From the NCBI GenBank assembly GCA_903945175.1, contig CAJAUM010000101.1, forward strand, positions 1 through 46,160: a stretch of DNA of 46,160 bases. Reading direction: 5' to 3'. Below, piece after piece: positions 1-46,160 of the stretch. A program made the position numbers and the translations under genes. Origin of the DNA: an uncultured Bacteroidales bacterium. Lineage in GTDB: Bacteria > Bacteroidota > Bacteroidia > Bacteroidales > FEN-979. The notes beneath the pieces were generated by a model. The model ran no database searches and was not told where the DNA came from. It was given only the letters and a program-made list of their open reading frames with translations. The first letter of the stretch is position 1, and each line of letters starts with the position of its first letter.

Positions 1-305
1 ACCGGCCAGTACTGGGTGGTACCTTGTTTCATCCATGACACCACCAGCAGACGCATCTTCCCGGTTGAATCGCCCGACCAGGTGAGGTTCCCCTCTCCGG
101 CCATGCTGTCGTTGTAATAATTTATGGAGACAAGGCTCCGGTAAATTTCATACGGCTCGGCCGTTTTGGCATCGATCACCGCCAGTTTGTATTGTTTTTT
201 CAGGGCGGCCATATCCGGCCCCGTGGGCTCATAGATGGTCTCCTTCTTGCTGCATCCATAGAAAAGGATCAGTGCAAACAGCGACAGTTTATAAAAGTGC
301 TTCAT
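1..305 (-). CDS. Putative lipoprotein, C-terminus beyond window edge
   Basis: Reading the minus strand from the ATG at 303-305 gives 101 codons with no stop, so the gene runs off the left edge. The N-terminus is MKHFYKLSLFALILFYGC: a short positive start, a hydrophobic core and a lipobox-like FYGC with Cys18, so export and lipidation are likely. The mature part is polar (SKKETIYEPTGP...) and I do not recognise the family. It lies 71 bases downstream of the ABC permease stop in the same direction. A 7-bp inverted repeat sits between the two, so separate transcription is possible. Confidence 0.7.
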   Translation of the reverse strand, partial: MKHFYKLSLFALILFYGCSKKETIYEPTGPDMAALKKQYKLAVIDAKTAEPYEIYRSLVSINYYNDSMAGEGNLTWSGDSTGKMRLLVVSWMKQGTTQYWP

Positions 306-340
306 AACCTGGGTCTTTTAATTCAAGGTGAATATGCTTC

Positions 341-365
341 CTGTAAAGTTAATAATTTTTTACAG
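341..365. other. AT-rich inverted repeat between two minus-strand genes
   Basis: CTGTAAA (341-347) and TTTACAG (359-365) are perfect complements separated by 11 bases. The element sits between the ABC permease stop (377) and the lipoprotein start (305). It could be a weak hairpin ending the exporter transcript or a protein-binding site for the lipoprotein gene. The stem is AT-rich and lacks a clean T-run on the minus strand, so a terminator is not firmly supported. Confidence 0.3.
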
Positions 366-376
366 TGATTATGAAA

Positions 377-1957
377 TTACCTTATCTGCCATCTTCTGCC
401 TGAAAATGCCAGCAGGATCATGCCAAGGGTGGTCACAGCCAGATAATGGGCCATGCCCATGTCCTGCGATTCCCGGGTCGCCCCCACAAAATCGAACCAG
501 GGTACACTGTTCAGGATCCCGTAAACCATGATCGTGAACATAACCTCGAACAATTTGCTTCCCCGCGTCAGAATACCCGAAAGAATGGCAAAGGCCGGGA
601 CAAACAGGGCCCCCGCCACGACAGCAAAGACGCCATAGAAATTCCCGGTTAACAGCGTTCTGAGGAGGACAGGGATGGCGAGGACAAGAAGGATAAGCAC
701 TGCGGCCGAAAAGGTTGCCGGCAGCTGTCGCCAGAGCGGAGAGGGGGCAGAAAAAATATATTCATTGCACCGGCTGGTCACCTCCCTCGATCCCAGTTTT
801 GAAAGGGTGAGAATCTGCAGAAACCAGACCAGGGGCAGGGCAAACTTGTGGGCAAATTCAAGCGGGGCGAAAAGGGATGCAGCGAACAGGCCGGCAGTAA
901 GCACCATCCAGAGGGTGGGTTTACCCCTGAATGTCATAAGCAGTTCTGCCTTGACCAGGCTGAAAAAACTGAACCGGGCTTTTGCCGCGGGGAGTTCGCG
1001 GTATTTTATCTGTAGCGGCATCGGGACATCATCCATCCGGATCTCCCTTTTCTTCCTGAACCATAGATTCGGTTGCTTCCTTTCCCTCTTTTCTGAAGCA
1101 TCAAACCTGTTAAACCGGAGGGAACCCAGCAGCACCAGTCCGAAGGCCATCGCCATCCAGAAAATACGCTGCAGGATGATCCCTGGAGTCCAGGTCATGC
1201 CATCCCAGGTGAACACCTTGCATGATCCAAGTTTATCCCTAATGATGATGCCTGTTCCAAAACTGTTGTTCCAGTCGGGATGTGCACCAGCAATGGATTT
1301 CTGAATTTCAAGCATACCCGTGTTGACTGCAAATACATCGGTGGCCTGCGACCCAAGACCGCCTGAGACCAGGAATATCCAGACGAAAAAATAGGCGATG
1401 TTCATGAATCCCCGGCTGATGCCCGAAAGTGAGTCAAAGAACAGACCCAGGGCTGCGATGATAAACATGCCCGGAACCGTGAGGATGAGCAGCGGTAAAA
1501 GCAGTTTTCCCAATTCAACCTGGTTTGTTTCGCCGCGAACCATAAACATGACCACGGTCATGACCGCGATCACAGCCAGCATCACGAGGAGCACGGCAAA
1601 GTTGCTGAACAGTTTGCCGGTAAGGTATTGCACCTTGGAGATCCTGGTCGTGGCAATGATCTGTCCGACCCCGGTATCTTCATCCCTTTTCACCGAATTG
1701 TTTACCAGGTAAAAGCCGACCAGGGCGAAAAAGGGGATGCACATGGCCACCATGCTGCCGATCCAGGCTGAATTGTAGAATCCGCGGTAGTTGCCGAGCG
1801 ACACCATCGTGTAACCGGCATTCACGGGCGGCACAAATGAATACATGACAAAGATGCACACGCCGATGGCGATCAGGAAATAATAACTGCGGATGCGTTG
1901 CAGGAAATCGGCCCTGGCAATATGAAATATGCTCGTTCGGGCGTATTCAGTCTCCAT
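377..1957 (-). CDS. ABC-2 type transporter permease
   Basis: The 526-residue integral membrane protein is probably the permease of an export ABC system with the ATPase just upstream. I chose METEYART (ATG at 1955-1957) as the start, because the longer open frame to 2200 is antisense noise inside the ATPase gene. The chosen start overlaps the ATPase stop by 11 bases, which suggests translational coupling. Hydrophobic segments occur at about residues 25-45, 65-85, 112-140, 160-180 and 190-215, and again in the C-terminal half. Two similar halves joined by a charged, KR-rich linker (around residue 305) suggest an internally duplicated permease. Substrate unknown. Confidence 0.85.
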   Translation of the reverse strand: METEYARTSIFHIARADFLQRIRSYYFLIAIGVCIFVMYSFVPPVNAGYTMVSLGNYRGFYNSAWIGSMVAMCIPFFALVGFYLVNNSVKRDEDTGVGQIIATTRISKVQYLTGKLFSNFAVLLVMLAVIAVMTVVMFMVRGETNQVELGKLLLPLLILTVPGMFIIAALGLFFDSLSGISRGFMNIAYFFVWIFLVSGGLGSQATDVFAVNTGMLEIQKSIAGAHPDWNNSFGTGIIIRDKLGSCKVFTWDGMTWTPGIILQRIFWMAMAFGLVLLGSLRFNRFDASEKRERKQPNLWFRKKREIRMDDVPMPLQIKYRELPAAKARFSFFSLVKAELLMTFRGKPTLWMVLTAGLFAASLFAPLEFAHKFALPLVWFLQILTLSKLGSREVTSRCNEYIFSAPSPLWRQLPATFSAAVLILLVLAIPVLLRTLLTGNFYGVFAVVAGALFVPAFAILSGILTRGSKLFEVMFTIMVYGILNSVPWFDFVGATRESQDMGMAHYLAVTTLGMILLAFSGRRWQIR

Positions 1958-2672
1958 GGTTTCCTCCGTTTTTTGCAGCTGAAATAACGCGCATGTACAC
2001 ATCTTCGAGGGTCCCTTTTTCGACCGGGAAGGTACGCTCCAGCACCCGGCCCTGGAATACGATGGCAATTTCGCCGGCCACCGATTCAATGTCGGAGACG
2101 ATGTGGGAGGAGAGAATGACGATCCGTTCGCCGGATAGGTCGGCCAGCAGGTTCCGGAACCGGATGCGCTCCTCGGGATCGAGGCCCACCGTAGGTTCAT
2201 CGAGGATCAGCAGTTTCGGATCGCCGATCAGGACCTGGGCAATGCCGATCCGTTGCTTCATGCCTCCGGAATAGCTCCCGATGGCGCGGTTCCTTACAGC
2301 CGTGAGGTTCAGTTCATCCAGCAGGGCTTCGATCCGCAGCCGGATTCCCTTCCCGCTAAACCCTTTGATCGCAGCAATGTACTCAAGGAACTCAACAGCC
2401 GTAAGATTCGGATAGATGCCAAAATCCTGGGGAAGGTAGCCGAGCACCTTCCTCACGGTATCAGGGTATTTCACAATATCAACGCCATCGAGGGTGACCT
2501 GTCCCTCTGTGGGCCTGGAGATGGTCGCCAGGATGCGCATCAGGGTTGATTTCCCGGCTCCGTTGGGCCCGATCAGGCCCAGTATGCCGTTTTTCAATTC
2601 CAGGTTGAAATCTTTCAACCCGTATTTGTTGCTTTTATACTTTTTTGAGAGGTGTTTTACCGATATTTCCAT
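1947..2672 (-). CDS. ABC transporter ATP-binding protein
   Basis: The 241-residue nucleotide-binding domain energises the permease encoded immediately downstream. Walker A is GPNGAGKST at residues 35-43, the signature is YSGGMKQR, Walker B is LLILDEPTVGLDP, and an H-loop occurs in ILSSHIVSDIE. The arrangement and the LDP after Walker B match ABC-2/CcmA-type exporter ATPases. The length is standard for a single NBD. The gene appears to be the first of a two-gene operon. It diverges from the NTF2-like gene at 2809, with a 136-base intergenic region between them. Substrate cannot be deduced. Confidence 0.93.
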   Translation of the reverse strand: MEISVKHLSKKYKSNKYGLKDFNLELKNGILGLIGPNGAGKSTLMRILATISRPTEGQVTLDGVDIVKYPDTVRKVLGYLPQDFGIYPNLTAVEFLEYIAAIKGFSGKGIRLRIEALLDELNLTAVRNRAIGSYSGGMKQRIGIAQVLIGDPKLLILDEPTVGLDPEERIRFRNLLADLSGERIVILSSHIVSDIESVAGEIAIVFQGRVLERTFPVEKGTLEDVYMRVISAAKNGGNHGD

Positions 2673-2735
2673 GATGGTCCTTTTTGTAGGAAAGAAACCA
2701 TTGGACGAATGAAATCAAATTGGGTTACTTTTATG

Positions 2736-2766
2736 TTGACAGACAAAAATTGTCGTTGTATCTTTG
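2736..2766 (+). promoter_or_regulatory. Bacteroidota-type promoter for the NTF2-like gene
   Basis: TATCTTTG at 2759-2766 fits the -7 consensus TAnnTTTG of Bacteroidota sigma-ABfr. A TTG lies at 2736-2738, 20 bases upstream, fitting the -33 element. The downstream ATG is at 2809, giving a leader of about 35 bases. Confidence 0.6.
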
Positions 2767-2808
2767 GTTGCATATAAAAATTTATCTGTCAGCTAAAAAC
2801 ATGTTATC

Positions 2809-3273
2809 ATGAAACAAAGTATGATCTTACTTTCATTCGCCCTGGTTTTTTGCGGATTTAAGTTATCTGCCCAAACAAAGCAGGATAGCCTGGATATTGA
2901 AAATGCCGTTCGCAATTATGTCGATGGCTGGGCTACCGGCGACATCGACCGTGTTGCAAAAGGGGTTTCGCCCGAACTGGTCAAAAGAACCATCGGGCAG
3001 GATAAGGAGGGGCTGAGTTATACAAACAACATGAGCGCCTCTCTTCTTCTGGTTGCAACGAAGATGAACAAAGAGGGGATCCGGGGAAAAGACCTTGAAC
3101 CCGATAAGCCATTTAAAGAAACCGTACAGATCTTTGATGTTACCGGAGATTTTGCCCTGGCAAAAGGCATGAATACCAAGTACGGCTTCTTTGATTACTG
3201 CCAGCTGGCAAAATTCAATGGCGAATGGAAGATTATCAATGTCCTGTGGGGCATGGTGCCACAGAAGAAATAA
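2809..3273 (+). CDS. Secreted NTF2-like (SnoaL / lumazine-binding-like) protein
   Basis: The 154-residue protein has an N-terminal signal peptide (MKQSMILLSFALVFCGFKLSAQ, cleavage near AQ/TK), so it should be periplasmic. The mature part reads DIENAVRNYVDGWATGDIDRV..., ending in the strand CQLAKFNGEWKIINVLW. This is the pattern of the Lumazine_bd_2/SnoaL branch of the NTF2-like superfamily, with the cone-shaped alpha/beta fold and a pocket. No catalytic residues can be assigned. It is a single-gene unit behind a clear promoter. A possible small antisense ORF follows its stop. Confidence 0.8.
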   Translation: MKQSMILLSFALVFCGFKLSAQTKQDSLDIENAVRNYVDGWATGDIDRVAKGVSPELVKRTIGQDKEGLSYTNNMSASLLLVATKMNKEGIRGKDLEPDKPFKETVQIFDVTGDFALAKGMNTKYGFFDYCQLAKFNGEWKIINVLWGMVPQKK

Positions 3274-3289
3274 GAATTTCCTGCCCTGG

Positions 3290-3454
3290 CTACCTAAGGA
3301 TGAAGGGAACCACCGATGCGATGAGGTTGTTGGTCAGTTTCATTCTTGTCTGGCGTCCCTTCAACAGCCCGATGACGACCACAATGTTCACCACAACGAT
3401 CAGGGCAGCGAATAACAAACCGCTTCTCTTTGCGTTATTATCTCCGGGGATCAC
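3290..3454 (-). CDS. Possible 54-residue single-TM small protein
   Basis: The minus strand between two plus-strand genes holds an open frame starting at GTG (3452-3454) and ending at TAG (3290-3292). The product begins with a polar, Lys/Arg-containing stretch. It continues with a strongly hydrophobic helix (FAALIVVVNIVVVIGLL), then KGRQTR and a second semi-hydrophobic tail ending VVPFILR. Codon use resembles its neighbours. A purine-rich AAGGGG precedes the GTG, and an in-frame TGA lies just upstream, so no longer start exists. It could be a real small membrane protein or a decayed gene remnant. No homologue is recognised. Confidence 0.38.
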   Translation of the reverse strand: MIPGDNNAKRSGLLFAALIVVVNIVVVIGLLKGRQTRMKLTNNLIASVVPFILR

Positions 3455-3480
3455 CCCCTTTCACCAACAATTTCCTCTAA

Positions 3481-4197
3481 ATGAAAAGATTTAAATTCCT
3501 GCTGTTCGTCCTGTTTCTTCAGATGATCACCTTCGGATCGCAAGCCCAGTTTTTCCAAGATGCCATGAAGATCATCGACCAGGGTAAGGGGGGGCTGACC
3601 GAGAAAGACGCCGTGGATGGCATAAAGGAGGCGCTGGTGAAGGGTACTGGCGAGAGTGTGGCCACGGTTTCGAAGCTCAACGGCTTTTTTGCGAATCCCG
3701 CGATCAGGATCCCCTTTCCCGAAAGTGCGCGGACGATCGAGTCGAAGCTGAGGGCGCTGGGGTTTGGCAGTCAGGTTGACGAGGTGATCCTAACCATCAA
3801 CCGTGCTGCAGAGGATGCGGCCAAAAGCGCCCAGCCCATCTTTGTATCCGCCATCACCGGCATGAATATCTCCGATGCCATCCAGATCGTGAAGGGTCCC
3901 AACGATGCCGCCACGCAGTACCTCGCCCGGACCACAACCCCTGAACTCAAGGCGAAATTCACCCCGGTGATCAAAGCTTCGCTTGATAAGGTGGACGCCA
4001 CCCGGCTATGGACCGACCTGATCAACACCTACAACCAGATCCCCTTCGTCGCCAGGCAAAACCCTGATCTCACGGCTTATGTGACCGAAAAAGCCATCGG
4101 CGGGCTCTTTACGCTGATCGCCAAAGAGGAGCTGACGATCAGGCAGGACCCCGTGGCCCGCACCACCGAATTGCTCAAAAAGGTTTTTGGGAAATGA
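3481..4197 (+). CDS. DUF4197 family secreted protein
   Basis: The 238-residue protein has a signal peptide (MKRFKFLLFVLFLQMITFGSQAQ). The mature domain matches DUF4197 as I know it: GLTEKDAVDGIKEALVKGT near the N-terminus, a central NPAIRIPFPE, then helical segments with INRAAEDAA, and TTPELKAKF and a C-terminal VTEKAIGGLF. It is all-alpha, probably periplasmic, and its function is unknown. The length (about 215 mature residues) is normal for the family. The ATG directly follows a TAA-like context with no obvious ribosome binding site. The TonB-CTD gene converges from the other strand only 9 bases after its stop. Confidence 0.88.
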   Translation: MKRFKFLLFVLFLQMITFGSQAQFFQDAMKIIDQGKGGLTEKDAVDGIKEALVKGTGESVATVSKLNGFFANPAIRIPFPESARTIESKLRALGFGSQVDEVILTINRAAEDAAKSAQPIFVSAITGMNISDAIQIVKGPNDAATQYLARTTTPELKAKFTPVIKASLDKVDATRLWTDLINTYNQIPFVARQNPDLTAYVTEKAIGGLFTLIAKEELTIRQDPVARTTELLKKVFGK

Positions 4198-4206
4198 CAG
4201 ATTGCG

Positions 4207-4641
4207 TTACAGCTGAAGGGTGTAGTTGTAAGTAACAGCCTCCCCGCTCTTTTTTTCCGGCTCATTTTTGGGCTTCTCCGGTTCCATGGTGTATGAAACG
4301 GCGAGGAGGGGGTTTGCACCAGGAAGGTGGAAATTGATGGTGGTTTTGGATGTCAGTCTGACACGAACGCCGCGGTTCTTCACCTTTTCAAAGCGAAGCA
4401 GCCCGATCACCCGCAGGGCCTCCTCATCACAGCCATGCCCGAGACCCTTCAGCACACGCGGATTGCTCACCGATCCGTTGTCGAGGATGTCGTACTCAAC
4501 CACCACGGAGCCCTCTGCTTTGGCCTCCAGGGCTTCTTCGGGATAATGCAGCTGTTCGGCGATGAACTCCCTGAAAGCTTTATTCCCCCCGGGATATTTC
4601 GGAAGGTTCAGGAACTGTTTTTTGTGATGATGGTCGGACAT
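4207..4641 (-). CDS. Stand-alone TonB C-terminal domain protein
   Basis: The 144-residue protein is almost entirely a TonB C-terminal domain of the Bacteroidota type: YPGGNKAFREFIAEQLHYP, then EGSVVVEYDILDNGSVSNP, then GLGHGCDEEALRVI. Such domains normally sit in the periplasm at the end of a TM-anchored energy transducer and contact TonB-dependent receptors. Here the N-terminus is only MSDHHHKKQ, with no TM segment or signal peptide, and the C-terminus has a charged EPEKPKNEPEKK tail. It may be cytoplasmic or a truncated derivative. A -7 box (4669-4676) precedes it, so it appears to be its own transcription unit. Confidence 0.82.
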   Translation of the reverse strand: MSDHHHKKQFLNLPKYPGGNKAFREFIAEQLHYPEEALEAKAEGSVVVEYDILDNGSVSNPRVLKGLGHGCDEEALRVIGLLRFEKVKNRGVRVRLTSKTTINFHLPGANPLLAVSYTMEPEKPKNEPEKKSGEAVTYNYTLQL

Positions 4642-4668
4642 GGGTTAGGTTGGGATGATTCTGTGGTA

Positions 4669-4676
4669 CAAAGGTA
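4669..4676 (-). promoter_or_regulatory. -7 box for the TonB-CTD gene
   Basis: On the minus strand these bases read TACCTTTG, an exact TAnnTTTG match, 28 bases before the ATG at 4641. No good -33 TTG is seen at the usual distance, so the promoter call rests on the -7 box and its position. Confidence 0.45.
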
Positions 4677-4703
4677 ACCTCTTTCTCCGGAATTAACCCC
4701 GGC

Positions 4704-7700
4704 CTATTCATCGCGCAGGCCGGGCAGGATATCCTTTTTCAGGGCCGATCGTGCCGGGAACCAGATCCACAGTACCCCGTTGATCCCCATCAGGAGGAGA
4801 ATCACGGAAATAAAGCCCACCGGCGCGCTGTACTCGGGGGTGAGCATCGAGGGCAGAATGCCCGTCAGCGAGGAGACCATCCCAAGGAGAAGTGCTGAAA
4901 GGAGGATGACGAAATGTTCGGCCAGGATGCACCGTCGGATGAAATCCGGGCGAAAACCGAGGGCCAGGTAAAGCGCCAGTTCCTGTCTGCGCTGCCGGAT
5001 ATTCCGTAAAAGCACGATTCCAAGTCCCACCGTTCCGATCAGCATGCCTAAACCGCCTAACATCATGAAGACTATGAGATAGGTGTTCTCCACTGCATTG
5101 AAGGCGGCCAGGCGGGCCGTGGCTGGCGTGAGGGTGAGGCCCTGGTCGCGCATAAGCAATTCAAGCCGTTGGGTGATGGTATCGCGCATTGCCGGAGGGG
5201 CGTCAACCAGCATCTGCCGGGATGCGCCTGCCGAGGGGAAGAAGATCCGCAGCAGACTGTCGGAAACCAGGAGATGGCCCTGGAAGATCGAATTGTCGAG
5301 ACCGCCCGTCAGTTTGATGTAGAGCAGTCCGCCCGATTCATCGCGGTACACCAGCGTATCGCCGACCGATTTCCGCAGCCCCCAGGTAATGACGGTCTGG
5401 TCAGCAAAGCCGGGGATGGTGTTCGTCCCCAGCCGGGTGGCCAGTGTCTTCCAGGGATGATCTTTATCCGCGGACGGATCGGTGCTGATGAAGCTGAAGG
5501 CTTTTTGACTGTCAAAGAGCCCGGCCGGGACCCCGAGGATACCGGGGGTGGAGACCTGGTTGAGGTTGAGGCAGCTGGCGTCATCGCCGCTGACCTGTGA
5601 AAACTGGATATACCGCACCGGCTCCAGGATCTTTTCATCACGGAGTCCGAATTTTGAACCTCCGTAAGCGGAATTCAGGTCATCCTGGATGGGCAGCATG
5701 GTTTCGCCCCAAAGAAGGAATCCGCCGGTTCCTGATGCGGGGTTTGTTTCAGCGCCATAAAAAGTTTTGTGGTTGGCCCCGGTGATCATGACGATGAAGG
5801 TGCCCAGTGCCAGGAGCGACACGGCCGAAATGGTCCTCCCGCGGCGGAGGGAAAGGTTCCGGAACACCAACTCCCGGAAACCTGGGATGCCCGCTCCCTT
5901 TTTCATGGCCATCCGGCCAAGGTGCCAATAGATTGCAGCCAATCCGCCCAGGAGCATCAGTCCGCCGGAGGCGAGGAACAGAGCGACATTCATGGTCTGG
6001 CCGGTCATGAGCAGCCACGCCAGAAGTCCCAGGGAAACCAGGATGGAGGTTGCGGCCACTGCGAGGTTTATCTTGAGATGACCGGGTGAAGCCGGGCTTT
6101 GTGCCGACATGGTCCCCCGGGTAAGGGCTTGCAAAGGCTTCCCTAAATTTCTCAGGATGGTCAGGATCAATACCATCATGGAAGTAAAGAGGCCCAGGGC
6201 TGAACCGGTGAGCATGGTCTGCAGCCGGAGCGTCATGACGATCTGCGTAGTATGGACGGCATCATTCCATACCGTGTTCAACCCGAAAATCAGGAGCCGG
6301 TTGTAGAGAATTCCAAGCAGGGCGCCTGGTATAATGCCGGCCAGCACGACGGGCAGGACCTCCCAGGAGAACATCCGGAGGATCCGGCTCCTGCGGAAAC
6401 CAAGGGAGGAGAGGAGTCCCGCCTCGGTCATCCTGGATTGGGCCAGCAGGGTGAAGAGCATGGAAGTGAGGAGCAGGGCGCCGAGCAGGATGAAAAAGCT
6501 CAGGCTGAGGAATAGCTCGCCGAAGTCGGTGGAGTTGGCGGCCGCCTGCATTCCTTCGGCCTGCACCGGCCTGAAGAAGAGGCCCGATTGCCGGGGGTTG
6601 ATCTGCTTCATTATTACGGATTCGATTCCGGGAAGATCCTTCCCGCTGGCTGAAAACCGGAAGGCTGTGAAGTTGCCAAAGCGGTTGCCCCAGATCTTTT
6701 GCCCGTCGTTCATGGAGATGAAGGCTTTGGGACTTCCCCTGAAATGTTTCCAGTATAATTCGTCCTTGTCCCGTATTTTTTTTAGATCAACAGGCGCGCC
6801 GGTCTCCCAGTCGCGGCAGTTCCCGGCATCTGACATCCCCGGGAAATCGGGCATCAGTCCGGGGTCCGACAGTCCGCCGGCCAGTGGGAAGACCGACTTC
6901 ACCTGGAACCGGGCGCTGTCCTCGCGCAGCGACCGCAGGGGGCCCATCAGGAAATAGCGGAGCGTCACCGAATCGCCTGCCCCAACGCCCAGGTCGCCGG
7001 CCAGCCAGTCGGAGATGAGGATCTGCCGCTTACCGAGCGGCTGCTTCAGGAATGATTCACTGGCCGCCGTTACAAAGGAGTAGGGGGTTGATCTGTTTCC
7101 TGCCGATACTGAATTGACCACGTAGGTGAGGATGGATTCGCAGCCGGGGAGGACTGCCAAAACCGCATGTGCCGTTGAATCACCGAAAAATATCCGGTCG
7201 GTGGTGATCTCCCATCGCTTTTCATCCCTGTTTACCGGTTCCCCTGAAGGGGATGCGGTCAGGCTGATCTTTGGAATGTTTTGCCCGGCAACCCCTGACA
7301 CCACCCCAAGGGGTTTGATATGGAGCCCGGCATCCGCTGGTTTCCAGCAGACCCGCAGGGCGCTGTCGAGCCGGGGGATGGATGTCTGCTGAGCTCCGAT
7401 GCCCGAAACCAGCAGCAGGTTCGCATACCCCGGCAGTTCAAGCAACGACGACATCTGTTTCAGTGAAAGGAAGATGTTGAAGGGGGCGGTCTGGTTGCTT
7501 TTCAGGCTGAACCGGCCCAACTGTTCATCCTCCGCGATGGCCTTAATCTTTACCCTGACAGAGACCGAGGGCATTTTCTCAGCCACGAACGGGGCTCCGG
7601 AGGGGGCCTTTCCCGGTTTCCGGATCCGCAGGAGCAGTTCATCGCCCGGCCGGAGTTTCAGTTTTTCGGCGGTATTCCTGCTGATGACGACCTCCTCCTC

Positions 7701-8081
7701 TCCCGGGATCGGTAGCGGCGAATCGCAGAGCTGACCGAAATGTTCATCCACGCCGGTCACCTCCACCTGGTTTATTCTCAGCTCTTTATCGCTGTTGATG
7801 GCCATTCCCGATACCCTGAGGGCCGGTACTGCCGGAACATGGAGAACAGCAGTCAGCTCAGCTGCCAGCTGCTGCCTGAAAAACCGTTCGTTCGATTGCA
7901 AGGCGTAAGCGGTCTTTCCAAGGCGGATGCGGGTAAGTCGCTCCAGACTGAACCGTACCGAGTCACCCACGATGAGTGCCCCCGTGAGCACGGCGGTACT
8001 GATCGCCACGCCGGCGACAACAGCCAGGTAGGGTTTCCGGTAATAGCGGAGATTGCGGAGGATCAGCCGGATGAGGTTCAT
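4704..8081 (-). CDS. Very large FtsX/MacB-type ABC transporter permease
   Basis: The 1125-residue permease pairs with the LolD-like ATPase upstream. The ATPase stop and this ATG overlap as ATGA (8078-8081). I count ten likely TM helices: one near residues 17-38; three around 525-660 (FtsX core 1); two around 695-745; one near 785; and three at the C-terminus (FtsX core 2). Large soluble regions lie between TM1 and core 1, and between core 1 and core 2, consistent with periplasmic MacB-type domains. This duplicated-core plan resembles the 800-residue-class YbbP permeases, but it is longer. The family uses ATP in the cytoplasm to drive mechanical work on the periplasmic side, such as lipoprotein or substrate extrusion. 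The cargo here is unknown. Confidence 0.88.
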   Translation of the reverse strand: MNLIRLILRNLRYYRKPYLAVVAGVAISTAVLTGALIVGDSVRFSLERLTRIRLGKTAYALQSNERFFRQQLAAELTAVLHVPAVPALRVSGMAINSDKELRINQVEVTGVDEHFGQLCDSPLPIPGEEEVVISRNTAEKLKLRPGDELLLRIRKPGKAPSGAPFVAEKMPSVSVRVKIKAIAEDEQLGRFSLKSNQTAPFNIFLSLKQMSSLLELPGYANLLLVSGIGAQQTSIPRLDSALRVCWKPADAGLHIKPLGVVSGVAGQNIPKISLTASPSGEPVNRDEKRWEITTDRIFFGDSTAHAVLAVLPGCESILTYVVNSVSAGNRSTPYSFVTAASESFLKQPLGKRQILISDWLAGDLGVGAGDSVTLRYFLMGPLRSLREDSARFQVKSVFPLAGGLSDPGLMPDFPGMSDAGNCRDWETGAPVDLKKIRDKDELYWKHFRGSPKAFISMNDGQKIWGNRFGNFTAFRFSASGKDLPGIESVIMKQINPRQSGLFFRPVQAEGMQAAANSTDFGELFLSLSFFILLGALLLTSMLFTLLAQSRMTEAGLLSSLGFRRSRILRMFSWEVLPVVLAGIIPGALLGILYNRLLIFGLNTVWNDAVHTTQIVMTLRLQTMLTGSALGLFTSMMVLILTILRNLGKPLQALTRGTMSAQSPASPGHLKINLAVAATSILVSLGLLAWLLMTGQTMNVALFLASGGLMLLGGLAAIYWHLGRMAMKKGAGIPGFRELVFRNLSLRRGRTISAVSLLALGTFIVMITGANHKTFYGAETNPASGTGGFLLWGETMLPIQDDLNSAYGGSKFGLRDEKILEPVRYIQFSQVSGDDASCLNLNQVSTPGILGVPAGLFDSQKAFSFISTDPSADKDHPWKTLATRLGTNTIPGFADQTVITWGLRKSVGDTLVYRDESGGLLYIKLTGGLDNSIFQGHLLVSDSLLRIFFPSAGASRQMLVDAPPAMRDTITQRLELLMRDQGLTLTPATARLAAFNAVENTYLIVFMMLGGLGMLIGTVGLGIVLLRNIRQRRQELALYLALGFRPDFIRRCILAEHFVILLSALLLGMVSSLTGILPSMLTPEYSAPVGFISVILLLMGINGVLWIWFPARSALKKDILPGLRDE

Positions 8082-8770
8082 CGTTGTTTGGTCAGGTTGA
8101 GGCTTCCGGAGGTCAGCTTATAGATCTTTCCCATGCCTGCGGCGAGTTCGGCTGAATGGGTAACCACCACAACCGCCAGGTTTTGCTCCGTGTTCAGCTC
8201 CCTGAGCAGCTGTCCAAGCAGGTCCGCATTGGAGGCATCCAGCGAACCGGTGGGTTCATCGGCCAGCAGCAGCCGGGGCTGATTTATCAGCGCCCGCACC
8301 ACGGCAGCCCGCTGGCATTCTCCTACCGACATCTGCACCGGGCGGTGGTGGACCTGTTCTTTCAATCCCACCCTTTCAATAAGCATTTTGGCCCGTTCGA
8401 TGGTCATTTTTCTTACTGAAGGATCCGTTACTGGCAGTGCCGGAAGAAGGACATTCTCAAGGAGGGTCAGCTGCGGCAGCAAATGGTGCAGCTGGAAAAC
8501 AAAGCCGATGAACCGGTTCCGCCTGTCGGCCAGCCGGTTCTCATCCAGGGTGTCGGTATCGGTTCCGTCCAGGATCACCCTGCCGGAGGAGGGGTGGTCG
8601 AGGGTTCCGAGGATATTAAGCAGCGTGCTTTTCCCCGAGCCCGATGGGCCGACGATGGCGATGGAATCACGCTCCCCGACCGAAAGGGAGATCCCGTTGA
8701 GGATCACGTTCCGGATCCCTGATCCCGGCTGATCGTAATGTTTGGATATGTTCTGAAGTTCTGCGACCAT
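8078..8770 (-). CDS. LolD/MacB-type ABC transporter ATPase
   Basis: The 230-residue ATPase belongs to the LolD/MacB/FtsE branch. Walker A is GPSGSGKST (41-49), the Q-loop is FVFQLHHLLP (about 90-99), Walker B is LLLADEPTGSLD (167-178), and the H-loop is VVVTHS. The signature motif is MSVGE (147-151), so the usual LSGGE has Val for its third residue. That substitution is uncommon but keeps the critical Gly150. It is coupled by a 4-base overlap to the large FtsX permease, and together they make a complete type VII ABC system (no separate adaptor is seen). It is followed by an unrelated toxin-antitoxin pair. Confidence 0.92.
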   Translation of the reverse strand: MVAELQNISKHYDQPGSGIRNVILNGISLSVGERDSIAIVGPSGSGKSTLLNILGTLDHPSSGRVILDGTDTDTLDENRLADRRNRFIGFVFQLHHLLPQLTLLENVLLPALPVTDPSVRKMTIERAKMLIERVGLKEQVHHRPVQMSVGECQRAAVVRALINQPRLLLADEPTGSLDASNADLLGQLLRELNTEQNLAVVVVTHSAELAAGMGKIYKLTSGSLNLTKQR

Positions 8771-8849
8771 GGATCTGTAAAGGTTGGGAAACTTATTATT
8801 AATGCAAAAAATGAAATTGTGAAGGGAGCCGTAAAACCAGGCGTGATTA

Positions 8850-9158
8850 TTAGACTTTCTTAATCTTTAAAGGGTTCTGTCGGCTATCGAAGACAGAAGC
8901 AACAGTGATCAGATTATCTTTTTTCCAGTAAATTATTTTATAATTGCTTTCAACAAGATATCTGAATTCTTCTTGATACCCAATTAAAAACTCTTCAACA
9001 GGACCCGCGAATGGATTGTTTTCAAGGATGGATACGCTTTCAATTATTCTATTGATAATTTTCCTTGCAATTCTTGGACTGACCTCCGTTGAATAATAGT
9101 CAAATATATCTTTGAGTTGCCTTTCCGACAGTTCTGACCATTCAATCCTTATTTCCAT
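8850..9158 (-). CDS. ParE/RelE-type toxin
   Basis: The 102-residue basic protein has the RelE/ParE fold signature: MEIRIEWSELSERQLKDIFDYY, then ARKIINRIIESVSILENNPFAG, then YRYLVES-like segments with YKIIYWK, and a final strand VASVFDSRQNP. The GPVEEFLIGYQEEFRYLV segment is typical of ParE-like toxins of Bacteroidota, which poison gyrase, although some RelE homologues cleave mRNA. The start overlaps the antitoxin stop by 10 bases, as in many type II toxin-antitoxin operons. Base composition is distinctly AT-richer than the flanking ABC and glycosyltransferase genes, which suggests acquisition. Confidence 0.85.
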   Translation of the reverse strand: MEIRIEWSELSERQLKDIFDYYSTEVSPRIARKIINRIIESVSILENNPFAGPVEEFLIGYQEEFRYLVESNYKIIYWKKDNLITVASVFDSRQNPLKIKKV

Positions 9159-9391
9159 GTTTTGACCTTCTTTTTCAGCTCCTGATGTGATATAACCCGG
9201 CCCTCTTCGCTGTCTTGTTTTGCCATGTCGATCATTTCATGGAAATCATTTACTGACATGGGAGTTAATTCCTTTTCGTAGGATGCTTTTTTTTCCTGCC
9301 TTATAAATGATTCAATTTTAGAAATAAGACTTTCGTCGCTGATTCGAAGAAATTCTTCTATTAAATTCAACTTTCTCGCCTGAAGGTTCAT
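9149..9391 (-). CDS. Antitoxin of the ParE/RelE-type module
   Basis: The 80-residue protein precedes and overlaps the toxin gene. I start it at MNLQARKL (ATG at 9389-9391). The longer frame to 9469 would run into the glycosyltransferase gene and lacks coding character. The sequence is helical and charged (LNLIEEFLRISDESLISKIESF, then EEGRVISHQELKKKVKTW). The C-terminal GRVISHQELKKK element is typical of small addiction-module antitoxins that wrap the toxin. It should bind the toxin and repress its own promoter; a -7 box lies at 9406-9413. Confidence 0.8.
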   Translation of the reverse strand: MNLQARKLNLIEEFLRISDESLISKIESFIRQEKKASYEKELTPMSVNDFHEMIDMAKQDSEEGRVISHQELKKKVKTWK

Positions 9392-9405
9392 AACGAATTT
9401 TTTTA

Positions 9406-9413
9406 CAAAATTA
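9406..9413 (-). promoter_or_regulatory. -7 box for the toxin-antitoxin operon
   Basis: The minus strand reads TAATTTTG, matching TAnnTTTG, 15 bases upstream of the antitoxin ATG at 9391. The leader would be only about 8 bases, and no clear -33 element is seen. Confidence 0.38.
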
Positions 9414-9440
9414 ATGATTTTAAGGTTGAATGGTTTCGTT

Positions 9441-10739
9441 TTAGGAGTGTTCCTTGATAGCCTTCTCATACACCTTCACCATCTTCCCGGAGAGGATGCG
9501 GCAATCGAAATGTTCCTCTATTGACTTCCGGCCGGAGCGGCTCATCTGCTCCAGGGCGGCCGGGTCGGATAAAACCTCGGCCAGTTTTGATGACAAGGCC
9601 TCCGCGGTGTTGGGATGGTAGAGCCGGCCTCCACCGGTGGCCCCGATGATCTCGGGGAAGGCGCCTAACTCGGGCTGGATCAAGGGCACTCCTGAAGCCA
9701 GCGCTTCAACCTGGTATAGACCGAATGCCTCTCCCTTCAGCACAGGAACTGAAAGGACCGACACTGATTTGAAAAAGCCAGCCAGATCCTCCGTCGTGAA
9801 GTTTTCAATGATCTCAAAATCCTGCCCGATGCCCTGTTGCTCCAGTTTTTTCATCTGCCGGTGAATGAAGGGTTTGTCATCCCCGGTCATTCCGCCGGTC
9901 GCTTTCAGTTTCAGTTCTTTAAATCGTGGATCACGCTTTAAGAGGATAAAGGCCTCCACAAGGATCTCGAAACCATTCTCTTCGCAGATACGGGAGAGAT
10001 AACCCAGGGCCGGGGGTGCATCAGCGGGGGCGGACCAGGTGTAATTCCCGGGCTTCACCCCGATGTGCACTACATGCATCTTTTCGGGCGGAATGGCCAT
10101 TTTTTCCTGCATCACACCGGCAAACCAGGAGCTGACGGCGATGAAGGCATCGACATCACGGCATTTATCGGCCATCAGCCGCCATATTTTTCCGCGCCAT
10201 ACAGGTTCCATCGCGTCCACCCACACATCTTCATCCTGCAACGAACACACCACCGGCACCTTCACCTCCTCCCTGATCTGCTTGGCCATCCCCAGCAGAA
10301 GGGCATTGGAGAAGTGGACGACATCCGGCTTCTCCTGGTACTTCAGGAAATCGACCAGCCGCCCCAGTTCATGTTCCTGGTTGCCCTGCTCTCCGAGGAG
10401 CATTGATTCTGTGAGCTCCTCCAGTCCGTGCGCCCTTGTCGACCCCGACTTTTTAGCGGCAAATTTCAGCATTGGCTTCGAGTCGAAAAAGTGCTCCATC
10501 CATCCCGGCATGTGCCTGAAGAGGGGAAACTGCTGCTTGAGGTAGATGTTTACGGCGCCATAGAACACCGGAAGGTCCCCGTTCGTCTTCTTCCCATCGA
10601 TGGTGAGGGGCAGGTACATCGGGAGCGTGATGGCATCGTGCCCCAGCTCACGCAATGAATTTACGTAAGCGCTGTCGCGCAAGCAATTGCCGCAGTAGAA
10701 GGTGCCGCCGAAGCCGGGAACGATGTTAACGATTTTCAT
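9441..10739 (-). CDS. Family 4 glycosyltransferase (GT-B)
   Basis: The 432-residue cytoplasmic GT-B enzyme has two Rossmann-like halves. The N-terminal acceptor half begins MKIVNIVPGFGGTFYCGNCLRD. The donor half begins near HIGVKPGNY and includes LGYLSRICEENGFEILVEAF, equivalent to the GRL/E-K region of GT4. It also has the E-x7-E motif GEAFGLYQVEALASG, where the nucleotide-sugar is held, followed by PLIQPELGAFPEIIG. The product is probably a glycosylated lipid, polysaccharide or small molecule; the sugar cannot be told. It follows the PQQ propeller gene (57-base gap, containing heptanucleotide repeats) and may be the last gene of the redox cluster. Confidence 0.88.
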   Translation of the reverse strand: MKIVNIVPGFGGTFYCGNCLRDSAYVNSLRELGHDAITLPMYLPLTIDGKKTNGDLPVFYGAVNIYLKQQFPLFRHMPGWMEHFFDSKPMLKFAAKKSGSTRAHGLEELTESMLLGEQGNQEHELGRLVDFLKYQEKPDVVHFSNALLLGMAKQIREEVKVPVVCSLQDEDVWVDAMEPVWRGKIWRLMADKCRDVDAFIAVSSWFAGVMQEKMAIPPEKMHVVHIGVKPGNYTWSAPADAPPALGYLSRICEENGFEILVEAFILLKRDPRFKELKLKATGGMTGDDKPFIHRQMKKLEQQGIGQDFEIIENFTTEDLAGFFKSVSVLSVPVLKGEAFGLYQVEALASGVPLIQPELGAFPEIIGATGGGRLYHPNTAEALSSKLAEVLSDPAALEQMSRSGRKSIEEHFDCRILSGKMVKVYEKAIKEHS

Positions 10740-10762
10740 ACAAGATTTGCAATTTTTGAATT

Positions 10763-10789
10763 ACCAATGACCAATGACCAATGACCAAT
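10763..10789. repeat. Tandem heptanucleotide repeat (ACCAATG, 3.9 copies)
   Basis: ACCAATG is repeated perfectly at 10763, 10770 and 10777, with a partial fourth copy (ACCAAT) to 10789. It lies in the 57-base gap between the PQQ propeller and glycosyltransferase genes. Short perfect repeats of this kind can change copy number by slippage. Confidence 0.9.
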
Positions 10790-10796
10790 CAATATT

Positions 10797-11927
10797 TTAT
10801 TTTACGGGACCAAACACATATAATATTCCGTCCTGGGCGCCGAGAGCGATCATGGCTGAGGTGACGGCCGGGGTGCTTACAATCGGGCTACCGATTTCAT
10901 AGGTCCAGATTTCGTTACCTGTACCGATCTCCAGCACGTGGATCCTTCCGTCGCCCGATGCCGCAATCACCAGGTTCCCTGAAATAACAGGAGATGCATC
11001 CACCTTTCCAAGCGCTTTGTATTTCCAGTTCAAATTGCCGCTTACTGCATCGAAGCAGAAGATATGGCGGTTCTGCGACCCGGTTATAACCTTCCCCGAA
11101 CCAACCGCTGGGGAGGCCATGAAGGGGCCGCCTCCTGGTGTTTTCCAAAGTATCTTTTTTTGTCTCAGATCAAAACAGTAGAAAACGCCATCATAATTTC
11201 CAAAAAAGGCTTTTTCTCCCAGGATGGCGGCTGAAGCAGGGATGTATGTCCCGATGTTGGTTTTGCCGGGCGCCTGCCCGTTTATGATATTCACCAGGTG
11301 CAGAAAACCGTCGCACCCGCCAAAGACAGCCAGCCTCTTGTCAATGGCCGGGGAGCCGTTGATGAAATTCCCCGACTCATATTTCCACAGCGCCTTCCCG
11401 GTGGAGGCCGAGACACAGTGAAGGTTGTAATCATAGCTCCCGACCAGGATGCAGAGCTCTTTCGTTTTAGGCTGGATCACCCAGTTGGCCGAGCCGGAGA
11501 TCTGTCCTTCGGTGATATATTTCCAAATCAGGGTGCCGGTCGCAGCATCCAGCGCATAGAGGATCCCTTCGGTAGAACCTACGTAGATCCGGTTCTTAAG
11601 GAGCAAAGGCGGAGCCTCTACCGAAGTGCCGGCGTTGAATTTCCATTTCAGCTGCCCGGCGGTGGTGATGGCGTAGATGTATCCATCGTCGGAGCCGGTG
11701 TAGATGACGCCCTCCCCGATGACGGGCGAGGATTTGATGACATCTCCGGTTTTGAAGGTCCACAGAAGTTTGAAGGGAGGCCTGAGGGTTGCTTTCGACA
11801 GGCCCGTGAGCTGGGCATTACCCCGGTAGGAGGGCCAAGACTCCTGGCCCTGCAGTTCAATCCCTTTGCAGGTCAGCATGCATAGCAACAGGAACAGGAT
11901 AACCCGGTGGCTGGGGCTCATTCTCAT
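10797..11927 (-). CDS. Secreted PQQ-type beta-propeller protein (fifth of the cluster)
   Basis: The 376-residue protein has an N-terminal signal sequence (hydrophobic VILFLLLCMLTC, cleavage near LQG/QE) and then a BamB/PQQ_2-type propeller. Its repeats carry GxIYxGSxDGxIYAIxxxxGxLxWK-like elements such as VIYTGSDDGYIYAI, RIYVGSTEGILYAL and HIFCFDAVSGNLNW. No quinoprotein dehydrogenase catalytic set (vicinal Cys pair, catalytic Asp, haem) is seen, so a binding or scaffold role is more likely than alcohol oxidation. Its ATG overlaps the upstream flavoprotein stop as ATGA (11924-11927). An exported propeller is thus coupled to a cytoplasmic redox enzyme, which is unusual. The start could also be Met3. 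Confidence 0.85.
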   Translation of the reverse strand: MRMSPSHRVILFLLLCMLTCKGIELQGQESWPSYRGNAQLTGLSKATLRPPFKLLWTFKTGDVIKSSPVIGEGVIYTGSDDGYIYAITTAGQLKWKFNAGTSVEAPPLLLKNRIYVGSTEGILYALDAATGTLIWKYITEGQISGSANWVIQPKTKELCILVGSYDYNLHCVSASTGKALWKYESGNFINGSPAIDKRLAVFGGCDGFLHLVNIINGQAPGKTNIGTYIPASAAILGEKAFFGNYDGVFYCFDLRQKKILWKTPGGGPFMASPAVGSGKVITGSQNRHIFCFDAVSGNLNWKYKALGKVDASPVISGNLVIAASGDGRIHVLEIGTGNEIWTYEIGSPIVSTPAVTSAMIALGAQDGILYVFGPVK

Positions 11928-13510
11928 CGGGAATTCCTTTCTTCCTGTTCTTTAAAGGCCAGCGCACCTGTTGGACATGACTCCACACACTCCCGGGCGG
12001 TGATGGTCAGCGCTGCTTTGATGGTTTCATTGAAAGGAACCGAAATACGCACATCAAAGCCGCGCCCGGCAAAGGTCAGGCCAATGGATTCGCTGTGCAG
12101 GCTTGTGATCTCCACACACAATCCGCACCGGATGCACTTTTCGGTTTCAAAGACTACCAGGTCGTGCTGCACCGACCGGGTCAGCAGGTTCCGGTCGGGG
12201 GCCGCAAATCTCTTCCGGCTGGCATCGTATTGTTCCCCGTATTGCCTGAGTTTGCAGCTCACGGGTTTCCGGCAATCGCAGTGCATGCAGCGCTGCGCTT
12301 CGCGGATGGCCTCTTCGCGGCTGAAACCCTGCAGTTTACCTCCGGCAGGTTCCACCCGGTGATCGGGGATGGCCTCCTGCAGGTATTCTTTCCATTCGGG
12401 TTCAAACAATGATCCGAAGGTGGATACCGACCGCTGTTTGTGGCGAAGGGGGCCCTGGCAGGCTGCAAGGTAGCTTTCCACCCAATGTGCCGCCATTTTA
12501 CCCTGGGCGGCGGAATGGACTGCCATTTTTTGTTCCCGGATGATATTTCCACAGGCAAACACCCCGGGCAAACTGGTACTGAAGGTGTGTTTATCCACCA
12601 ATGCCCCATGTTCATCAGGCTGCAAACCAAATTGTTCGGCGGGATTTGTTCTCTGATTTCCTGTTGCCAGGATGACCGCATCAAATTCACGAAGGATGGT
12701 TTGATGAAACAGCTCCTGACTGACATAGGTACCCAGACGAAATTTCGCCCCCATTCTTCGTATCATTTCAATTTCAGCTTCGAGAACCTCCTTCGGAAGA
12801 TGATCATCCGGGATATCATACTGCATTGCTCCGCCGGCTTTTTCATGTTGATCATACAAAATACAGGAATGACCTGACCGCAAAAGATAGAATGCTGCTG
12901 AAAGTCCGGCAGGCCCTGTACCGATGATAGCAACTTTTTTCCCATTTCGGATGGAAATGCCAGGCAAACCCAGATCCATGATATCTTCATATTGGGCTGT
13001 TGCCCGTTTCAGAAGGCAGATTGAAACCGCCTGATCGATGGGTTTCCTCCGGCAGGCCTTTTCGCATGGAGCAGGGCAGATATGTCCTAAGACAAGTGGC
13101 AGGGCAATCTCCTCGCGTACGATGCGCAAAGCCTGCTTAAAATCACCTGCGGCAATCAACCGGTTCATCAGGGGAATGTCCATAAGGGCAGGACAAGATA
13201 ACCGGCAGGGCGCTTCACAATCGCCCACATGGTCGCTGAGCAGCAATTCGAGGGCCTCACGCCGGGCGGTCACCACCTCTTCTGAGTCAGTAAGGATGTG
13301 CATCCCCTCCGAAACAGGCATGGCACATGAAGGAACAAGGTGATCACGATCAAGATCCTTCACCAGGCATACCATGCAGGACGGATGATTTGAAAAGCCC
13401 GGTTTGAAGCACATTGAAGGAATGGCAATGCCAAGGATGGACGCCGCCTCCATTACGGAAATTCCCTCCTGCACCTCTATTGGAATATGATCGATTGTCA
13501 GCTTTATCAT
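11924..13510 (-). CDS. NuoG-N / GltD-like iron-sulphur flavoprotein, NADPH domain absent
   Basis: The 528-residue cytoplasmic protein begins at MIKLTIDH; its ATG at 13508-13510 comes 1 base after the NuoEF stop. Domains: a NuoG-like [2Fe-2S] ferredoxin (C34, C45, C48, C62); a GltD-like N-terminal Cys region (C98, C102, C106, C145, C149, C153); an FAD Rossmann fold GTGPAG (197-202); a C-terminal Cys-rich region (C408, C411, C413); and a ferredoxin-like part (C459, C462, C465, C508, C512-P). In GltD a second Rossmann fold (GGGxTA) binds NADPH. Here the chain goes directly from FDAVILATG to GVFACGN with only about 30 residues between, so that domain is missing. Reducing power must come from the NuoEF partner or a ferredoxin. 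Substrate unknown. Confidence 0.85.
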   Translation of the reverse strand: MIKLTIDHIPIEVQEGISVMEAASILGIAIPSMCFKPGFSNHPSCMVCLVKDLDRDHLVPSCAMPVSEGMHILTDSEEVVTARREALELLLSDHVGDCEAPCRLSCPALMDIPLMNRLIAAGDFKQALRIVREEIALPLVLGHICPAPCEKACRRKPIDQAVSICLLKRATAQYEDIMDLGLPGISIRNGKKVAIIGTGPAGLSAAFYLLRSGHSCILYDQHEKAGGAMQYDIPDDHLPKEVLEAEIEMIRRMGAKFRLGTYVSQELFHQTILREFDAVILATGNQRTNPAEQFGLQPDEHGALVDKHTFSTSLPGVFACGNIIREQKMAVHSAAQGKMAAHWVESYLAACQGPLRHKQRSVSTFGSLFEPEWKEYLQEAIPDHRVEPAGGKLQGFSREEAIREAQRCMHCDCRKPVSCKLRQYGEQYDASRKRFAAPDRNLLTRSVQHDLVVFETEKCIRCGLCVEITSLHSESIGLTFAGRGFDVRISVPFNETIKAALTITARECVESCPTGALAFKEQEERNSR

Positions 13511-13511
13511 C

Positions 13512-15866
13512 TTAATGAATTGTGATGGCATCAACCGGACAAATTTGCCGGCAAATATCGCATTTTATGCATTTTTCAAGGTCTATCATGTGTTTTTCAT
13601 AGGGTTTGAAGGCAATGGCCTCTGATGGACAGCGTTGGGCACATTTCGTACATCCGATGCAATCGTCATTGACCTCATAATGGATCAGGGGCAGGCATTT
13701 CCCGGCCGGACAGCGTCCATTTAAATGGGCCTCATATTCTTCTCGAAAATTATGCAGGGTGGTAAGCACCGGGTTCGGCGCGGTTTTTCCAAGACCGCAC
13801 AGACTGCCTTTGGAGGTGCTTACAGCCAGTTTTTCCAGTTTGTTCAGATCTTCCGGCTTCCCCTGACCGTTGCGGATCTTCTCAAGTATCTCAAGCATCC
13901 GCCGGGTGCCGATCCGGCAAAAGGTACATCTCCCGCAGGATTGATTTTGTGTGAATGAAAGAAAATAGTGTGCGATATCCACCATGCAATCGGTTTCATC
14001 CAGCACGATCAGTCCGCCCGAGCCCATCATGGTACCTGCCTGCTTCAACGCTTCAAAATCGACGGGCATATCCGCAGCGGAGGCAGGCAAACAGCCTCCC
14101 GAAGGACCGCCGATCTGGACTGCCTTGAATTTCCTCTCCCCGGCAATGCCACCCCCGATCTCCTCCACGATCTGCCGGATGGTGATGCCCATGGGCACCT
14201 CGATCAGGCCTCCGCGTTTAACCTTGCCTGCCAGCGCAAATACCTTGGTTCCCTTGCTTCCGGCCGTGCCGATGGCCGCAAAGGCGCCTGATCCATGATG
14301 CATGATCCAGGGGACCAGCGAAAAGGTCTCTGTGTTGTTGATGAGGGTGGGCTTGTTCCATAATCCTTTAGCGACCGGGTAGGGTGGGCGCATTCGCGGC
14401 ATGCCGCGGTGTCCTTCAACGGAAGCGATAAGGGCCGTCTCCTCTCCGCATACAAAGGCGCCGGCGCCCCCGAAAATGCGGATATCAAAGGAAAAGCCGG
14501 ATCCCCAGATGGATGACCCTATAATGCCGTTTTCTCTGCAAATTTGAATCGCTTCGCCGATCCGCGATACGGCTAACGGATATTCGGCACGGATATAAAA
14601 AATCCCATTGGAAGCTCCGGTTGCGAATCCTGCAATAAGCATCCCCTCGATGATCCGGAAGGGATAGGATTCGAGCAGCATGCGGTCCATAAAGGCGCCG
14701 GGATCGCCCTCATCGCCATTGCAGATCACAAATTTTTCCCTCTCTTCCTGCTCCTTCACCAGCTGCCACTTCCGCCCTGTCGGGAAACCTGCGCCACCAC
14801 GACCCCGCAATCCACTTGAAATGATTTCATTAATCACCCGTTGCGGAGTCATCTCTGTCAGGCATGTTCGCAAGGATTCGAATCCTCCTGCACGGCGGTA
14901 TCCTTCCAGATCGGTAGGATTGGTCACTCCCCGGTTTTCTGTGGCGATGTTTACCTGCGGCCCAAGAAACCTGGTCAACGGCGTGTCACGCTGTTCCCCA
15001 AGGTATCTACGGAATGACTTTGGCGCATGATCGGCAAGCAGGTGCTCGAACATGTTATAAAATCCGCTGCGCAAGCGATTATAATATCCTTCGGGCTGAA
15101 AATGGCTCAGGAGTACCTCCCTCACCTCCTCAGGTTTTATTTTGGCGTAAAAGGCCGGATTTTCGCCCGGTTTGATGATCTCCAGGATGGGAACCTGATT
15201 GCAAATCCCTACACATCCAACCTGCTGCACATCAACCCTGATCTTGTTCTGAGCCAGGGTTTTCTCCATTTGTAATTTCACATCAGAACTGCCGCTTGCC
15301 ACGCAGCACGATCCCAATCCGATGCGGATCTCTCCCTGAACTTTAGATGGATATCCGGGAGATGCATGCACTGTAACAGGATGATTTTTCTTCCTGGAGA
15401 GAAATTCCCGGAGGATCTCTCCCACCTTTTCGGACTCCACGTGACCGAAGGTAACCTCGTCGATACGCACGGCAGGAGCGAGGGTGCAGCAACCCAGGCA
15501 GGCCACCTTTTCGATGGTGAAGATGTAGGAGGCATCCGTGTCCTCATCATGATTCAGCTTCAGTTCCCGACGGAAAGCCTCGTAGACGAACTGCGAACCC
15601 TTGACGTGGCAGGCGGTGCCGGTGCACACGCTGATGCGGTGCTTGCCGGCCGGCTGGTGCCTGAACTGGGTAAAAAAGGTGGAGATCCCTGAGATTTGCG
15701 CCGGGGTGATATCCGTTGTTTCACAAACACGCTTCAGGGCTGCTTCGGGGAGATAGTTGAATTCATGCTGGATATCCTGCAATATCGGAATAACGGCATC
15801 GGCGGTAACCCCGTGGCGGGCTACCAATTGATCTACAGTTTCGTGGATGTGTTGGTTGTTCTTCAA
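13512..15866 (-). CDS. NuoE-NuoF fusion, NADH-oxidising diaphorase subunit (HydC-HydB-like)
   Basis: The 784-residue protein combines subunits usually encoded apart. Residues 1-155 are NuoE-like with a thioredoxin-fold [2Fe-2S] site (C81, C86, C123, C127). Residues about 175-255 form a second thioredoxin-like ferredoxin (C187/C188, C218, C222). Residues about 300-700 are NuoF: FMN/NAD motifs GRGGAGFPTGRKW and GAGAFVCGEETAL, and [4Fe-4S] ligands SCGRCTFC (C644, C647, C650) with C690. The tail has two [4Fe-4S] motifs (C736/739/742/746 and C766/769/772/776). This is the HydB/HydC plan of bifurcating hydrogenases and related Bfu-type enzymes, but no HydA follows. Instead the adjacent flavoprotein gene takes that place. 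An XRE-RhuM pair lies upstream. Confidence 0.92.
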   Translation of the reverse strand: MKNNQHIHETVDQLVARHGVTADAVIPILQDIQHEFNYLPEAALKRVCETTDITPAQISGISTFFTQFRHQPAGKHRISVCTGTACHVKGSQFVYEAFRRELKLNHDEDTDASYIFTIEKVACLGCCTLAPAVRIDEVTFGHVESEKVGEILREFLSRKKNHPVTVHASPGYPSKVQGEIRIGLGSCCVASGSSDVKLQMEKTLAQNKIRVDVQQVGCVGICNQVPILEIIKPGENPAFYAKIKPEEVREVLLSHFQPEGYYNRLRSGFYNMFEHLLADHAPKSFRRYLGEQRDTPLTRFLGPQVNIATENRGVTNPTDLEGYRRAGGFESLRTCLTEMTPQRVINEIISSGLRGRGGAGFPTGRKWQLVKEQEEREKFVICNGDEGDPGAFMDRMLLESYPFRIIEGMLIAGFATGASNGIFYIRAEYPLAVSRIGEAIQICRENGIIGSSIWGSGFSFDIRIFGGAGAFVCGEETALIASVEGHRGMPRMRPPYPVAKGLWNKPTLINNTETFSLVPWIMHHGSGAFAAIGTAGSKGTKVFALAGKVKRGGLIEVPMGITIRQIVEEIGGGIAGERKFKAVQIGGPSGGCLPASAADMPVDFEALKQAGTMMGSGGLIVLDETDCMVDIAHYFLSFTQNQSCGRCTFCRIGTRRMLEILEKIRNGQGKPEDLNKLEKLAVSTSKGSLCGLGKTAPNPVLTTLHNFREEYEAHLNGRCPAGKCLPLIHYEVNDDCIGCTKCAQRCPSEAIAFKPYEKHMIDLEKCIKCDICRQICPVDAITIH

Positions 15867-15885
15867 TTAAATAGATAGCAGAATT

Positions 15886-16905
15886 TCAATTGGTTTTCAA
15901 CTTCTTGATTTCTTTATCGAAATCGCTCTCGAACAGTCTGTCCCGGATTACCCGGTATTTTTCAAATTCGTTTTCAGCAAAAGTCCTGGCTATTTCAGTT
16001 GTGACTTTTCCTGCATTGGTCAGAACATCTTTTTCATTGAATTGTAAAAAGGCATCCAGCTTTGTAATCCAGTCGCGCATCTGCATCAGGGTGTGGTTGG
16101 TTGCCTGCAATTCAGCATAATCCAGATACATAGAAACGATGCGGTTAAGTCCGTTCAGTTCCTCCTCTTCCAGATAGTTTTTAGCAATGGTAACATCTGT
16201 TTTTCTAAGATTTCCGTCAGGAGCATTTTTCCAGGAAGTCAAACCCATATGCTGTTTGTGACTATCTGCACGGGATAGAATTATTTCAGCTGCTGTCTGG
16301 CGGGTTATCGCCCAATGAAGTTTGTTTTGTACTGTGGCAAAAAACTTTTGGGTTATCTCGCAGGCCGCATCATAATCAGCGCTGCATTGCGCATAGATAT
16401 CAGTGATTTTCTGGTAGAACCTCCGCTCACTGGATCGTATATCCCGGATCCGGGCTAATTGCTCTTCAAAATAATCGTGACCAAAAATATTGTTCGGATT
16501 TTTAAGTCGTTCATCATCCATGGTAAACCCCTTGATGATGTATTCTTTCAATCGTTCAGTTGCCCATATTCGGAAATGGGTAGCCTGTAGCGAATTTACA
16601 CGGTAGCCAACTGAGATGATGGCATCAAGGTTGTAAAATTTTGTTTTATATACTTTCCCATCTTCGGCAGTATGTTCCAAAATGGAACTAACTGAAAATT
16701 CAACCAATTCACCGCTTTCGAAGATGTTGGTTAAATGTTTGGTAATCGCCGGACGCTGCACGCCGAAAAGTAGCGCTATTTTTTCCTGCGTTAACCAGAT
16801 GTTTTCATTCCGCAGAAATATTTCCACTTTTACTTTGCCCCCCGGGGTGGTGTAGAGCAGAAATTCGGTAAAACTATTATTTGGAACTGGATGTTTGGGT
16901 TTCAT
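15886..16905 (-). CDS. RhuM family protein
   Basis: The 339-residue protein matches the RhuM (virulence RhuM) family found in many bacteria and often in accessory islands. The N-terminal half has EIFLRNENIWLTQEKIALLFG, NLDAIISVGYRVNS and FRIWATERLKEYIIKGF, which are hallmark segments. The N-terminal part resembles a winged helix that could bind DNA, and the C-terminal part is helical. Molecular function is not established. It overlaps the XRE regulator upstream by ATGA (16902-16905), so the two are co-expressed. It is AT-richer than the NuoEF and propeller genes on either side, which suggests a separately acquired module sitting inside the redox cluster. Confidence 0.88.
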   Translation of the reverse strand: MKPKHPVPNNSFTEFLLYTTPGGKVKVEIFLRNENIWLTQEKIALLFGVQRPAITKHLTNIFESGELVEFSVSSILEHTAEDGKVYKTKFYNLDAIISVGYRVNSLQATHFRIWATERLKEYIIKGFTMDDERLKNPNNIFGHDYFEEQLARIRDIRSSERRFYQKITDIYAQCSADYDAACEITQKFFATVQNKLHWAITRQTAAEIILSRADSHKQHMGLTSWKNAPDGNLRKTDVTIAKNYLEEEELNGLNRIVSMYLDYAELQATNHTLMQMRDWITKLDAFLQFNEKDVLTNAGKVTTEIARTFAENEFEKYRVIRDRLFESDFDKEIKKLKTN

Positions 16906-17198
16906 CTGTTTTTCAACTGTTTCAGAATATATTTCACTGCACCTTCAGCGATTGTATTGTCCTCATTTTCATCTATAATGGCGTAAATTTTATCAGACAA
17001 CCATAATTTCATCAACTCTTCCTTATCTGCCTTTAAAAACAACGCTATTTTAGTTACTTGTTCCTTTGTAGCTCTTCTTGAGCCATTTTCAATTTTGCTC
17101 ATGAGCGCCGTATCAACTTCTAAATATGCAGCAACCTGCCTGAGAAGCGATCCGTTCCGCACCCTTATTTCCCTTACTTTTTGACCAAAATTATTCAA
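16902..17198 (-). CDS. XRE-family transcriptional regulator
   Basis: The 98-residue protein has a helix-turn-helix of the Cro/C1 type in its first 65 residues: FGQKVREIRVRNGSLLRQVAAYLEVDTALMSKIENG. The C-terminal part (KADKEELMKLWL...ILKQLKN) is the short helical extension seen in Bacteroidota XRE proteins that accompany RhuM or methylase modules. It is the first gene of a two-gene operon with RhuM and probably represses its own promoter, since a -7 box lies 31 bases upstream. It is AT-rich compared with flanking redox genes. Confidence 0.9.
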   Translation of the reverse strand: MNNFGQKVREIRVRNGSLLRQVAAYLEVDTALMSKIENGSRRATKEQVTKIALFLKADKEELMKLWLSDKIYAIIDENEDNTIAEGAVKYILKQLKNR

Positions 17199-17228
17199 GT
17201 TTCTATTTTATGGCTTGTCAATAAATGT

Positions 17229-17236
17229 CAAATATA
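17229..17236 (-). promoter_or_regulatory. -7 box for the XRE-RhuM operon
   Basis: The minus strand reads TATATTTG, an exact TAnnTTTG match, 31 bases before the XRE start. The nearest TTG on that strand is 26 bases further up, which is longer than ideal. It shows that XRE-RhuM probably has its own promoter. Confidence 0.48.
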
Positions 17237-17254
17237 GTAAATGTTTTGTAATGT

Positions 17255-19087
17255 TCACCTTCCAATGCAATATAAATTTTTATCCCCCCTGATGATGATT
17301 TTTCCATCGGCAAAGGCCGGTGTGCAAGAGGATCCTTCACCAAGCGGAGATTCACTGATAACCGAATAATTCTGATCGGCCTTGAAAATGTGCATGACTC
17401 CCTTTTTGTCCAGCAGGAAAACATTCCCCTCCACCAGCATGGGAGAGGCAAAAACCGGGGCCTCGTATTCCTGCTCCCAGTATTTGGTGCCGTTTTTTGC
17501 ATCATAACACACCACGGCCCCGTAACTGGTCACCAGGAACAGGTATTTTTCCGTGGCCAGCGGACTTGGGATGTCGGAAAGCCAATCAGATTCCTCCCAC
17601 AGCAACCTGGGTGTCTCCCCGATCGCAATGGCAGAGAGTTTCGAAAAATCATTGACCGCATATACCACGCCGTCGGCGTAGGCCACACTGGGGCCGACCT
17701 CCCCTGCAATACAATCCATGCGCCACAACTCTTTCCCGCTGGCCGGATTGTAGGAGGCGACGATGGGCTCAGCAGCCAGGATCAGTTCTGTTCTTTTCCC
17801 TGTATTCACAATCACCGGAGAGGCCCATGATATCTTTACACTGCGACTGGTTTGCCATGCCTGTTCCCCGGTTTTTCCCGAAAGCGCCATGACGCTGCCT
17901 GAACCCCGCTGGTCGTACTGGATTATGAGCAGGTCATGATACATGATCAGCGAGGAGGAATGGCCATAGTGGTTTTGCGGAACGCCCAGGTTTTTGGACC
18001 AGATCAGATTGCCTTCCAGGTCGAGGGCAAGGAGATCTCCGTTGGCAAAGAGGGCATAGACCCTGCGGCCATCGGTGGTCATGGTGGGGGCGCAGAAACC
18101 GGTTTCGCTTATGACCTTGGGCTCCTGTCCCGGACTGCCGGGGATCTTCTCCGCGATTTTGCGCCAGATCATTGTTCCGCTGTTCAGATCAAAGCAGTAG
18201 ATCTCACGCTTGGTTGCACTGGCACCGGAAAGATAGATCCTGTCGTTCCAGATAATGGGAGAATTGTACCCGGGAAGGGGGATTTCCGTTTTCCATTTGA
18301 TATTTTTCCCGCTCTTCCCATTCCAGCTGGTTGGAATATTCTTTTGCCAGGCCATTCCAAACCCACCCGGCCCCCTGAAGGATGGAAAATTGGCAGCAAT
18401 TTCCTGAGCGGTAGGATAACCCTCCAGGGCTACTTTTGAAATGCCAAGGGTAGCATTTGTACCTCCGGCTGTATCAGTTGTAAGGCTGTCGGGGGGAGTT
18501 CCTGTGTTTAAAACTCCGGATGGCTGAACGTTTTCAGCATTAATTTCTGATCCAGAAGCATCAGGCCGGACCTTGATTGCTTCTGATGCCACCACGAGAT
18601 TTTTCCCCAGCTCACGGTGCGTCAGAAACACAAGGAGCAGGGAGATGACCACGATGGAGATTCCCGTATAAGCCACCCAGATCCGGTTGATTTTCCGCGT
18701 ATGCCAGAAATCTGTTTTTTCCTCCGTTGGAACGTCCGGCAGGGTTTTTTGCATAAGCTCTGCAGTCTTTAAACAAATGACTACAACCAGAAGGCTGAAA
18801 AACAGGAGATAGCCTCCCATCCGTACCTGCCATTGATTGGTAAAAAAGGCTTTCCGGGCAAGCAGATCCAGCTCTCGGATCTCCTGGCGAAGCGCTTCAT
18901 CCTCCGGATTGCTTTGAACCCTGTCAACCAACGCTTTCAGTGCAGGTGAATTTAACGGATCGGAACGTTTGATCTGAATAAAATTTACAATGATCAGCAC
19001 GCAGAGAACTGTCGCAAAAATGGCGCTTGCCGTGGCAATATTTTGCAATAATTTCCGGGTGGAGGCGGATAATTTCGGGTCGTTCAT
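17255..19087 (-). CDS. Membrane protein with three TM helices and a periplasmic PQQ-type propeller
   Basis: The 610-residue protein starts at MNDPKLSAS (ATG 19085-19087, overlapping the polyferredoxin stop as ATGA). TM helices are at about 17-37, 90-108 and 137-156. A polar linker follows to about residue 240, then a PQQ_2-type beta-propeller to the C-terminus (RGPGGFGMAW, repeats such as IIWNDRIYLSG, RRVYALFANGDLLALDL and VFLLDKKGVMHIF). With the N-terminus inside, the topology puts the propeller in the periplasm. It sits directly after the NosR/NapH-like gene and is translationally coupled to it, suggesting they form a membrane complex. No haem or quinone-binding motif is seen. Confidence 0.82.
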   Translation of the reverse strand: MNDPKLSASTRKLLQNIATASAIFATVLCVLIIVNFIQIKRSDPLNSPALKALVDRVQSNPEDEALRQEIRELDLLARKAFFTNQWQVRMGGYLLFFSLLVVVICLKTAELMQKTLPDVPTEEKTDFWHTRKINRIWVAYTGISIVVISLLLVFLTHRELGKNLVVASEAIKVRPDASGSEINAENVQPSGVLNTGTPPDSLTTDTAGGTNATLGISKVALEGYPTAQEIAANFPSFRGPGGFGMAWQKNIPTSWNGKSGKNIKWKTEIPLPGYNSPIIWNDRIYLSGASATKREIYCFDLNSGTMIWRKIAEKIPGSPGQEPKVISETGFCAPTMTTDGRRVYALFANGDLLALDLEGNLIWSKNLGVPQNHYGHSSSLIMYHDLLIIQYDQRGSGSVMALSGKTGEQAWQTSRSVKISWASPVIVNTGKRTELILAAEPIVASYNPASGKELWRMDCIAGEVGPSVAYADGVVYAVNDFSKLSAIAIGETPRLLWEESDWLSDIPSPLATEKYLFLVTSYGAVVCYDAKNGTKYWEQEYEAPVFASPMLVEGNVFLLDKKGVMHIFKADQNYSVISESPLGEGSSCTPAFADGKIIIRGDKNLYCIGR

Positions 19088-20367
19088 GGTTGCTTTTCCT
19101 CCGTTAATGGGGTAACAGGACAATAATCCACACATCGCGCGCAACTGAAGCACCTTCCTTTATTCGGCGTATAATCCGCCTGGTATAGGTTGACGAGCCG
19201 GCGAGCCAGGATGATCCCGAAAATCAAACCGATAAAACATCCCAGAATCCAGCTTCCGATATAAAACTGCCTGAGAACCCATGCTGCCTCTGAATAAATC
19301 TGGGAAATGGGTTTTCCTGATGATTTAAAGGCGGCAATTTCAAAGGTCTCAGGCTGGCCGATCGATGCTGATGGCTCAAGAAGCGCGGCTGCCAGACGAA
19401 CTTTTCCATTTACGCCAGCCAGGGATTCATGAAGCCGCGATCCGGTATAGCCTCCCAGGATGGTGAAAAAGGGAATCAGCACACAAATCAGGATCAGTTT
19501 TCGCAGGGTAACCGTTCGCTCTTCAGGATTTTTACCTGTGACCGGCATATCGATGGCATCATAGGGGCATGAGTCTTCACACAGCCTGCATTGAATGCAT
19601 GCTGCAGGGGTGATGGTCAAATGGCGCCATGAAAACCGGCTGATCCAGTTGAGCAGGACTCCGTAGGGACAGAGGAAGCGGCAGTAGGGCCGGGCGATAA
19701 AAATACCCGAGATCAGTAAGATTCCAGCGAAAAGGAACATCCCAAGGGAGGCATCAAATCTGAATATTCCAACAAAGGGGTCATACCGGCAGATAATGAA
19801 GTCGGTGCCGGTAGCTGCATAGAGGATGGCCAATCCAAGGTACAGATAGGGAATGGATCCGAGTACGGCATTCAGACGAACACCCATCTTTTGCGGTTTG
19901 AATGAAACCAGATCCTGGATGGCCCCGAAGGGACAAACTCCTGCACAAAACGTGCGGCCGAAAAAGAGGGTAAAGATCAAGGGAAGGATAAAAAACCCGA
20001 TCACTGTCAGCGGTATAACATAAGAACCATCAAACAGGGCCAGTGTTACATTTTGGATGGCTCCGATGGAACAGACGCAACCCTCACGGTAAAAACCAAA
20101 ATAGGCCAAAGAAAAGAGGGATATCCAGAAAACACCCATCCGGGATCGTTTTTTCAATACCAGCCAGGTTATGAAGGAGAGGGCTGCGAAAAGAACAACA
20201 AGGTCGATGATTGCGAGCAATGAAGCCCTGGGCAATGGTTGCAGCGTGTCGGGCTGTACATAGCCCGATTCAAATTCAGGCTTTGGAAAGCGCTGCACTC
20301 CATACGCATTCAGAAACTGAATGGTAAATACAAGGATCAGCATACCGAGTGCAAGGCTCTTTTTCAT
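19084..20367 (-). CDS. NosR/NapH-like membrane polyferredoxin
   Basis: The 427-residue membrane protein begins at MKKSLALGML (ATG 20365-20367), 13 bases after the NapG-like stop; the longer frame is discarded. It has about six TM helices, two CxxxCP motifs on the cytoplasmic edge (C141/C145-P and C229/C233-P), and the segment REGCVCSIGAIQN (C97, C99). It also carries two [4Fe-4S] ferredoxin motifs (C257/260/263/267 and C406/409/412/416). This pattern is shared by NapH, NosR C-termini and RdhC-like proteins, which move electrons between quinol and periplasmic or cytoplasmic partners. No NapA, NosZ or reductive dehalogenase gene is present, so the partner is probably one of the propellers. Function inferred. 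Confidence 0.86.
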   Translation of the reverse strand: MKKSLALGMLILVFTIQFLNAYGVQRFPKPEFESGYVQPDTLQPLPRASLLAIIDLVVLFAALSFITWLVLKKRSRMGVFWISLFSLAYFGFYREGCVCSIGAIQNVTLALFDGSYVIPLTVIGFFILPLIFTLFFGRTFCAGVCPFGAIQDLVSFKPQKMGVRLNAVLGSIPYLYLGLAILYAATGTDFIICRYDPFVGIFRFDASLGMFLFAGILLISGIFIARPYCRFLCPYGVLLNWISRFSWRHLTITPAACIQCRLCEDSCPYDAIDMPVTGKNPEERTVTLRKLILICVLIPFFTILGGYTGSRLHESLAGVNGKVRLAAALLEPSASIGQPETFEIAAFKSSGKPISQIYSEAAWVLRQFYIGSWILGCFIGLIFGIILARRLVNLYQADYTPNKGRCFSCARCVDYCPVTPLTEEKQP

Positions 20368-20380
20368 TCCGGTGATATTG

Positions 20381-20971
20381 TCATTTTTTATCGTTGTTGT
20401 TTTCCTGTCCCGGCTGTTTAAACAGGTAGGGCTGGTCAGCCGGAACACGGCTGAATGCATCTGCCGGGCAATTCCGGGCGATGGCGCACTGGTTGCAGTG
20501 TTCACAGATATTTTGCCTGATCTGCAGTTGCAGTGATCCATTGCCAAAGGCGCCGCATCCCTTCACGCACTTACCGCAGCCGATGCACAAGGGTTCGTCA
20601 ATGGAATATTCAAAAAAGGGATCTTCAATAAATTTTCGCTTGATCGCATTGGTCGGGCACAGTTGATTTTCAGCCCCCGTTGTCAGGGTCTTTGTCCCAG
20701 GCTTAAAATACCCGCCACACAAATCGCAATATCCGCACATGGCGTACACGTGTACGCACTTGACCGCCGAAGGGGTGAGCACGCAATTGGTTGCACAGCG
20801 CCCGCATTGGATACACTTGGCCGGATCGAGCTGCCAGACCGTTTGGCCTGAAATGGCTTTTTTCGCCACAAGGGCAGCCAGTCCTCCTACTCCGATGAGA
20901 ACAGAGGCCCTCACGCCGGTCGCCAGAAACTTTCGCCGGTCAATTTTTGGGTTATTTTCTTTCTCTTCCAT
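20381..20971 (-). CDS. NapG-like four-cluster ferredoxin with Tat-type N-terminus
   Basis: The 196-residue protein begins at MEEKENNPK (ATG 20969-20971). The N-terminal IDRRKFLATGVRASVLIGVG looks like a twin-arginine signal, so the folded protein should go to the periplasm. Four [4Fe-4S] Cys sets are visible: C53/56/59/63; C72/79/82/85 with C105-P; C129/132/135/139; and C156/159/162/168-P. The layout resembles NapG/MauM-type ferredoxins that pass electrons from NapH. It is adjacent to the NosR/NapH-like gene, completing a NapGH-like quinol-oxidising pair. The small Cys4 protein gene overlaps its start. Confidence 0.88.
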   Translation of the reverse strand: MEEKENNPKIDRRKFLATGVRASVLIGVGGLAALVAKKAISGQTVWQLDPAKCIQCGRCATNCVLTPSAVKCVHVYAMCGYCDLCGGYFKPGTKTLTTGAENQLCPTNAIKRKFIEDPFFEYSIDEPLCIGCGKCVKGCGAFGNGSLQLQIRQNICEHCNQCAIARNCPADAFSRVPADQPYLFKQPGQENNNDKK

Positions 20972-21191
20972 GTTCAGGGTTGGTATGTTGCATCCTTGCC
21001 TTCTCAAGGCGATGGTCATCAGCTTCCGGCAATTGGCACCGGTTTGATAAATTGCAATTTCCACAGGCAAACTCCCGCCGGCATCTATCTGCTTTGGTCC
21101 AGCGGTGGATCAAACTGCCACTCAACACAGTCAGCGATGAAAAAATACCGCCCCTCACCAACAAACCTATAAATTGCCTTCTGTTTTGCAT
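20952..21191 (-). CDS. Small Tat-type protein with Cys4 motif
   Basis: The 79-residue protein has an RR-containing N-terminus (MQNRRQFIGLLVRGG) followed by a hydrophobic stretch, so it looks like a Tat signal or a membrane anchor. After it comes C37-x5-C43-x2-C46-x5-C52, four cysteines that could hold a [4Fe-4S] cluster or zinc. The tail is charged and Arg-rich. Its last 20 bases overlap the start of the NapG-like gene. I do not recognise the family, but position and Cys pattern suggest a small electron carrier or maturation factor for the NapGH-like complex. Confidence 0.7.
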   Translation of the reverse strand: MQNRRQFIGLLVRGGIFSSLTVLSGSLIHRWTKADRCRREFACGNCNLSNRCQLPEADDHRLEKARMQHTNPEHGRERK

Positions 21192-21200
21192 GTGAAGCCC

Positions 21201-22172
21201 TCAGTTTTTCATTTTTTCGGTAAAAATCCTGATTTGATTTTTCTCCGGATCAAGCACCAGGATCCGCCCTTTTGAATCAACAGCCAAATCAAGGCCATTT
21301 GTCCCTTCAACAAAGGCACCGGATCCAGCGACCAAACAGCTGAAATCACCATTGGGTTTGTAAATCTTGATGCGTTCTAGCCCCTTTTCACTGGTCACGA
21401 ATGATCCATCTGAACGCAAGGCAAAGTGCGAAGGATTGCAGCAACCGCAAAAGCCTTCGATGCTCATCGAGGCCTTCCCCCACGACGAATTAAGTTCCCC
21501 ATCGGGGTTGTATTGTTCGAAGGAATGTCTTCCGGGATTTACCACCCACAGCTCCCCATTCCGGCCAATCCCCAGGTCAAAATAGGGGCTGGGGATCACG
21601 AACCCGGGAATTCCTCTCTCGGGGTCTTTCTGACCTATCCTGGACAACAGATTTCCGGCCGTATTGTAATGATAAACAATTTTATTTCCTGCATCCGCTA
21701 TATAAACATCATTCCCATTGACAGCAATGGAGGTGATGATCGCATGATCATCGCAACTTTTCCATCTCTTCAAAAACTCTCCTGAGATGGAATAAATCTC
21801 AAGATGGTCCCGCATCCCCAGGTAAATGAGCCCATTGGAGGCCACATGGATGCATTGGGCCGATTCGCCCGTGGTAAACCCACCCAATCGCATTCCTGAC
21901 TGATCAAACAGTTCAACACCTGTATCGCCGGAAATGTAAATATGATCGGACTTGTCGACCACGAGTCCGTGAATTCCTTGCAACCCGGGTTTGATTTGCT
22001 GTGTCTCCGCATATCTCACCATGGATGTATCACATGATTTAAGCGAGTCCATCTGATAGGCATACGGATTAATACGGTTATCCGGTTTTGAAAAGAACAG
22101 ATCCCATCCCATGAATACCACCACAACCAACAACAGGATCAATGCACCGGAGATGATTATTTTTCGGTTCAT
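21201..22172 (-). CDS. Membrane-anchored NHL-repeat propeller with CGCCNP motif
   Basis: The 323-residue protein begins at MNRKIIIS (ATG 22170-22172), 1 base after the upstream propeller stop. A single TM helix (about residues 5-23) anchors it. Six or so NHL-type repeats follow: GIHGLVVDKSDHIYISG, ITSIAVNGNDVYIADAGN, FDLGIGRNGELWVVNPG, HFALRSDGSFVTSEKG and GLDLAVDSKGRILVLDP. Between repeats lies GFCGCCNPSHFA with C242, C244 and C245, suited to metal or cluster binding. Other cysteines are C47, C107, C140 and C279. The protein faces the periplasm. Its gene is between a PQQ propeller and the Tat/ferredoxin genes, so it is probably part of the same redox complex. Confidence 0.82.
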   Translation of the reverse strand: MNRKIIISGALILLLVVVVFMGWDLFFSKPDNRINPYAYQMDSLKSCDTSMVRYAETQQIKPGLQGIHGLVVDKSDHIYISGDTGVELFDQSGMRLGGFTTGESAQCIHVASNGLIYLGMRDHLEIYSISGEFLKRWKSCDDHAIITSIAVNGNDVYIADAGNKIVYHYNTAGNLLSRIGQKDPERGIPGFVIPSPYFDLGIGRNGELWVVNPGRHSFEQYNPDGELNSSWGKASMSIEGFCGCCNPSHFALRSDGSFVTSEKGLERIKIYKPNGDFSCLVAGSGAFVEGTNGLDLAVDSKGRILVLDPEKNQIRIFTEKMKN

Positions 22173-22173
22173 A

Positions 22174-23604
22174 TCATTGTGCTTTAACATTGAGACATAC
22201 CATCTGTTTTGAATCACGAACCAGCATGTATCCTCCGGTGATGGCGATGGGCCCCCAGGAATCCTGTCCGTCCATGATCCGTGCTTTGTCAAGTACCTTA
22301 AATTGTGATGCAGAGACTTTGGCAATGGTCATCTCCCCGTCATCATTGAGGATAAAAAATTTTCCATCGGCCATTACGTAGGGCCCCAACCCGAACCGGT
22401 CTGTTTTGCCACTGTTCATCACCGTCTTTTTACAATCATCTGATTTATAACAGGCGAACTGGTTGCGCAAACCACCGGCATCTTTGGGTAAAATTCCATA
22501 GATATAGCCAGCAGAAAAGATAGGAGTTTGCTGTTCTGAGGCCAATCCCTCCTGCGGTTTGAATTTTTGAAGGAGCTTCACGCTGAATAGCCCTGAACTC
22601 CTGGAAAGTTGCAATAAAGCTGATCCTGCGCCATAGCCTGCTGTGAGGAATATCTTCCCATCGTCGAGTATGACCGGTGACGGAGCCATCACGGAGGGTG
22701 CAAATTCAGTTGACTCCCATAAAACCTGTCCCCGGTCGGCCCCTGAGGCTGAAATGCCGCAAACACCTCCGATAGCAGGATATACAAACATTTTTTTCCC
22801 CAGGAATGTCAACGGCATCACCGAGGAATGTGACATTTTCCAACCTTTCGGATTGGGCGTTTCCCAAAGCTTCTTCCCGGTATTGCAGTCAACGGCAATC
22901 AGCAAGGCATTGCCACCCGTGGCGATGATCGCCGTATCACCGTCCAGCAGCGGACATTGCCCTGTATACCAGAAGGGGATTTCTGTTTTATAGGCTTTTT
23001 CAAGGTCGATTCCCCAAAGGAAATCACCGTTGAGGCGGTTCAGGCACATCACCTGGCATTTCGGGCCAATGGTAAGGATAAATTTCTCATTCACGGCGGG
23101 TACGGTTCTCGAAAGGCCATGATTCCTTTTCAGATGGACACGATATCCGCGACGCCAAAGTTCCAAACCGCTCGACAGGGAAAAGCAACGCAGCTGATCC
23201 GCTTTGGAACCCTCATCATAATCGAGCAGGTACACCTTGCCATTGTAAACGGCCGGAGCGGCGTGCCCTTCGCCAAGGCTGACTTTCCAGAGGATGTCAG
23301 GGCCATTCTTTCCAAACCGATCAATCAGCCGGATCGACTCCCTGCTGATGTTATCAAAATCAGGACCCCGGAAACGGGGCCAGTTGGTACCCGGGAGATC
23401 CTGCTCTGATTTGAAAAATGTAAACTCAGCTCCGATCTGTACTGGTTTTCCCTGGGATATTACTCCCTTCTTCCGATTATCCATCCCGGGCACGGATGTT
23501 TTAAATGATTTTACAGGATCATGAAAAAACCACCAGGCGAGCAGGCCAAAAGCCGACAGGATGAATAAAGGAAGGATATACCTGATCAGAGACTTTTTGG
23601 CCAT
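22174..23604 (-). CDS. Membrane-anchored PQQ-type beta-propeller protein
   Basis: The 476-residue protein has an N-terminal TM anchor (LIRYILPLFILSAFGLLAWWF), then a spacer, then the WPRFRGPDFDN motif that opens these propellers. PQQ_2-like blades follow, such as AVYNGKVYLLDYDE, KLWETPNPKG and KIFLTAGYGAGSALLQL. A WSGFR-like or quinoprotein cofactor site is not visible. It is predicted to be periplasmic and anchored in the inner membrane. It follows its secreted relatives by 21 bases and precedes the NHL gene by 1 base, so all belong to one operon. It may be a scaffold or a ligand sensor; exact function not recognisable. Confidence 0.85.
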   Translation of the reverse strand: MAKKSLIRYILPLFILSAFGLLAWWFFHDPVKSFKTSVPGMDNRKKGVISQGKPVQIGAEFTFFKSEQDLPGTNWPRFRGPDFDNISRESIRLIDRFGKNGPDILWKVSLGEGHAAPAVYNGKVYLLDYDEGSKADQLRCFSLSSGLELWRRGYRVHLKRNHGLSRTVPAVNEKFILTIGPKCQVMCLNRLNGDFLWGIDLEKAYKTEIPFWYTGQCPLLDGDTAIIATGGNALLIAVDCNTGKKLWETPNPKGWKMSHSSVMPLTFLGKKMFVYPAIGGVCGISASGADRGQVLWESTEFAPSVMAPSPVILDDGKIFLTAGYGAGSALLQLSRSSGLFSVKLLQKFKPQEGLASEQQTPIFSAGYIYGILPKDAGGLRNQFACYKSDDCKKTVMNSGKTDRFGLGPYVMADGKFFILNDDGEMTIAKVSASQFKVLDKARIMDGQDSWGPIAITGGYMLVRDSKQMVCLNVKAQ

Positions 23605-23625
23605 AGATGTTTCCTCGATGCGAAC

Positions 23626-24888
23626 CTATTTTTTTTGAATATCATATGCCATCAGCACATCGCCACGCCTGACATAAAGGATTCCGCCTTTGATGGAGGG
23701 ATGGGACCAGCAGGGTCCTTTCCCGCCCGGAACCTTGAAGCTGCTGACAAGATCGAATTTTGCGGGATCAGGATTCAGCAATCCCACATTGCCATTTTTT
23801 TCATCATAAATATAGAGCATGCCGTCGGATGCAATGATGGATCCTTTGGTTTGCCAATTGTGGTCATACCCGGCCTTTCCCGTTTTCCAGTCAATGCTGC
23901 ACCAGTTTCCACGGCTGTTGTCAATCCAGTTTGACCCATAGATATGCCCATCAACCAGTACCACGCCCCCGTGGTGGCAATCAAGCACGGTATCGGTCCA
24001 GGCCAGGGAGATGGTATCGGCATTGTCAGATACTTTAAACATGACCCCAACATGGTTGTAGCCTCCGGTGATGTACAAAAAGCCATCCATAAACAGGGGT
24101 GTGATCGTATTGGTTTTAGGCGCCCCCGGCCATACTTTCACACTTTCCTCAGGTTTGAGCGCCGCATAATTATATTTCCAAAGGATTTTTCCGCTTGCCG
24201 GGTCAACGCCCATGAGGTTGTTTGCCATGATGGTCACAATCACGCGCCGATTGCCAATCCTGATCAGGCGGGGCGAAACATAGCCGCTGGTATCATTCAG
24301 GCTTTCAGATTCCCAAATCGTTTCACCTGTTTTCTTATCCAGCGCCACCATCGATGTGCGTGGTCCGGCCGGTGTATAAATAACCATATTGTCCACCAGC
24401 AAAAGGGATTCACATACGCCCCAATCGCCATAAGCGGCCTCAAACTTCCTGGCGGCATTGAACTTCCAGTTGGTTTTTCCATCGGAGGCATTGATGCTGC
24501 TGATGGTCCCGAGTCCACTAAGAACATAAACGCTTCCATTTTCCAGGGTTGGTGTACAACGTGTTTCGGGGAAGGAGCTGTTCCAGGAGGGGCCGAATGG
24601 AACCTGCCAAAGAATTTCACCCTTTATGGTCATGGATGTCAGATAATCGGTGGAATCCTTCATGCCGGTCACGAATACCCTATTCCCATCTGAAACTGCC
24701 GATGCGTATCCTTTGCCGATTCCTGAAGAGGACCACACAAGCGGTGGGCCCTCCGCGGGCCATACCTTGAGTAAGCCTGATTCAGGATAGGTTCCGTCCC
24801 TTTCCGGTCCGCGCCATTGGGAAATCTCCTGTGAATGAAGAGAGAATGAGGTAACCAGCAAAATAAAAAGTGCAAACAGTTTCTTCAT
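23626..24888 (-). CDS. Secreted PQQ-type beta-propeller protein, paralogue 2
   Basis: The 420-residue protein has a signal peptide (MKKLFALFILLVTSFSLHSQ) and begins its mature part EISQWRGPERDGTY. It is clearly paralogous to the product of the adjacent upstream gene (24895-26112): both share QWRGPxRDGxY and GLLKVWPxxGPxLxW, the same blade order and the ending xVYDLRKK/MAYDIQKK. PQQ_2-type blades are evident, for example VYVLSGLGTISSINASDGKTNWK (shown here only as a run of short repeats of that form) and MLYIYDEKNGNVGLL. It starts 6 bases after the upstream gene. The two likely arose by tandem duplication and may form a heteromer. No catalytic residues can be assigned. Confidence 0.86.
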   Translation of the reverse strand: MKKLFALFILLVTSFSLHSQEISQWRGPERDGTYPESGLLKVWPAEGPPLVWSSSGIGKGYASAVSDGNRVFVTGMKDSTDYLTSMTIKGEILWQVPFGPSWNSSFPETRCTPTLENGSVYVLSGLGTISSINASDGKTNWKFNAARKFEAAYGDWGVCESLLLVDNMVIYTPAGPRTSMVALDKKTGETIWESESLNDTSGYVSPRLIRIGNRRVIVTIMANNLMGVDPASGKILWKYNYAALKPEESVKVWPGAPKTNTITPLFMDGFLYITGGYNHVGVMFKVSDNADTISLAWTDTVLDCHHGGVVLVDGHIYGSNWIDNSRGNWCSIDWKTGKAGYDHNWQTKGSIIASDGMLYIYDEKNGNVGLLNPDPAKFDLVSSFKVPGGKGPCWSHPSIKGGILYVRRGDVLMAYDIQKK

Positions 24889-24894
24889 AAATTT

Positions 24895-26112
24895 TTATTT
24901 TTTCCTGAGATCGTAGACCATGATGGAGCTTCCGTGCCTCACAAACAGCCGGCCATTGTCAATCACCAGATGTGCCCAATGCTGATCGGCGCCAAAGGGA
25001 ACTTTGAATGCACTGACCTTTTTGAAGGAATTGGCCAATGGCTCTGCAAGAACCACCTCCCCGTTATCCCCGTACAAATACAACATTCCATCAGCAAAGA
25101 TGATGTTTCCCCGTCCGGTAATTTTTTCCCCGAACATTTTTGTTCCCGTTTTCCAATCGAGGCAGTACCAGGCTTTCCCTGAATCATCCGAACCGAAAAT
25201 CTTTCCATTTACCAGCACAAATCCACCCATCCGGTTATCAATATCTGTATTTCGCCAAAGCTCCTGAACAGCGGTTCCGTCTTCTGAAACCTTCAGCATC
25301 ACGCCCCCTTTTCCATAACCGGAAACACAGTAAAGCATTCCCGCATGAAAGAGCGGAGTATTTGCATGAACAGAGTATTTATTTGGCTGATCATGACTCC
25401 ACAATAATTTTCCGTTTGACGCGTCGATCCCCAGGATCGAATTGGCTGTCTGCGTCACCAGGATGTGACGGCTGGCCAGTTTAATCAGAGCCGGGGAACC
25501 ATAGGCGCTTGATTCGCCTTTGCCGCTGCTTTTCCAGATCAGCTTTCCTGTATTCGGATCCAGCGCAACCACATTGAACTCCGCTCCTCCCACAGTACAA
25601 AAGAGTTTATTTCCATCGATCAGCAGGTTTTCCGTCACGCCCCATTTGATGTTGGGGCCCTGGTAATCTTTCAGCATATCAACACTCCAGATAAAATCTC
25701 CGTTATCGGCCCTCCTGCATACAAGCTTACCGAAGCCGCTGTACTGGTAAATCTTCCCGTTTGAAATGAGCGGTGTGCTTCGCACCCCCGGCCAGCTTTC
25801 AGTCCATTCCTCTCCGTATGGGACTTTCCATAATAAGTTGCCTTTAAAGTCAAAACAGAAGAGATAGCCAATGCCCTCGAGAATTCCGGCTGTATAGATC
25901 CTGTCGGTGGTTACAGCGGCTGATGCATGTCCCTCCCCTAAACCATCGAAATGCCACAGCAGTGCCGGACCATTTTCCGGCCAGACCTTTAACAATCCGG
26001 TTTCATTGTAAATACCATCACGGTTGGGACCACGCCATTGAGCCAGATCCTGGGACAAGAGATAATTATTTAGAAGGGAAACACAAATCAGTAAAAACAA
26101 GGGTTTTTTCAT
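24895..26112 (-). CDS. Secreted PQQ-type beta-propeller protein, paralogue 1
   Basis: The 405-residue protein starts at MKKPLFLLICV (ATG 26110-26112), since the longer frame lacks a signal sequence at its front. The signal peptide ends near NYLLSQ. The mature part opens QWRGPNRDGIY and has blades such as RIYTAGILEGIGYLF, KIYQYSGFGKLVC and MLYLYGDNGEVVLAEP. It is the first propeller of the long minus-strand cluster and lies 54 bases behind the guanine deaminase gene. It may therefore be co-transcribed with it. A role in substrate binding or as a periplasmic redox scaffold is inferred from neighbours, not from catalytic residues. Confidence 0.86.
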   Translation of the reverse strand: MKKPLFLLICVSLLNNYLLSQDLAQWRGPNRDGIYNETGLLKVWPENGPALLWHFDGLGEGHASAAVTTDRIYTAGILEGIGYLFCFDFKGNLLWKVPYGEEWTESWPGVRSTPLISNGKIYQYSGFGKLVCRRADNGDFIWSVDMLKDYQGPNIKWGVTENLLIDGNKLFCTVGGAEFNVVALDPNTGKLIWKSSGKGESSAYGSPALIKLASRHILVTQTANSILGIDASNGKLLWSHDQPNKYSVHANTPLFHAGMLYCVSGYGKGGVMLKVSEDGTAVQELWRNTDIDNRMGGFVLVNGKIFGSDDSGKAWYCLDWKTGTKMFGEKITGRGNIIFADGMLYLYGDNGEVVLAEPLANSFKKVSAFKVPFGADQHWAHLVIDNGRLFVRHGSSIMVYDLRKK

Positions 26113-26166
26113 GGGAGTCAGGGTTATGGGTTCGGGTGAATTATTAGCATCAAGCGCCACGGTTTT

Positions 26167-26640
26167 CTAATAGGGAATCTTATCAGCCTTCTCCTTCCAC
26201 TCTGCAAAGAGCTCCGTGGCTTTTGGGTCACTGATTTGGTGAAAGCCGATTTTCCTGTGTTCCGGCAGCAGGGTTAGTTCTTCATAGATGTGATTGTCTT
26301 TAAATCCTATCCTGTCAGCCTCATGGCGTGTTGAACAAAAGTAAACCGCTTTGATATTGGCCCAATAGATTGCGGAAAGGCACATGGGACAAGGCTCGCA
26401 GGTAGTATATAAAACTGCACCGCCAAGATCGAAATTATTGATGCGTTTGCATGCGTCACGAATTGCGACGATTTCGGCATGGGCGGTCGGATCATTTTCT
26501 GAGCTTACCCGGTTTCCACCTTTACCTACGATTTTACCATCCATCACCACCACGGCGCCAAATGGCCCGCCAACATTGTTTCTTACCGATAAAAATGCCT
26601 CTTTGAAGGCTTCACTCAAATAACTGTCAATAGATTCCAT
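26167..26640 (-). CDS. guaD: Guanine deaminase, CDA-fold
   Basis: The 157-residue protein belongs to the cytidine-deaminase-fold branch of guanine deaminases, like Bacillus GuaD. Zinc and catalytic residues are H54 and E56 (TAHAE) and C84 and C87 (PCPMC). Closely conserved segments are GGPFGAVVV, NDPTAHAEI, CEPCPMCLSAIYWA and the C-terminal KIPY, which resembles the KEY end that closes the active site in GuaD. It should hydrolyse guanine to xanthine plus ammonia in the cytoplasm. It diverges from ygfK across a 131-base region with promoters on both strands. Its product xanthine is a substrate candidate for the molybdenum hydroxylase encoded at 37324. Related tRNA adenosine deaminases are less likely given these matches. 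Confidence 0.9.
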   Translation of the reverse strand: MESIDSYLSEAFKEAFLSVRNNVGGPFGAVVVMDGKIVGKGGNRVSSENDPTAHAEIVAIRDACKRINNFDLGGAVLYTTCEPCPMCLSAIYWANIKAVYFCSTRHEADRIGFKDNHIYEELTLLPEHRKIGFHQISDPKATELFAEWKEKADKIPY

Positions 26641-26668
26641 ATAGGATTCCTGTTTATTTCAGGGGAGA

Positions 26669-26698
26669 CAAATTTAATCAAATTATCATTTTCACCAA
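26669..26698 (-). promoter_or_regulatory. Promoter for guaD and possibly the propeller cluster
   Basis: On the minus strand TAAATTTG (26669-26676) matches TAnnTTTG exactly, and a TTG lies at 26696-26698, 19 bases upstream. This is a complete sigma-ABfr-like promoter with the ATG 28 bases downstream. It divides the intergenic region with a plus-strand -7 box at 26728. Confidence 0.6.
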
Positions 26699-26727
26699 GG
26701 AAATGGTCATTTGTCAAGCTTTATCCA

Positions 26728-26735
26728 TAATTTTG
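26728..26735 (+). promoter_or_regulatory. -7 box for ygfK
   Basis: TAATTTTG matches TAnnTTTG and lies 37 bases upstream of the proposed TTG start of ygfK. TTTG at 26710-26713 could be the -33 element, but a 14-base spacer is short. It would overlap the guaD promoter region, allowing joint control. Confidence 0.42.
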
Positions 26736-26771
26736 GAGCTATCATGATCTTCAAATAAACATTCAGGAATA

Positions 26772-29700
26772 TTGTCTGGAAAATTTGTCCCAATCCCGCT
26801 AACGCAGCTGCTTGATCTGACACTCCAAGAGATCGGGGAGAATAGGTTCATGGGCATCCCGGGAAGTTTGTTTTATCATCCCCGGCCGCAGGATCCCTTC
26901 AGTTTCAAACGTTACGGCCGGTTATTGGAAACGCCCATCGGGGTTGCTTCCGGTCCGCATACCCAGCTTGCAGTTAACATCATTGCAGCCTGGCTGTGCG
27001 GAGCAAGGTATATTGAATTGAAAACCATTCAGACGCTCGATGAGCTGGATATCTCTAAGCCATGCATCGACATGCAGGATGAGGGGTATAACTGCGAATG
27101 GTCCCAGGAGCTTAAGGTGCATGAATCCTTCGATGAATACCTGAATGCATGGATTGTTATTCATATCCTTCGCAGGGAATTGGGTTTCCCCGGCCCCATC
27201 GGAACATTGTTTAACATGAGCGTTGGATATAACCTCCAGGGAATCCTGAATGACAATGTTCAATGGTTTTTACACCGCATGCAGGACTGCACCGCTGAAT
27301 TAAATCTAGCGAAAAGCCTGATCCGGGATATCTATCCTGAAATAGATCAGATCGACATTCCGGTTTGCATATCCGATCACATCACCCTTAGTACCATGCA
27401 TGGTTGTCCCCCTGAGGAGATCGAAAAAATTGGTCTTTATCTGATCAGGGAAAAGAGACTTCATACCACGATCAAACTCAATCCAACTTTGCTTGGATCG
27501 GAGGCACTGCGCGGATTACTCAACACCACCCTGGGCTTTTCAACCGAAGTGCCCGATCTCGCGTTTGAGCATGATCTGAAGTACCCCGAAGCTTTGCGCA
27601 TGCTCGAATCACTGCGGAAAGCATCTGATGAAAAAGGTTTACAGTTTGGAGTTAAACTAACGAATACGCTTGAAAGCTTAAATAACAAAGAAATATTTTC
27701 CGCATCCGATAGCATGATGTATATGAGTGGCCGGGCGCTGCATCCCATCAGCGTATGGCTGGCAAGGAGACTCCGGAATGACATGGATGGGGGTCCTGAT
27801 ATCTCTTTCTCAGCCGGGGTGGATTGTTTCAATGTGGCCGATGTGCTGGCTTGCGGAATGAAGCCGGTAACCGTATGCAGTGATTTACTGAAACCTGGCG
27901 GATATGGGAGGTTACACCAGTATATTGACCATCTCCGTGTCGAATTTGACGGAAAACAGGCCGAAAACATCAACGATTATGTTTTGGCAATGGCGGAAAC
28001 GTATGGCAAGGAGAGTCATGTAAAGGCAAGCCCCATGTCACAGGAGGGGGCCATACAGCATCAGTCGATTGATCAGGCAGCCAGGTTCAATCTGAACAAA
28101 TACGCAGACCGGGTGGCTGATAATCCGGCGTATCATAAGCATGCGTTGTCTGATTCATCCATCAAGACTTCCAGGGAACTTGGCTGGTTTGACTGCATCC
28201 ATGCGCCTTGCTCGGATACCTGTCCCACGAACCAGGATATCCCTGAATATATGCATCACACCGCGCAGGGCGATATTGCGGCAGCTTTTGAAACCATTTT
28301 CCGGACCAACCCGTTCCCATCCGTGACCGGCATGGTGTGCGACCATTTGTGCCAGTTGAAATGCACCCGGATCAACTATGATGAGGCGCTGCATATACGG
28401 GAAATCAAGCGGTTTGTGGCCGAAAACGAAAATGAAAGGATCTTACCGCTGCACCCCTCTCCCACAGGGGGAGCCGGGGGAGAGGGCCTTCCAAGGGTTG
28501 CCATCATTGGCGCTGGTCCGGCCGGATTGTCTTGTGGCTGGTTCCTTCGCAAGGCTGGCTGTGATGTTGATATTTTCGAGCAGAAGGATTTGGCCGGGGG
28601 GATGGTTTCCGCCGCCATACCGTCGTTCCGGCTTCCCTCGCAAGCCATTGAATCAGATATTCAACGCATCCTGGCCTCTGGCGTACATCTGCTGGATAAT
28701 CATCTGATTGATCATGAACGGTTTGCGACGCTTCAGCGTGATTACGATGTCATTTTTCTGGCTGCCGGTGCTCAACGATCTGTGAAATTACAGATTGAAG
28801 GAATTGAATCAGCCGGAGTGATTGATCCATTGGATTTCCTCTTTGATGTGAGAAAGAAGAGGCCAACCATGCTAGGCAAACAGGTGGTTATCATTGGCGG
28901 TGGGAATACCGCCATGGATGCCGCACGCACTGCCTTCCGGCTCGTTGGAAGCGAGGGGCGCGTAACCATCGTTTACCGCCGTACCATCAAAGAGATGCCG
29001 GCTGACCATGGTGAGATAGAGGCGGTGCGAAACGAAGGAATTAACATCATAGAACTGGCCAATCCCGTGCGTGTTCAATCGGTTGATGGTCGCGTTACAG
29101 GCGTGGTATGTTCACGCAACGTGCTGGTCATGAAGGAAAAAGATGGCCGGCCGGCTCCGGTTGCGATTCCGGGTTCTGAATTTGAGATTCACTGCGACAC
29201 CATCATTCCGGCCATTGGCCAGGAGTTGGCCGTTGATTTCCTTGATCGGGATCAGCTCAGGACCACCCCGGGGAGTTACAAGACACGCATTCCCAAACTG
29301 TACCTTGGCGGCGATGCCCTCCGTGGCGCATCTACGGCCATCAACGCCATTGGTGACGGGCGAAAGGCGGCGGTTGAGATTTTAGCTGAATTTTCGGTAA
29401 TGGGATTGGAGATTTCCAGTATCATCGATCCGCCCAGAGGATCGGACAGCCCTAAAATCAATGAATCCGGTATGCAGGTTCTGATGCACCGCAAAGCCGT
29501 CAGGGAATATGGATTTTATCCAAAAGAGACCGCGTTGGATCAGCGACAAAATTTCAACCTGGTAATCTCCTCTTTGTCTCATGAGCAGGCCCGGAAAGAG
29601 GCCTCACGGTGCCTGCAATGTGATGTTGTCTGCAATGTTTGTGTTTCGGTTTGTCCCAATTTGGCTAATTTCGGATATCGGATTGAACCGGTCCGTTATT

Positions 29701-30179
29701 CACTGGAGAAGGCGGTTTTAAAGGAGGATGGCAGCATTGCTTTCGAACCGGATAAGATTTTCAGGATTGACCAACAATTTCAGATACTGAACATCCGTGA
29801 TCTCTGCAATGAATGTGGCAATTGCACTACATTCTGTCCCAGCAGCGGCCGGCCATTTGCCGATAAACCTGGAATCCATCTTTCAATCAAATCACTGAAC
29901 AAGGAGGAAAATGGCTTTTTCCTGAGCAGGCTTCCTGAAAAATCGGTGCTGATATGCAAGGAAAAGGAGAATGTCAGAACCCTGAGTTTAATGGATGGAC
30001 ATTATGTTTACGAAACAGACCAGGTCAAAGCGACCATCAATAATGATAATTTTGCCCTGCTGGATGTGAAATTTCTAACACCCTGTATTAAAGAGGTTCA
30101 TTTTGAATTTGCCGCCGAGATGAGCATTATAATGAGAGGGGCAATGCAAATTAATCTGTTTGAAGCAAAAAAGAGGTGA
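26772..30179 (+). CDS. ygfK: YgfK-type oxidoreductase (SDMH marker, 'selenate reductase' subunit)
   Basis: The 1135-residue protein matches YgfK. Residues 1-440 form a dihydroorotate-dehydrogenase-like barrel beginning FVPIPLTQLLDL and including GVASGPHTQ and STMHGCPPEEIE. A GltD-like Cys region occurs at about 476-530 (CIHAPCSDTCPTNQDIP). An FAD Rossmann fold GAGPAG follows near residue 577, and an NAD(P) Rossmann fold GGGNTA near 706. C-terminal Fe-S motifs are CLQCDVVCNVCVSVCPN and CNECGNCTTFCPS. YgfK is tied to purine catabolism and selenium-dependent hydroxylases. No in-frame ATG precedes the TTG at 26772, and MSGKFVPIP fits the family N-terminus, so TTG is chosen. A proline/glycine insert at residues about 560-573 comes from a palindromic repeat. 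Confidence 0.9.
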   Translation: MSGKFVPIPLTQLLDLTLQEIGENRFMGIPGSLFYHPRPQDPFSFKRYGRLLETPIGVASGPHTQLAVNIIAAWLCGARYIELKTIQTLDELDISKPCIDMQDEGYNCEWSQELKVHESFDEYLNAWIVIHILRRELGFPGPIGTLFNMSVGYNLQGILNDNVQWFLHRMQDCTAELNLAKSLIRDIYPEIDQIDIPVCISDHITLSTMHGCPPEEIEKIGLYLIREKRLHTTIKLNPTLLGSEALRGLLNTTLGFSTEVPDLAFEHDLKYPEALRMLESLRKASDEKGLQFGVKLTNTLESLNNKEIFSASDSMMYMSGRALHPISVWLARRLRNDMDGGPDISFSAGVDCFNVADVLACGMKPVTVCSDLLKPGGYGRLHQYIDHLRVEFDGKQAENINDYVLAMAETYGKESHVKASPMSQEGAIQHQSIDQAARFNLNKYADRVADNPAYHKHALSDSSIKTSRELGWFDCIHAPCSDTCPTNQDIPEYMHHTAQGDIAAAFETIFRTNPFPSVTGMVCDHLCQLKCTRINYDEALHIREIKRFVAENENERILPLHPSPTGGAGGEGLPRVAIIGAGPAGLSCGWFLRKAGCDVDIFEQKDLAGGMVSAAIPSFRLPSQAIESDIQRILASGVHLLDNHLIDHERFATLQRDYDVIFLAAGAQRSVKLQIEGIESAGVIDPLDFLFDVRKKRPTMLGKQVVIIGGGNTAMDAARTAFRLVGSEGRVTIVYRRTIKEMPADHGEIEAVRNEGINIIELANPVRVQSVDGRVTGVVCSRNVLVMKEKDGRPAPVAIPGSEFEIHCDTIIPAIGQELAVDFLDRDQLRTTPGSYKTRIPKLYLGGDALRGASTAINAIGDGRKAAVEILAEFSVMGLEISSIIDPPRGSDSPKINESGMQVLMHRKAVREYGFYPKETALDQRQNFNLVISSLSHEQARKEASRCLQCDVVCNVCVSVCPNLANFGYRIEPVRYSLEKAVLKEDGSIAFEPDKIFRIDQQFQILNIRDLCNECGNCTTFCPSSGRPFADKPGIHLSIKSLNKEENGFFLSRLPEKSVLICKEKENVRTLSLMDGHYVYETDQVKATINNDNFALLDVKFLTPCIKEVHFEFAAEMSIIMRGAMQINLFEAKKR
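28455..28486. repeat. Inverted repeat inserted in frame in ygfK
   Basis: CCCTCTCCC (28455-28463) is the exact reverse complement of GGGAGAGGG (28478-28486), with a 14-base G-rich loop. It is read in frame as PSPTGGAGGEG, a low-complexity stretch lying just before the FAD Rossmann fold. The strand composition (C-rich then G-rich) differs from the surrounding gene, which is how short dispersed palindromes of Bacteroidota appear. Confidence 0.75.
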
Positions 30180-30185
30180 CACGGA

Positions 30186-30201
30186 ACGCGTGACGCGTGA
30201 C
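30186..30201. repeat. Tandem heptanucleotide (ACGCGTG, 2 copies)
   Basis: ACGCGTG is repeated at 30186-30192 and 30193-30199 and followed by AC, between the ygfK stop and the next ATG at 30238. The A-rich tract following it may act as a leader for translation. Confidence 0.7.
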
Positions 30202-30237
30202 AAAAAAATCAAAAAACAAAAATTGAAAATTAAATTT

Positions 30238-31710
30238 ATGATCCCAATAATCACCCAAATCACCGACCCTGCCGTATTAGAAAAGGCCATCCGCCATTAC
30301 CGCGAAAAGGGGATTATCCTGCCAACTTTTGCACAGATGCAAAACCCGGAACTGATCCCCGGTTCCATCAAGGATAAACTAAAAAACATAGGATTGTGGG
30401 ATTTGCATCCCCTGAATTTATTTCGGATAACATGGAAAAATGAGCCTAAAGCAGCTGGCGGATTGTATGGAGCGCCAAATTTCATCGAACTTCCAAAGAT
30501 ACTGACCGGCATCGATGCCCGGATCATCGTGATGCTGGGCAAATGGTTCCCGACGGGAGCACATAAAGTTGGCGCGGCGTATGGATGCCTGGCCCCGCGC
30601 ATCATCACAGGCGGTTTTGACCCGACCTGGCACAAGGCCGTATGGCCATCAACCGGAAATTATTGCCGTGGCGGCGCCTTCGATTCTTATCTCATGGATG
30701 TGACCGCCGTGGCCATCCTCCCCGAGGAGATGAGCCGCGAACGATTCGCCTGGCTTGAGGAGATCGGCGCCGAGGTGATCGCCACTCCCGGATGCGAGTC
30801 GAATGTGAAGGAGATTTACGATAAATGCTGGGAGATCAAGCGTACCCGGAAGGACTGCATGATCTTCAACCAGTTTGAGGAGTTCGGCAACTCCTGCTGG
30901 CATTATGAAGTCACCGGCAATGCCATCGAGGAAGTTTTGAAATTGGTTGCAGGAAAAGATGCTCCTCTGGCGGCCTATATTTCAGCCACCGGATCGGCCG
31001 GAACCATTGCGGCGGGCGATTATCTGCGTACAAAGTATCCTCACCTGAAGGTGGTGGCTTCTGAGGCGCTTCAATGCCCAACGCTTTTGCAGAATGGGTT
31101 CGGCGGCCACCGCATCGAAGGCATCGGCGACAAACATGTTCCGTGGATTCACAATGTCAGGAATACCGATGTGGTAACAGCCATTGATGACGAGGATTGC
31201 ATGCGTCTGCTCAGACTGTTCAACGAAAAGGAGGGCCATGCATACCTAGCGGCCAACGGCGTTGACAGATCATTGCTTTCTGCACTCGGAGCCATCGGCA
31301 TTTCGGGAATCGGAAATGTGCTTTCAGCTATTAAGACCGCCAAACATTTTGATTTCACCGGCGAAGATGTGATGGTAACCATCGCCACCGATTCGGCCGA
31401 AATGTACGGCTCACGGCTTGAAGAGCTCACCGCCGAACGTGGCAGTTACTCCCTGATGCAGGCGGCGCGTGACCATGAGAAATGTATGCTCGGCACGGCC
31501 CCGTCGACCATGAAGGAACTCGGATATCCCGACAGGAAAGCCATACACAACCTGAAGTACTTCACCTGGATCGAGCAGCAGGGCAAGGATGTAGAGGATC
31601 TGCGCCAGCTATGGGATGACCGGCAAATATGGCCCCGGATATTCAGCCAGCCTGCCCGCTGGGACGAGCTGATCACTGAATTTAATGAGCGCACAGGACT
31701 TTTGAAATAA
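30238..31710 (+). CDS. Fold-type II PLP-dependent enzyme (cysteine synthase/tryptophan synthase beta-like)
   Basis: The 490-residue enzyme starts at MIPIITQITD (ATG 30238-30240); the extended frame from 30160 is a Lys-rich read-through of intergenic DNA. PLP lysine is K110 in the segment GAHKVGAA. The cofactor and substrate loop is STGNYCRGGA (138-147), and ISATGSAGTIAAGDYL binds the phosphate. Length is greater than cysteine synthase (about 310) and closer to TrpB or diaminopropionate lyase-like enzymes, but it does not resemble YgeX. It directly follows ygfK and is probably co-transcribed, so I infer a step in breakdown of a purine-derived amino acid. Exact reaction unknown. Confidence 0.78.
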   Translation: MIPIITQITDPAVLEKAIRHYREKGIILPTFAQMQNPELIPGSIKDKLKNIGLWDLHPLNLFRITWKNEPKAAGGLYGAPNFIELPKILTGIDARIIVMLGKWFPTGAHKVGAAYGCLAPRIITGGFDPTWHKAVWPSTGNYCRGGAFDSYLMDVTAVAILPEEMSRERFAWLEEIGAEVIATPGCESNVKEIYDKCWEIKRTRKDCMIFNQFEEFGNSCWHYEVTGNAIEEVLKLVAGKDAPLAAYISATGSAGTIAAGDYLRTKYPHLKVVASEALQCPTLLQNGFGGHRIEGIGDKHVPWIHNVRNTDVVTAIDDEDCMRLLRLFNEKEGHAYLAANGVDRSLLSALGAIGISGIGNVLSAIKTAKHFDFTGEDVMVTIATDSAEMYGSRLEELTAERGSYSLMQAARDHEKCMLGTAPSTMKELGYPDRKAIHNLKYFTWIEQQGKDVEDLRQLWDDRQIWPRIFSQPARWDELITEFNERTGLLK

Positions 31711-31731
31711 CTACTGTAAATCAACTAAAAC

Positions 31732-33663
31732 ATGAGATTAAAAATTTTACTGACAATTTTACTGATTTGGGGTTCTGCAATAACTGCATCAGCCTGGGTA
31801 TACCCCGAGCACCGGGAAATCATGATGGCCGCCATCAAAAAACTTGATCCCAACCGGCGGGCCATCCTCGATCAGCTCTGGGCCTCTGCAAGGAAGGGTC
31901 ACGAGATGCGTCTTTGTGAATCGGTAATTGAACCAGGCCAGGGCGTTAAACCCCAGTGTCTCGATTATGCCGCCTGGACCGGAATTGCAGCCGACCACTC
32001 CGTATCCGCTCAGGATATGACCAATATTGTTCTCAAATCGACATGGATCCTGAAAGTAGCAGATATTACTGCTCAGTTGAAAGTCGGCCTTGATAAATCG
32101 GAGAAACGCAGTTCGCGTATCAGTGCAGTAAGGATTTCGGATATAAAATTGCTTCGCGCCGATCCGGAGTACGTTTCCAGGGCCGGGAAAAATAACGGGC
32201 ATTTCCTGCTGGTTCTTCCGGCTGTGAATACCACATCTGCAGACTATTTTTCGTTGTGTTACAAGGAAGGAACAGAGATGAATACTGTTGGAACCTATAC
32301 ATGGTATCATCAAAGCGCACTGTCGAAGGCTGCCCGCCTGAACTCAAAGGATCTTACACCCGAACAGCGGTCGGCGCTTGCCCTCTCGGCCCTGGCCGAT
32401 GAAGCATTCGCAGCTCATTTTTTAGAGGATAGTTTTACATCGGGACATGTGATGGGAATCTGGGGGGATGCTGCAAAACGCAAGGGAACACATGATTATT
32501 ACAATGAAGAGGGCGTGGATATAAATTCCTGGGAAGGGAAACAAATGGTATTGATGGGCGATGCCACAATGCGGAAAGAGGATGTGGGATGGACATCAGA
32601 TGCTGTTCTGAAGAGTCTGGAACAGATGCTGGATGCGGTAAGCGGTGCGATCAGGTTTGATCCTGCCTTCCTTCAGGAAGATCATTCTCCGGCGACTCCT
32701 GATACATTCAACGTGAGCAAAGCCATGGTGATGCCACTGCGCCCGATTGATGATAAAGTGAGGATTTTATGTGACACCGTGTTGATGGAATTTCCAATTC
32801 CGGGTTTGACTGCCGGGATGGGACAATTCCCAAGATTCCGGGCTGAAATGGGTCCCTTTGCCGGAGTTAGCGGCGCAGCCAACCTCAATTATCTGGATGG
32901 TGGATTTTTCGACTATCAAAAGGGTTACGGCGTCACTGCCGGATTGGAACTTGGCCTGCGTGTAGGATTGGGAATGGAAGGCGTATTGAACGAAGCAGGC
33001 GATGGACTGGTCTTCCTCGATTTGGGCGGCCGTATTGATTTAAGCTCCAGCCAGGCTTATGATGGTTCCCATGACAATCCTGATTTAAAAGGATATGGTT
33101 CAATGATTTCAGCCATTCCATCCCGTTTCGCTGTTACTGTCCGCTTCAGATTACCCTTCTTTCTGATCCCTGGCGACCTGGTGATTTTAGCCCCTGTTTT
33201 GGCGCTGGTATCTCCGAATTCCATGCAACGCATTGTCACAACTGCGGCAAATGGAGGTTTGATCCCCTGGCAAACGGGTTTGCCTACTCCCATCGGAAGA
33301 TTCCAGTTCGTGTTGGGAAGGGAGGTTGCAATCAGTATGTATGGCGTGGGAAAAAAATCAGATACTTACTCGGTATTTCCGCCGGATAATGTATATGGGC
33401 TCGGGGCTTATTACAAACTGAATACCACCAGGTTTGAATTCCCGATCGTGGAATACCGCCCTTTCCGAACCTATTCTTCACGACAGACAGGGAGTCTTCT
33501 TTTTCAATTACATGCCGGTTTTGATGTGCCGGGCAAACGGACAGAAGCCACAGAGGGCCAGGACCTTTTTGCTATGCCGTTACCGGCAACCCGAATCATC
33601 TGGTATGCAGGGATCCGGCTTGTTTTCGACTACCGCTATTATTTTTCAGGAACAAAGAGGTAA
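31732..33663 (+). CDS. Secreted PLC/P1-nuclease-like zinc hydrolase with C-terminal beta domain
   Basis: The 643-residue protein has a signal peptide that should be cut at ASA/W22, leaving Trp22 as the new N-terminus. H27 follows at the spacing seen for Trp1 and His6 of P1 nuclease. H229-x3-D233-x5-H239 (AHFLEDSFTSGH) keeps the spacing of the family motif HYxGDxxxPxH, with Glu for Gly and Gly-His at the end. The LDYAAWTGIAADH region may supply the Asp and His at the second zinc. The C-terminal half (about 330-643) is beta-rich with amphipathic strands, and ends in VFDYRYYFSGTKR, which might be a membrane barrel. It may hydrolyse RNA/DNA or phospholipid outside the cell. Its place in a purine operon favours nucleic acid. 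Confidence 0.72.
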   Translation: MRLKILLTILLIWGSAITASAWVYPEHREIMMAAIKKLDPNRRAILDQLWASARKGHEMRLCESVIEPGQGVKPQCLDYAAWTGIAADHSVSAQDMTNIVLKSTWILKVADITAQLKVGLDKSEKRSSRISAVRISDIKLLRADPEYVSRAGKNNGHFLLVLPAVNTTSADYFSLCYKEGTEMNTVGTYTWYHQSALSKAARLNSKDLTPEQRSALALSALADEAFAAHFLEDSFTSGHVMGIWGDAAKRKGTHDYYNEEGVDINSWEGKQMVLMGDATMRKEDVGWTSDAVLKSLEQMLDAVSGAIRFDPAFLQEDHSPATPDTFNVSKAMVMPLRPIDDKVRILCDTVLMEFPIPGLTAGMGQFPRFRAEMGPFAGVSGAANLNYLDGGFFDYQKGYGVTAGLELGLRVGLGMEGVLNEAGDGLVFLDLGGRIDLSSSQAYDGSHDNPDLKGYGSMISAIPSRFAVTVRFRLPFFLIPGDLVILAPVLALVSPNSMQRIVTTAANGGLIPWQTGLPTPIGRFQFVLGREVAISMYGVGKKSDTYSVFPPDNVYGLGAYYKLNTTRFEFPIVEYRPFRTYSSRQTGSLLFQLHAGFDVPGKRTEATEGQDLFAMPLPATRIIWYAGIRLVFDYRYYFSGTKR

Positions 33664-33702
33664 ACGGCATAATGAATTGTTAAATTGTAAAACTAAAATA
33701 AG

Positions 33703-35043
33703 ATGAAAAAAGAGATCTCCTCATTATTATCGATTAGAGCAGCCAGGCAAATAGGCAGACTGCTGTTGTTTACAAGTTTATTGATATTTTGTGATAAATT
33801 ATATTCAGCACCGGCTTCTGACCCCTTTACCAATGGCAGTAAGGAGCGGAATATGATCGTGGTGATCAGCGACATTCATCTTGGTGCCGACCTGGCCTAT
33901 GCCGAAACCAACAAAAACCTTAAACCCCTCGCGCATCTTATCGGGCAGATTAGTATATCACCCAATGTTAAGGAACTTGTTATCGCCGGAGATCTGCTGG
34001 ATGAGTGGTTTGTCCCGGCAACAACCGATACGTATCAGGGAAAGGATCAGGCTGATTTTGTGAAGCGGATAGCGAACGCCAATAAGGAGGTGATTGACGC
34101 GATTAACCGGATTATCCGGGATGGAAAAATTTTAGTCACCTATGTTCCTGGAAACCACGACTTAACCATTGCTGCAGAAAATGTGGCCGCTATCCTTCCG
34201 GGCATACATCAATCCCGGGATAAGGAGCTGGGTTTGGGAACCTATTCCCCGGCAGACCATCCGGAAGTAGCAATTGAGCATGGTCATCGCTACAATTTCT
34301 TCTGTGCACCCGACCCGATTTCGAACCAGGATGTTGCGCCAGGGACCATCATGCCTCCCGGATACTTTTTTACAAGAATAGCAGCGCTTCATGTTGTGCA
34401 AAATTGCCGTACTCCGCACGATTCCATTCCACAAATCGTTAAAAACAATTCTGGCGATGAAAGCCAGGCGCTCCTGTTCGGATACTATGGACTTTGGAAA
34501 ACCACCTTAACGATGTTCCGAATAGAGAACAGGTTCGATGAAAAGATGATCGTGACAAAGGTGAATGGCTTCGCAGATTCATATTCCGTTAAAGATCTTT
34601 TGCCTTTTCAGCCATTGCCGGGAGGTTCGATCGATGTGAAACTTTACAAGGGAATTCAGGATTCATGGAACCAACGACAAAAAATCAACCATGTGGCGGT
34701 CAATATTCCTGTTGCTCAGGCGATGAGATATGTTGGCGATGCAGCTGAAACGGATAGGCAGTCGGAGTTACAATACTTTATGAACCCGAATTCCAACAAG
34801 AGGATCGTTGTTTTCGGCCATACCCATGTTGCGAAAATCAGTTCCTATGACAACCACAAAGGCCAAAAATCAATCTATGCGAACTCCGGAACATGGATAG
34901 ATCATAACCCAAAGCTGACAACCATGAATTTTGTCGTTATAACACCACAGAATGGAGATGCAGCTTCTCAAACCTATGTGAAACTGTACAATTTTGAAGG
35001 TGAGATTGTAACGGAAATGGATGAAAAATCAATACAATTTTAA
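33703..35043 (+). CDS. Periplasmic calcineurin-like metallophosphoesterase
   Basis: The 446-residue protein has an N-terminal hydrophobic segment (about 17-34, ending YSAPAS) that acts as a signal or anchor. Then come the classic metallophosphoesterase motifs: D57-x-H59 (ISDIHLGAD), GD near 97 (AGDLLDEW), GNHD at 150-153, H193/H195 in EHGHRY, and GHTH around 368-371. Overall length exceeds that of the core domain (about 250), with an insert between GNHD and GHTH. It could be a nucleotidase or lipid phosphatase such as LpxH-like. In this operon, a secreted nuclease-like protein precedes it, so dephosphorylation of nucleotides is an attractive guess but unproven. Confidence 0.82.
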   Translation: MKKEISSLLSIRAARQIGRLLLFTSLLIFCDKLYSAPASDPFTNGSKERNMIVVISDIHLGADLAYAETNKNLKPLAHLIGQISISPNVKELVIAGDLLDEWFVPATTDTYQGKDQADFVKRIANANKEVIDAINRIIRDGKILVTYVPGNHDLTIAAENVAAILPGIHQSRDKELGLGTYSPADHPEVAIEHGHRYNFFCAPDPISNQDVAPGTIMPPGYFFTRIAALHVVQNCRTPHDSIPQIVKNNSGDESQALLFGYYGLWKTTLTMFRIENRFDEKMIVTKVNGFADSYSVKDLLPFQPLPGGSIDVKLYKGIQDSWNQRQKINHVAVNIPVAQAMRYVGDAAETDRQSELQYFMNPNSNKRIVVFGHTHVAKISSYDNHKGQKSIYANSGTWIDHNPKLTTMNFVVITPQNGDAASQTYVKLYNFEGEIVTEMDEKSIQF

Positions 35044-35091
35044 CAGAAATTCTCAGATTTTTAACACGATGGCACAGAAATATTCCATTTT

Positions 35092-36036
35092 ATGAAGAAC
35101 AAAACTTTTCTCCTTGCTTTTTTACTAATCATTGGATATGGTGACATACTTAAATCACAATCCTATGAAGGTTATATTGCAGATAATATCCCTGTGTGGT
35201 TTGATTTAAATGCAGGAACAGCCGATACATTGCTCAATGGAACATACTTCTACAAAAAAAACGGAGAGAATATTTCCATATCAGGATCGATGAACGGGAA
35301 AAATATCATCCTTTATGAAAAGAGTAAAGATGGTTTAATTACCGGTATGTTTACCTGTGTGATTTTTGAAGACAGTATTACAGGAAGTTGGAGTAAACCG
35401 AACAGCAGTAAATTACTTCCCGTGAAATTGTATAAGGTGAATCCATCTTTTAGAACATGCGCCACCATTCCGGGTGCCGAAAAACTAATTCTGACCCAAG
35501 GGAATACATTAAATGATGAATTGAAGGAATATGCAGGGGATGCAGGTAAAAAACCGAAGGTGTGTTATAATTTCGCACAGAAATGTATCGTAAGCATCTA
35601 TTTTGACTGGGAATACCTGGGTCCCTATTTATCCACCGGGACCATTCATCACACATTCAATTTAAACAACAATAAAGAAATTGCTTTGCTGAAAGAGATC
35701 GACCCCGGGAAATTACCGCAACTTAAAAACAAAATGAAAACCCGGATTCAAAAGGAGTTGGATGGTGCGCTGAACAATTATAAAGCAGCGGAATGGATCG
35801 ATGCCTTCGGAGATAAGAAAACGTTTGAAGATGCTTTCAAGGTATCAGATCTGCAGGATGGTGCATTCGATAACTATTATATCAGAAATGGCTTTCTTTT
35901 TATCAGGATCGATGATTACTTTGGGTTTCCCCATGCTATCGCGGAAATGGATATAACGATGATCATAGACATTTCATTTGCTGAATTGGGATTGTACCTC
36001 AACAGTAATTCAATACTTCAAAATGTCAGGCAATGA
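35092..36036 (+). CDS. Secreted protein with DUF3298-like C-terminus
   Basis: The 314-residue protein has a signal peptide (MKNKTFLLAFLLIIGYGD...LKSQ). The N-terminal half contains polar beta strands such as DTLLNGTYFYKKNGE. The C-terminal half resembles the RsiV/DUF3298 domain: FDWEYLGPYLSTGTIHHTFNL, NYYIRNGFLFIRIDD, and a final ISFAELGLYL. It may be an extracytoplasmic binding protein; the exact role is unknown. It overlaps the PLP gene downstream by ATGA (36033-36036). Its base composition is AT-rich, unlike its neighbours, so it could have been acquired or evolves fast. Confidence 0.7.
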   Translation: MKNKTFLLAFLLIIGYGDILKSQSYEGYIADNIPVWFDLNAGTADTLLNGTYFYKKNGENISISGSMNGKNIILYEKSKDGLITGMFTCVIFEDSITGSWSKPNSSKLLPVKLYKVNPSFRTCATIPGAEKLILTQGNTLNDELKEYAGDAGKKPKVCYNFAQKCIVSIYFDWEYLGPYLSTGTIHHTFNLNNNKEIALLKEIDPGKLPQLKNKMKTRIQKELDGALNNYKAAEWIDAFGDKKTFEDAFKVSDLQDGAFDNYYIRNGFLFIRIDDYFGFPHAIAEMDITMIIDISFAELGLYLNSNSILQNVRQ

Positions 36037-37322
36037 TGAAACATTCATCTGATATGGCTGATAAATTTTACTTCGAATGTGTCGATTGCAACGCGACCTA
36101 CCCGGGGGATGAGATTATCTACCTCTGTCCGGCTTGCGAGGCTGCGAACAAACCCGGTCAGCCGCCCAGGGGCGTACTGAAAACCCGGTTTCCGTACGAA
36201 TCTATCAGGAGTCAGTTCAACCACCCATCATTGTTTCAGGATCTTGCGGATCAGCGCTTCCTCCCGTTGCTGCCCATTCGCAGCATGAATTCCTGGCCGT
36301 CGCTCAGCATCGGCGATACACCCCTTTACCGTTTCGACCGGTTTGAAGCCAATCCTCCCTTTGAATGTTATCTGAAAGATGATTCCCGGAATCCGACCTT
36401 TTCATTTAAGGATCGGGCCTCTGCCCTGGTTTCGGCCTGGGCGCGAGAACAGGGAATAGCCACACTGATCGCTGCCTCTACAGGCAATGCGGGATCATCC
36501 CTTGCAGGAATTTGTGCATCACAGGGGCAGCGCGCCATCATTGTTGTTCCGGCTGCAGCCCCACTGGCCAAGCTTACCCAGATCCTGATGTATGGAGCCC
36601 TGTTGGTCCCGGTGAAGGGAACCTACGACGACGCCTTCGCCCTGAGCGTACAGATTTCTAAAAAATATGGATACTACAACCGGAATACCGCCTACAATCC
36701 GCTGACCATCGAAGGCAAGAAGACGGTATCCTTCGAGATTTTCAGGCAACTGAACTTCCGGGTTCCCGACCGGATCTTTATTCCGGTGGGCGATGGGGTG
36801 ATCTATGCAGGAGTTTATAAAGGATTTGAAGATCTTTTAAAACTTGGGATCATCGACCGGATGCCGGTTCTGGTTGCCGTCCAGGCAGCGGGAAGCAGTA
36901 ATTTCAACGACAATCTGAACAGAGATTCATTTTTTGTAAAACCCTCAAAGACCATCGCCGATTCAATTTCGGTAGATGTGCCGCAATGTTTCCATATGGC
37001 GGCAGGTTATATGCATGATTATCACGGGGAGTCAGTCTCGGTATCAGACCAGGAAATCCTCCAGGCCTCCTTACTTCTTTCGCGTACATCCGGAATTTTT
37101 TCAGAACCTGCCGCAGTGGCTGCCTTTGCCGGCATGCTGAAATTCAGGAGGCAAGGCCTGATCCCTTCCGGATCAAAGAATGTGGTGCTGCTCACCGGCA
37201 GCGGGCTGAAAGATCTCAGGGCTGTGCAGTCCTCGATTCACATTCCCGAACCCATCGAACCCGATGTTGCCTCTGCTGAACGCGTGATCAACGCCCATCT
37301 TCTCATTTTTAAAAAATCATGA
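36033..37322 (+). CDS. Threonine-synthase-like PLP enzyme with zinc ribbon
   Basis: The 429-residue enzyme opens with a zinc ribbon (C16, C19, C32, C35) and then a fold-II PLP domain. PLP lysine is K126 in NPTFSFKDRAS, ASTGNAGSSLAG binds the phosphate, and SGIFSEPAAVAAF is a conserved C-terminal segment. Threonine synthases share the SFKDR motif and ribbon, but the usual synthesis context (homoserine kinase) is absent. Instead the stop precedes the xdhD ATG by 1 base. An amino acid ammonia-lyase role in purine breakdown is possible. The start may be Met1, overlapping the previous stop, or Met8 (36054). It is not similar to YgeX. Confidence 0.8.
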   Translation: MMKHSSDMADKFYFECVDCNATYPGDEIIYLCPACEAANKPGQPPRGVLKTRFPYESIRSQFNHPSLFQDLADQRFLPLLPIRSMNSWPSLSIGDTPLYRFDRFEANPPFECYLKDDSRNPTFSFKDRASALVSAWAREQGIATLIAASTGNAGSSLAGICASQGQRAIIVVPAAAPLAKLTQILMYGALLVPVKGTYDDAFALSVQISKKYGYYNRNTAYNPLTIEGKKTVSFEIFRQLNFRVPDRIFIPVGDGVIYAGVYKGFEDLLKLGIIDRMPVLVAVQAAGSSNFNDNLNRDSFFVKPSKTIADSISVDVPQCFHMAAGYMHDYHGESVSVSDQEILQASLLLSRTSGIFSEPAAVAAFAGMLKFRRQGLIPSGSKNVVLLTGSGLKDLRAVQSSIHIPEPIEPDVASAERVINAHLLIFKKS

Positions 37323-37323
37323 A

Positions 37324-39966
37324 ATGGTGACATTTCATCTGAACCACCGGGAAATTGAATATTCAGGGGATGAGAACCTGACGCTGCTGCATTATCTGCG
37401 CGAGCTGGAGGGAATTACCTCAGTGAAAGACGGATGTTCAGGCCAGGCTGCCTGTGGCGCCTGCATGGTGGAGATCGACGGAAAGGCCCGGTTATCCTGT
37501 ACCCGGAAGATGAAATTCCTCGATGGATCAAAGGTCATCACCATGGAGGGCATCCCGGAAGCGGTCCGTGATATTATTGCAATGGCCTATGTTGAGAAGG
37601 GGGCCGTGCAGTGCGGATTTTGCACACCCGGACTGATCATGCGCACGAAGGTGCTCTTCGCTGAAAACCCTGATCCTGCCCGGGAGCAAATTAAAAAGGC
37701 GATCAGCCTCAATCTGTGCAGGTGTACAGGATATATGAAGATTGTAGATGCCATTGAAGCGGCCCTGCGGCGGCTGAGGGAGAGGAATATCCCGGATAAT
37801 CCCCCCTTATCGAACCAGACATTTCCAGGGAGCCGGGAACCCGGACCAGCAGGGATCGGACAACCGCTGCCCAAATATGAGGCCTACGAAACGGCCATCG
37901 GGAGAAGAAATTTCATCAACGACATGCAGGTGGAGGGGATGCTCTACGGCGCCCTCCGCTTCAGCGACCATCCGAGGGCTCAGGTAGTTTCAATAGATGC
38001 ATCTGAAGCCTTACAAACCGAAGGGGTGATCAGGGTATTTACCGCAGCCGATGTTCCGGGAGAACGTTACACCGGGCTGATTATCAGTGATTGGCCATTG
38101 ATGATCGCAACGGGTGAAACAACCAGATATATCGGGGATGTCATTGCCGGGGTTGTCGCTGTGGATGAAGATACCGCCCGCAAGGCGGCAGCTCTTATCC
38201 GGGTGGAATATGAAGTTTTTGAACCTGTTTCAGATCCTCATCACGCCCTTGAGCCGGATTCTGCCCAGGTTCATCCCGGGAGGGAGAACCTACTTGAAAA
38301 ATGTATCGTTCGCAGGGGTGAACCGGTTGGTGAAGCTCTGGAAAAGTCACCATTTTTTACATCCGGAATTTATGAAACCCAGCGCATTGAGCACGCCTTT
38401 TTGGAGACGGAAGCAGCGCTGGCGCTTCCGATGGAAAATGGAATTCATCTCTACAGCCAGGGACAAGGCATTTACGTCGATCAACGACAGGTTGCCTCGC
38501 TGCTGGGATTGGATGACGAGCAGATCCGCATTACATTGGTCGCCTGTGGCGGTGGATTCGGCGGGCGGGAAGATATGACCGTGCAGGGCCATGTTGCCCT
38601 GTTTGCCTATCTCCTGCAAAAACCGGTAAAACTGCATTTGTCGCGGGAGGAGTCCATCATCATGCACCCAAAGCGGCACCCGGTGTGGATGAACATTTCG
38701 CTGGGTTGTAATGAATTTGGAATGCTGACCGCTTTGCAGCTAAAGGCCATTGGCGACACGGGTGCCTATGCATCGGTTGGAACCAAGGTGATGGAACGGG
38801 TGGCAGGTCATGCCAGCGGAGGTTATCACATTCCTTCGGTTGATATTGAATCCCTGACCGTTTATACAAACAACATCCCATCCGGCGCCATGCGTGGGTT
38901 TGGAGCCAACCAGGTGGCCTTTGCCCTCGAAAGCTGCATGGATGAATTGTGCATGCAGGGCGGTTTCGACCGGTGGAAATTCCGCTACGACAATGCCCTT
39001 ACGGATGGGAAAATGACCGCTACCGGACAGATCCTTGGGAAGGGTGTCGGAATCAGAGCCTGCCTTCTCGCATTGAAAGAACATTTCTATGGTGCAAAAT
39101 ATGTCGGACTCGCGTGCGGAATCAAAAATTCAGGAGTAGGTAACGGAATGACCGACTTCAGTGATGTAAAGATCACCATCCTGAAGAATGGAAGGGTTTT
39201 GATCGAACACGGCTGGACCGAGATGGGGCAGGGCGTACAGAACATGGCGATCCAGGTTCTAAGCCAGGAAACCGGAATTGATGCCGCCCTCATCGACGTT
39301 GTGGTGGATACCAATGCCGGGTTGCCTACCGGAATGACTACCTCCTCGCGGGCAACGGCTCTGCTGGGCAATGCCATCATCGATGCTTCGGCAGCTGTGC
39401 GTGAAGACCTGGATCAAAATGCCCCCGGCTGCGTCGATCTGAAAGGAAAAGGACTGCGGGTCGCACTTTTGCACATGGCAGGCAATGTATACCGGGGAAA
39501 ATATTACTGCAACTGGACCACCAGGCCAGGCGCCGAAGTTGAAAAGATCATCACCCATTATTCATACGGATATGCAGCACAGTTGGTTGTTTTGAATGAA
39601 AAGGGAGAGATAGAAAAGGTATATGCGGCCCATGATGCCGGGAAGATCATGAATCCCATGTTATTTGAAGGTCAGATCCAGGGAGCCGTTCATATGGGTA
39701 TCGGCTATGCCCTCACTGAAGATTTACCAATGAAGGAGAGCAGGCTGGTAAGTTCAAAGTTATCCGATTGCGGTGTGCTGAATGCGAACCAAACCCCGGA
39801 AATTTTGGTCATTGGGGTAGAAGAACCAGATCCGGTCGGCCCTTATGGCGCCAAAGGAATCGGCGAAATCGGGCTGGTTCCCACAGCTGCGGCTGTGGCC
39901 AACGCCTTGTGTGCATTTGACGGGGTCAGGAGAACGAAGTTGCCGATGAAATGGAATAATGCGTAA
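37324..39966 (+). CDS. xdhD: Fused Fe-S/molybdopterin hydroxylase (XdhD / selenium-dependent XDH type)
   Basis: The 880-residue enzyme joins a [2Fe-2S]2 subunit to the Mo subunit, as in XdhD and selenium-dependent xanthine dehydrogenase. Cluster ligands are C38, C44, C47, C59 (plant type) and C97, C100, C132, C134. The Mo part starts near residue 180 and contains GGGFGGRE (409-416), AMRGFGAN (about 521-528), EMGQGVQNM and the catalytic GIGE (E848). There is no FAD domain, and no separate FAD subunit (YgfM-like) in the window. YgfK or NuoEF-type diaphorases could supply that function. Xanthine or hypoxanthine oxidation is the likely reaction. A labile selenium, not selenocysteine, is known in this family. 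Confidence 0.88.
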   Translation: MVTFHLNHREIEYSGDENLTLLHYLRELEGITSVKDGCSGQAACGACMVEIDGKARLSCTRKMKFLDGSKVITMEGIPEAVRDIIAMAYVEKGAVQCGFCTPGLIMRTKVLFAENPDPAREQIKKAISLNLCRCTGYMKIVDAIEAALRRLRERNIPDNPPLSNQTFPGSREPGPAGIGQPLPKYEAYETAIGRRNFINDMQVEGMLYGALRFSDHPRAQVVSIDASEALQTEGVIRVFTAADVPGERYTGLIISDWPLMIATGETTRYIGDVIAGVVAVDEDTARKAAALIRVEYEVFEPVSDPHHALEPDSAQVHPGRENLLEKCIVRRGEPVGEALEKSPFFTSGIYETQRIEHAFLETEAALALPMENGIHLYSQGQGIYVDQRQVASLLGLDDEQIRITLVACGGGFGGREDMTVQGHVALFAYLLQKPVKLHLSREESIIMHPKRHPVWMNISLGCNEFGMLTALQLKAIGDTGAYASVGTKVMERVAGHASGGYHIPSVDIESLTVYTNNIPSGAMRGFGANQVAFALESCMDELCMQGGFDRWKFRYDNALTDGKMTATGQILGKGVGIRACLLALKEHFYGAKYVGLACGIKNSGVGNGMTDFSDVKITILKNGRVLIEHGWTEMGQGVQNMAIQVLSQETGIDAALIDVVVDTNAGLPTGMTTSSRATALLGNAIIDASAAVREDLDQNAPGCVDLKGKGLRVALLHMAGNVYRGKYYCNWTTRPGAEVEKIITHYSYGYAAQLVVLNEKGEIEKVYAAHDAGKIMNPMLFEGQIQGAVHMGIGYALTEDLPMKESRLVSSKLSDCGVLNANQTPEILVIGVEEPDPVGPYGAKGIGEIGLVPTAAAVANALCAFDGVRRTKLPMKWNNA

Positions 39967-40004
39967 ATTGAACCGGCAATTTTATTTACTTTATCCTCAG
40001 ATTG

Positions 40005-40026
40005 GTCAGACACTGTCTGACTTTTT
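40005..40026 (+). terminator. Hairpin plus T-run after xdhD
   Basis: GTCAGAC-ACT-GTCTGAC (40005-40021) is a perfect 7-bp stem with a 3-base loop followed by TTTTTC, the form of an intrinsic terminator. It lies 38 bases after the xdhD stop. The same palindrome could also be an operator for the gene at 40077. Confidence 0.48.
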
Positions 40027-40076
40027 CAAAACCAAAGTAAAAAAACCGGATCATACCTCCTGAAAAGAAACTTGAA

Positions 40077-41735
40077 ATGGACAAAGAGACCATGATGCTA
40101 TTACTTAAGGAGTTGGCTGAACTGCCAGAGGAGAGTGAATGGGTTGAATTCAAATTGAACAAAGGCTCTATTACGAATGAGCAGATTGGTGAATACATCT
40201 CAGCCATGAGCAATGGAGCCTGTATTAAAAATAAGCCACTCGGATATCTGGTTTGGGGAGTGAGAAACGAGGATCATACACAGGTTGGGACAAATTTCAA
40301 CTTTTCAATAGCGAAACATGGCAATCAGGATCTCGAACTGTGGCTAAGAATGTTGCTTCATCCGAGCGTTAATTTTTCCATTCATGAATTTGACCACGAA
40401 GAAAGGCATTTTATTGTCCTTCAAATTCCGGCTGCCTTTGGTGAGCCTACCCATTTCCAGAAAAAAGCTTACATACGTATCAACAGCAATAAAACCGATT
40501 TAAGAAATTTTCCCGATCTGGTCAGACAAATCTACAATTCGCACAAAGACTGGTCGGCTGAGATCGTTACAAATGCCTTATTACAGGATATTGATCCCGA
40601 AGCTGTTGCGCTCGCAAGAGTAAAGTTTGCTGAACGAAATCCAAGGTTGATAGATGAACTGAATTCCTGGGATGACTTAACTTTTCTCGATAAGGCAAAG
40701 ATCACGATTAATGGAAAGATTACAAGAACTGCATTGATACTTCTTGGCAAAGAAGAGTCATCACATTATCTATTACCCGCTGTTGCTCAAATTACCTGGA
40801 AACTCGACACTGAGGAGAAGGCATATGAACATTATGGTTCCCCAATGTTGTTATCCACTACCCTGGTTGGCAATAGAATAAGGAATTACAAATACAAGTT
40901 TTTTCCCGATGATGAATTGCTTTCAGTTACGGTGGATAAATATGAAAACAAAGTGATCCTGGAGGCCTTACACAATTGCATTGCGCATCAGAACTACCTG
41001 GAAAACTCGAGGATCATTCTGACTGAAAAAACCGACAGGCTTATTTTCACAAATGCGGGTAACTTCTTTGAGGGCACTCCGGAGGATTATTATCTGGGAC
41101 AAAAGACCCCTAAAAAATACCGGAATCCATGGTTGGCGCAGGCAATGGTCAACCTGAATATGATTGATACCCTGGGCTATGGAATTCACCGGATGATTCA
41201 GGAACAACGAAAACGATTTTTTCCATTACCCCAATTCGATCTTCATGATCCCAACATAGTTGAGTTGGTCATTTACGGCCACAGTATTGATGAGAACTAT
41301 TCGAAACTATTGTTGAGAGACACTGATTTGCCGTTGTCTACCATCATACTGCTTGACAGGTTCCAGAAAAAGCTCTTAATTCCAGAAAACGAACTAAACA
41401 ATCTGAAAAAAGCGGGTTTGATTACGGGAAGGAAACCAAACTACCATATTTCTGAGAAGTTGGCTACTCAATCGGGCCAGATTGATACATATATTAAAAA
41501 TAGAGGATTTGATAAGACATTTTATAAAAAATTGGTTATGGATTATATCTCAATAAGCAAAACCGGAGTTTCTAAGTCGGAGGTTAAAAAATTGCTTTGG
41601 GAAAAATTGCCTGATATTATGAAGGATGATCAGAAAGTTAACAAAGTGACTAATATTTTACAAGAGCTGAAAAGAGAAAAAAAGATTATTAATACGGGTA
41701 CTGATGCCAAACCATTCTGGAAATTAACACATTAA
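40077..41735 (+). CDS. AlbA_2 domain, RecG-like ATP-binding protein
   Basis: The 552-residue protein begins with an AlbA_2 (Schlafen-type) DNA-binding domain: EESEWVEFKLNKGSITNEQIGEYISAMSNGA and a central LGYLVWGVRN. The middle has LEALHNCIAHQNYLENSRIIL, resembling the C-terminal ATPase (HATPase_c_4) of these proteins, and YGIHRMIQEQRKRFFPLPQF. The C-terminal part ends in a helix-turn-helix-like stretch. Proteins of this plan are annotated RecG-like helicase or transcription regulators, and some belong to defence islands. It is a lone gene, AT-rich, next to the purine cluster. A regulatory role cannot be excluded. Confidence 0.83.
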   Translation: MDKETMMLLLKELAELPEESEWVEFKLNKGSITNEQIGEYISAMSNGACIKNKPLGYLVWGVRNEDHTQVGTNFNFSIAKHGNQDLELWLRMLLHPSVNFSIHEFDHEERHFIVLQIPAAFGEPTHFQKKAYIRINSNKTDLRNFPDLVRQIYNSHKDWSAEIVTNALLQDIDPEAVALARVKFAERNPRLIDELNSWDDLTFLDKAKITINGKITRTALILLGKEESSHYLLPAVAQITWKLDTEEKAYEHYGSPMLLSTTLVGNRIRNYKYKFFPDDELLSVTVDKYENKVILEALHNCIAHQNYLENSRIILTEKTDRLIFTNAGNFFEGTPEDYYLGQKTPKKYRNPWLAQAMVNLNMIDTLGYGIHRMIQEQRKRFFPLPQFDLHDPNIVELVIYGHSIDENYSKLLLRDTDLPLSTIILLDRFQKKLLIPENELNNLKKAGLITGRKPNYHISEKLATQSGQIDTYIKNRGFDKTFYKKLVMDYISISKTGVSKSEVKKLLWEKLPDIMKDDQKVNKVTNILQELKREKKIINTGTDAKPFWKLTH

Positions 41736-41769
41736 CCTCTTATAAATTGTAGTAGAAAATTAGTCATTT

Positions 41770-41798
41770 ATAAGAGAATTATAAGAGATAATAAGAGA
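41770..41798. repeat. Three direct repeats ATAAGAGA at helical spacing
   Basis: ATAAGAGA occurs at 41770-41777, 41781-41788 and 41791-41798, so starts are 11 and 10 bases apart. They lie upstream of the hypothetical gene at 41854 and could be a regulator site or a slippage product. Confidence 0.6.
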
Positions 41799-41853
41799 TG
41801 AACCACTGGTGATTAAAATCAGAAGTACTTTACAACCGTTAATATAAATATCT

Positions 41854-42201
41854 ATGCAATCCATCAACCGTAACGCCATCACTGTCTCAGCCAGAAAACC
41901 CCTCATCGACTGGGTCAATTCAATGGATCAGGAACATCCCATGAAATACAGGGATCCGTCTAATTATGATGAATCAACTGTTTATCTCATTGAGGAGCTC
42001 GAAACAGAAGAGGATTTCAACGAGTGGATCAGAGAAAACTATCTGGAACTATTTGAGGAAGAGCTTTTCGGCTGGCTCACAGATGATGCAAAATGGCCCA
42101 CACCATTGACCTACGAGTTATTCAATGAATGGATTCAGGTTTCTTATCAATCGGTGGTAATGGATCTGATTGACGATGAACCGATCGAACATGAGGAGTG
42201 A
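41854..42201 (+). CDS. Hypothetical acidic protein
   Basis: The 115-residue protein has no signal peptide or TM segment and is strongly acidic (DQEHPMKYRDPSNYDESTVYLIEELETEED...). It is rich in Trp and Glu, with two similar EWI segments (NEWIRENY and NEWIQVSY). I do not recognise the family. Its regular amino acid composition and the ATG fit a real gene. It has the direct repeats upstream and converges with the small winged-helix gene at 42213. A DNA-mimic or antitoxin-like role is only a guess from the acidity. Confidence 0.6.
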   Translation: MQSINRNAITVSARKPLIDWVNSMDQEHPMKYRDPSNYDESTVYLIEELETEEDFNEWIRENYLELFEEELFGWLTDDAKWPTPLTYELFNEWIQVSYQSVVMDLIDDEPIEHEE

Positions 42202-42212
42202 TGCTTTCCTGT

Positions 42213-42392
42213 TTATTTCGCCGGCTCCCAGAAACAATTCTTCGGTGAACTGATTTTTCCGTCCGTTTTCAGTTTCTTCATCGCTTTATCCACCTCTTTG
42301 CGCTCAATGCCCGATAATTCTACAATCTGGCCTGCACTCAGCGGCTTACCGGCTTTCTGAATAGTGGCTAATACTTTTTCAACAGTTTCCAT
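42213..42392 (-). CDS. Small winged-helix-type protein, 59 residues
   Basis: The minus strand encodes [20 protein letters not shown] then [20 protein letters not shown] and [17 protein letters not shown], ending at TAA (42213-42215) with the ATG at 42390-42392. The pattern of two helices, a turn and a recognition-like helix, followed by a short wing, is like small helix-turn-helix proteins found singly in Bacteroidota genomes. It could bind DNA or a partner. It is too small for a ligand domain. It converges with the hypothetical gene at 41854 and lies 149 bases upstream of ssnA on the opposite strand. Confidence 0.72.
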
Positions 42393-42541
42393 AATACATT
42401 CGTTTGAACATCAGATAAGGATTCAGGTTTAACAAGGATTAAATTTAGAAATTGATTTTGAAATGATGGTGCAAGTTACCAAATAAAGTAATTTTATCCT
42501 CTGGATTACCACAAACATCGTATTCATCAACACCCGTTCAG

Positions 42542-43810
42542 ATGCTCCTTTTAAAAAACGGCACCTATATTGACTGGCAAACGCTGGAATTCAAACAGTC
42601 CGATATCCTTGTAAAGGAAGGTGATGCTGGTTCGATCAGGTTTGTTGATGGATATGATGCGCAATGGGAAAAGGCCCATGTGATCGACTGCACCGGTAAA
42701 TTCATCACGAAATCATTTGCCAACGGGCATCATCACGTCTATTCGGCCCTTGCCTGCGGAATGCCGGCACCGAAGAAAAATCCTGAAAATTTTCTGGAGA
42801 TTTTAAACTATATATGGTGGAATCTCGACAAGGCGCTTGACCTTGAAATGATCAGATCAAGCGCACTGGTCACGGCCATGGCATGTGCTAAAAATGGCGT
42901 GACCTTCGTCATTGATCACCACGCTTCGCCCAATGCGGTCGATGGAAGCCTTGAAACCATCGCGCAGGCTTTCGATGAAATTGGTGTGGGTCACCTGCTG
43001 TGTTATGAGATCTCTGACCGTGATGGATCGGATATCGCCCGGAAAGGCCTGGAAGAAACGGAGAAATACCTTTCAAAGCGCCAGGGGCTGGTTGGTCTGC
43101 ATGCCTCGTTTACGGTGGGTGATGAAACCCTGAAACAGGCGGTGCAACTTGCCCGGCAGATGAATTCGGGGATCCATATCCATGTGGCTGAGGATACATC
43201 AGACCAGGATCAATGTATCGCCAAGTGCCGAAAGCGGGTGGTAGAACGATTGCATGATGCCGGGGTGCTGCAATTCCCGAAAACCATCCTGGCCCACTGC
43301 ATCCACCTTGATGACCATGAACGCGCACTGGTTGAAAGATCACCTGCCTGGGTAGTGCAGAATATGGAGAGCAACCTGAACAATTCCGTGGGTTTTTTTA
43401 ATTCCATCGGACTGGGCCCTAGGATCATGTTCGGCACCGATGGCATGCACAGCGATATGCTCCGCAGCGCCAAGTCAGCCTTCTTTGCCGGCCACAATTT
43501 CGATGCGATCGGTTATGGAGAAACCTACCGCAGATTCCGGAATGTACATCATTATCTTCATTCCAATGGATTTTCCGGTGATGGTGAAAATAACCTGGTC
43601 ATCTTTGATTATGATTCACCTACCCCTGTGACTGCTGATAATTTCTTTGGACATTTTTTATTTGGAATGGAATCAAAACAGATCACCCATGTCATTTCGA
43701 AAGGACGGTGCATCGTTGAGGAGAAGAACATAGTAAATGTTGATGAAGACCAAATATGGGCCATATCCCGGAAACAGGCATTGCGGCTGTGGTCTCAAAT
43801 GAAAAAATGA
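42542..43810 (+). CDS. ssnA: SsnA-type amidohydrolase
   Basis: The 422-residue protein belongs to the amidohydrolase superfamily (metal-dependent TIM barrel). Metal-binding residues are H63 and H65 (NGHHHVYS), H in HIHVAED near 212-216, LAHCIHL about 250-256, and D300 in GTDGM. Length and the FANGHHHVYSAL segment match SsnA (about 440 residues), an SDMH marker and purine-cluster enzyme. It should hydrolyse a cyclic C-N bond of a purine-derived intermediate; known SsnA work supports such a role in the anaerobic purine pathway. Here it is separated from xdhD by accessory genes, so the block between may be an insertion. Confidence 0.86.
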   Translation: MLLLKNGTYIDWQTLEFKQSDILVKEGDAGSIRFVDGYDAQWEKAHVIDCTGKFITKSFANGHHHVYSALACGMPAPKKNPENFLEILNYIWWNLDKALDLEMIRSSALVTAMACAKNGVTFVIDHHASPNAVDGSLETIAQAFDEIGVGHLLCYEISDRDGSDIARKGLEETEKYLSKRQGLVGLHASFTVGDETLKQAVQLARQMNSGIHIHVAEDTSDQDQCIAKCRKRVVERLHDAGVLQFPKTILAHCIHLDDHERALVERSPAWVVQNMESNLNNSVGFFNSIGLGPRIMFGTDGMHSDMLRSAKSAFFAGHNFDAIGYGETYRRFRNVHHYLHSNGFSGDGENNLVIFDYDSPTPVTADNFFGHFLFGMESKQITHVISKGRCIVEEKNIVNVDEDQIWAISRKQALRLWSQMKK

Positions 43811-43840
43811 TCGTTCAGCAGGTTTTGCCTAAATATTACG

Positions 43841-43848
43841 TATATTTG
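43841..43848 (+). promoter_or_regulatory. -7 box for the DUF4143 ATPase
   Basis: TATATTTG matches TAnnTTTG and is 36 bases before the ATG at 43884. TTTG at 43824-43827 is a possible -33 element, but with a short 13-base spacer. Confidence 0.42.
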
Positions 43849-43883
43849 TAATTATAAATAACAATATCACGTATAAAGTTATA

Positions 43884-45041
43884 ATGATCACAAGATCAAT
43901 TCAAAACAAGGTTCAGAATTTGCTTAATCAGTTCCCGGTGGTGGCCATTGTCGGACCCAGACAATGTGGCAAAACCACCCTGGCAAAAACCCTGATGGCG
44001 AATTCATCAAAAAAGTGTATTTACCTGGATCTTGAGTTGCAAAGTGATCTCTCCAAGTTATCGGACCAGGAAGCCTATCTTAATTACCATGAATCAGAGA
44101 CGGTTATCATTGACGAAATACAACGATTGCCAGATTTATTTCCCACCCTGCGCGCCCTCATCGATCAGAACAGAATTCCAGCCCGATTTTTGATTCTGGG
44201 TTCAGCCAGTCCTGATCTGTTAAAGCAAAGTGCAGAAACCCTTGCCGGAAGGATTGCCTATGTGGAACTGACACCATTTCATTTACCTGAGATAACAGGT
44301 GTTTACACCCTTGACCAGTTATGGTTAAAAGGTGGATTCCCGGACGCTTTGGCAAGCGATACGCTTTGGTCGACTTGGATGCGGAATTTTATAATAACCT
44401 ATCTTGAAAGGGATTTACCTCAATTGGGATTTTCTGCAAATAGTGTGGCAGCAAGGCGGTTATGGACGATGCTGGCGCATAATCATGCAAATCTTGTTAA
44501 TTTTTCAGAGCTTGGAAAAAGCCTTGAATTGAACCACAATACCATCAAATCATACATCGATTTTATGGAAAAGGCGTTTTTAATACGTCAAATCCAACCC
44601 TATACGTTTAACCTTGGTAAACGGATGGTCAAAGCGCCAAAAGTCTATATCCGGGACAGTGGAATATTGCATTATCTTCTTGGCAATGAGCATTTAGATG
44701 ATCTTTTTGGCAATCTTAAAATGGGTGCATCCTGGGAGGGCTTCGTGGTTGAGCAGATCATCGGATCGTTGCCAGCCAATTGTCAGGTTTACTTTTACAG
44801 AACCTGGGAAGGATCTGAATTGGATTTGGTGATTGAAAAGGCAGGACAACCACTGGCCGGAATTGAAATAAAATTCAGAAGTGATGTCAGGCCCACAAAG
44901 GGGAATACGCTGGCGGCCCAGGCACTGAAAATCAAACATCGTTTTGTTGTTACCCGCGCGAGTGAGGAGTATACGCTGAGTAACGGTTTCCGTGTATGCG
45001 CTCTTGAACGGTTTTTATCTCAATATTTACCAGAATTGTAA
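43884..45041 (+). CDS. AAA_14/DUF4143 ATP-binding protein
   Basis: The 385-residue protein has an AAA ATPase domain with Walker A GPRQCGKTT (24-32) and Walker B TVIIDEIQRLPDL, followed by a DUF4143 region (around residues 180-330; YLERDLPQLGF). Near the C-terminus GSELDLVIEKAGQPLAGIEIKF contains the D...ExK pattern of a PD-(D/E)XK nuclease fold, common in this family. The family is very widespread in Bacteroidota and other anaerobes; its function is not settled (possibly nucleic-acid related). It has its own promoter-like site and sits alone. Confidence 0.9.
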   Translation: MITRSIQNKVQNLLNQFPVVAIVGPRQCGKTTLAKTLMANSSKKCIYLDLELQSDLSKLSDQEAYLNYHESETVIIDEIQRLPDLFPTLRALIDQNRIPARFLILGSASPDLLKQSAETLAGRIAYVELTPFHLPEITGVYTLDQLWLKGGFPDALASDTLWSTWMRNFIITYLERDLPQLGFSANSVAARRLWTMLAHNHANLVNFSELGKSLELNHNTIKSYIDFMEKAFLIRQIQPYTFNLGKRMVKAPKVYIRDSGILHYLLGNEHLDDLFGNLKMGASWEGFVVEQIIGSLPANCQVYFYRTWEGSELDLVIEKAGQPLAGIEIKFRSDVRPTKGNTLAAQALKIKHRFVVTRASEEYTLSNGFRVCALERFLSQYLPEL

Positions 45042-45048
45042 GTAGAAA

Positions 45049-45075
45049 AGCAGGTATTCTGGATAACAACCTGCT
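45049..45075. other. Inverted repeat after the ATPase gene
   Basis: AGCAGGT (45049-45055) and ACCTGCT (45069-45075) are complementary, with a 13-base loop. No T-run follows, so it is not a standard intrinsic terminator. It lies between the ATPase stop and the next start at 45110. Confidence 0.3.
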
Positions 45076-45109
45076 CCGGAATATAAAACAGAAAGAAAAA
45101 AGTCATAAA

Positions 45110-46027
45110 ATGAAGAACCCTTTCAACCTTTCTGACATCAAAAGAACAATATTTCTGATCGCCTTGTTCTTTTCGATTCAAACAATTGCCTTTTCACCAC
45201 TGCCCGAAGTTCCACCCTTAAAACTGTTTAAAGACTTTCTTGCCAATGTACACTATATTTCAACCAAAGAAAAAGCCTTTCAGTTTTTATACGATGAACA
45301 GAATAGCAGAATTGCCTTTTATCATGGTAAAACCTTGGATTCATTGCAGGCATTTGTCAACCCATTTATATTCAAAATGGCGGATCGTTTATATTTCCAG
45401 GAAAAACTGGCATCTGGTTTTGGGACTGCTTTTGGATACTATGAAAAAAGCCAAGGTAAAAAAAATATCAGGACGGTTATCAATACAAAAAAAATTACCC
45501 AACAGGGGGATGATCAAAGTTTTTATCAGAAATGGAACGGAAATATTGGAGAAGAAAACTACTTCTCAAAGCCATCTGAGATCAATGAACCCGCAGAATT
45601 TAATTTTTCAAAGGGGTTCCAAAGCAGCAAACGATTTGAAGAGAACGAAACCCGTGCCCACCAATTTGAATTTTATAAAACGATCTATCCGGTGATCAAA
45701 ATAGGAGATGAGAACATTGCCTTCTTTAATTTTATTTGTGATACCATCGAGGTTTTGAATAAGGATGGGAATATTCTTCACTCTTCGCCGATTATTTTTC
45801 ATAAAAAAATCAAAGCTACAGCAAATTCGGCATATTCCATTAATTTATCAAATTCTGATTGGCATTGGGGAAGCGAGATAATAACGGATGAGTCTACCCG
45901 AGAAGTGTACACCCTATTCCTGAAAAACGGGATGGTGAAAGTACAAAGGATTGATCTTGAAACCGGAAAGTTGAGAAGTGGAACAGTTTTGCCATTCCCT
46001 TTTCCTGAAAAAATTAAAATTTTGTAA
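45110..46027 (+). CDS. Hypothetical secreted protein
   Basis: The 305-residue protein has a membrane-directed N-terminus (KRTIFLIALFFSIQTIAFSPLP), so it is likely exported. The rest includes beta-rich segments (EENYFSKPSEINE, FYKTIYPVIKIGDENIAFFNF and VYTLFLKNGMVKVQRIDLETGK). The C-terminal TLFLKNGMVKVQRIDLETG resembles a propeller blade of the six-bladed type found in Bacteroidota. I do not assign a family. It is AT-rich compared with the purine genes and it is followed by a transposase-like remnant or gene end. Confidence 0.6.
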   Translation: MKNPFNLSDIKRTIFLIALFFSIQTIAFSPLPEVPPLKLFKDFLANVHYISTKEKAFQFLYDEQNSRIAFYHGKTLDSLQAFVNPFIFKMADRLYFQEKLASGFGTAFGYYEKSQGKKNIRTVINTKKITQQGDDQSFYQKWNGNIGEENYFSKPSEINEPAEFNFSKGFQSSKRFEENETRAHQFEFYKTIYPVIKIGDENIAFFNFICDTIEVLNKDGNILHSSPIIFHKKIKATANSAYSINLSNSDWHWGSEIITDESTREVYTLFLKNGMVKVQRIDLETGKLRSGTVLPFPFPEKIKIL

Positions 46028-46037
46028 CTAATCAGTC

Positions 46038-46160
46038 CTATTTATAATGAGCGATTACATTGAGGGCTTGCAGCACATCTTGTTTGTTTTTGATGGCTGT
46101 TTCGATAATGGATCTCAGGATGGCAAAGTTTTCGGCAGCAAACATAGTCTTGAACTGACC
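46038..46160 (-). CDS. C-terminal end of a transposase-like protein (partial)
   Basis: The minus strand has an open frame from the right edge to TAG (46038-46040), giving 40 residues. The end reads FAAENFAILRSIIETAIKNK followed by QDVLQALNVIAHYK. The AENFAILRSIIETA...NVLQAL pattern resembles the end of IS66-type transposases (GAENFARIRSYISTARKNGQ...). With only the tail in view the family is tentative, and intactness unknown. No terminal inverted repeat can be identified inside the window. Confidence 0.5.
   Translation of the reverse strand, partial: GQFKTMFAAENFAILRSIIETAIKNKQDVLQALNVIAHYK

Follow-up and report, generated by a model that had tools for sequence, protein, structure and literature searches.

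A conserved Bacteroidales gene block joining a Bfu core to NapGH-like and propeller proteins: a candidate transmembrane redox complex

In the Bfu enzymes known or predicted so far, NAD(H) and ferredoxin are coupled to substrates such as H2, formate, NADP or aldehydes, some of the enzymes reach menaquinone via complex-I-like subunits, and 17 BfuB clades have no obvious function (PMC9304861, consulted sections). The Nfn-Bfu type is represented among solved structures by Stn (StnABC, PDB 8oh5) and by 9n5u; we took 8oh5 as Stn because its chain C has 1172 aa, as given in the consulted part of PMC10482914, and the chains of 9n5u are named NfnA/NfnB. In the Nuo-Bfu and Mbh-Bfu types, the Bfu core is predicted to be tied to a membrane module (PMC9304861, consulted sections). 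The window analysed here, a stretch of 46,160 nucleotides from an uncultured Bacteroidales bacterium (contig CAJAUM010000101.1), carries a gene block with the predicted BfuB/BfuC cofactor set of the Nfn-Bfu type. Unlike in that type, BfuC and BfuB are fused, and NapGH-like and propeller genes adjoin them. As in Nuo-Bfu and Mbh-Bfu, a membrane module may be tied to the core; however, the Pfam matches of the operon include no proton-pumping complex-I or hydrogenase subunits, and the membrane part is NapH/NosR-like. The block comprises the following genes:

24895..26112, minus strand, PQQa, secreted PQQ_2-type propeller, 405 aa (Pfam PQQ_2, 81.9 bits)
23626..24888, minus strand, PQQb, secreted PQQ_2-type propeller, 420 aa (Pfam PQQ_2, 101.5 bits)
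22174..23604, minus strand, PQQc, PQQ_2-type propeller with an N-terminal membrane anchor, 476 aa (PQQ_2, 55.1 bits)
21201..22172, minus strand, NHL propeller with an N-terminal anchor and a GCCNP motif, 323 aa (Pfam NHL, 43.5 bits)
20952..21191, minus strand, Tat-type Cys4 peptide with a twin-Arg start, 79 aa (translation)
20381..20971, minus strand, NapG-like Tat ferredoxin with four predicted [4Fe-4S] clusters, 196 aa (Fer4 families)
19084..20367, minus strand, NapH/NosR-like membrane polyferredoxin, 427 aa (Fer4_5 and Fer4)
17255..19087, minus strand, PQQd, propeller behind about three predicted TM segments, 610 aa (PQQ_2, 102.2 bits; hydropathy)
16902-17198, minus strand, insertion, HTH gene with a TTG start (HTH_31, 29.9 bits)
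15886-16905, minus strand, insertion, RhuM-family gene (PF13310, 370.2 bits)
13512..15866, minus strand, NuoEF, fused BfuC-BfuB (NuoE, extra 2Fe-2S, NuoF with FMN, C-terminal 2[4Fe-4S]), 784 aa (domains)
11924..13510, minus strand, BfuA without NADP(H) domain (2Fe-2S, Fer4_20, truncated FAD domain, C-terminal Fe-S), 528 aa (alignment to 9bov_A and 8oh5_C)
10797..11927, minus strand, PQQe, secreted PQQ_2-type propeller, 376 aa (PQQ_2, 167.7 bits)
9441..10739, minus strand, glycosyltransferase, found after PQQe in many relatives, a candidate member (Glycos_transf_1, 66.2 bits; gene order)

All genes listed in an earlier note on this DNA are present where it had placed them on the minus strand, and both ATGA overlaps that it reported (19084-19087 and 11924-11927) are exact. 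Calculated from gene coordinates, the gaps from PQQa through PQQd are 6, 21, 1, 9, -20, 13 and -4 bases, with 1 base between NuoEF and BfuA and -4 between BfuA and PQQe. The close spacing that the note had ascribed to two tight sub-operons is thus real; however, since PQQd and NuoEF are direct neighbours in many relatives, we regard the block as one operon that is interrupted here. The co-directional HTH and RhuM genes between the two halves had been left out of the note. RhuM is present in only 5 of the 80 NapG-anchored loci (best 80 of 570 relatives), and the insertion probably lies outside the system. Models of cytochromes, hydrogenases and molybdenum reductases had no match at E <= 0.001 in the block genes (small ORFs were scanned in part), in line with the note's statement that no terminal reductase, cytochrome c or hydrogenase is present.

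For the comparison of gene order we took the NapG-like gene as anchor and the loci of the best 80 of 570 confirmed relatives; the counts set aside loci without enough flank, and a filter for overlapping ORFs led to some false misses (BfuA of L194 and L195 was found later). Within these best 80 of 570, NuoEF lies near NapG on the same strand in 54 of 58 loci with enough flank and PQQc does so in 65 of 68, PQQa/b-type genes stand upstream of NapG in 60 of 66, PQQd and PQQe are found in 62/69 and 36/52 loci, respectively, and 31 ORFs resemble the Cys4 peptide at E <= 1e-3. Most of these 80 loci are from Bacteroidales, the order being kept across many families, and genera with operon relatives among them include Labilibaculum, Ancylomarina, Perlabentimonas and Mangrovibacterium. 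A second class, which includes a KSB1-titled genome, has the NapG-like gene in 14 of 63 genomes, and gene order is conserved there also (13 of the 14 positive genomes inspected). Conserved synteny with the same propellers, which had been proposed as support for a system, is found in Bacteroidales and in this second class. Starting from the ferredoxin genes, we searched for propellers scattered without them; such a pattern is not the rule, although some loci are rearranged. This conserved, largely co-located set of about eleven genes is a real unit. Raw distance correlations among five operon proteins, calculated for these proteins alone, are 0.75-0.92 over 50 loci.

What had been taken for a NuoE-NuoF fusion is indeed a fused gene, but its identity is that of a BfuC-BfuB core rather than of a complex-I-type input. 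The closest solved chains are 9bov_B, 8oh5_B and 9n5u_B, and bifurcating chains score 572-676 bits, versus 377 for formate dehydrogenase, 362 for Nqo1 and about 330-342 for NuoF. PF01512, PF10589, PF14697 and PF01257 match above the gathering score and SLBB (PF10531) slightly below it (26.2 bits versus 27), and the domain set that defines Bfu proteins is present (FMN 51K, SLBB, NADH_4Fe-4S and C-terminal 4Fe-4S in BfuB, 2Fe-2S in BfuC). So are the cysteines for six BfuB/BfuC clusters, of which non-bifurcating homologues lack those beyond B1. These cysteines are kept in 71-73 of 73 homologues (72/72 at two columns; sequences shorter than 700 aa, those with X and identical copies omitted), and the C-terminal clusters of BfuB align in all three closest chains; the assignment of each cysteine to a named cluster is our own, probable reading. 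The motif DPGAFMDR, found in 73/73 BfuB homologues, may correspond to A202 and M204 of A. mobile, two of the Bfu-specific residues near FMN (F182, A202 and M204), as judged by the motif rather than by aligned numbering. Identity as the NADH input of complex I was rejected, since the protein scores 457.5 bits against the 558.65-bit cut-off of the NuoF equivalog TIGR01959 and has extra ferredoxin clusters. In the BfuB tree, 31/31 sampled sequences (of 73) group apart from five same-genome paralogues, with weak support (0.36 after rerooting). Judged by sequence, the NAD(H) module is a Bfu core of the HydBC/StnAB type, which would bring in ferredoxin, and we infer that it may bifurcate electrons.

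The neighbouring 'GltD-like flavoprotein' of the earlier note is GltD-like, but it has no pyridine-nucleotide domain. Like BfuA of the Nfn-Bfu type, it has an N-terminal 2Fe-2S domain, Fer4_20 and the start of a GltD-like FAD domain; unlike it, it lacks the FdhF-like C-terminus and the GltD-like NADP(H)-binding domain present in BfuA of the Nfn-Bfu/Stn transhydrogenases. The alignment runs over 5-290 and then 421-675 for 9bov_A, and over 8-290 and then 415-675 for 8oh5_C, skipping the NADP(H) domain in both cases, whereas the intact StnC-like protein of the same genome, used as a control, gives a full Pyr_redox_2 match. Four relatives have additionally lost the FAD domain but keep the Fe-S cysteines (cysteine counts omit sequences shorter than 300 aa, those with X and identical copies). 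These losses, with the cysteines retained, suggest that BfuA serves as an Fe-S wire whose partner is not NADP but most likely the adjoining NapH/NapG-like proteins.

Alternatively, two systems may share one operon, namely, a soluble Bfu enzyme with a cytoplasmic partner and a menaquinol-fed NapGH-like/propeller system. The insertion separating both halves in the window would fit, as would the fact that, of the 27 genomes with a strong BfuA match (E < 1e-80), 9 carry NapH and BfuA on different contigs. Several of these genes are at contig ends and some have another setting, e.g. L068/L069, L073/L097 and L087/L099 (loci L062-L101 and L102-L181 overlap in some genomes). NuoEF is also missing next to NapH and PQQd in a few loci: L197 has PQQc, NapH and PQQd with NuoEF absent within 16 kb, and in L199 other ORFs follow PQQd. 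Gene order differs in L147, and L202 has NapG near a partial NuoEF, with NapH and PQQd missing. However, NuoEF is next in nearly all NapG-anchored loci with enough flank (best 80 of 570). A strong NapH-like match occurs in 34 of 198 genomes, and these 34 include all 27 genomes with strong BfuA matches. Furthermore, the binding site of its known cytoplasmic partner is missing from BfuA, which in one genome continues into a TM segment and the PQQe propeller. We therefore consider two separate systems unlikely.

The NapG-like protein has an RR-x-F start and 16 cysteines in 95/95 homologues (94/94 at one column; a further alignment took the source sequence and 18 of 30 homologues). The NapH-like protein, with several hydrophobic segments by hydropathy, has 15 cysteines in 98/98 (counts omit NapH shorter than 380 aa, NapG shorter than 170 aa, sequences with X and identical copies). 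The pairing of a Tat four-cluster ferredoxin with a membrane polyferredoxin bearing two CX3CP and two [4Fe-4S] motifs is presumably shared with NapGH, NosR and MauM/MauN. Unlike in those systems, the model cut-offs are missed (63.4 of 213.05 bits for TIGR02163, 57.5 of 234 for NF007013, 39.6 of 1000 for NosR), no NapG model appears among the family-model matches at E <= 0.001, and the operon holds no nap or nos enzyme. Membership in the NapGH quinol dehydrogenase family was rejected on the NapH and NapG models. Of the electron route proposed earlier, between NAD(H), a flavin, quinones and the propellers, the co-location of the NAD(H), flavin and NapGH-like parts is supported, but quinone use is only suggested by the likeness to NapH.

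Propellers are common folds of periplasmic oxidoreductases. The most conserved one here is PQQc, with many invariant columns among 45 sequences (the source sequence and 44 of 90 homologues) and conserved polar loops, residues being placed from the secondary structure of the model. This model (pLDDT 90.3) resembles BamB, the nearest in fold, and tetrathionate hydrolase, the top fold matches having 14-19% identity. Unlike both, PQQc is membrane anchored, has its own invariant motifs and lies in a redox operon. A tetrathionate hydrolase function was rejected, the sequence match being weak (E 9e-6), and so was a PQQ enzyme: none of the five propellers scores above 71.2 of 480.05 bits with TIGR03075, and the fold list for PQQc reaches a PQQ dehydrogenase only at rank 48. 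The NHL protein is modelled with an NHL fold (pLDDT 91.7) and its GCCNP motif is invariant, with the vicinal cysteines in 88/88 homologues (the count omits sequences shorter than 280 aa, those containing X and identical copies; a further alignment took the source sequence and 23 of 27 homologues). Searches with it returned ordinary NHL/TRIM propellers, without a functional clue.

MauM/MauN-type proteins have been suggested to supply reducing power for the assembly of periplasmic proteins or metal centres. By analogy, the operon could encode a maturation or envelope-quality system, with BamB-like or scaffolding propellers and a ferredoxin chain that reduces or assembles a periplasmic protein or metal centre. 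The fold of PQQc, the NapH/MauN family likeness, the GT and ABC/FtsX genes often following the operon, and the fact that it encodes no enzyme are all in keeping with this. However, the labelled genes around the operon in the loci inspected include no recurrent gene for a client metalloenzyme, and we regard such a role as distinctly improbable.

On the opposite strand beside the block lie genes for YgfK and a selenium-dependent xanthine dehydrogenase, absent from the earlier note. Both are divergent from the operon and exceed their cut-offs (849 versus 835.3 bits and 849.6 versus 830.45 bits, respectively), which would suit an electron supply for purine metabolism. Yet among the best 80 of 570 relatives, XdhD, both PALP genes, SsnA and the deaminase are found in 0/80 anchored loci, and YgfK gives a single weak match (L144, 31% identity). 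The link is disfavoured by synteny and highly improbable; the purine genes are neighbours only. Because RnfC is found in 24 of 34 cluster-bearing genomes (138 of 164 others, raw counts), the operon is not a simple Rnf stand-in; RnfC had no match, however, in the source genome or in close relatives, G100 and G119 among them. NrfA, present in 18/34 cluster-bearing versus 69/164 other genomes (raw counts), shows no clear association, so that a link to nitrite ammonification was also rejected; it had no match in the source genome.

We favour, with a probability of about 0.5, the reading that the operon encodes one membrane-spanning redox complex, leading from the Bfu core through the BfuA wire and NapH/NapG to a propeller-held acceptor, probably in the reductive direction. 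The cytoplasmic BfuC-BfuB core, with FMN and six predicted Fe-S clusters, would exchange electrons with NAD(H) and ferredoxin together. BfuA, lacking the NADP(H) site, would connect it with the clusters on the cytoplasmic side of the NapH-like membrane protein, a contact that we infer, as we do the single physical complex and the direction of flow. Electrons would leave the NapH-like protein, directly or via menaquinone, for the NapG-like protein with its four clusters in the periplasm, and would then reach a putative acceptor on the anchored NHL and PQQ-type propellers, of which PQQc is the likeliest ligand site. NADH and reduced ferredoxin would thereby jointly provide the periplasm with electrons at about -400 mV (potentials from the consulted sections of PMC9304861).

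The same complex could also run in reverse, the propellers oxidising a low-potential periplasmic substrate and NapG/NapH passing electrons through BfuA, with NAD+ and ferredoxin reduced together. The frequency of propeller folds in periplasmic oxidoreductases and the conserved polar loops of PQQc agree with this direction. Moreover, known Bfu enzymes often work as bifurcating oxidases, with formate, aldehydes and H2 among their substrates (PMC9304861, consulted sections). However, this direction would call for a donor with a potential close to or under -400 mV, dehydrogenase, hydrogenase and cytochrome models have no match in the operon (E <= 0.001), and the propellers are far under the PQQ-enzyme cut-offs, making reversed flow possible but rather unlikely.

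In the favoured, reductive reading, we tentatively propose a new kind of transmembrane bifurcating complex. In it, the Bfu core would have a membrane Fe-S conduit as third partner instead of a cytoplasmic substrate, and anaerobes may use it to push low-potential electrons from NADH and ferredoxin to a periplasmic propeller-bound acceptor. Consistent with the system having been called undescribed, no published description of the gene set was found within the literature collection searched. If the proposal is true, the complex would add a new route by which anaerobes link their cytoplasmic redox pools with the periplasm and could give a partner to BfuB homologues without an assigned function, turning a blurred annotation (PQQ-like, NapH-like, NuoF-like) into a testable complex.

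The redox operon lies on contig C101, within a genome of 155 contigs and 4.4 Mb. Among the matches listed in the species-genome collection, its NapG-like gene has its closest named counterparts in uncultured Bacteroidales. With refined gene starts, the layout is as follows.

Genes of the redox operon in the window
24895-26112, minus strand, PQQa (PQQ_2-type propeller)
23626-24888, minus strand, PQQb (PQQ_2-type propeller)
22174-23604, minus strand, PQQc (PQQ_2-type propeller)
21201-22172, minus strand, NHL propeller
20952-21191, minus strand, Tat-Cys4 peptide
20381-20971, minus strand, NapG-like protein
19084-20367, minus strand, NapH-like protein
17255-19087, minus strand, PQQd (PQQ_2-type propeller)
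16902-17198, minus strand, HTH protein, between PQQd and RhuM
15886-16905, minus strand, RhuM, between HTH and NuoEF
13512-15866, minus strand, NuoEF (NuoE-NuoF fusion)
11924-13510, minus strand, GltD-like protein (BfuA)
10797-11927, minus strand, PQQe (PQQ_2-type propeller)

All genes named in the earlier note are found, all on the minus strand, and the ATGA overlaps it claimed are exact; the HTH and RhuM genes, also minus-strand, it left unmentioned. An alignment scan for NapG in the species-genome collection gave at least 570 confirmed relatives, the best 80 of which were used. Neighbours were counted on the same strand, setting aside loci without enough flank. Counted in this way, the gene set recurs: within these best 80 of at least 570 NapG-anchored loci, the neighbours are PQQa/b (60/66), PQQc (65/68), NHL (64/73), NapH (73/77), PQQd (62/69), NuoEF (54/58), GltD-like (49/55) and PQQe (36/52). 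The upstream PQQa/b copy number, scored at 51 loci of the same best 80, is two in 23, three in 13, one in 7, zero in 6 and four in 2; locus L123 has six copies of this type. Downstream of the operon, a glycosyltransferase and an ABC/FtsX pair are often found. The redox operon is real and conserved, and apparently undescribed, with no matching account in the literature searched.

RhuM is present in 5 of the best 80 loci: two have it directly behind PQQd, and two others have it between PQQc and NHL. On this distribution it is taken as an insertion. In several genomes, RhuM-family genes occur co-directionally in or near the operon, at two different spots (window 15886-17198 and related loci L065, L128, L129, L145, L149 and L122), as if inserted without upsetting the direction of transcription.

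At E <= 1e-20, the NapH-like query matched 39 of 198 genomes of the window's order, 34 strongly (the window's genome counted) and five weakly and partially, and gene order recurs across the stretches flanking the NapH gene. All 27 genomes matched by the GltD-like query at E < 1e-80 are within these 34; the two genes share a contig in 18 of the 27 and are on separate contigs in nine, the assemblies being fragmented. In 10 more genomes, GltD-like matches are weak at best, with E-values of about 1e-61 to 1e-64, and they fall in frames 1164-1268 aa long, a length like that of intact StnC-type proteins, StnC being the BfuA-type subunit of the Stn transhydrogenase, a member of the electron-bifurcating Bfu family. 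In a phylum sample of 395 genomes (E <= 1e-40) only the window's own genome matched. The class holding a locus titled candidate division KSB1 has the NapG-like gene in 14 of 63 genomes. There, L165, L162, L193, L194 and L195 keep all or much of the operon order, L197, L199 and L202 deviate from it, and BfuA of the same NADP-less length is found in L193, L194, L195 and L202. In the class to which a Cyclobacteriaceae-titled genome belongs, that genome itself is the single positive of 99. Judging from these counts, the unit has a patchy distribution: it is common in the window's order and occurs in at least one further class.

On the membrane and periplasmic side, conservation of cysteines is strict: 15 in NapH-like (98/98 homologues), 16 in NapG-like (95/95; one column 94/94) and a vicinal pair in NHL (88/88). 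Assignment to NapGH was rejected because the family cut-offs are not reached. Hydropathy gives several hydrophobic segments in NapH, about three in PQQd, and one near the N-terminus of both PQQc and NHL. Structure models show an ordinary NHL propeller for the NHL protein (pLDDT 91.7) and, for PQQc (pLDDT 90.3), a fold similar to those of BamB and tetrathionate hydrolase. Many invariant motifs of PQQc are placed in loops ahead of short inner strands of the model, which suggests a candidate ligand site. None of the propellers reaches the PQQ-enzyme family cut-offs. In related locus L062 (8308-8961), a Tat start, a Cys4 stretch and the NapG clusters are in a single protein; in the window (20381-21191), the Cys4 peptide and the NapG-like protein are separate products of genes that overlap, and both begin with a Tat-type start.

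The NuoE-NuoF fusion of the earlier note is in place, with a more specific identity. It scores 676 bits against 9bov_B, 674 against 8oh5_B and 665 against 9n5u_B, chains of solved Bfu structures; with the HydB chains found in bifurcating hydrogenases the scores are 572-610, versus 377 for a formate dehydrogenase beta chain, 362 for Nqo1 and about 330-342 for NuoF chains. The BfuB/BfuC cluster cysteines are kept in 71-73 of 73 homologues (two columns 72/72), and DPGAFMDR in 73/73. The fusion has the domains, and the cysteines for the clusters, that Schut et al. (2022, PMC9304861) give for BfuB and BfuC. The same paper proposes that Bfu enzymes couple three partners, NAD(H), ferredoxin and one further substrate, and counts 17 BfuB clades without obvious function. 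On these sequence grounds, we file the cytoplasmic core as a putative Bfu enzyme.

The GltD-like flavoprotein is likewise present and can be refined to BfuA without the NADP(H) domain. It aligns to 9bov_A over 5-290, then 421-675, and to 8oh5_C over 8-290, then 415-675; the skipped stretch corresponds to the NADP(H) Rossmann domain. Compared with StnC as described in PMC10482914, the operon's BfuA also lacks the FdhF-like C-terminus. As an internal control, the intact StnC-like protein of the same genome (1233 aa) has a full Pyr_redox_2 match and adjoins its own BfuB and BfuC genes. Assignment of the core to Nfn-Bfu was rejected, since BfuA, when examined for the NADP site, lacks it. Of 81 BfuA homologues, 72 have 483-571 aa, two 867 aa, and seven are shorter. 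The glycine-rich FAD motif is found in 64 of 73, and 35 with both FAD motifs space them by 104-141 residues. The first motif is absent from nine proteins: five of these have full length, and the other four (L080, L083, L088, L093; 323-366 aa) lack the FAD domain, matching Fer2_4 and Fer4_20 only, one also Fer4_Nqo3, with Fe-S cysteines retained. If BfuA is now a wire to another protein, this is the pattern one would expect: the NADP site gone, the flavin domain subsequently gone in some relatives, and the clusters kept. In L064 (4451-7051, minus strand), and in the same frame in L181, BfuA reads on into a TM-like hydrophobic segment and PQQe as one 867-aa frame; this is suggestive, though the two records are one genome and a sequencing slip is possible.

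Neither Rnf nor NrfA tracks with the operon across the genomes compared. Three further BfuB-type frames occur in the window's genome, along with subunit a of an F-type ATP synthase. The [FeFe]-hydrogenase catalytic family is matched by four proteins of this genome, one of which is fused to histidine-kinase domains. On contig C133 of the same genome (L191, 9264-11243, plus strand), a 660-aa protein carries this catalytic domain ahead of HisKA and HATPase domains; it adjoins a HydA gene and is likely an H2-sensing kinase. Anaerobic purine-degradation-type genes occupy 26772-43810 (plus strand) and 26167-26640 (minus strand) of the window: YgfK and Se-dependent xanthine dehydrogenase exceed NCBIfam cut-offs, an SsnA-like amidohydrolase is under its cut-off, and the others are a guanine-deaminase-like protein and two PALP enzymes. 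The plus-strand purine genes are neighbours only. Between a PALP gene and a metallophosphoesterase gene, 31732-33663 (plus strand) encodes a protein of 643 aa that begins like a signal peptide and matches no Pfam or NCBIfam model at E <= 0.001. Two small overlapping genes at 8850-9469 (minus strand), between the glycosyltransferase and ABC genes, look by eye, from their translations, like a ParE/RelE-type toxin and antitoxin.

NapH/NosR-type proteins move electrons across the membrane. The gene set, its order, the cysteines and the domain losses are observed. BfuB would perform FMN/NADH chemistry as in known families, BfuA would hand electrons to NapH, and the operon proteins would form one complex with reductive electron flow. 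Ferredoxin contact is placed at the BfuB C-terminus in PMC10482914. Taking potentials of about -280 mV for NADH and -500 mV for ferredoxin (PMC9304861, Table 1), their joint oxidation would, by our arithmetic, give electrons near -400 mV. Our best inference is that the operon works as a transmembrane electron conduit.
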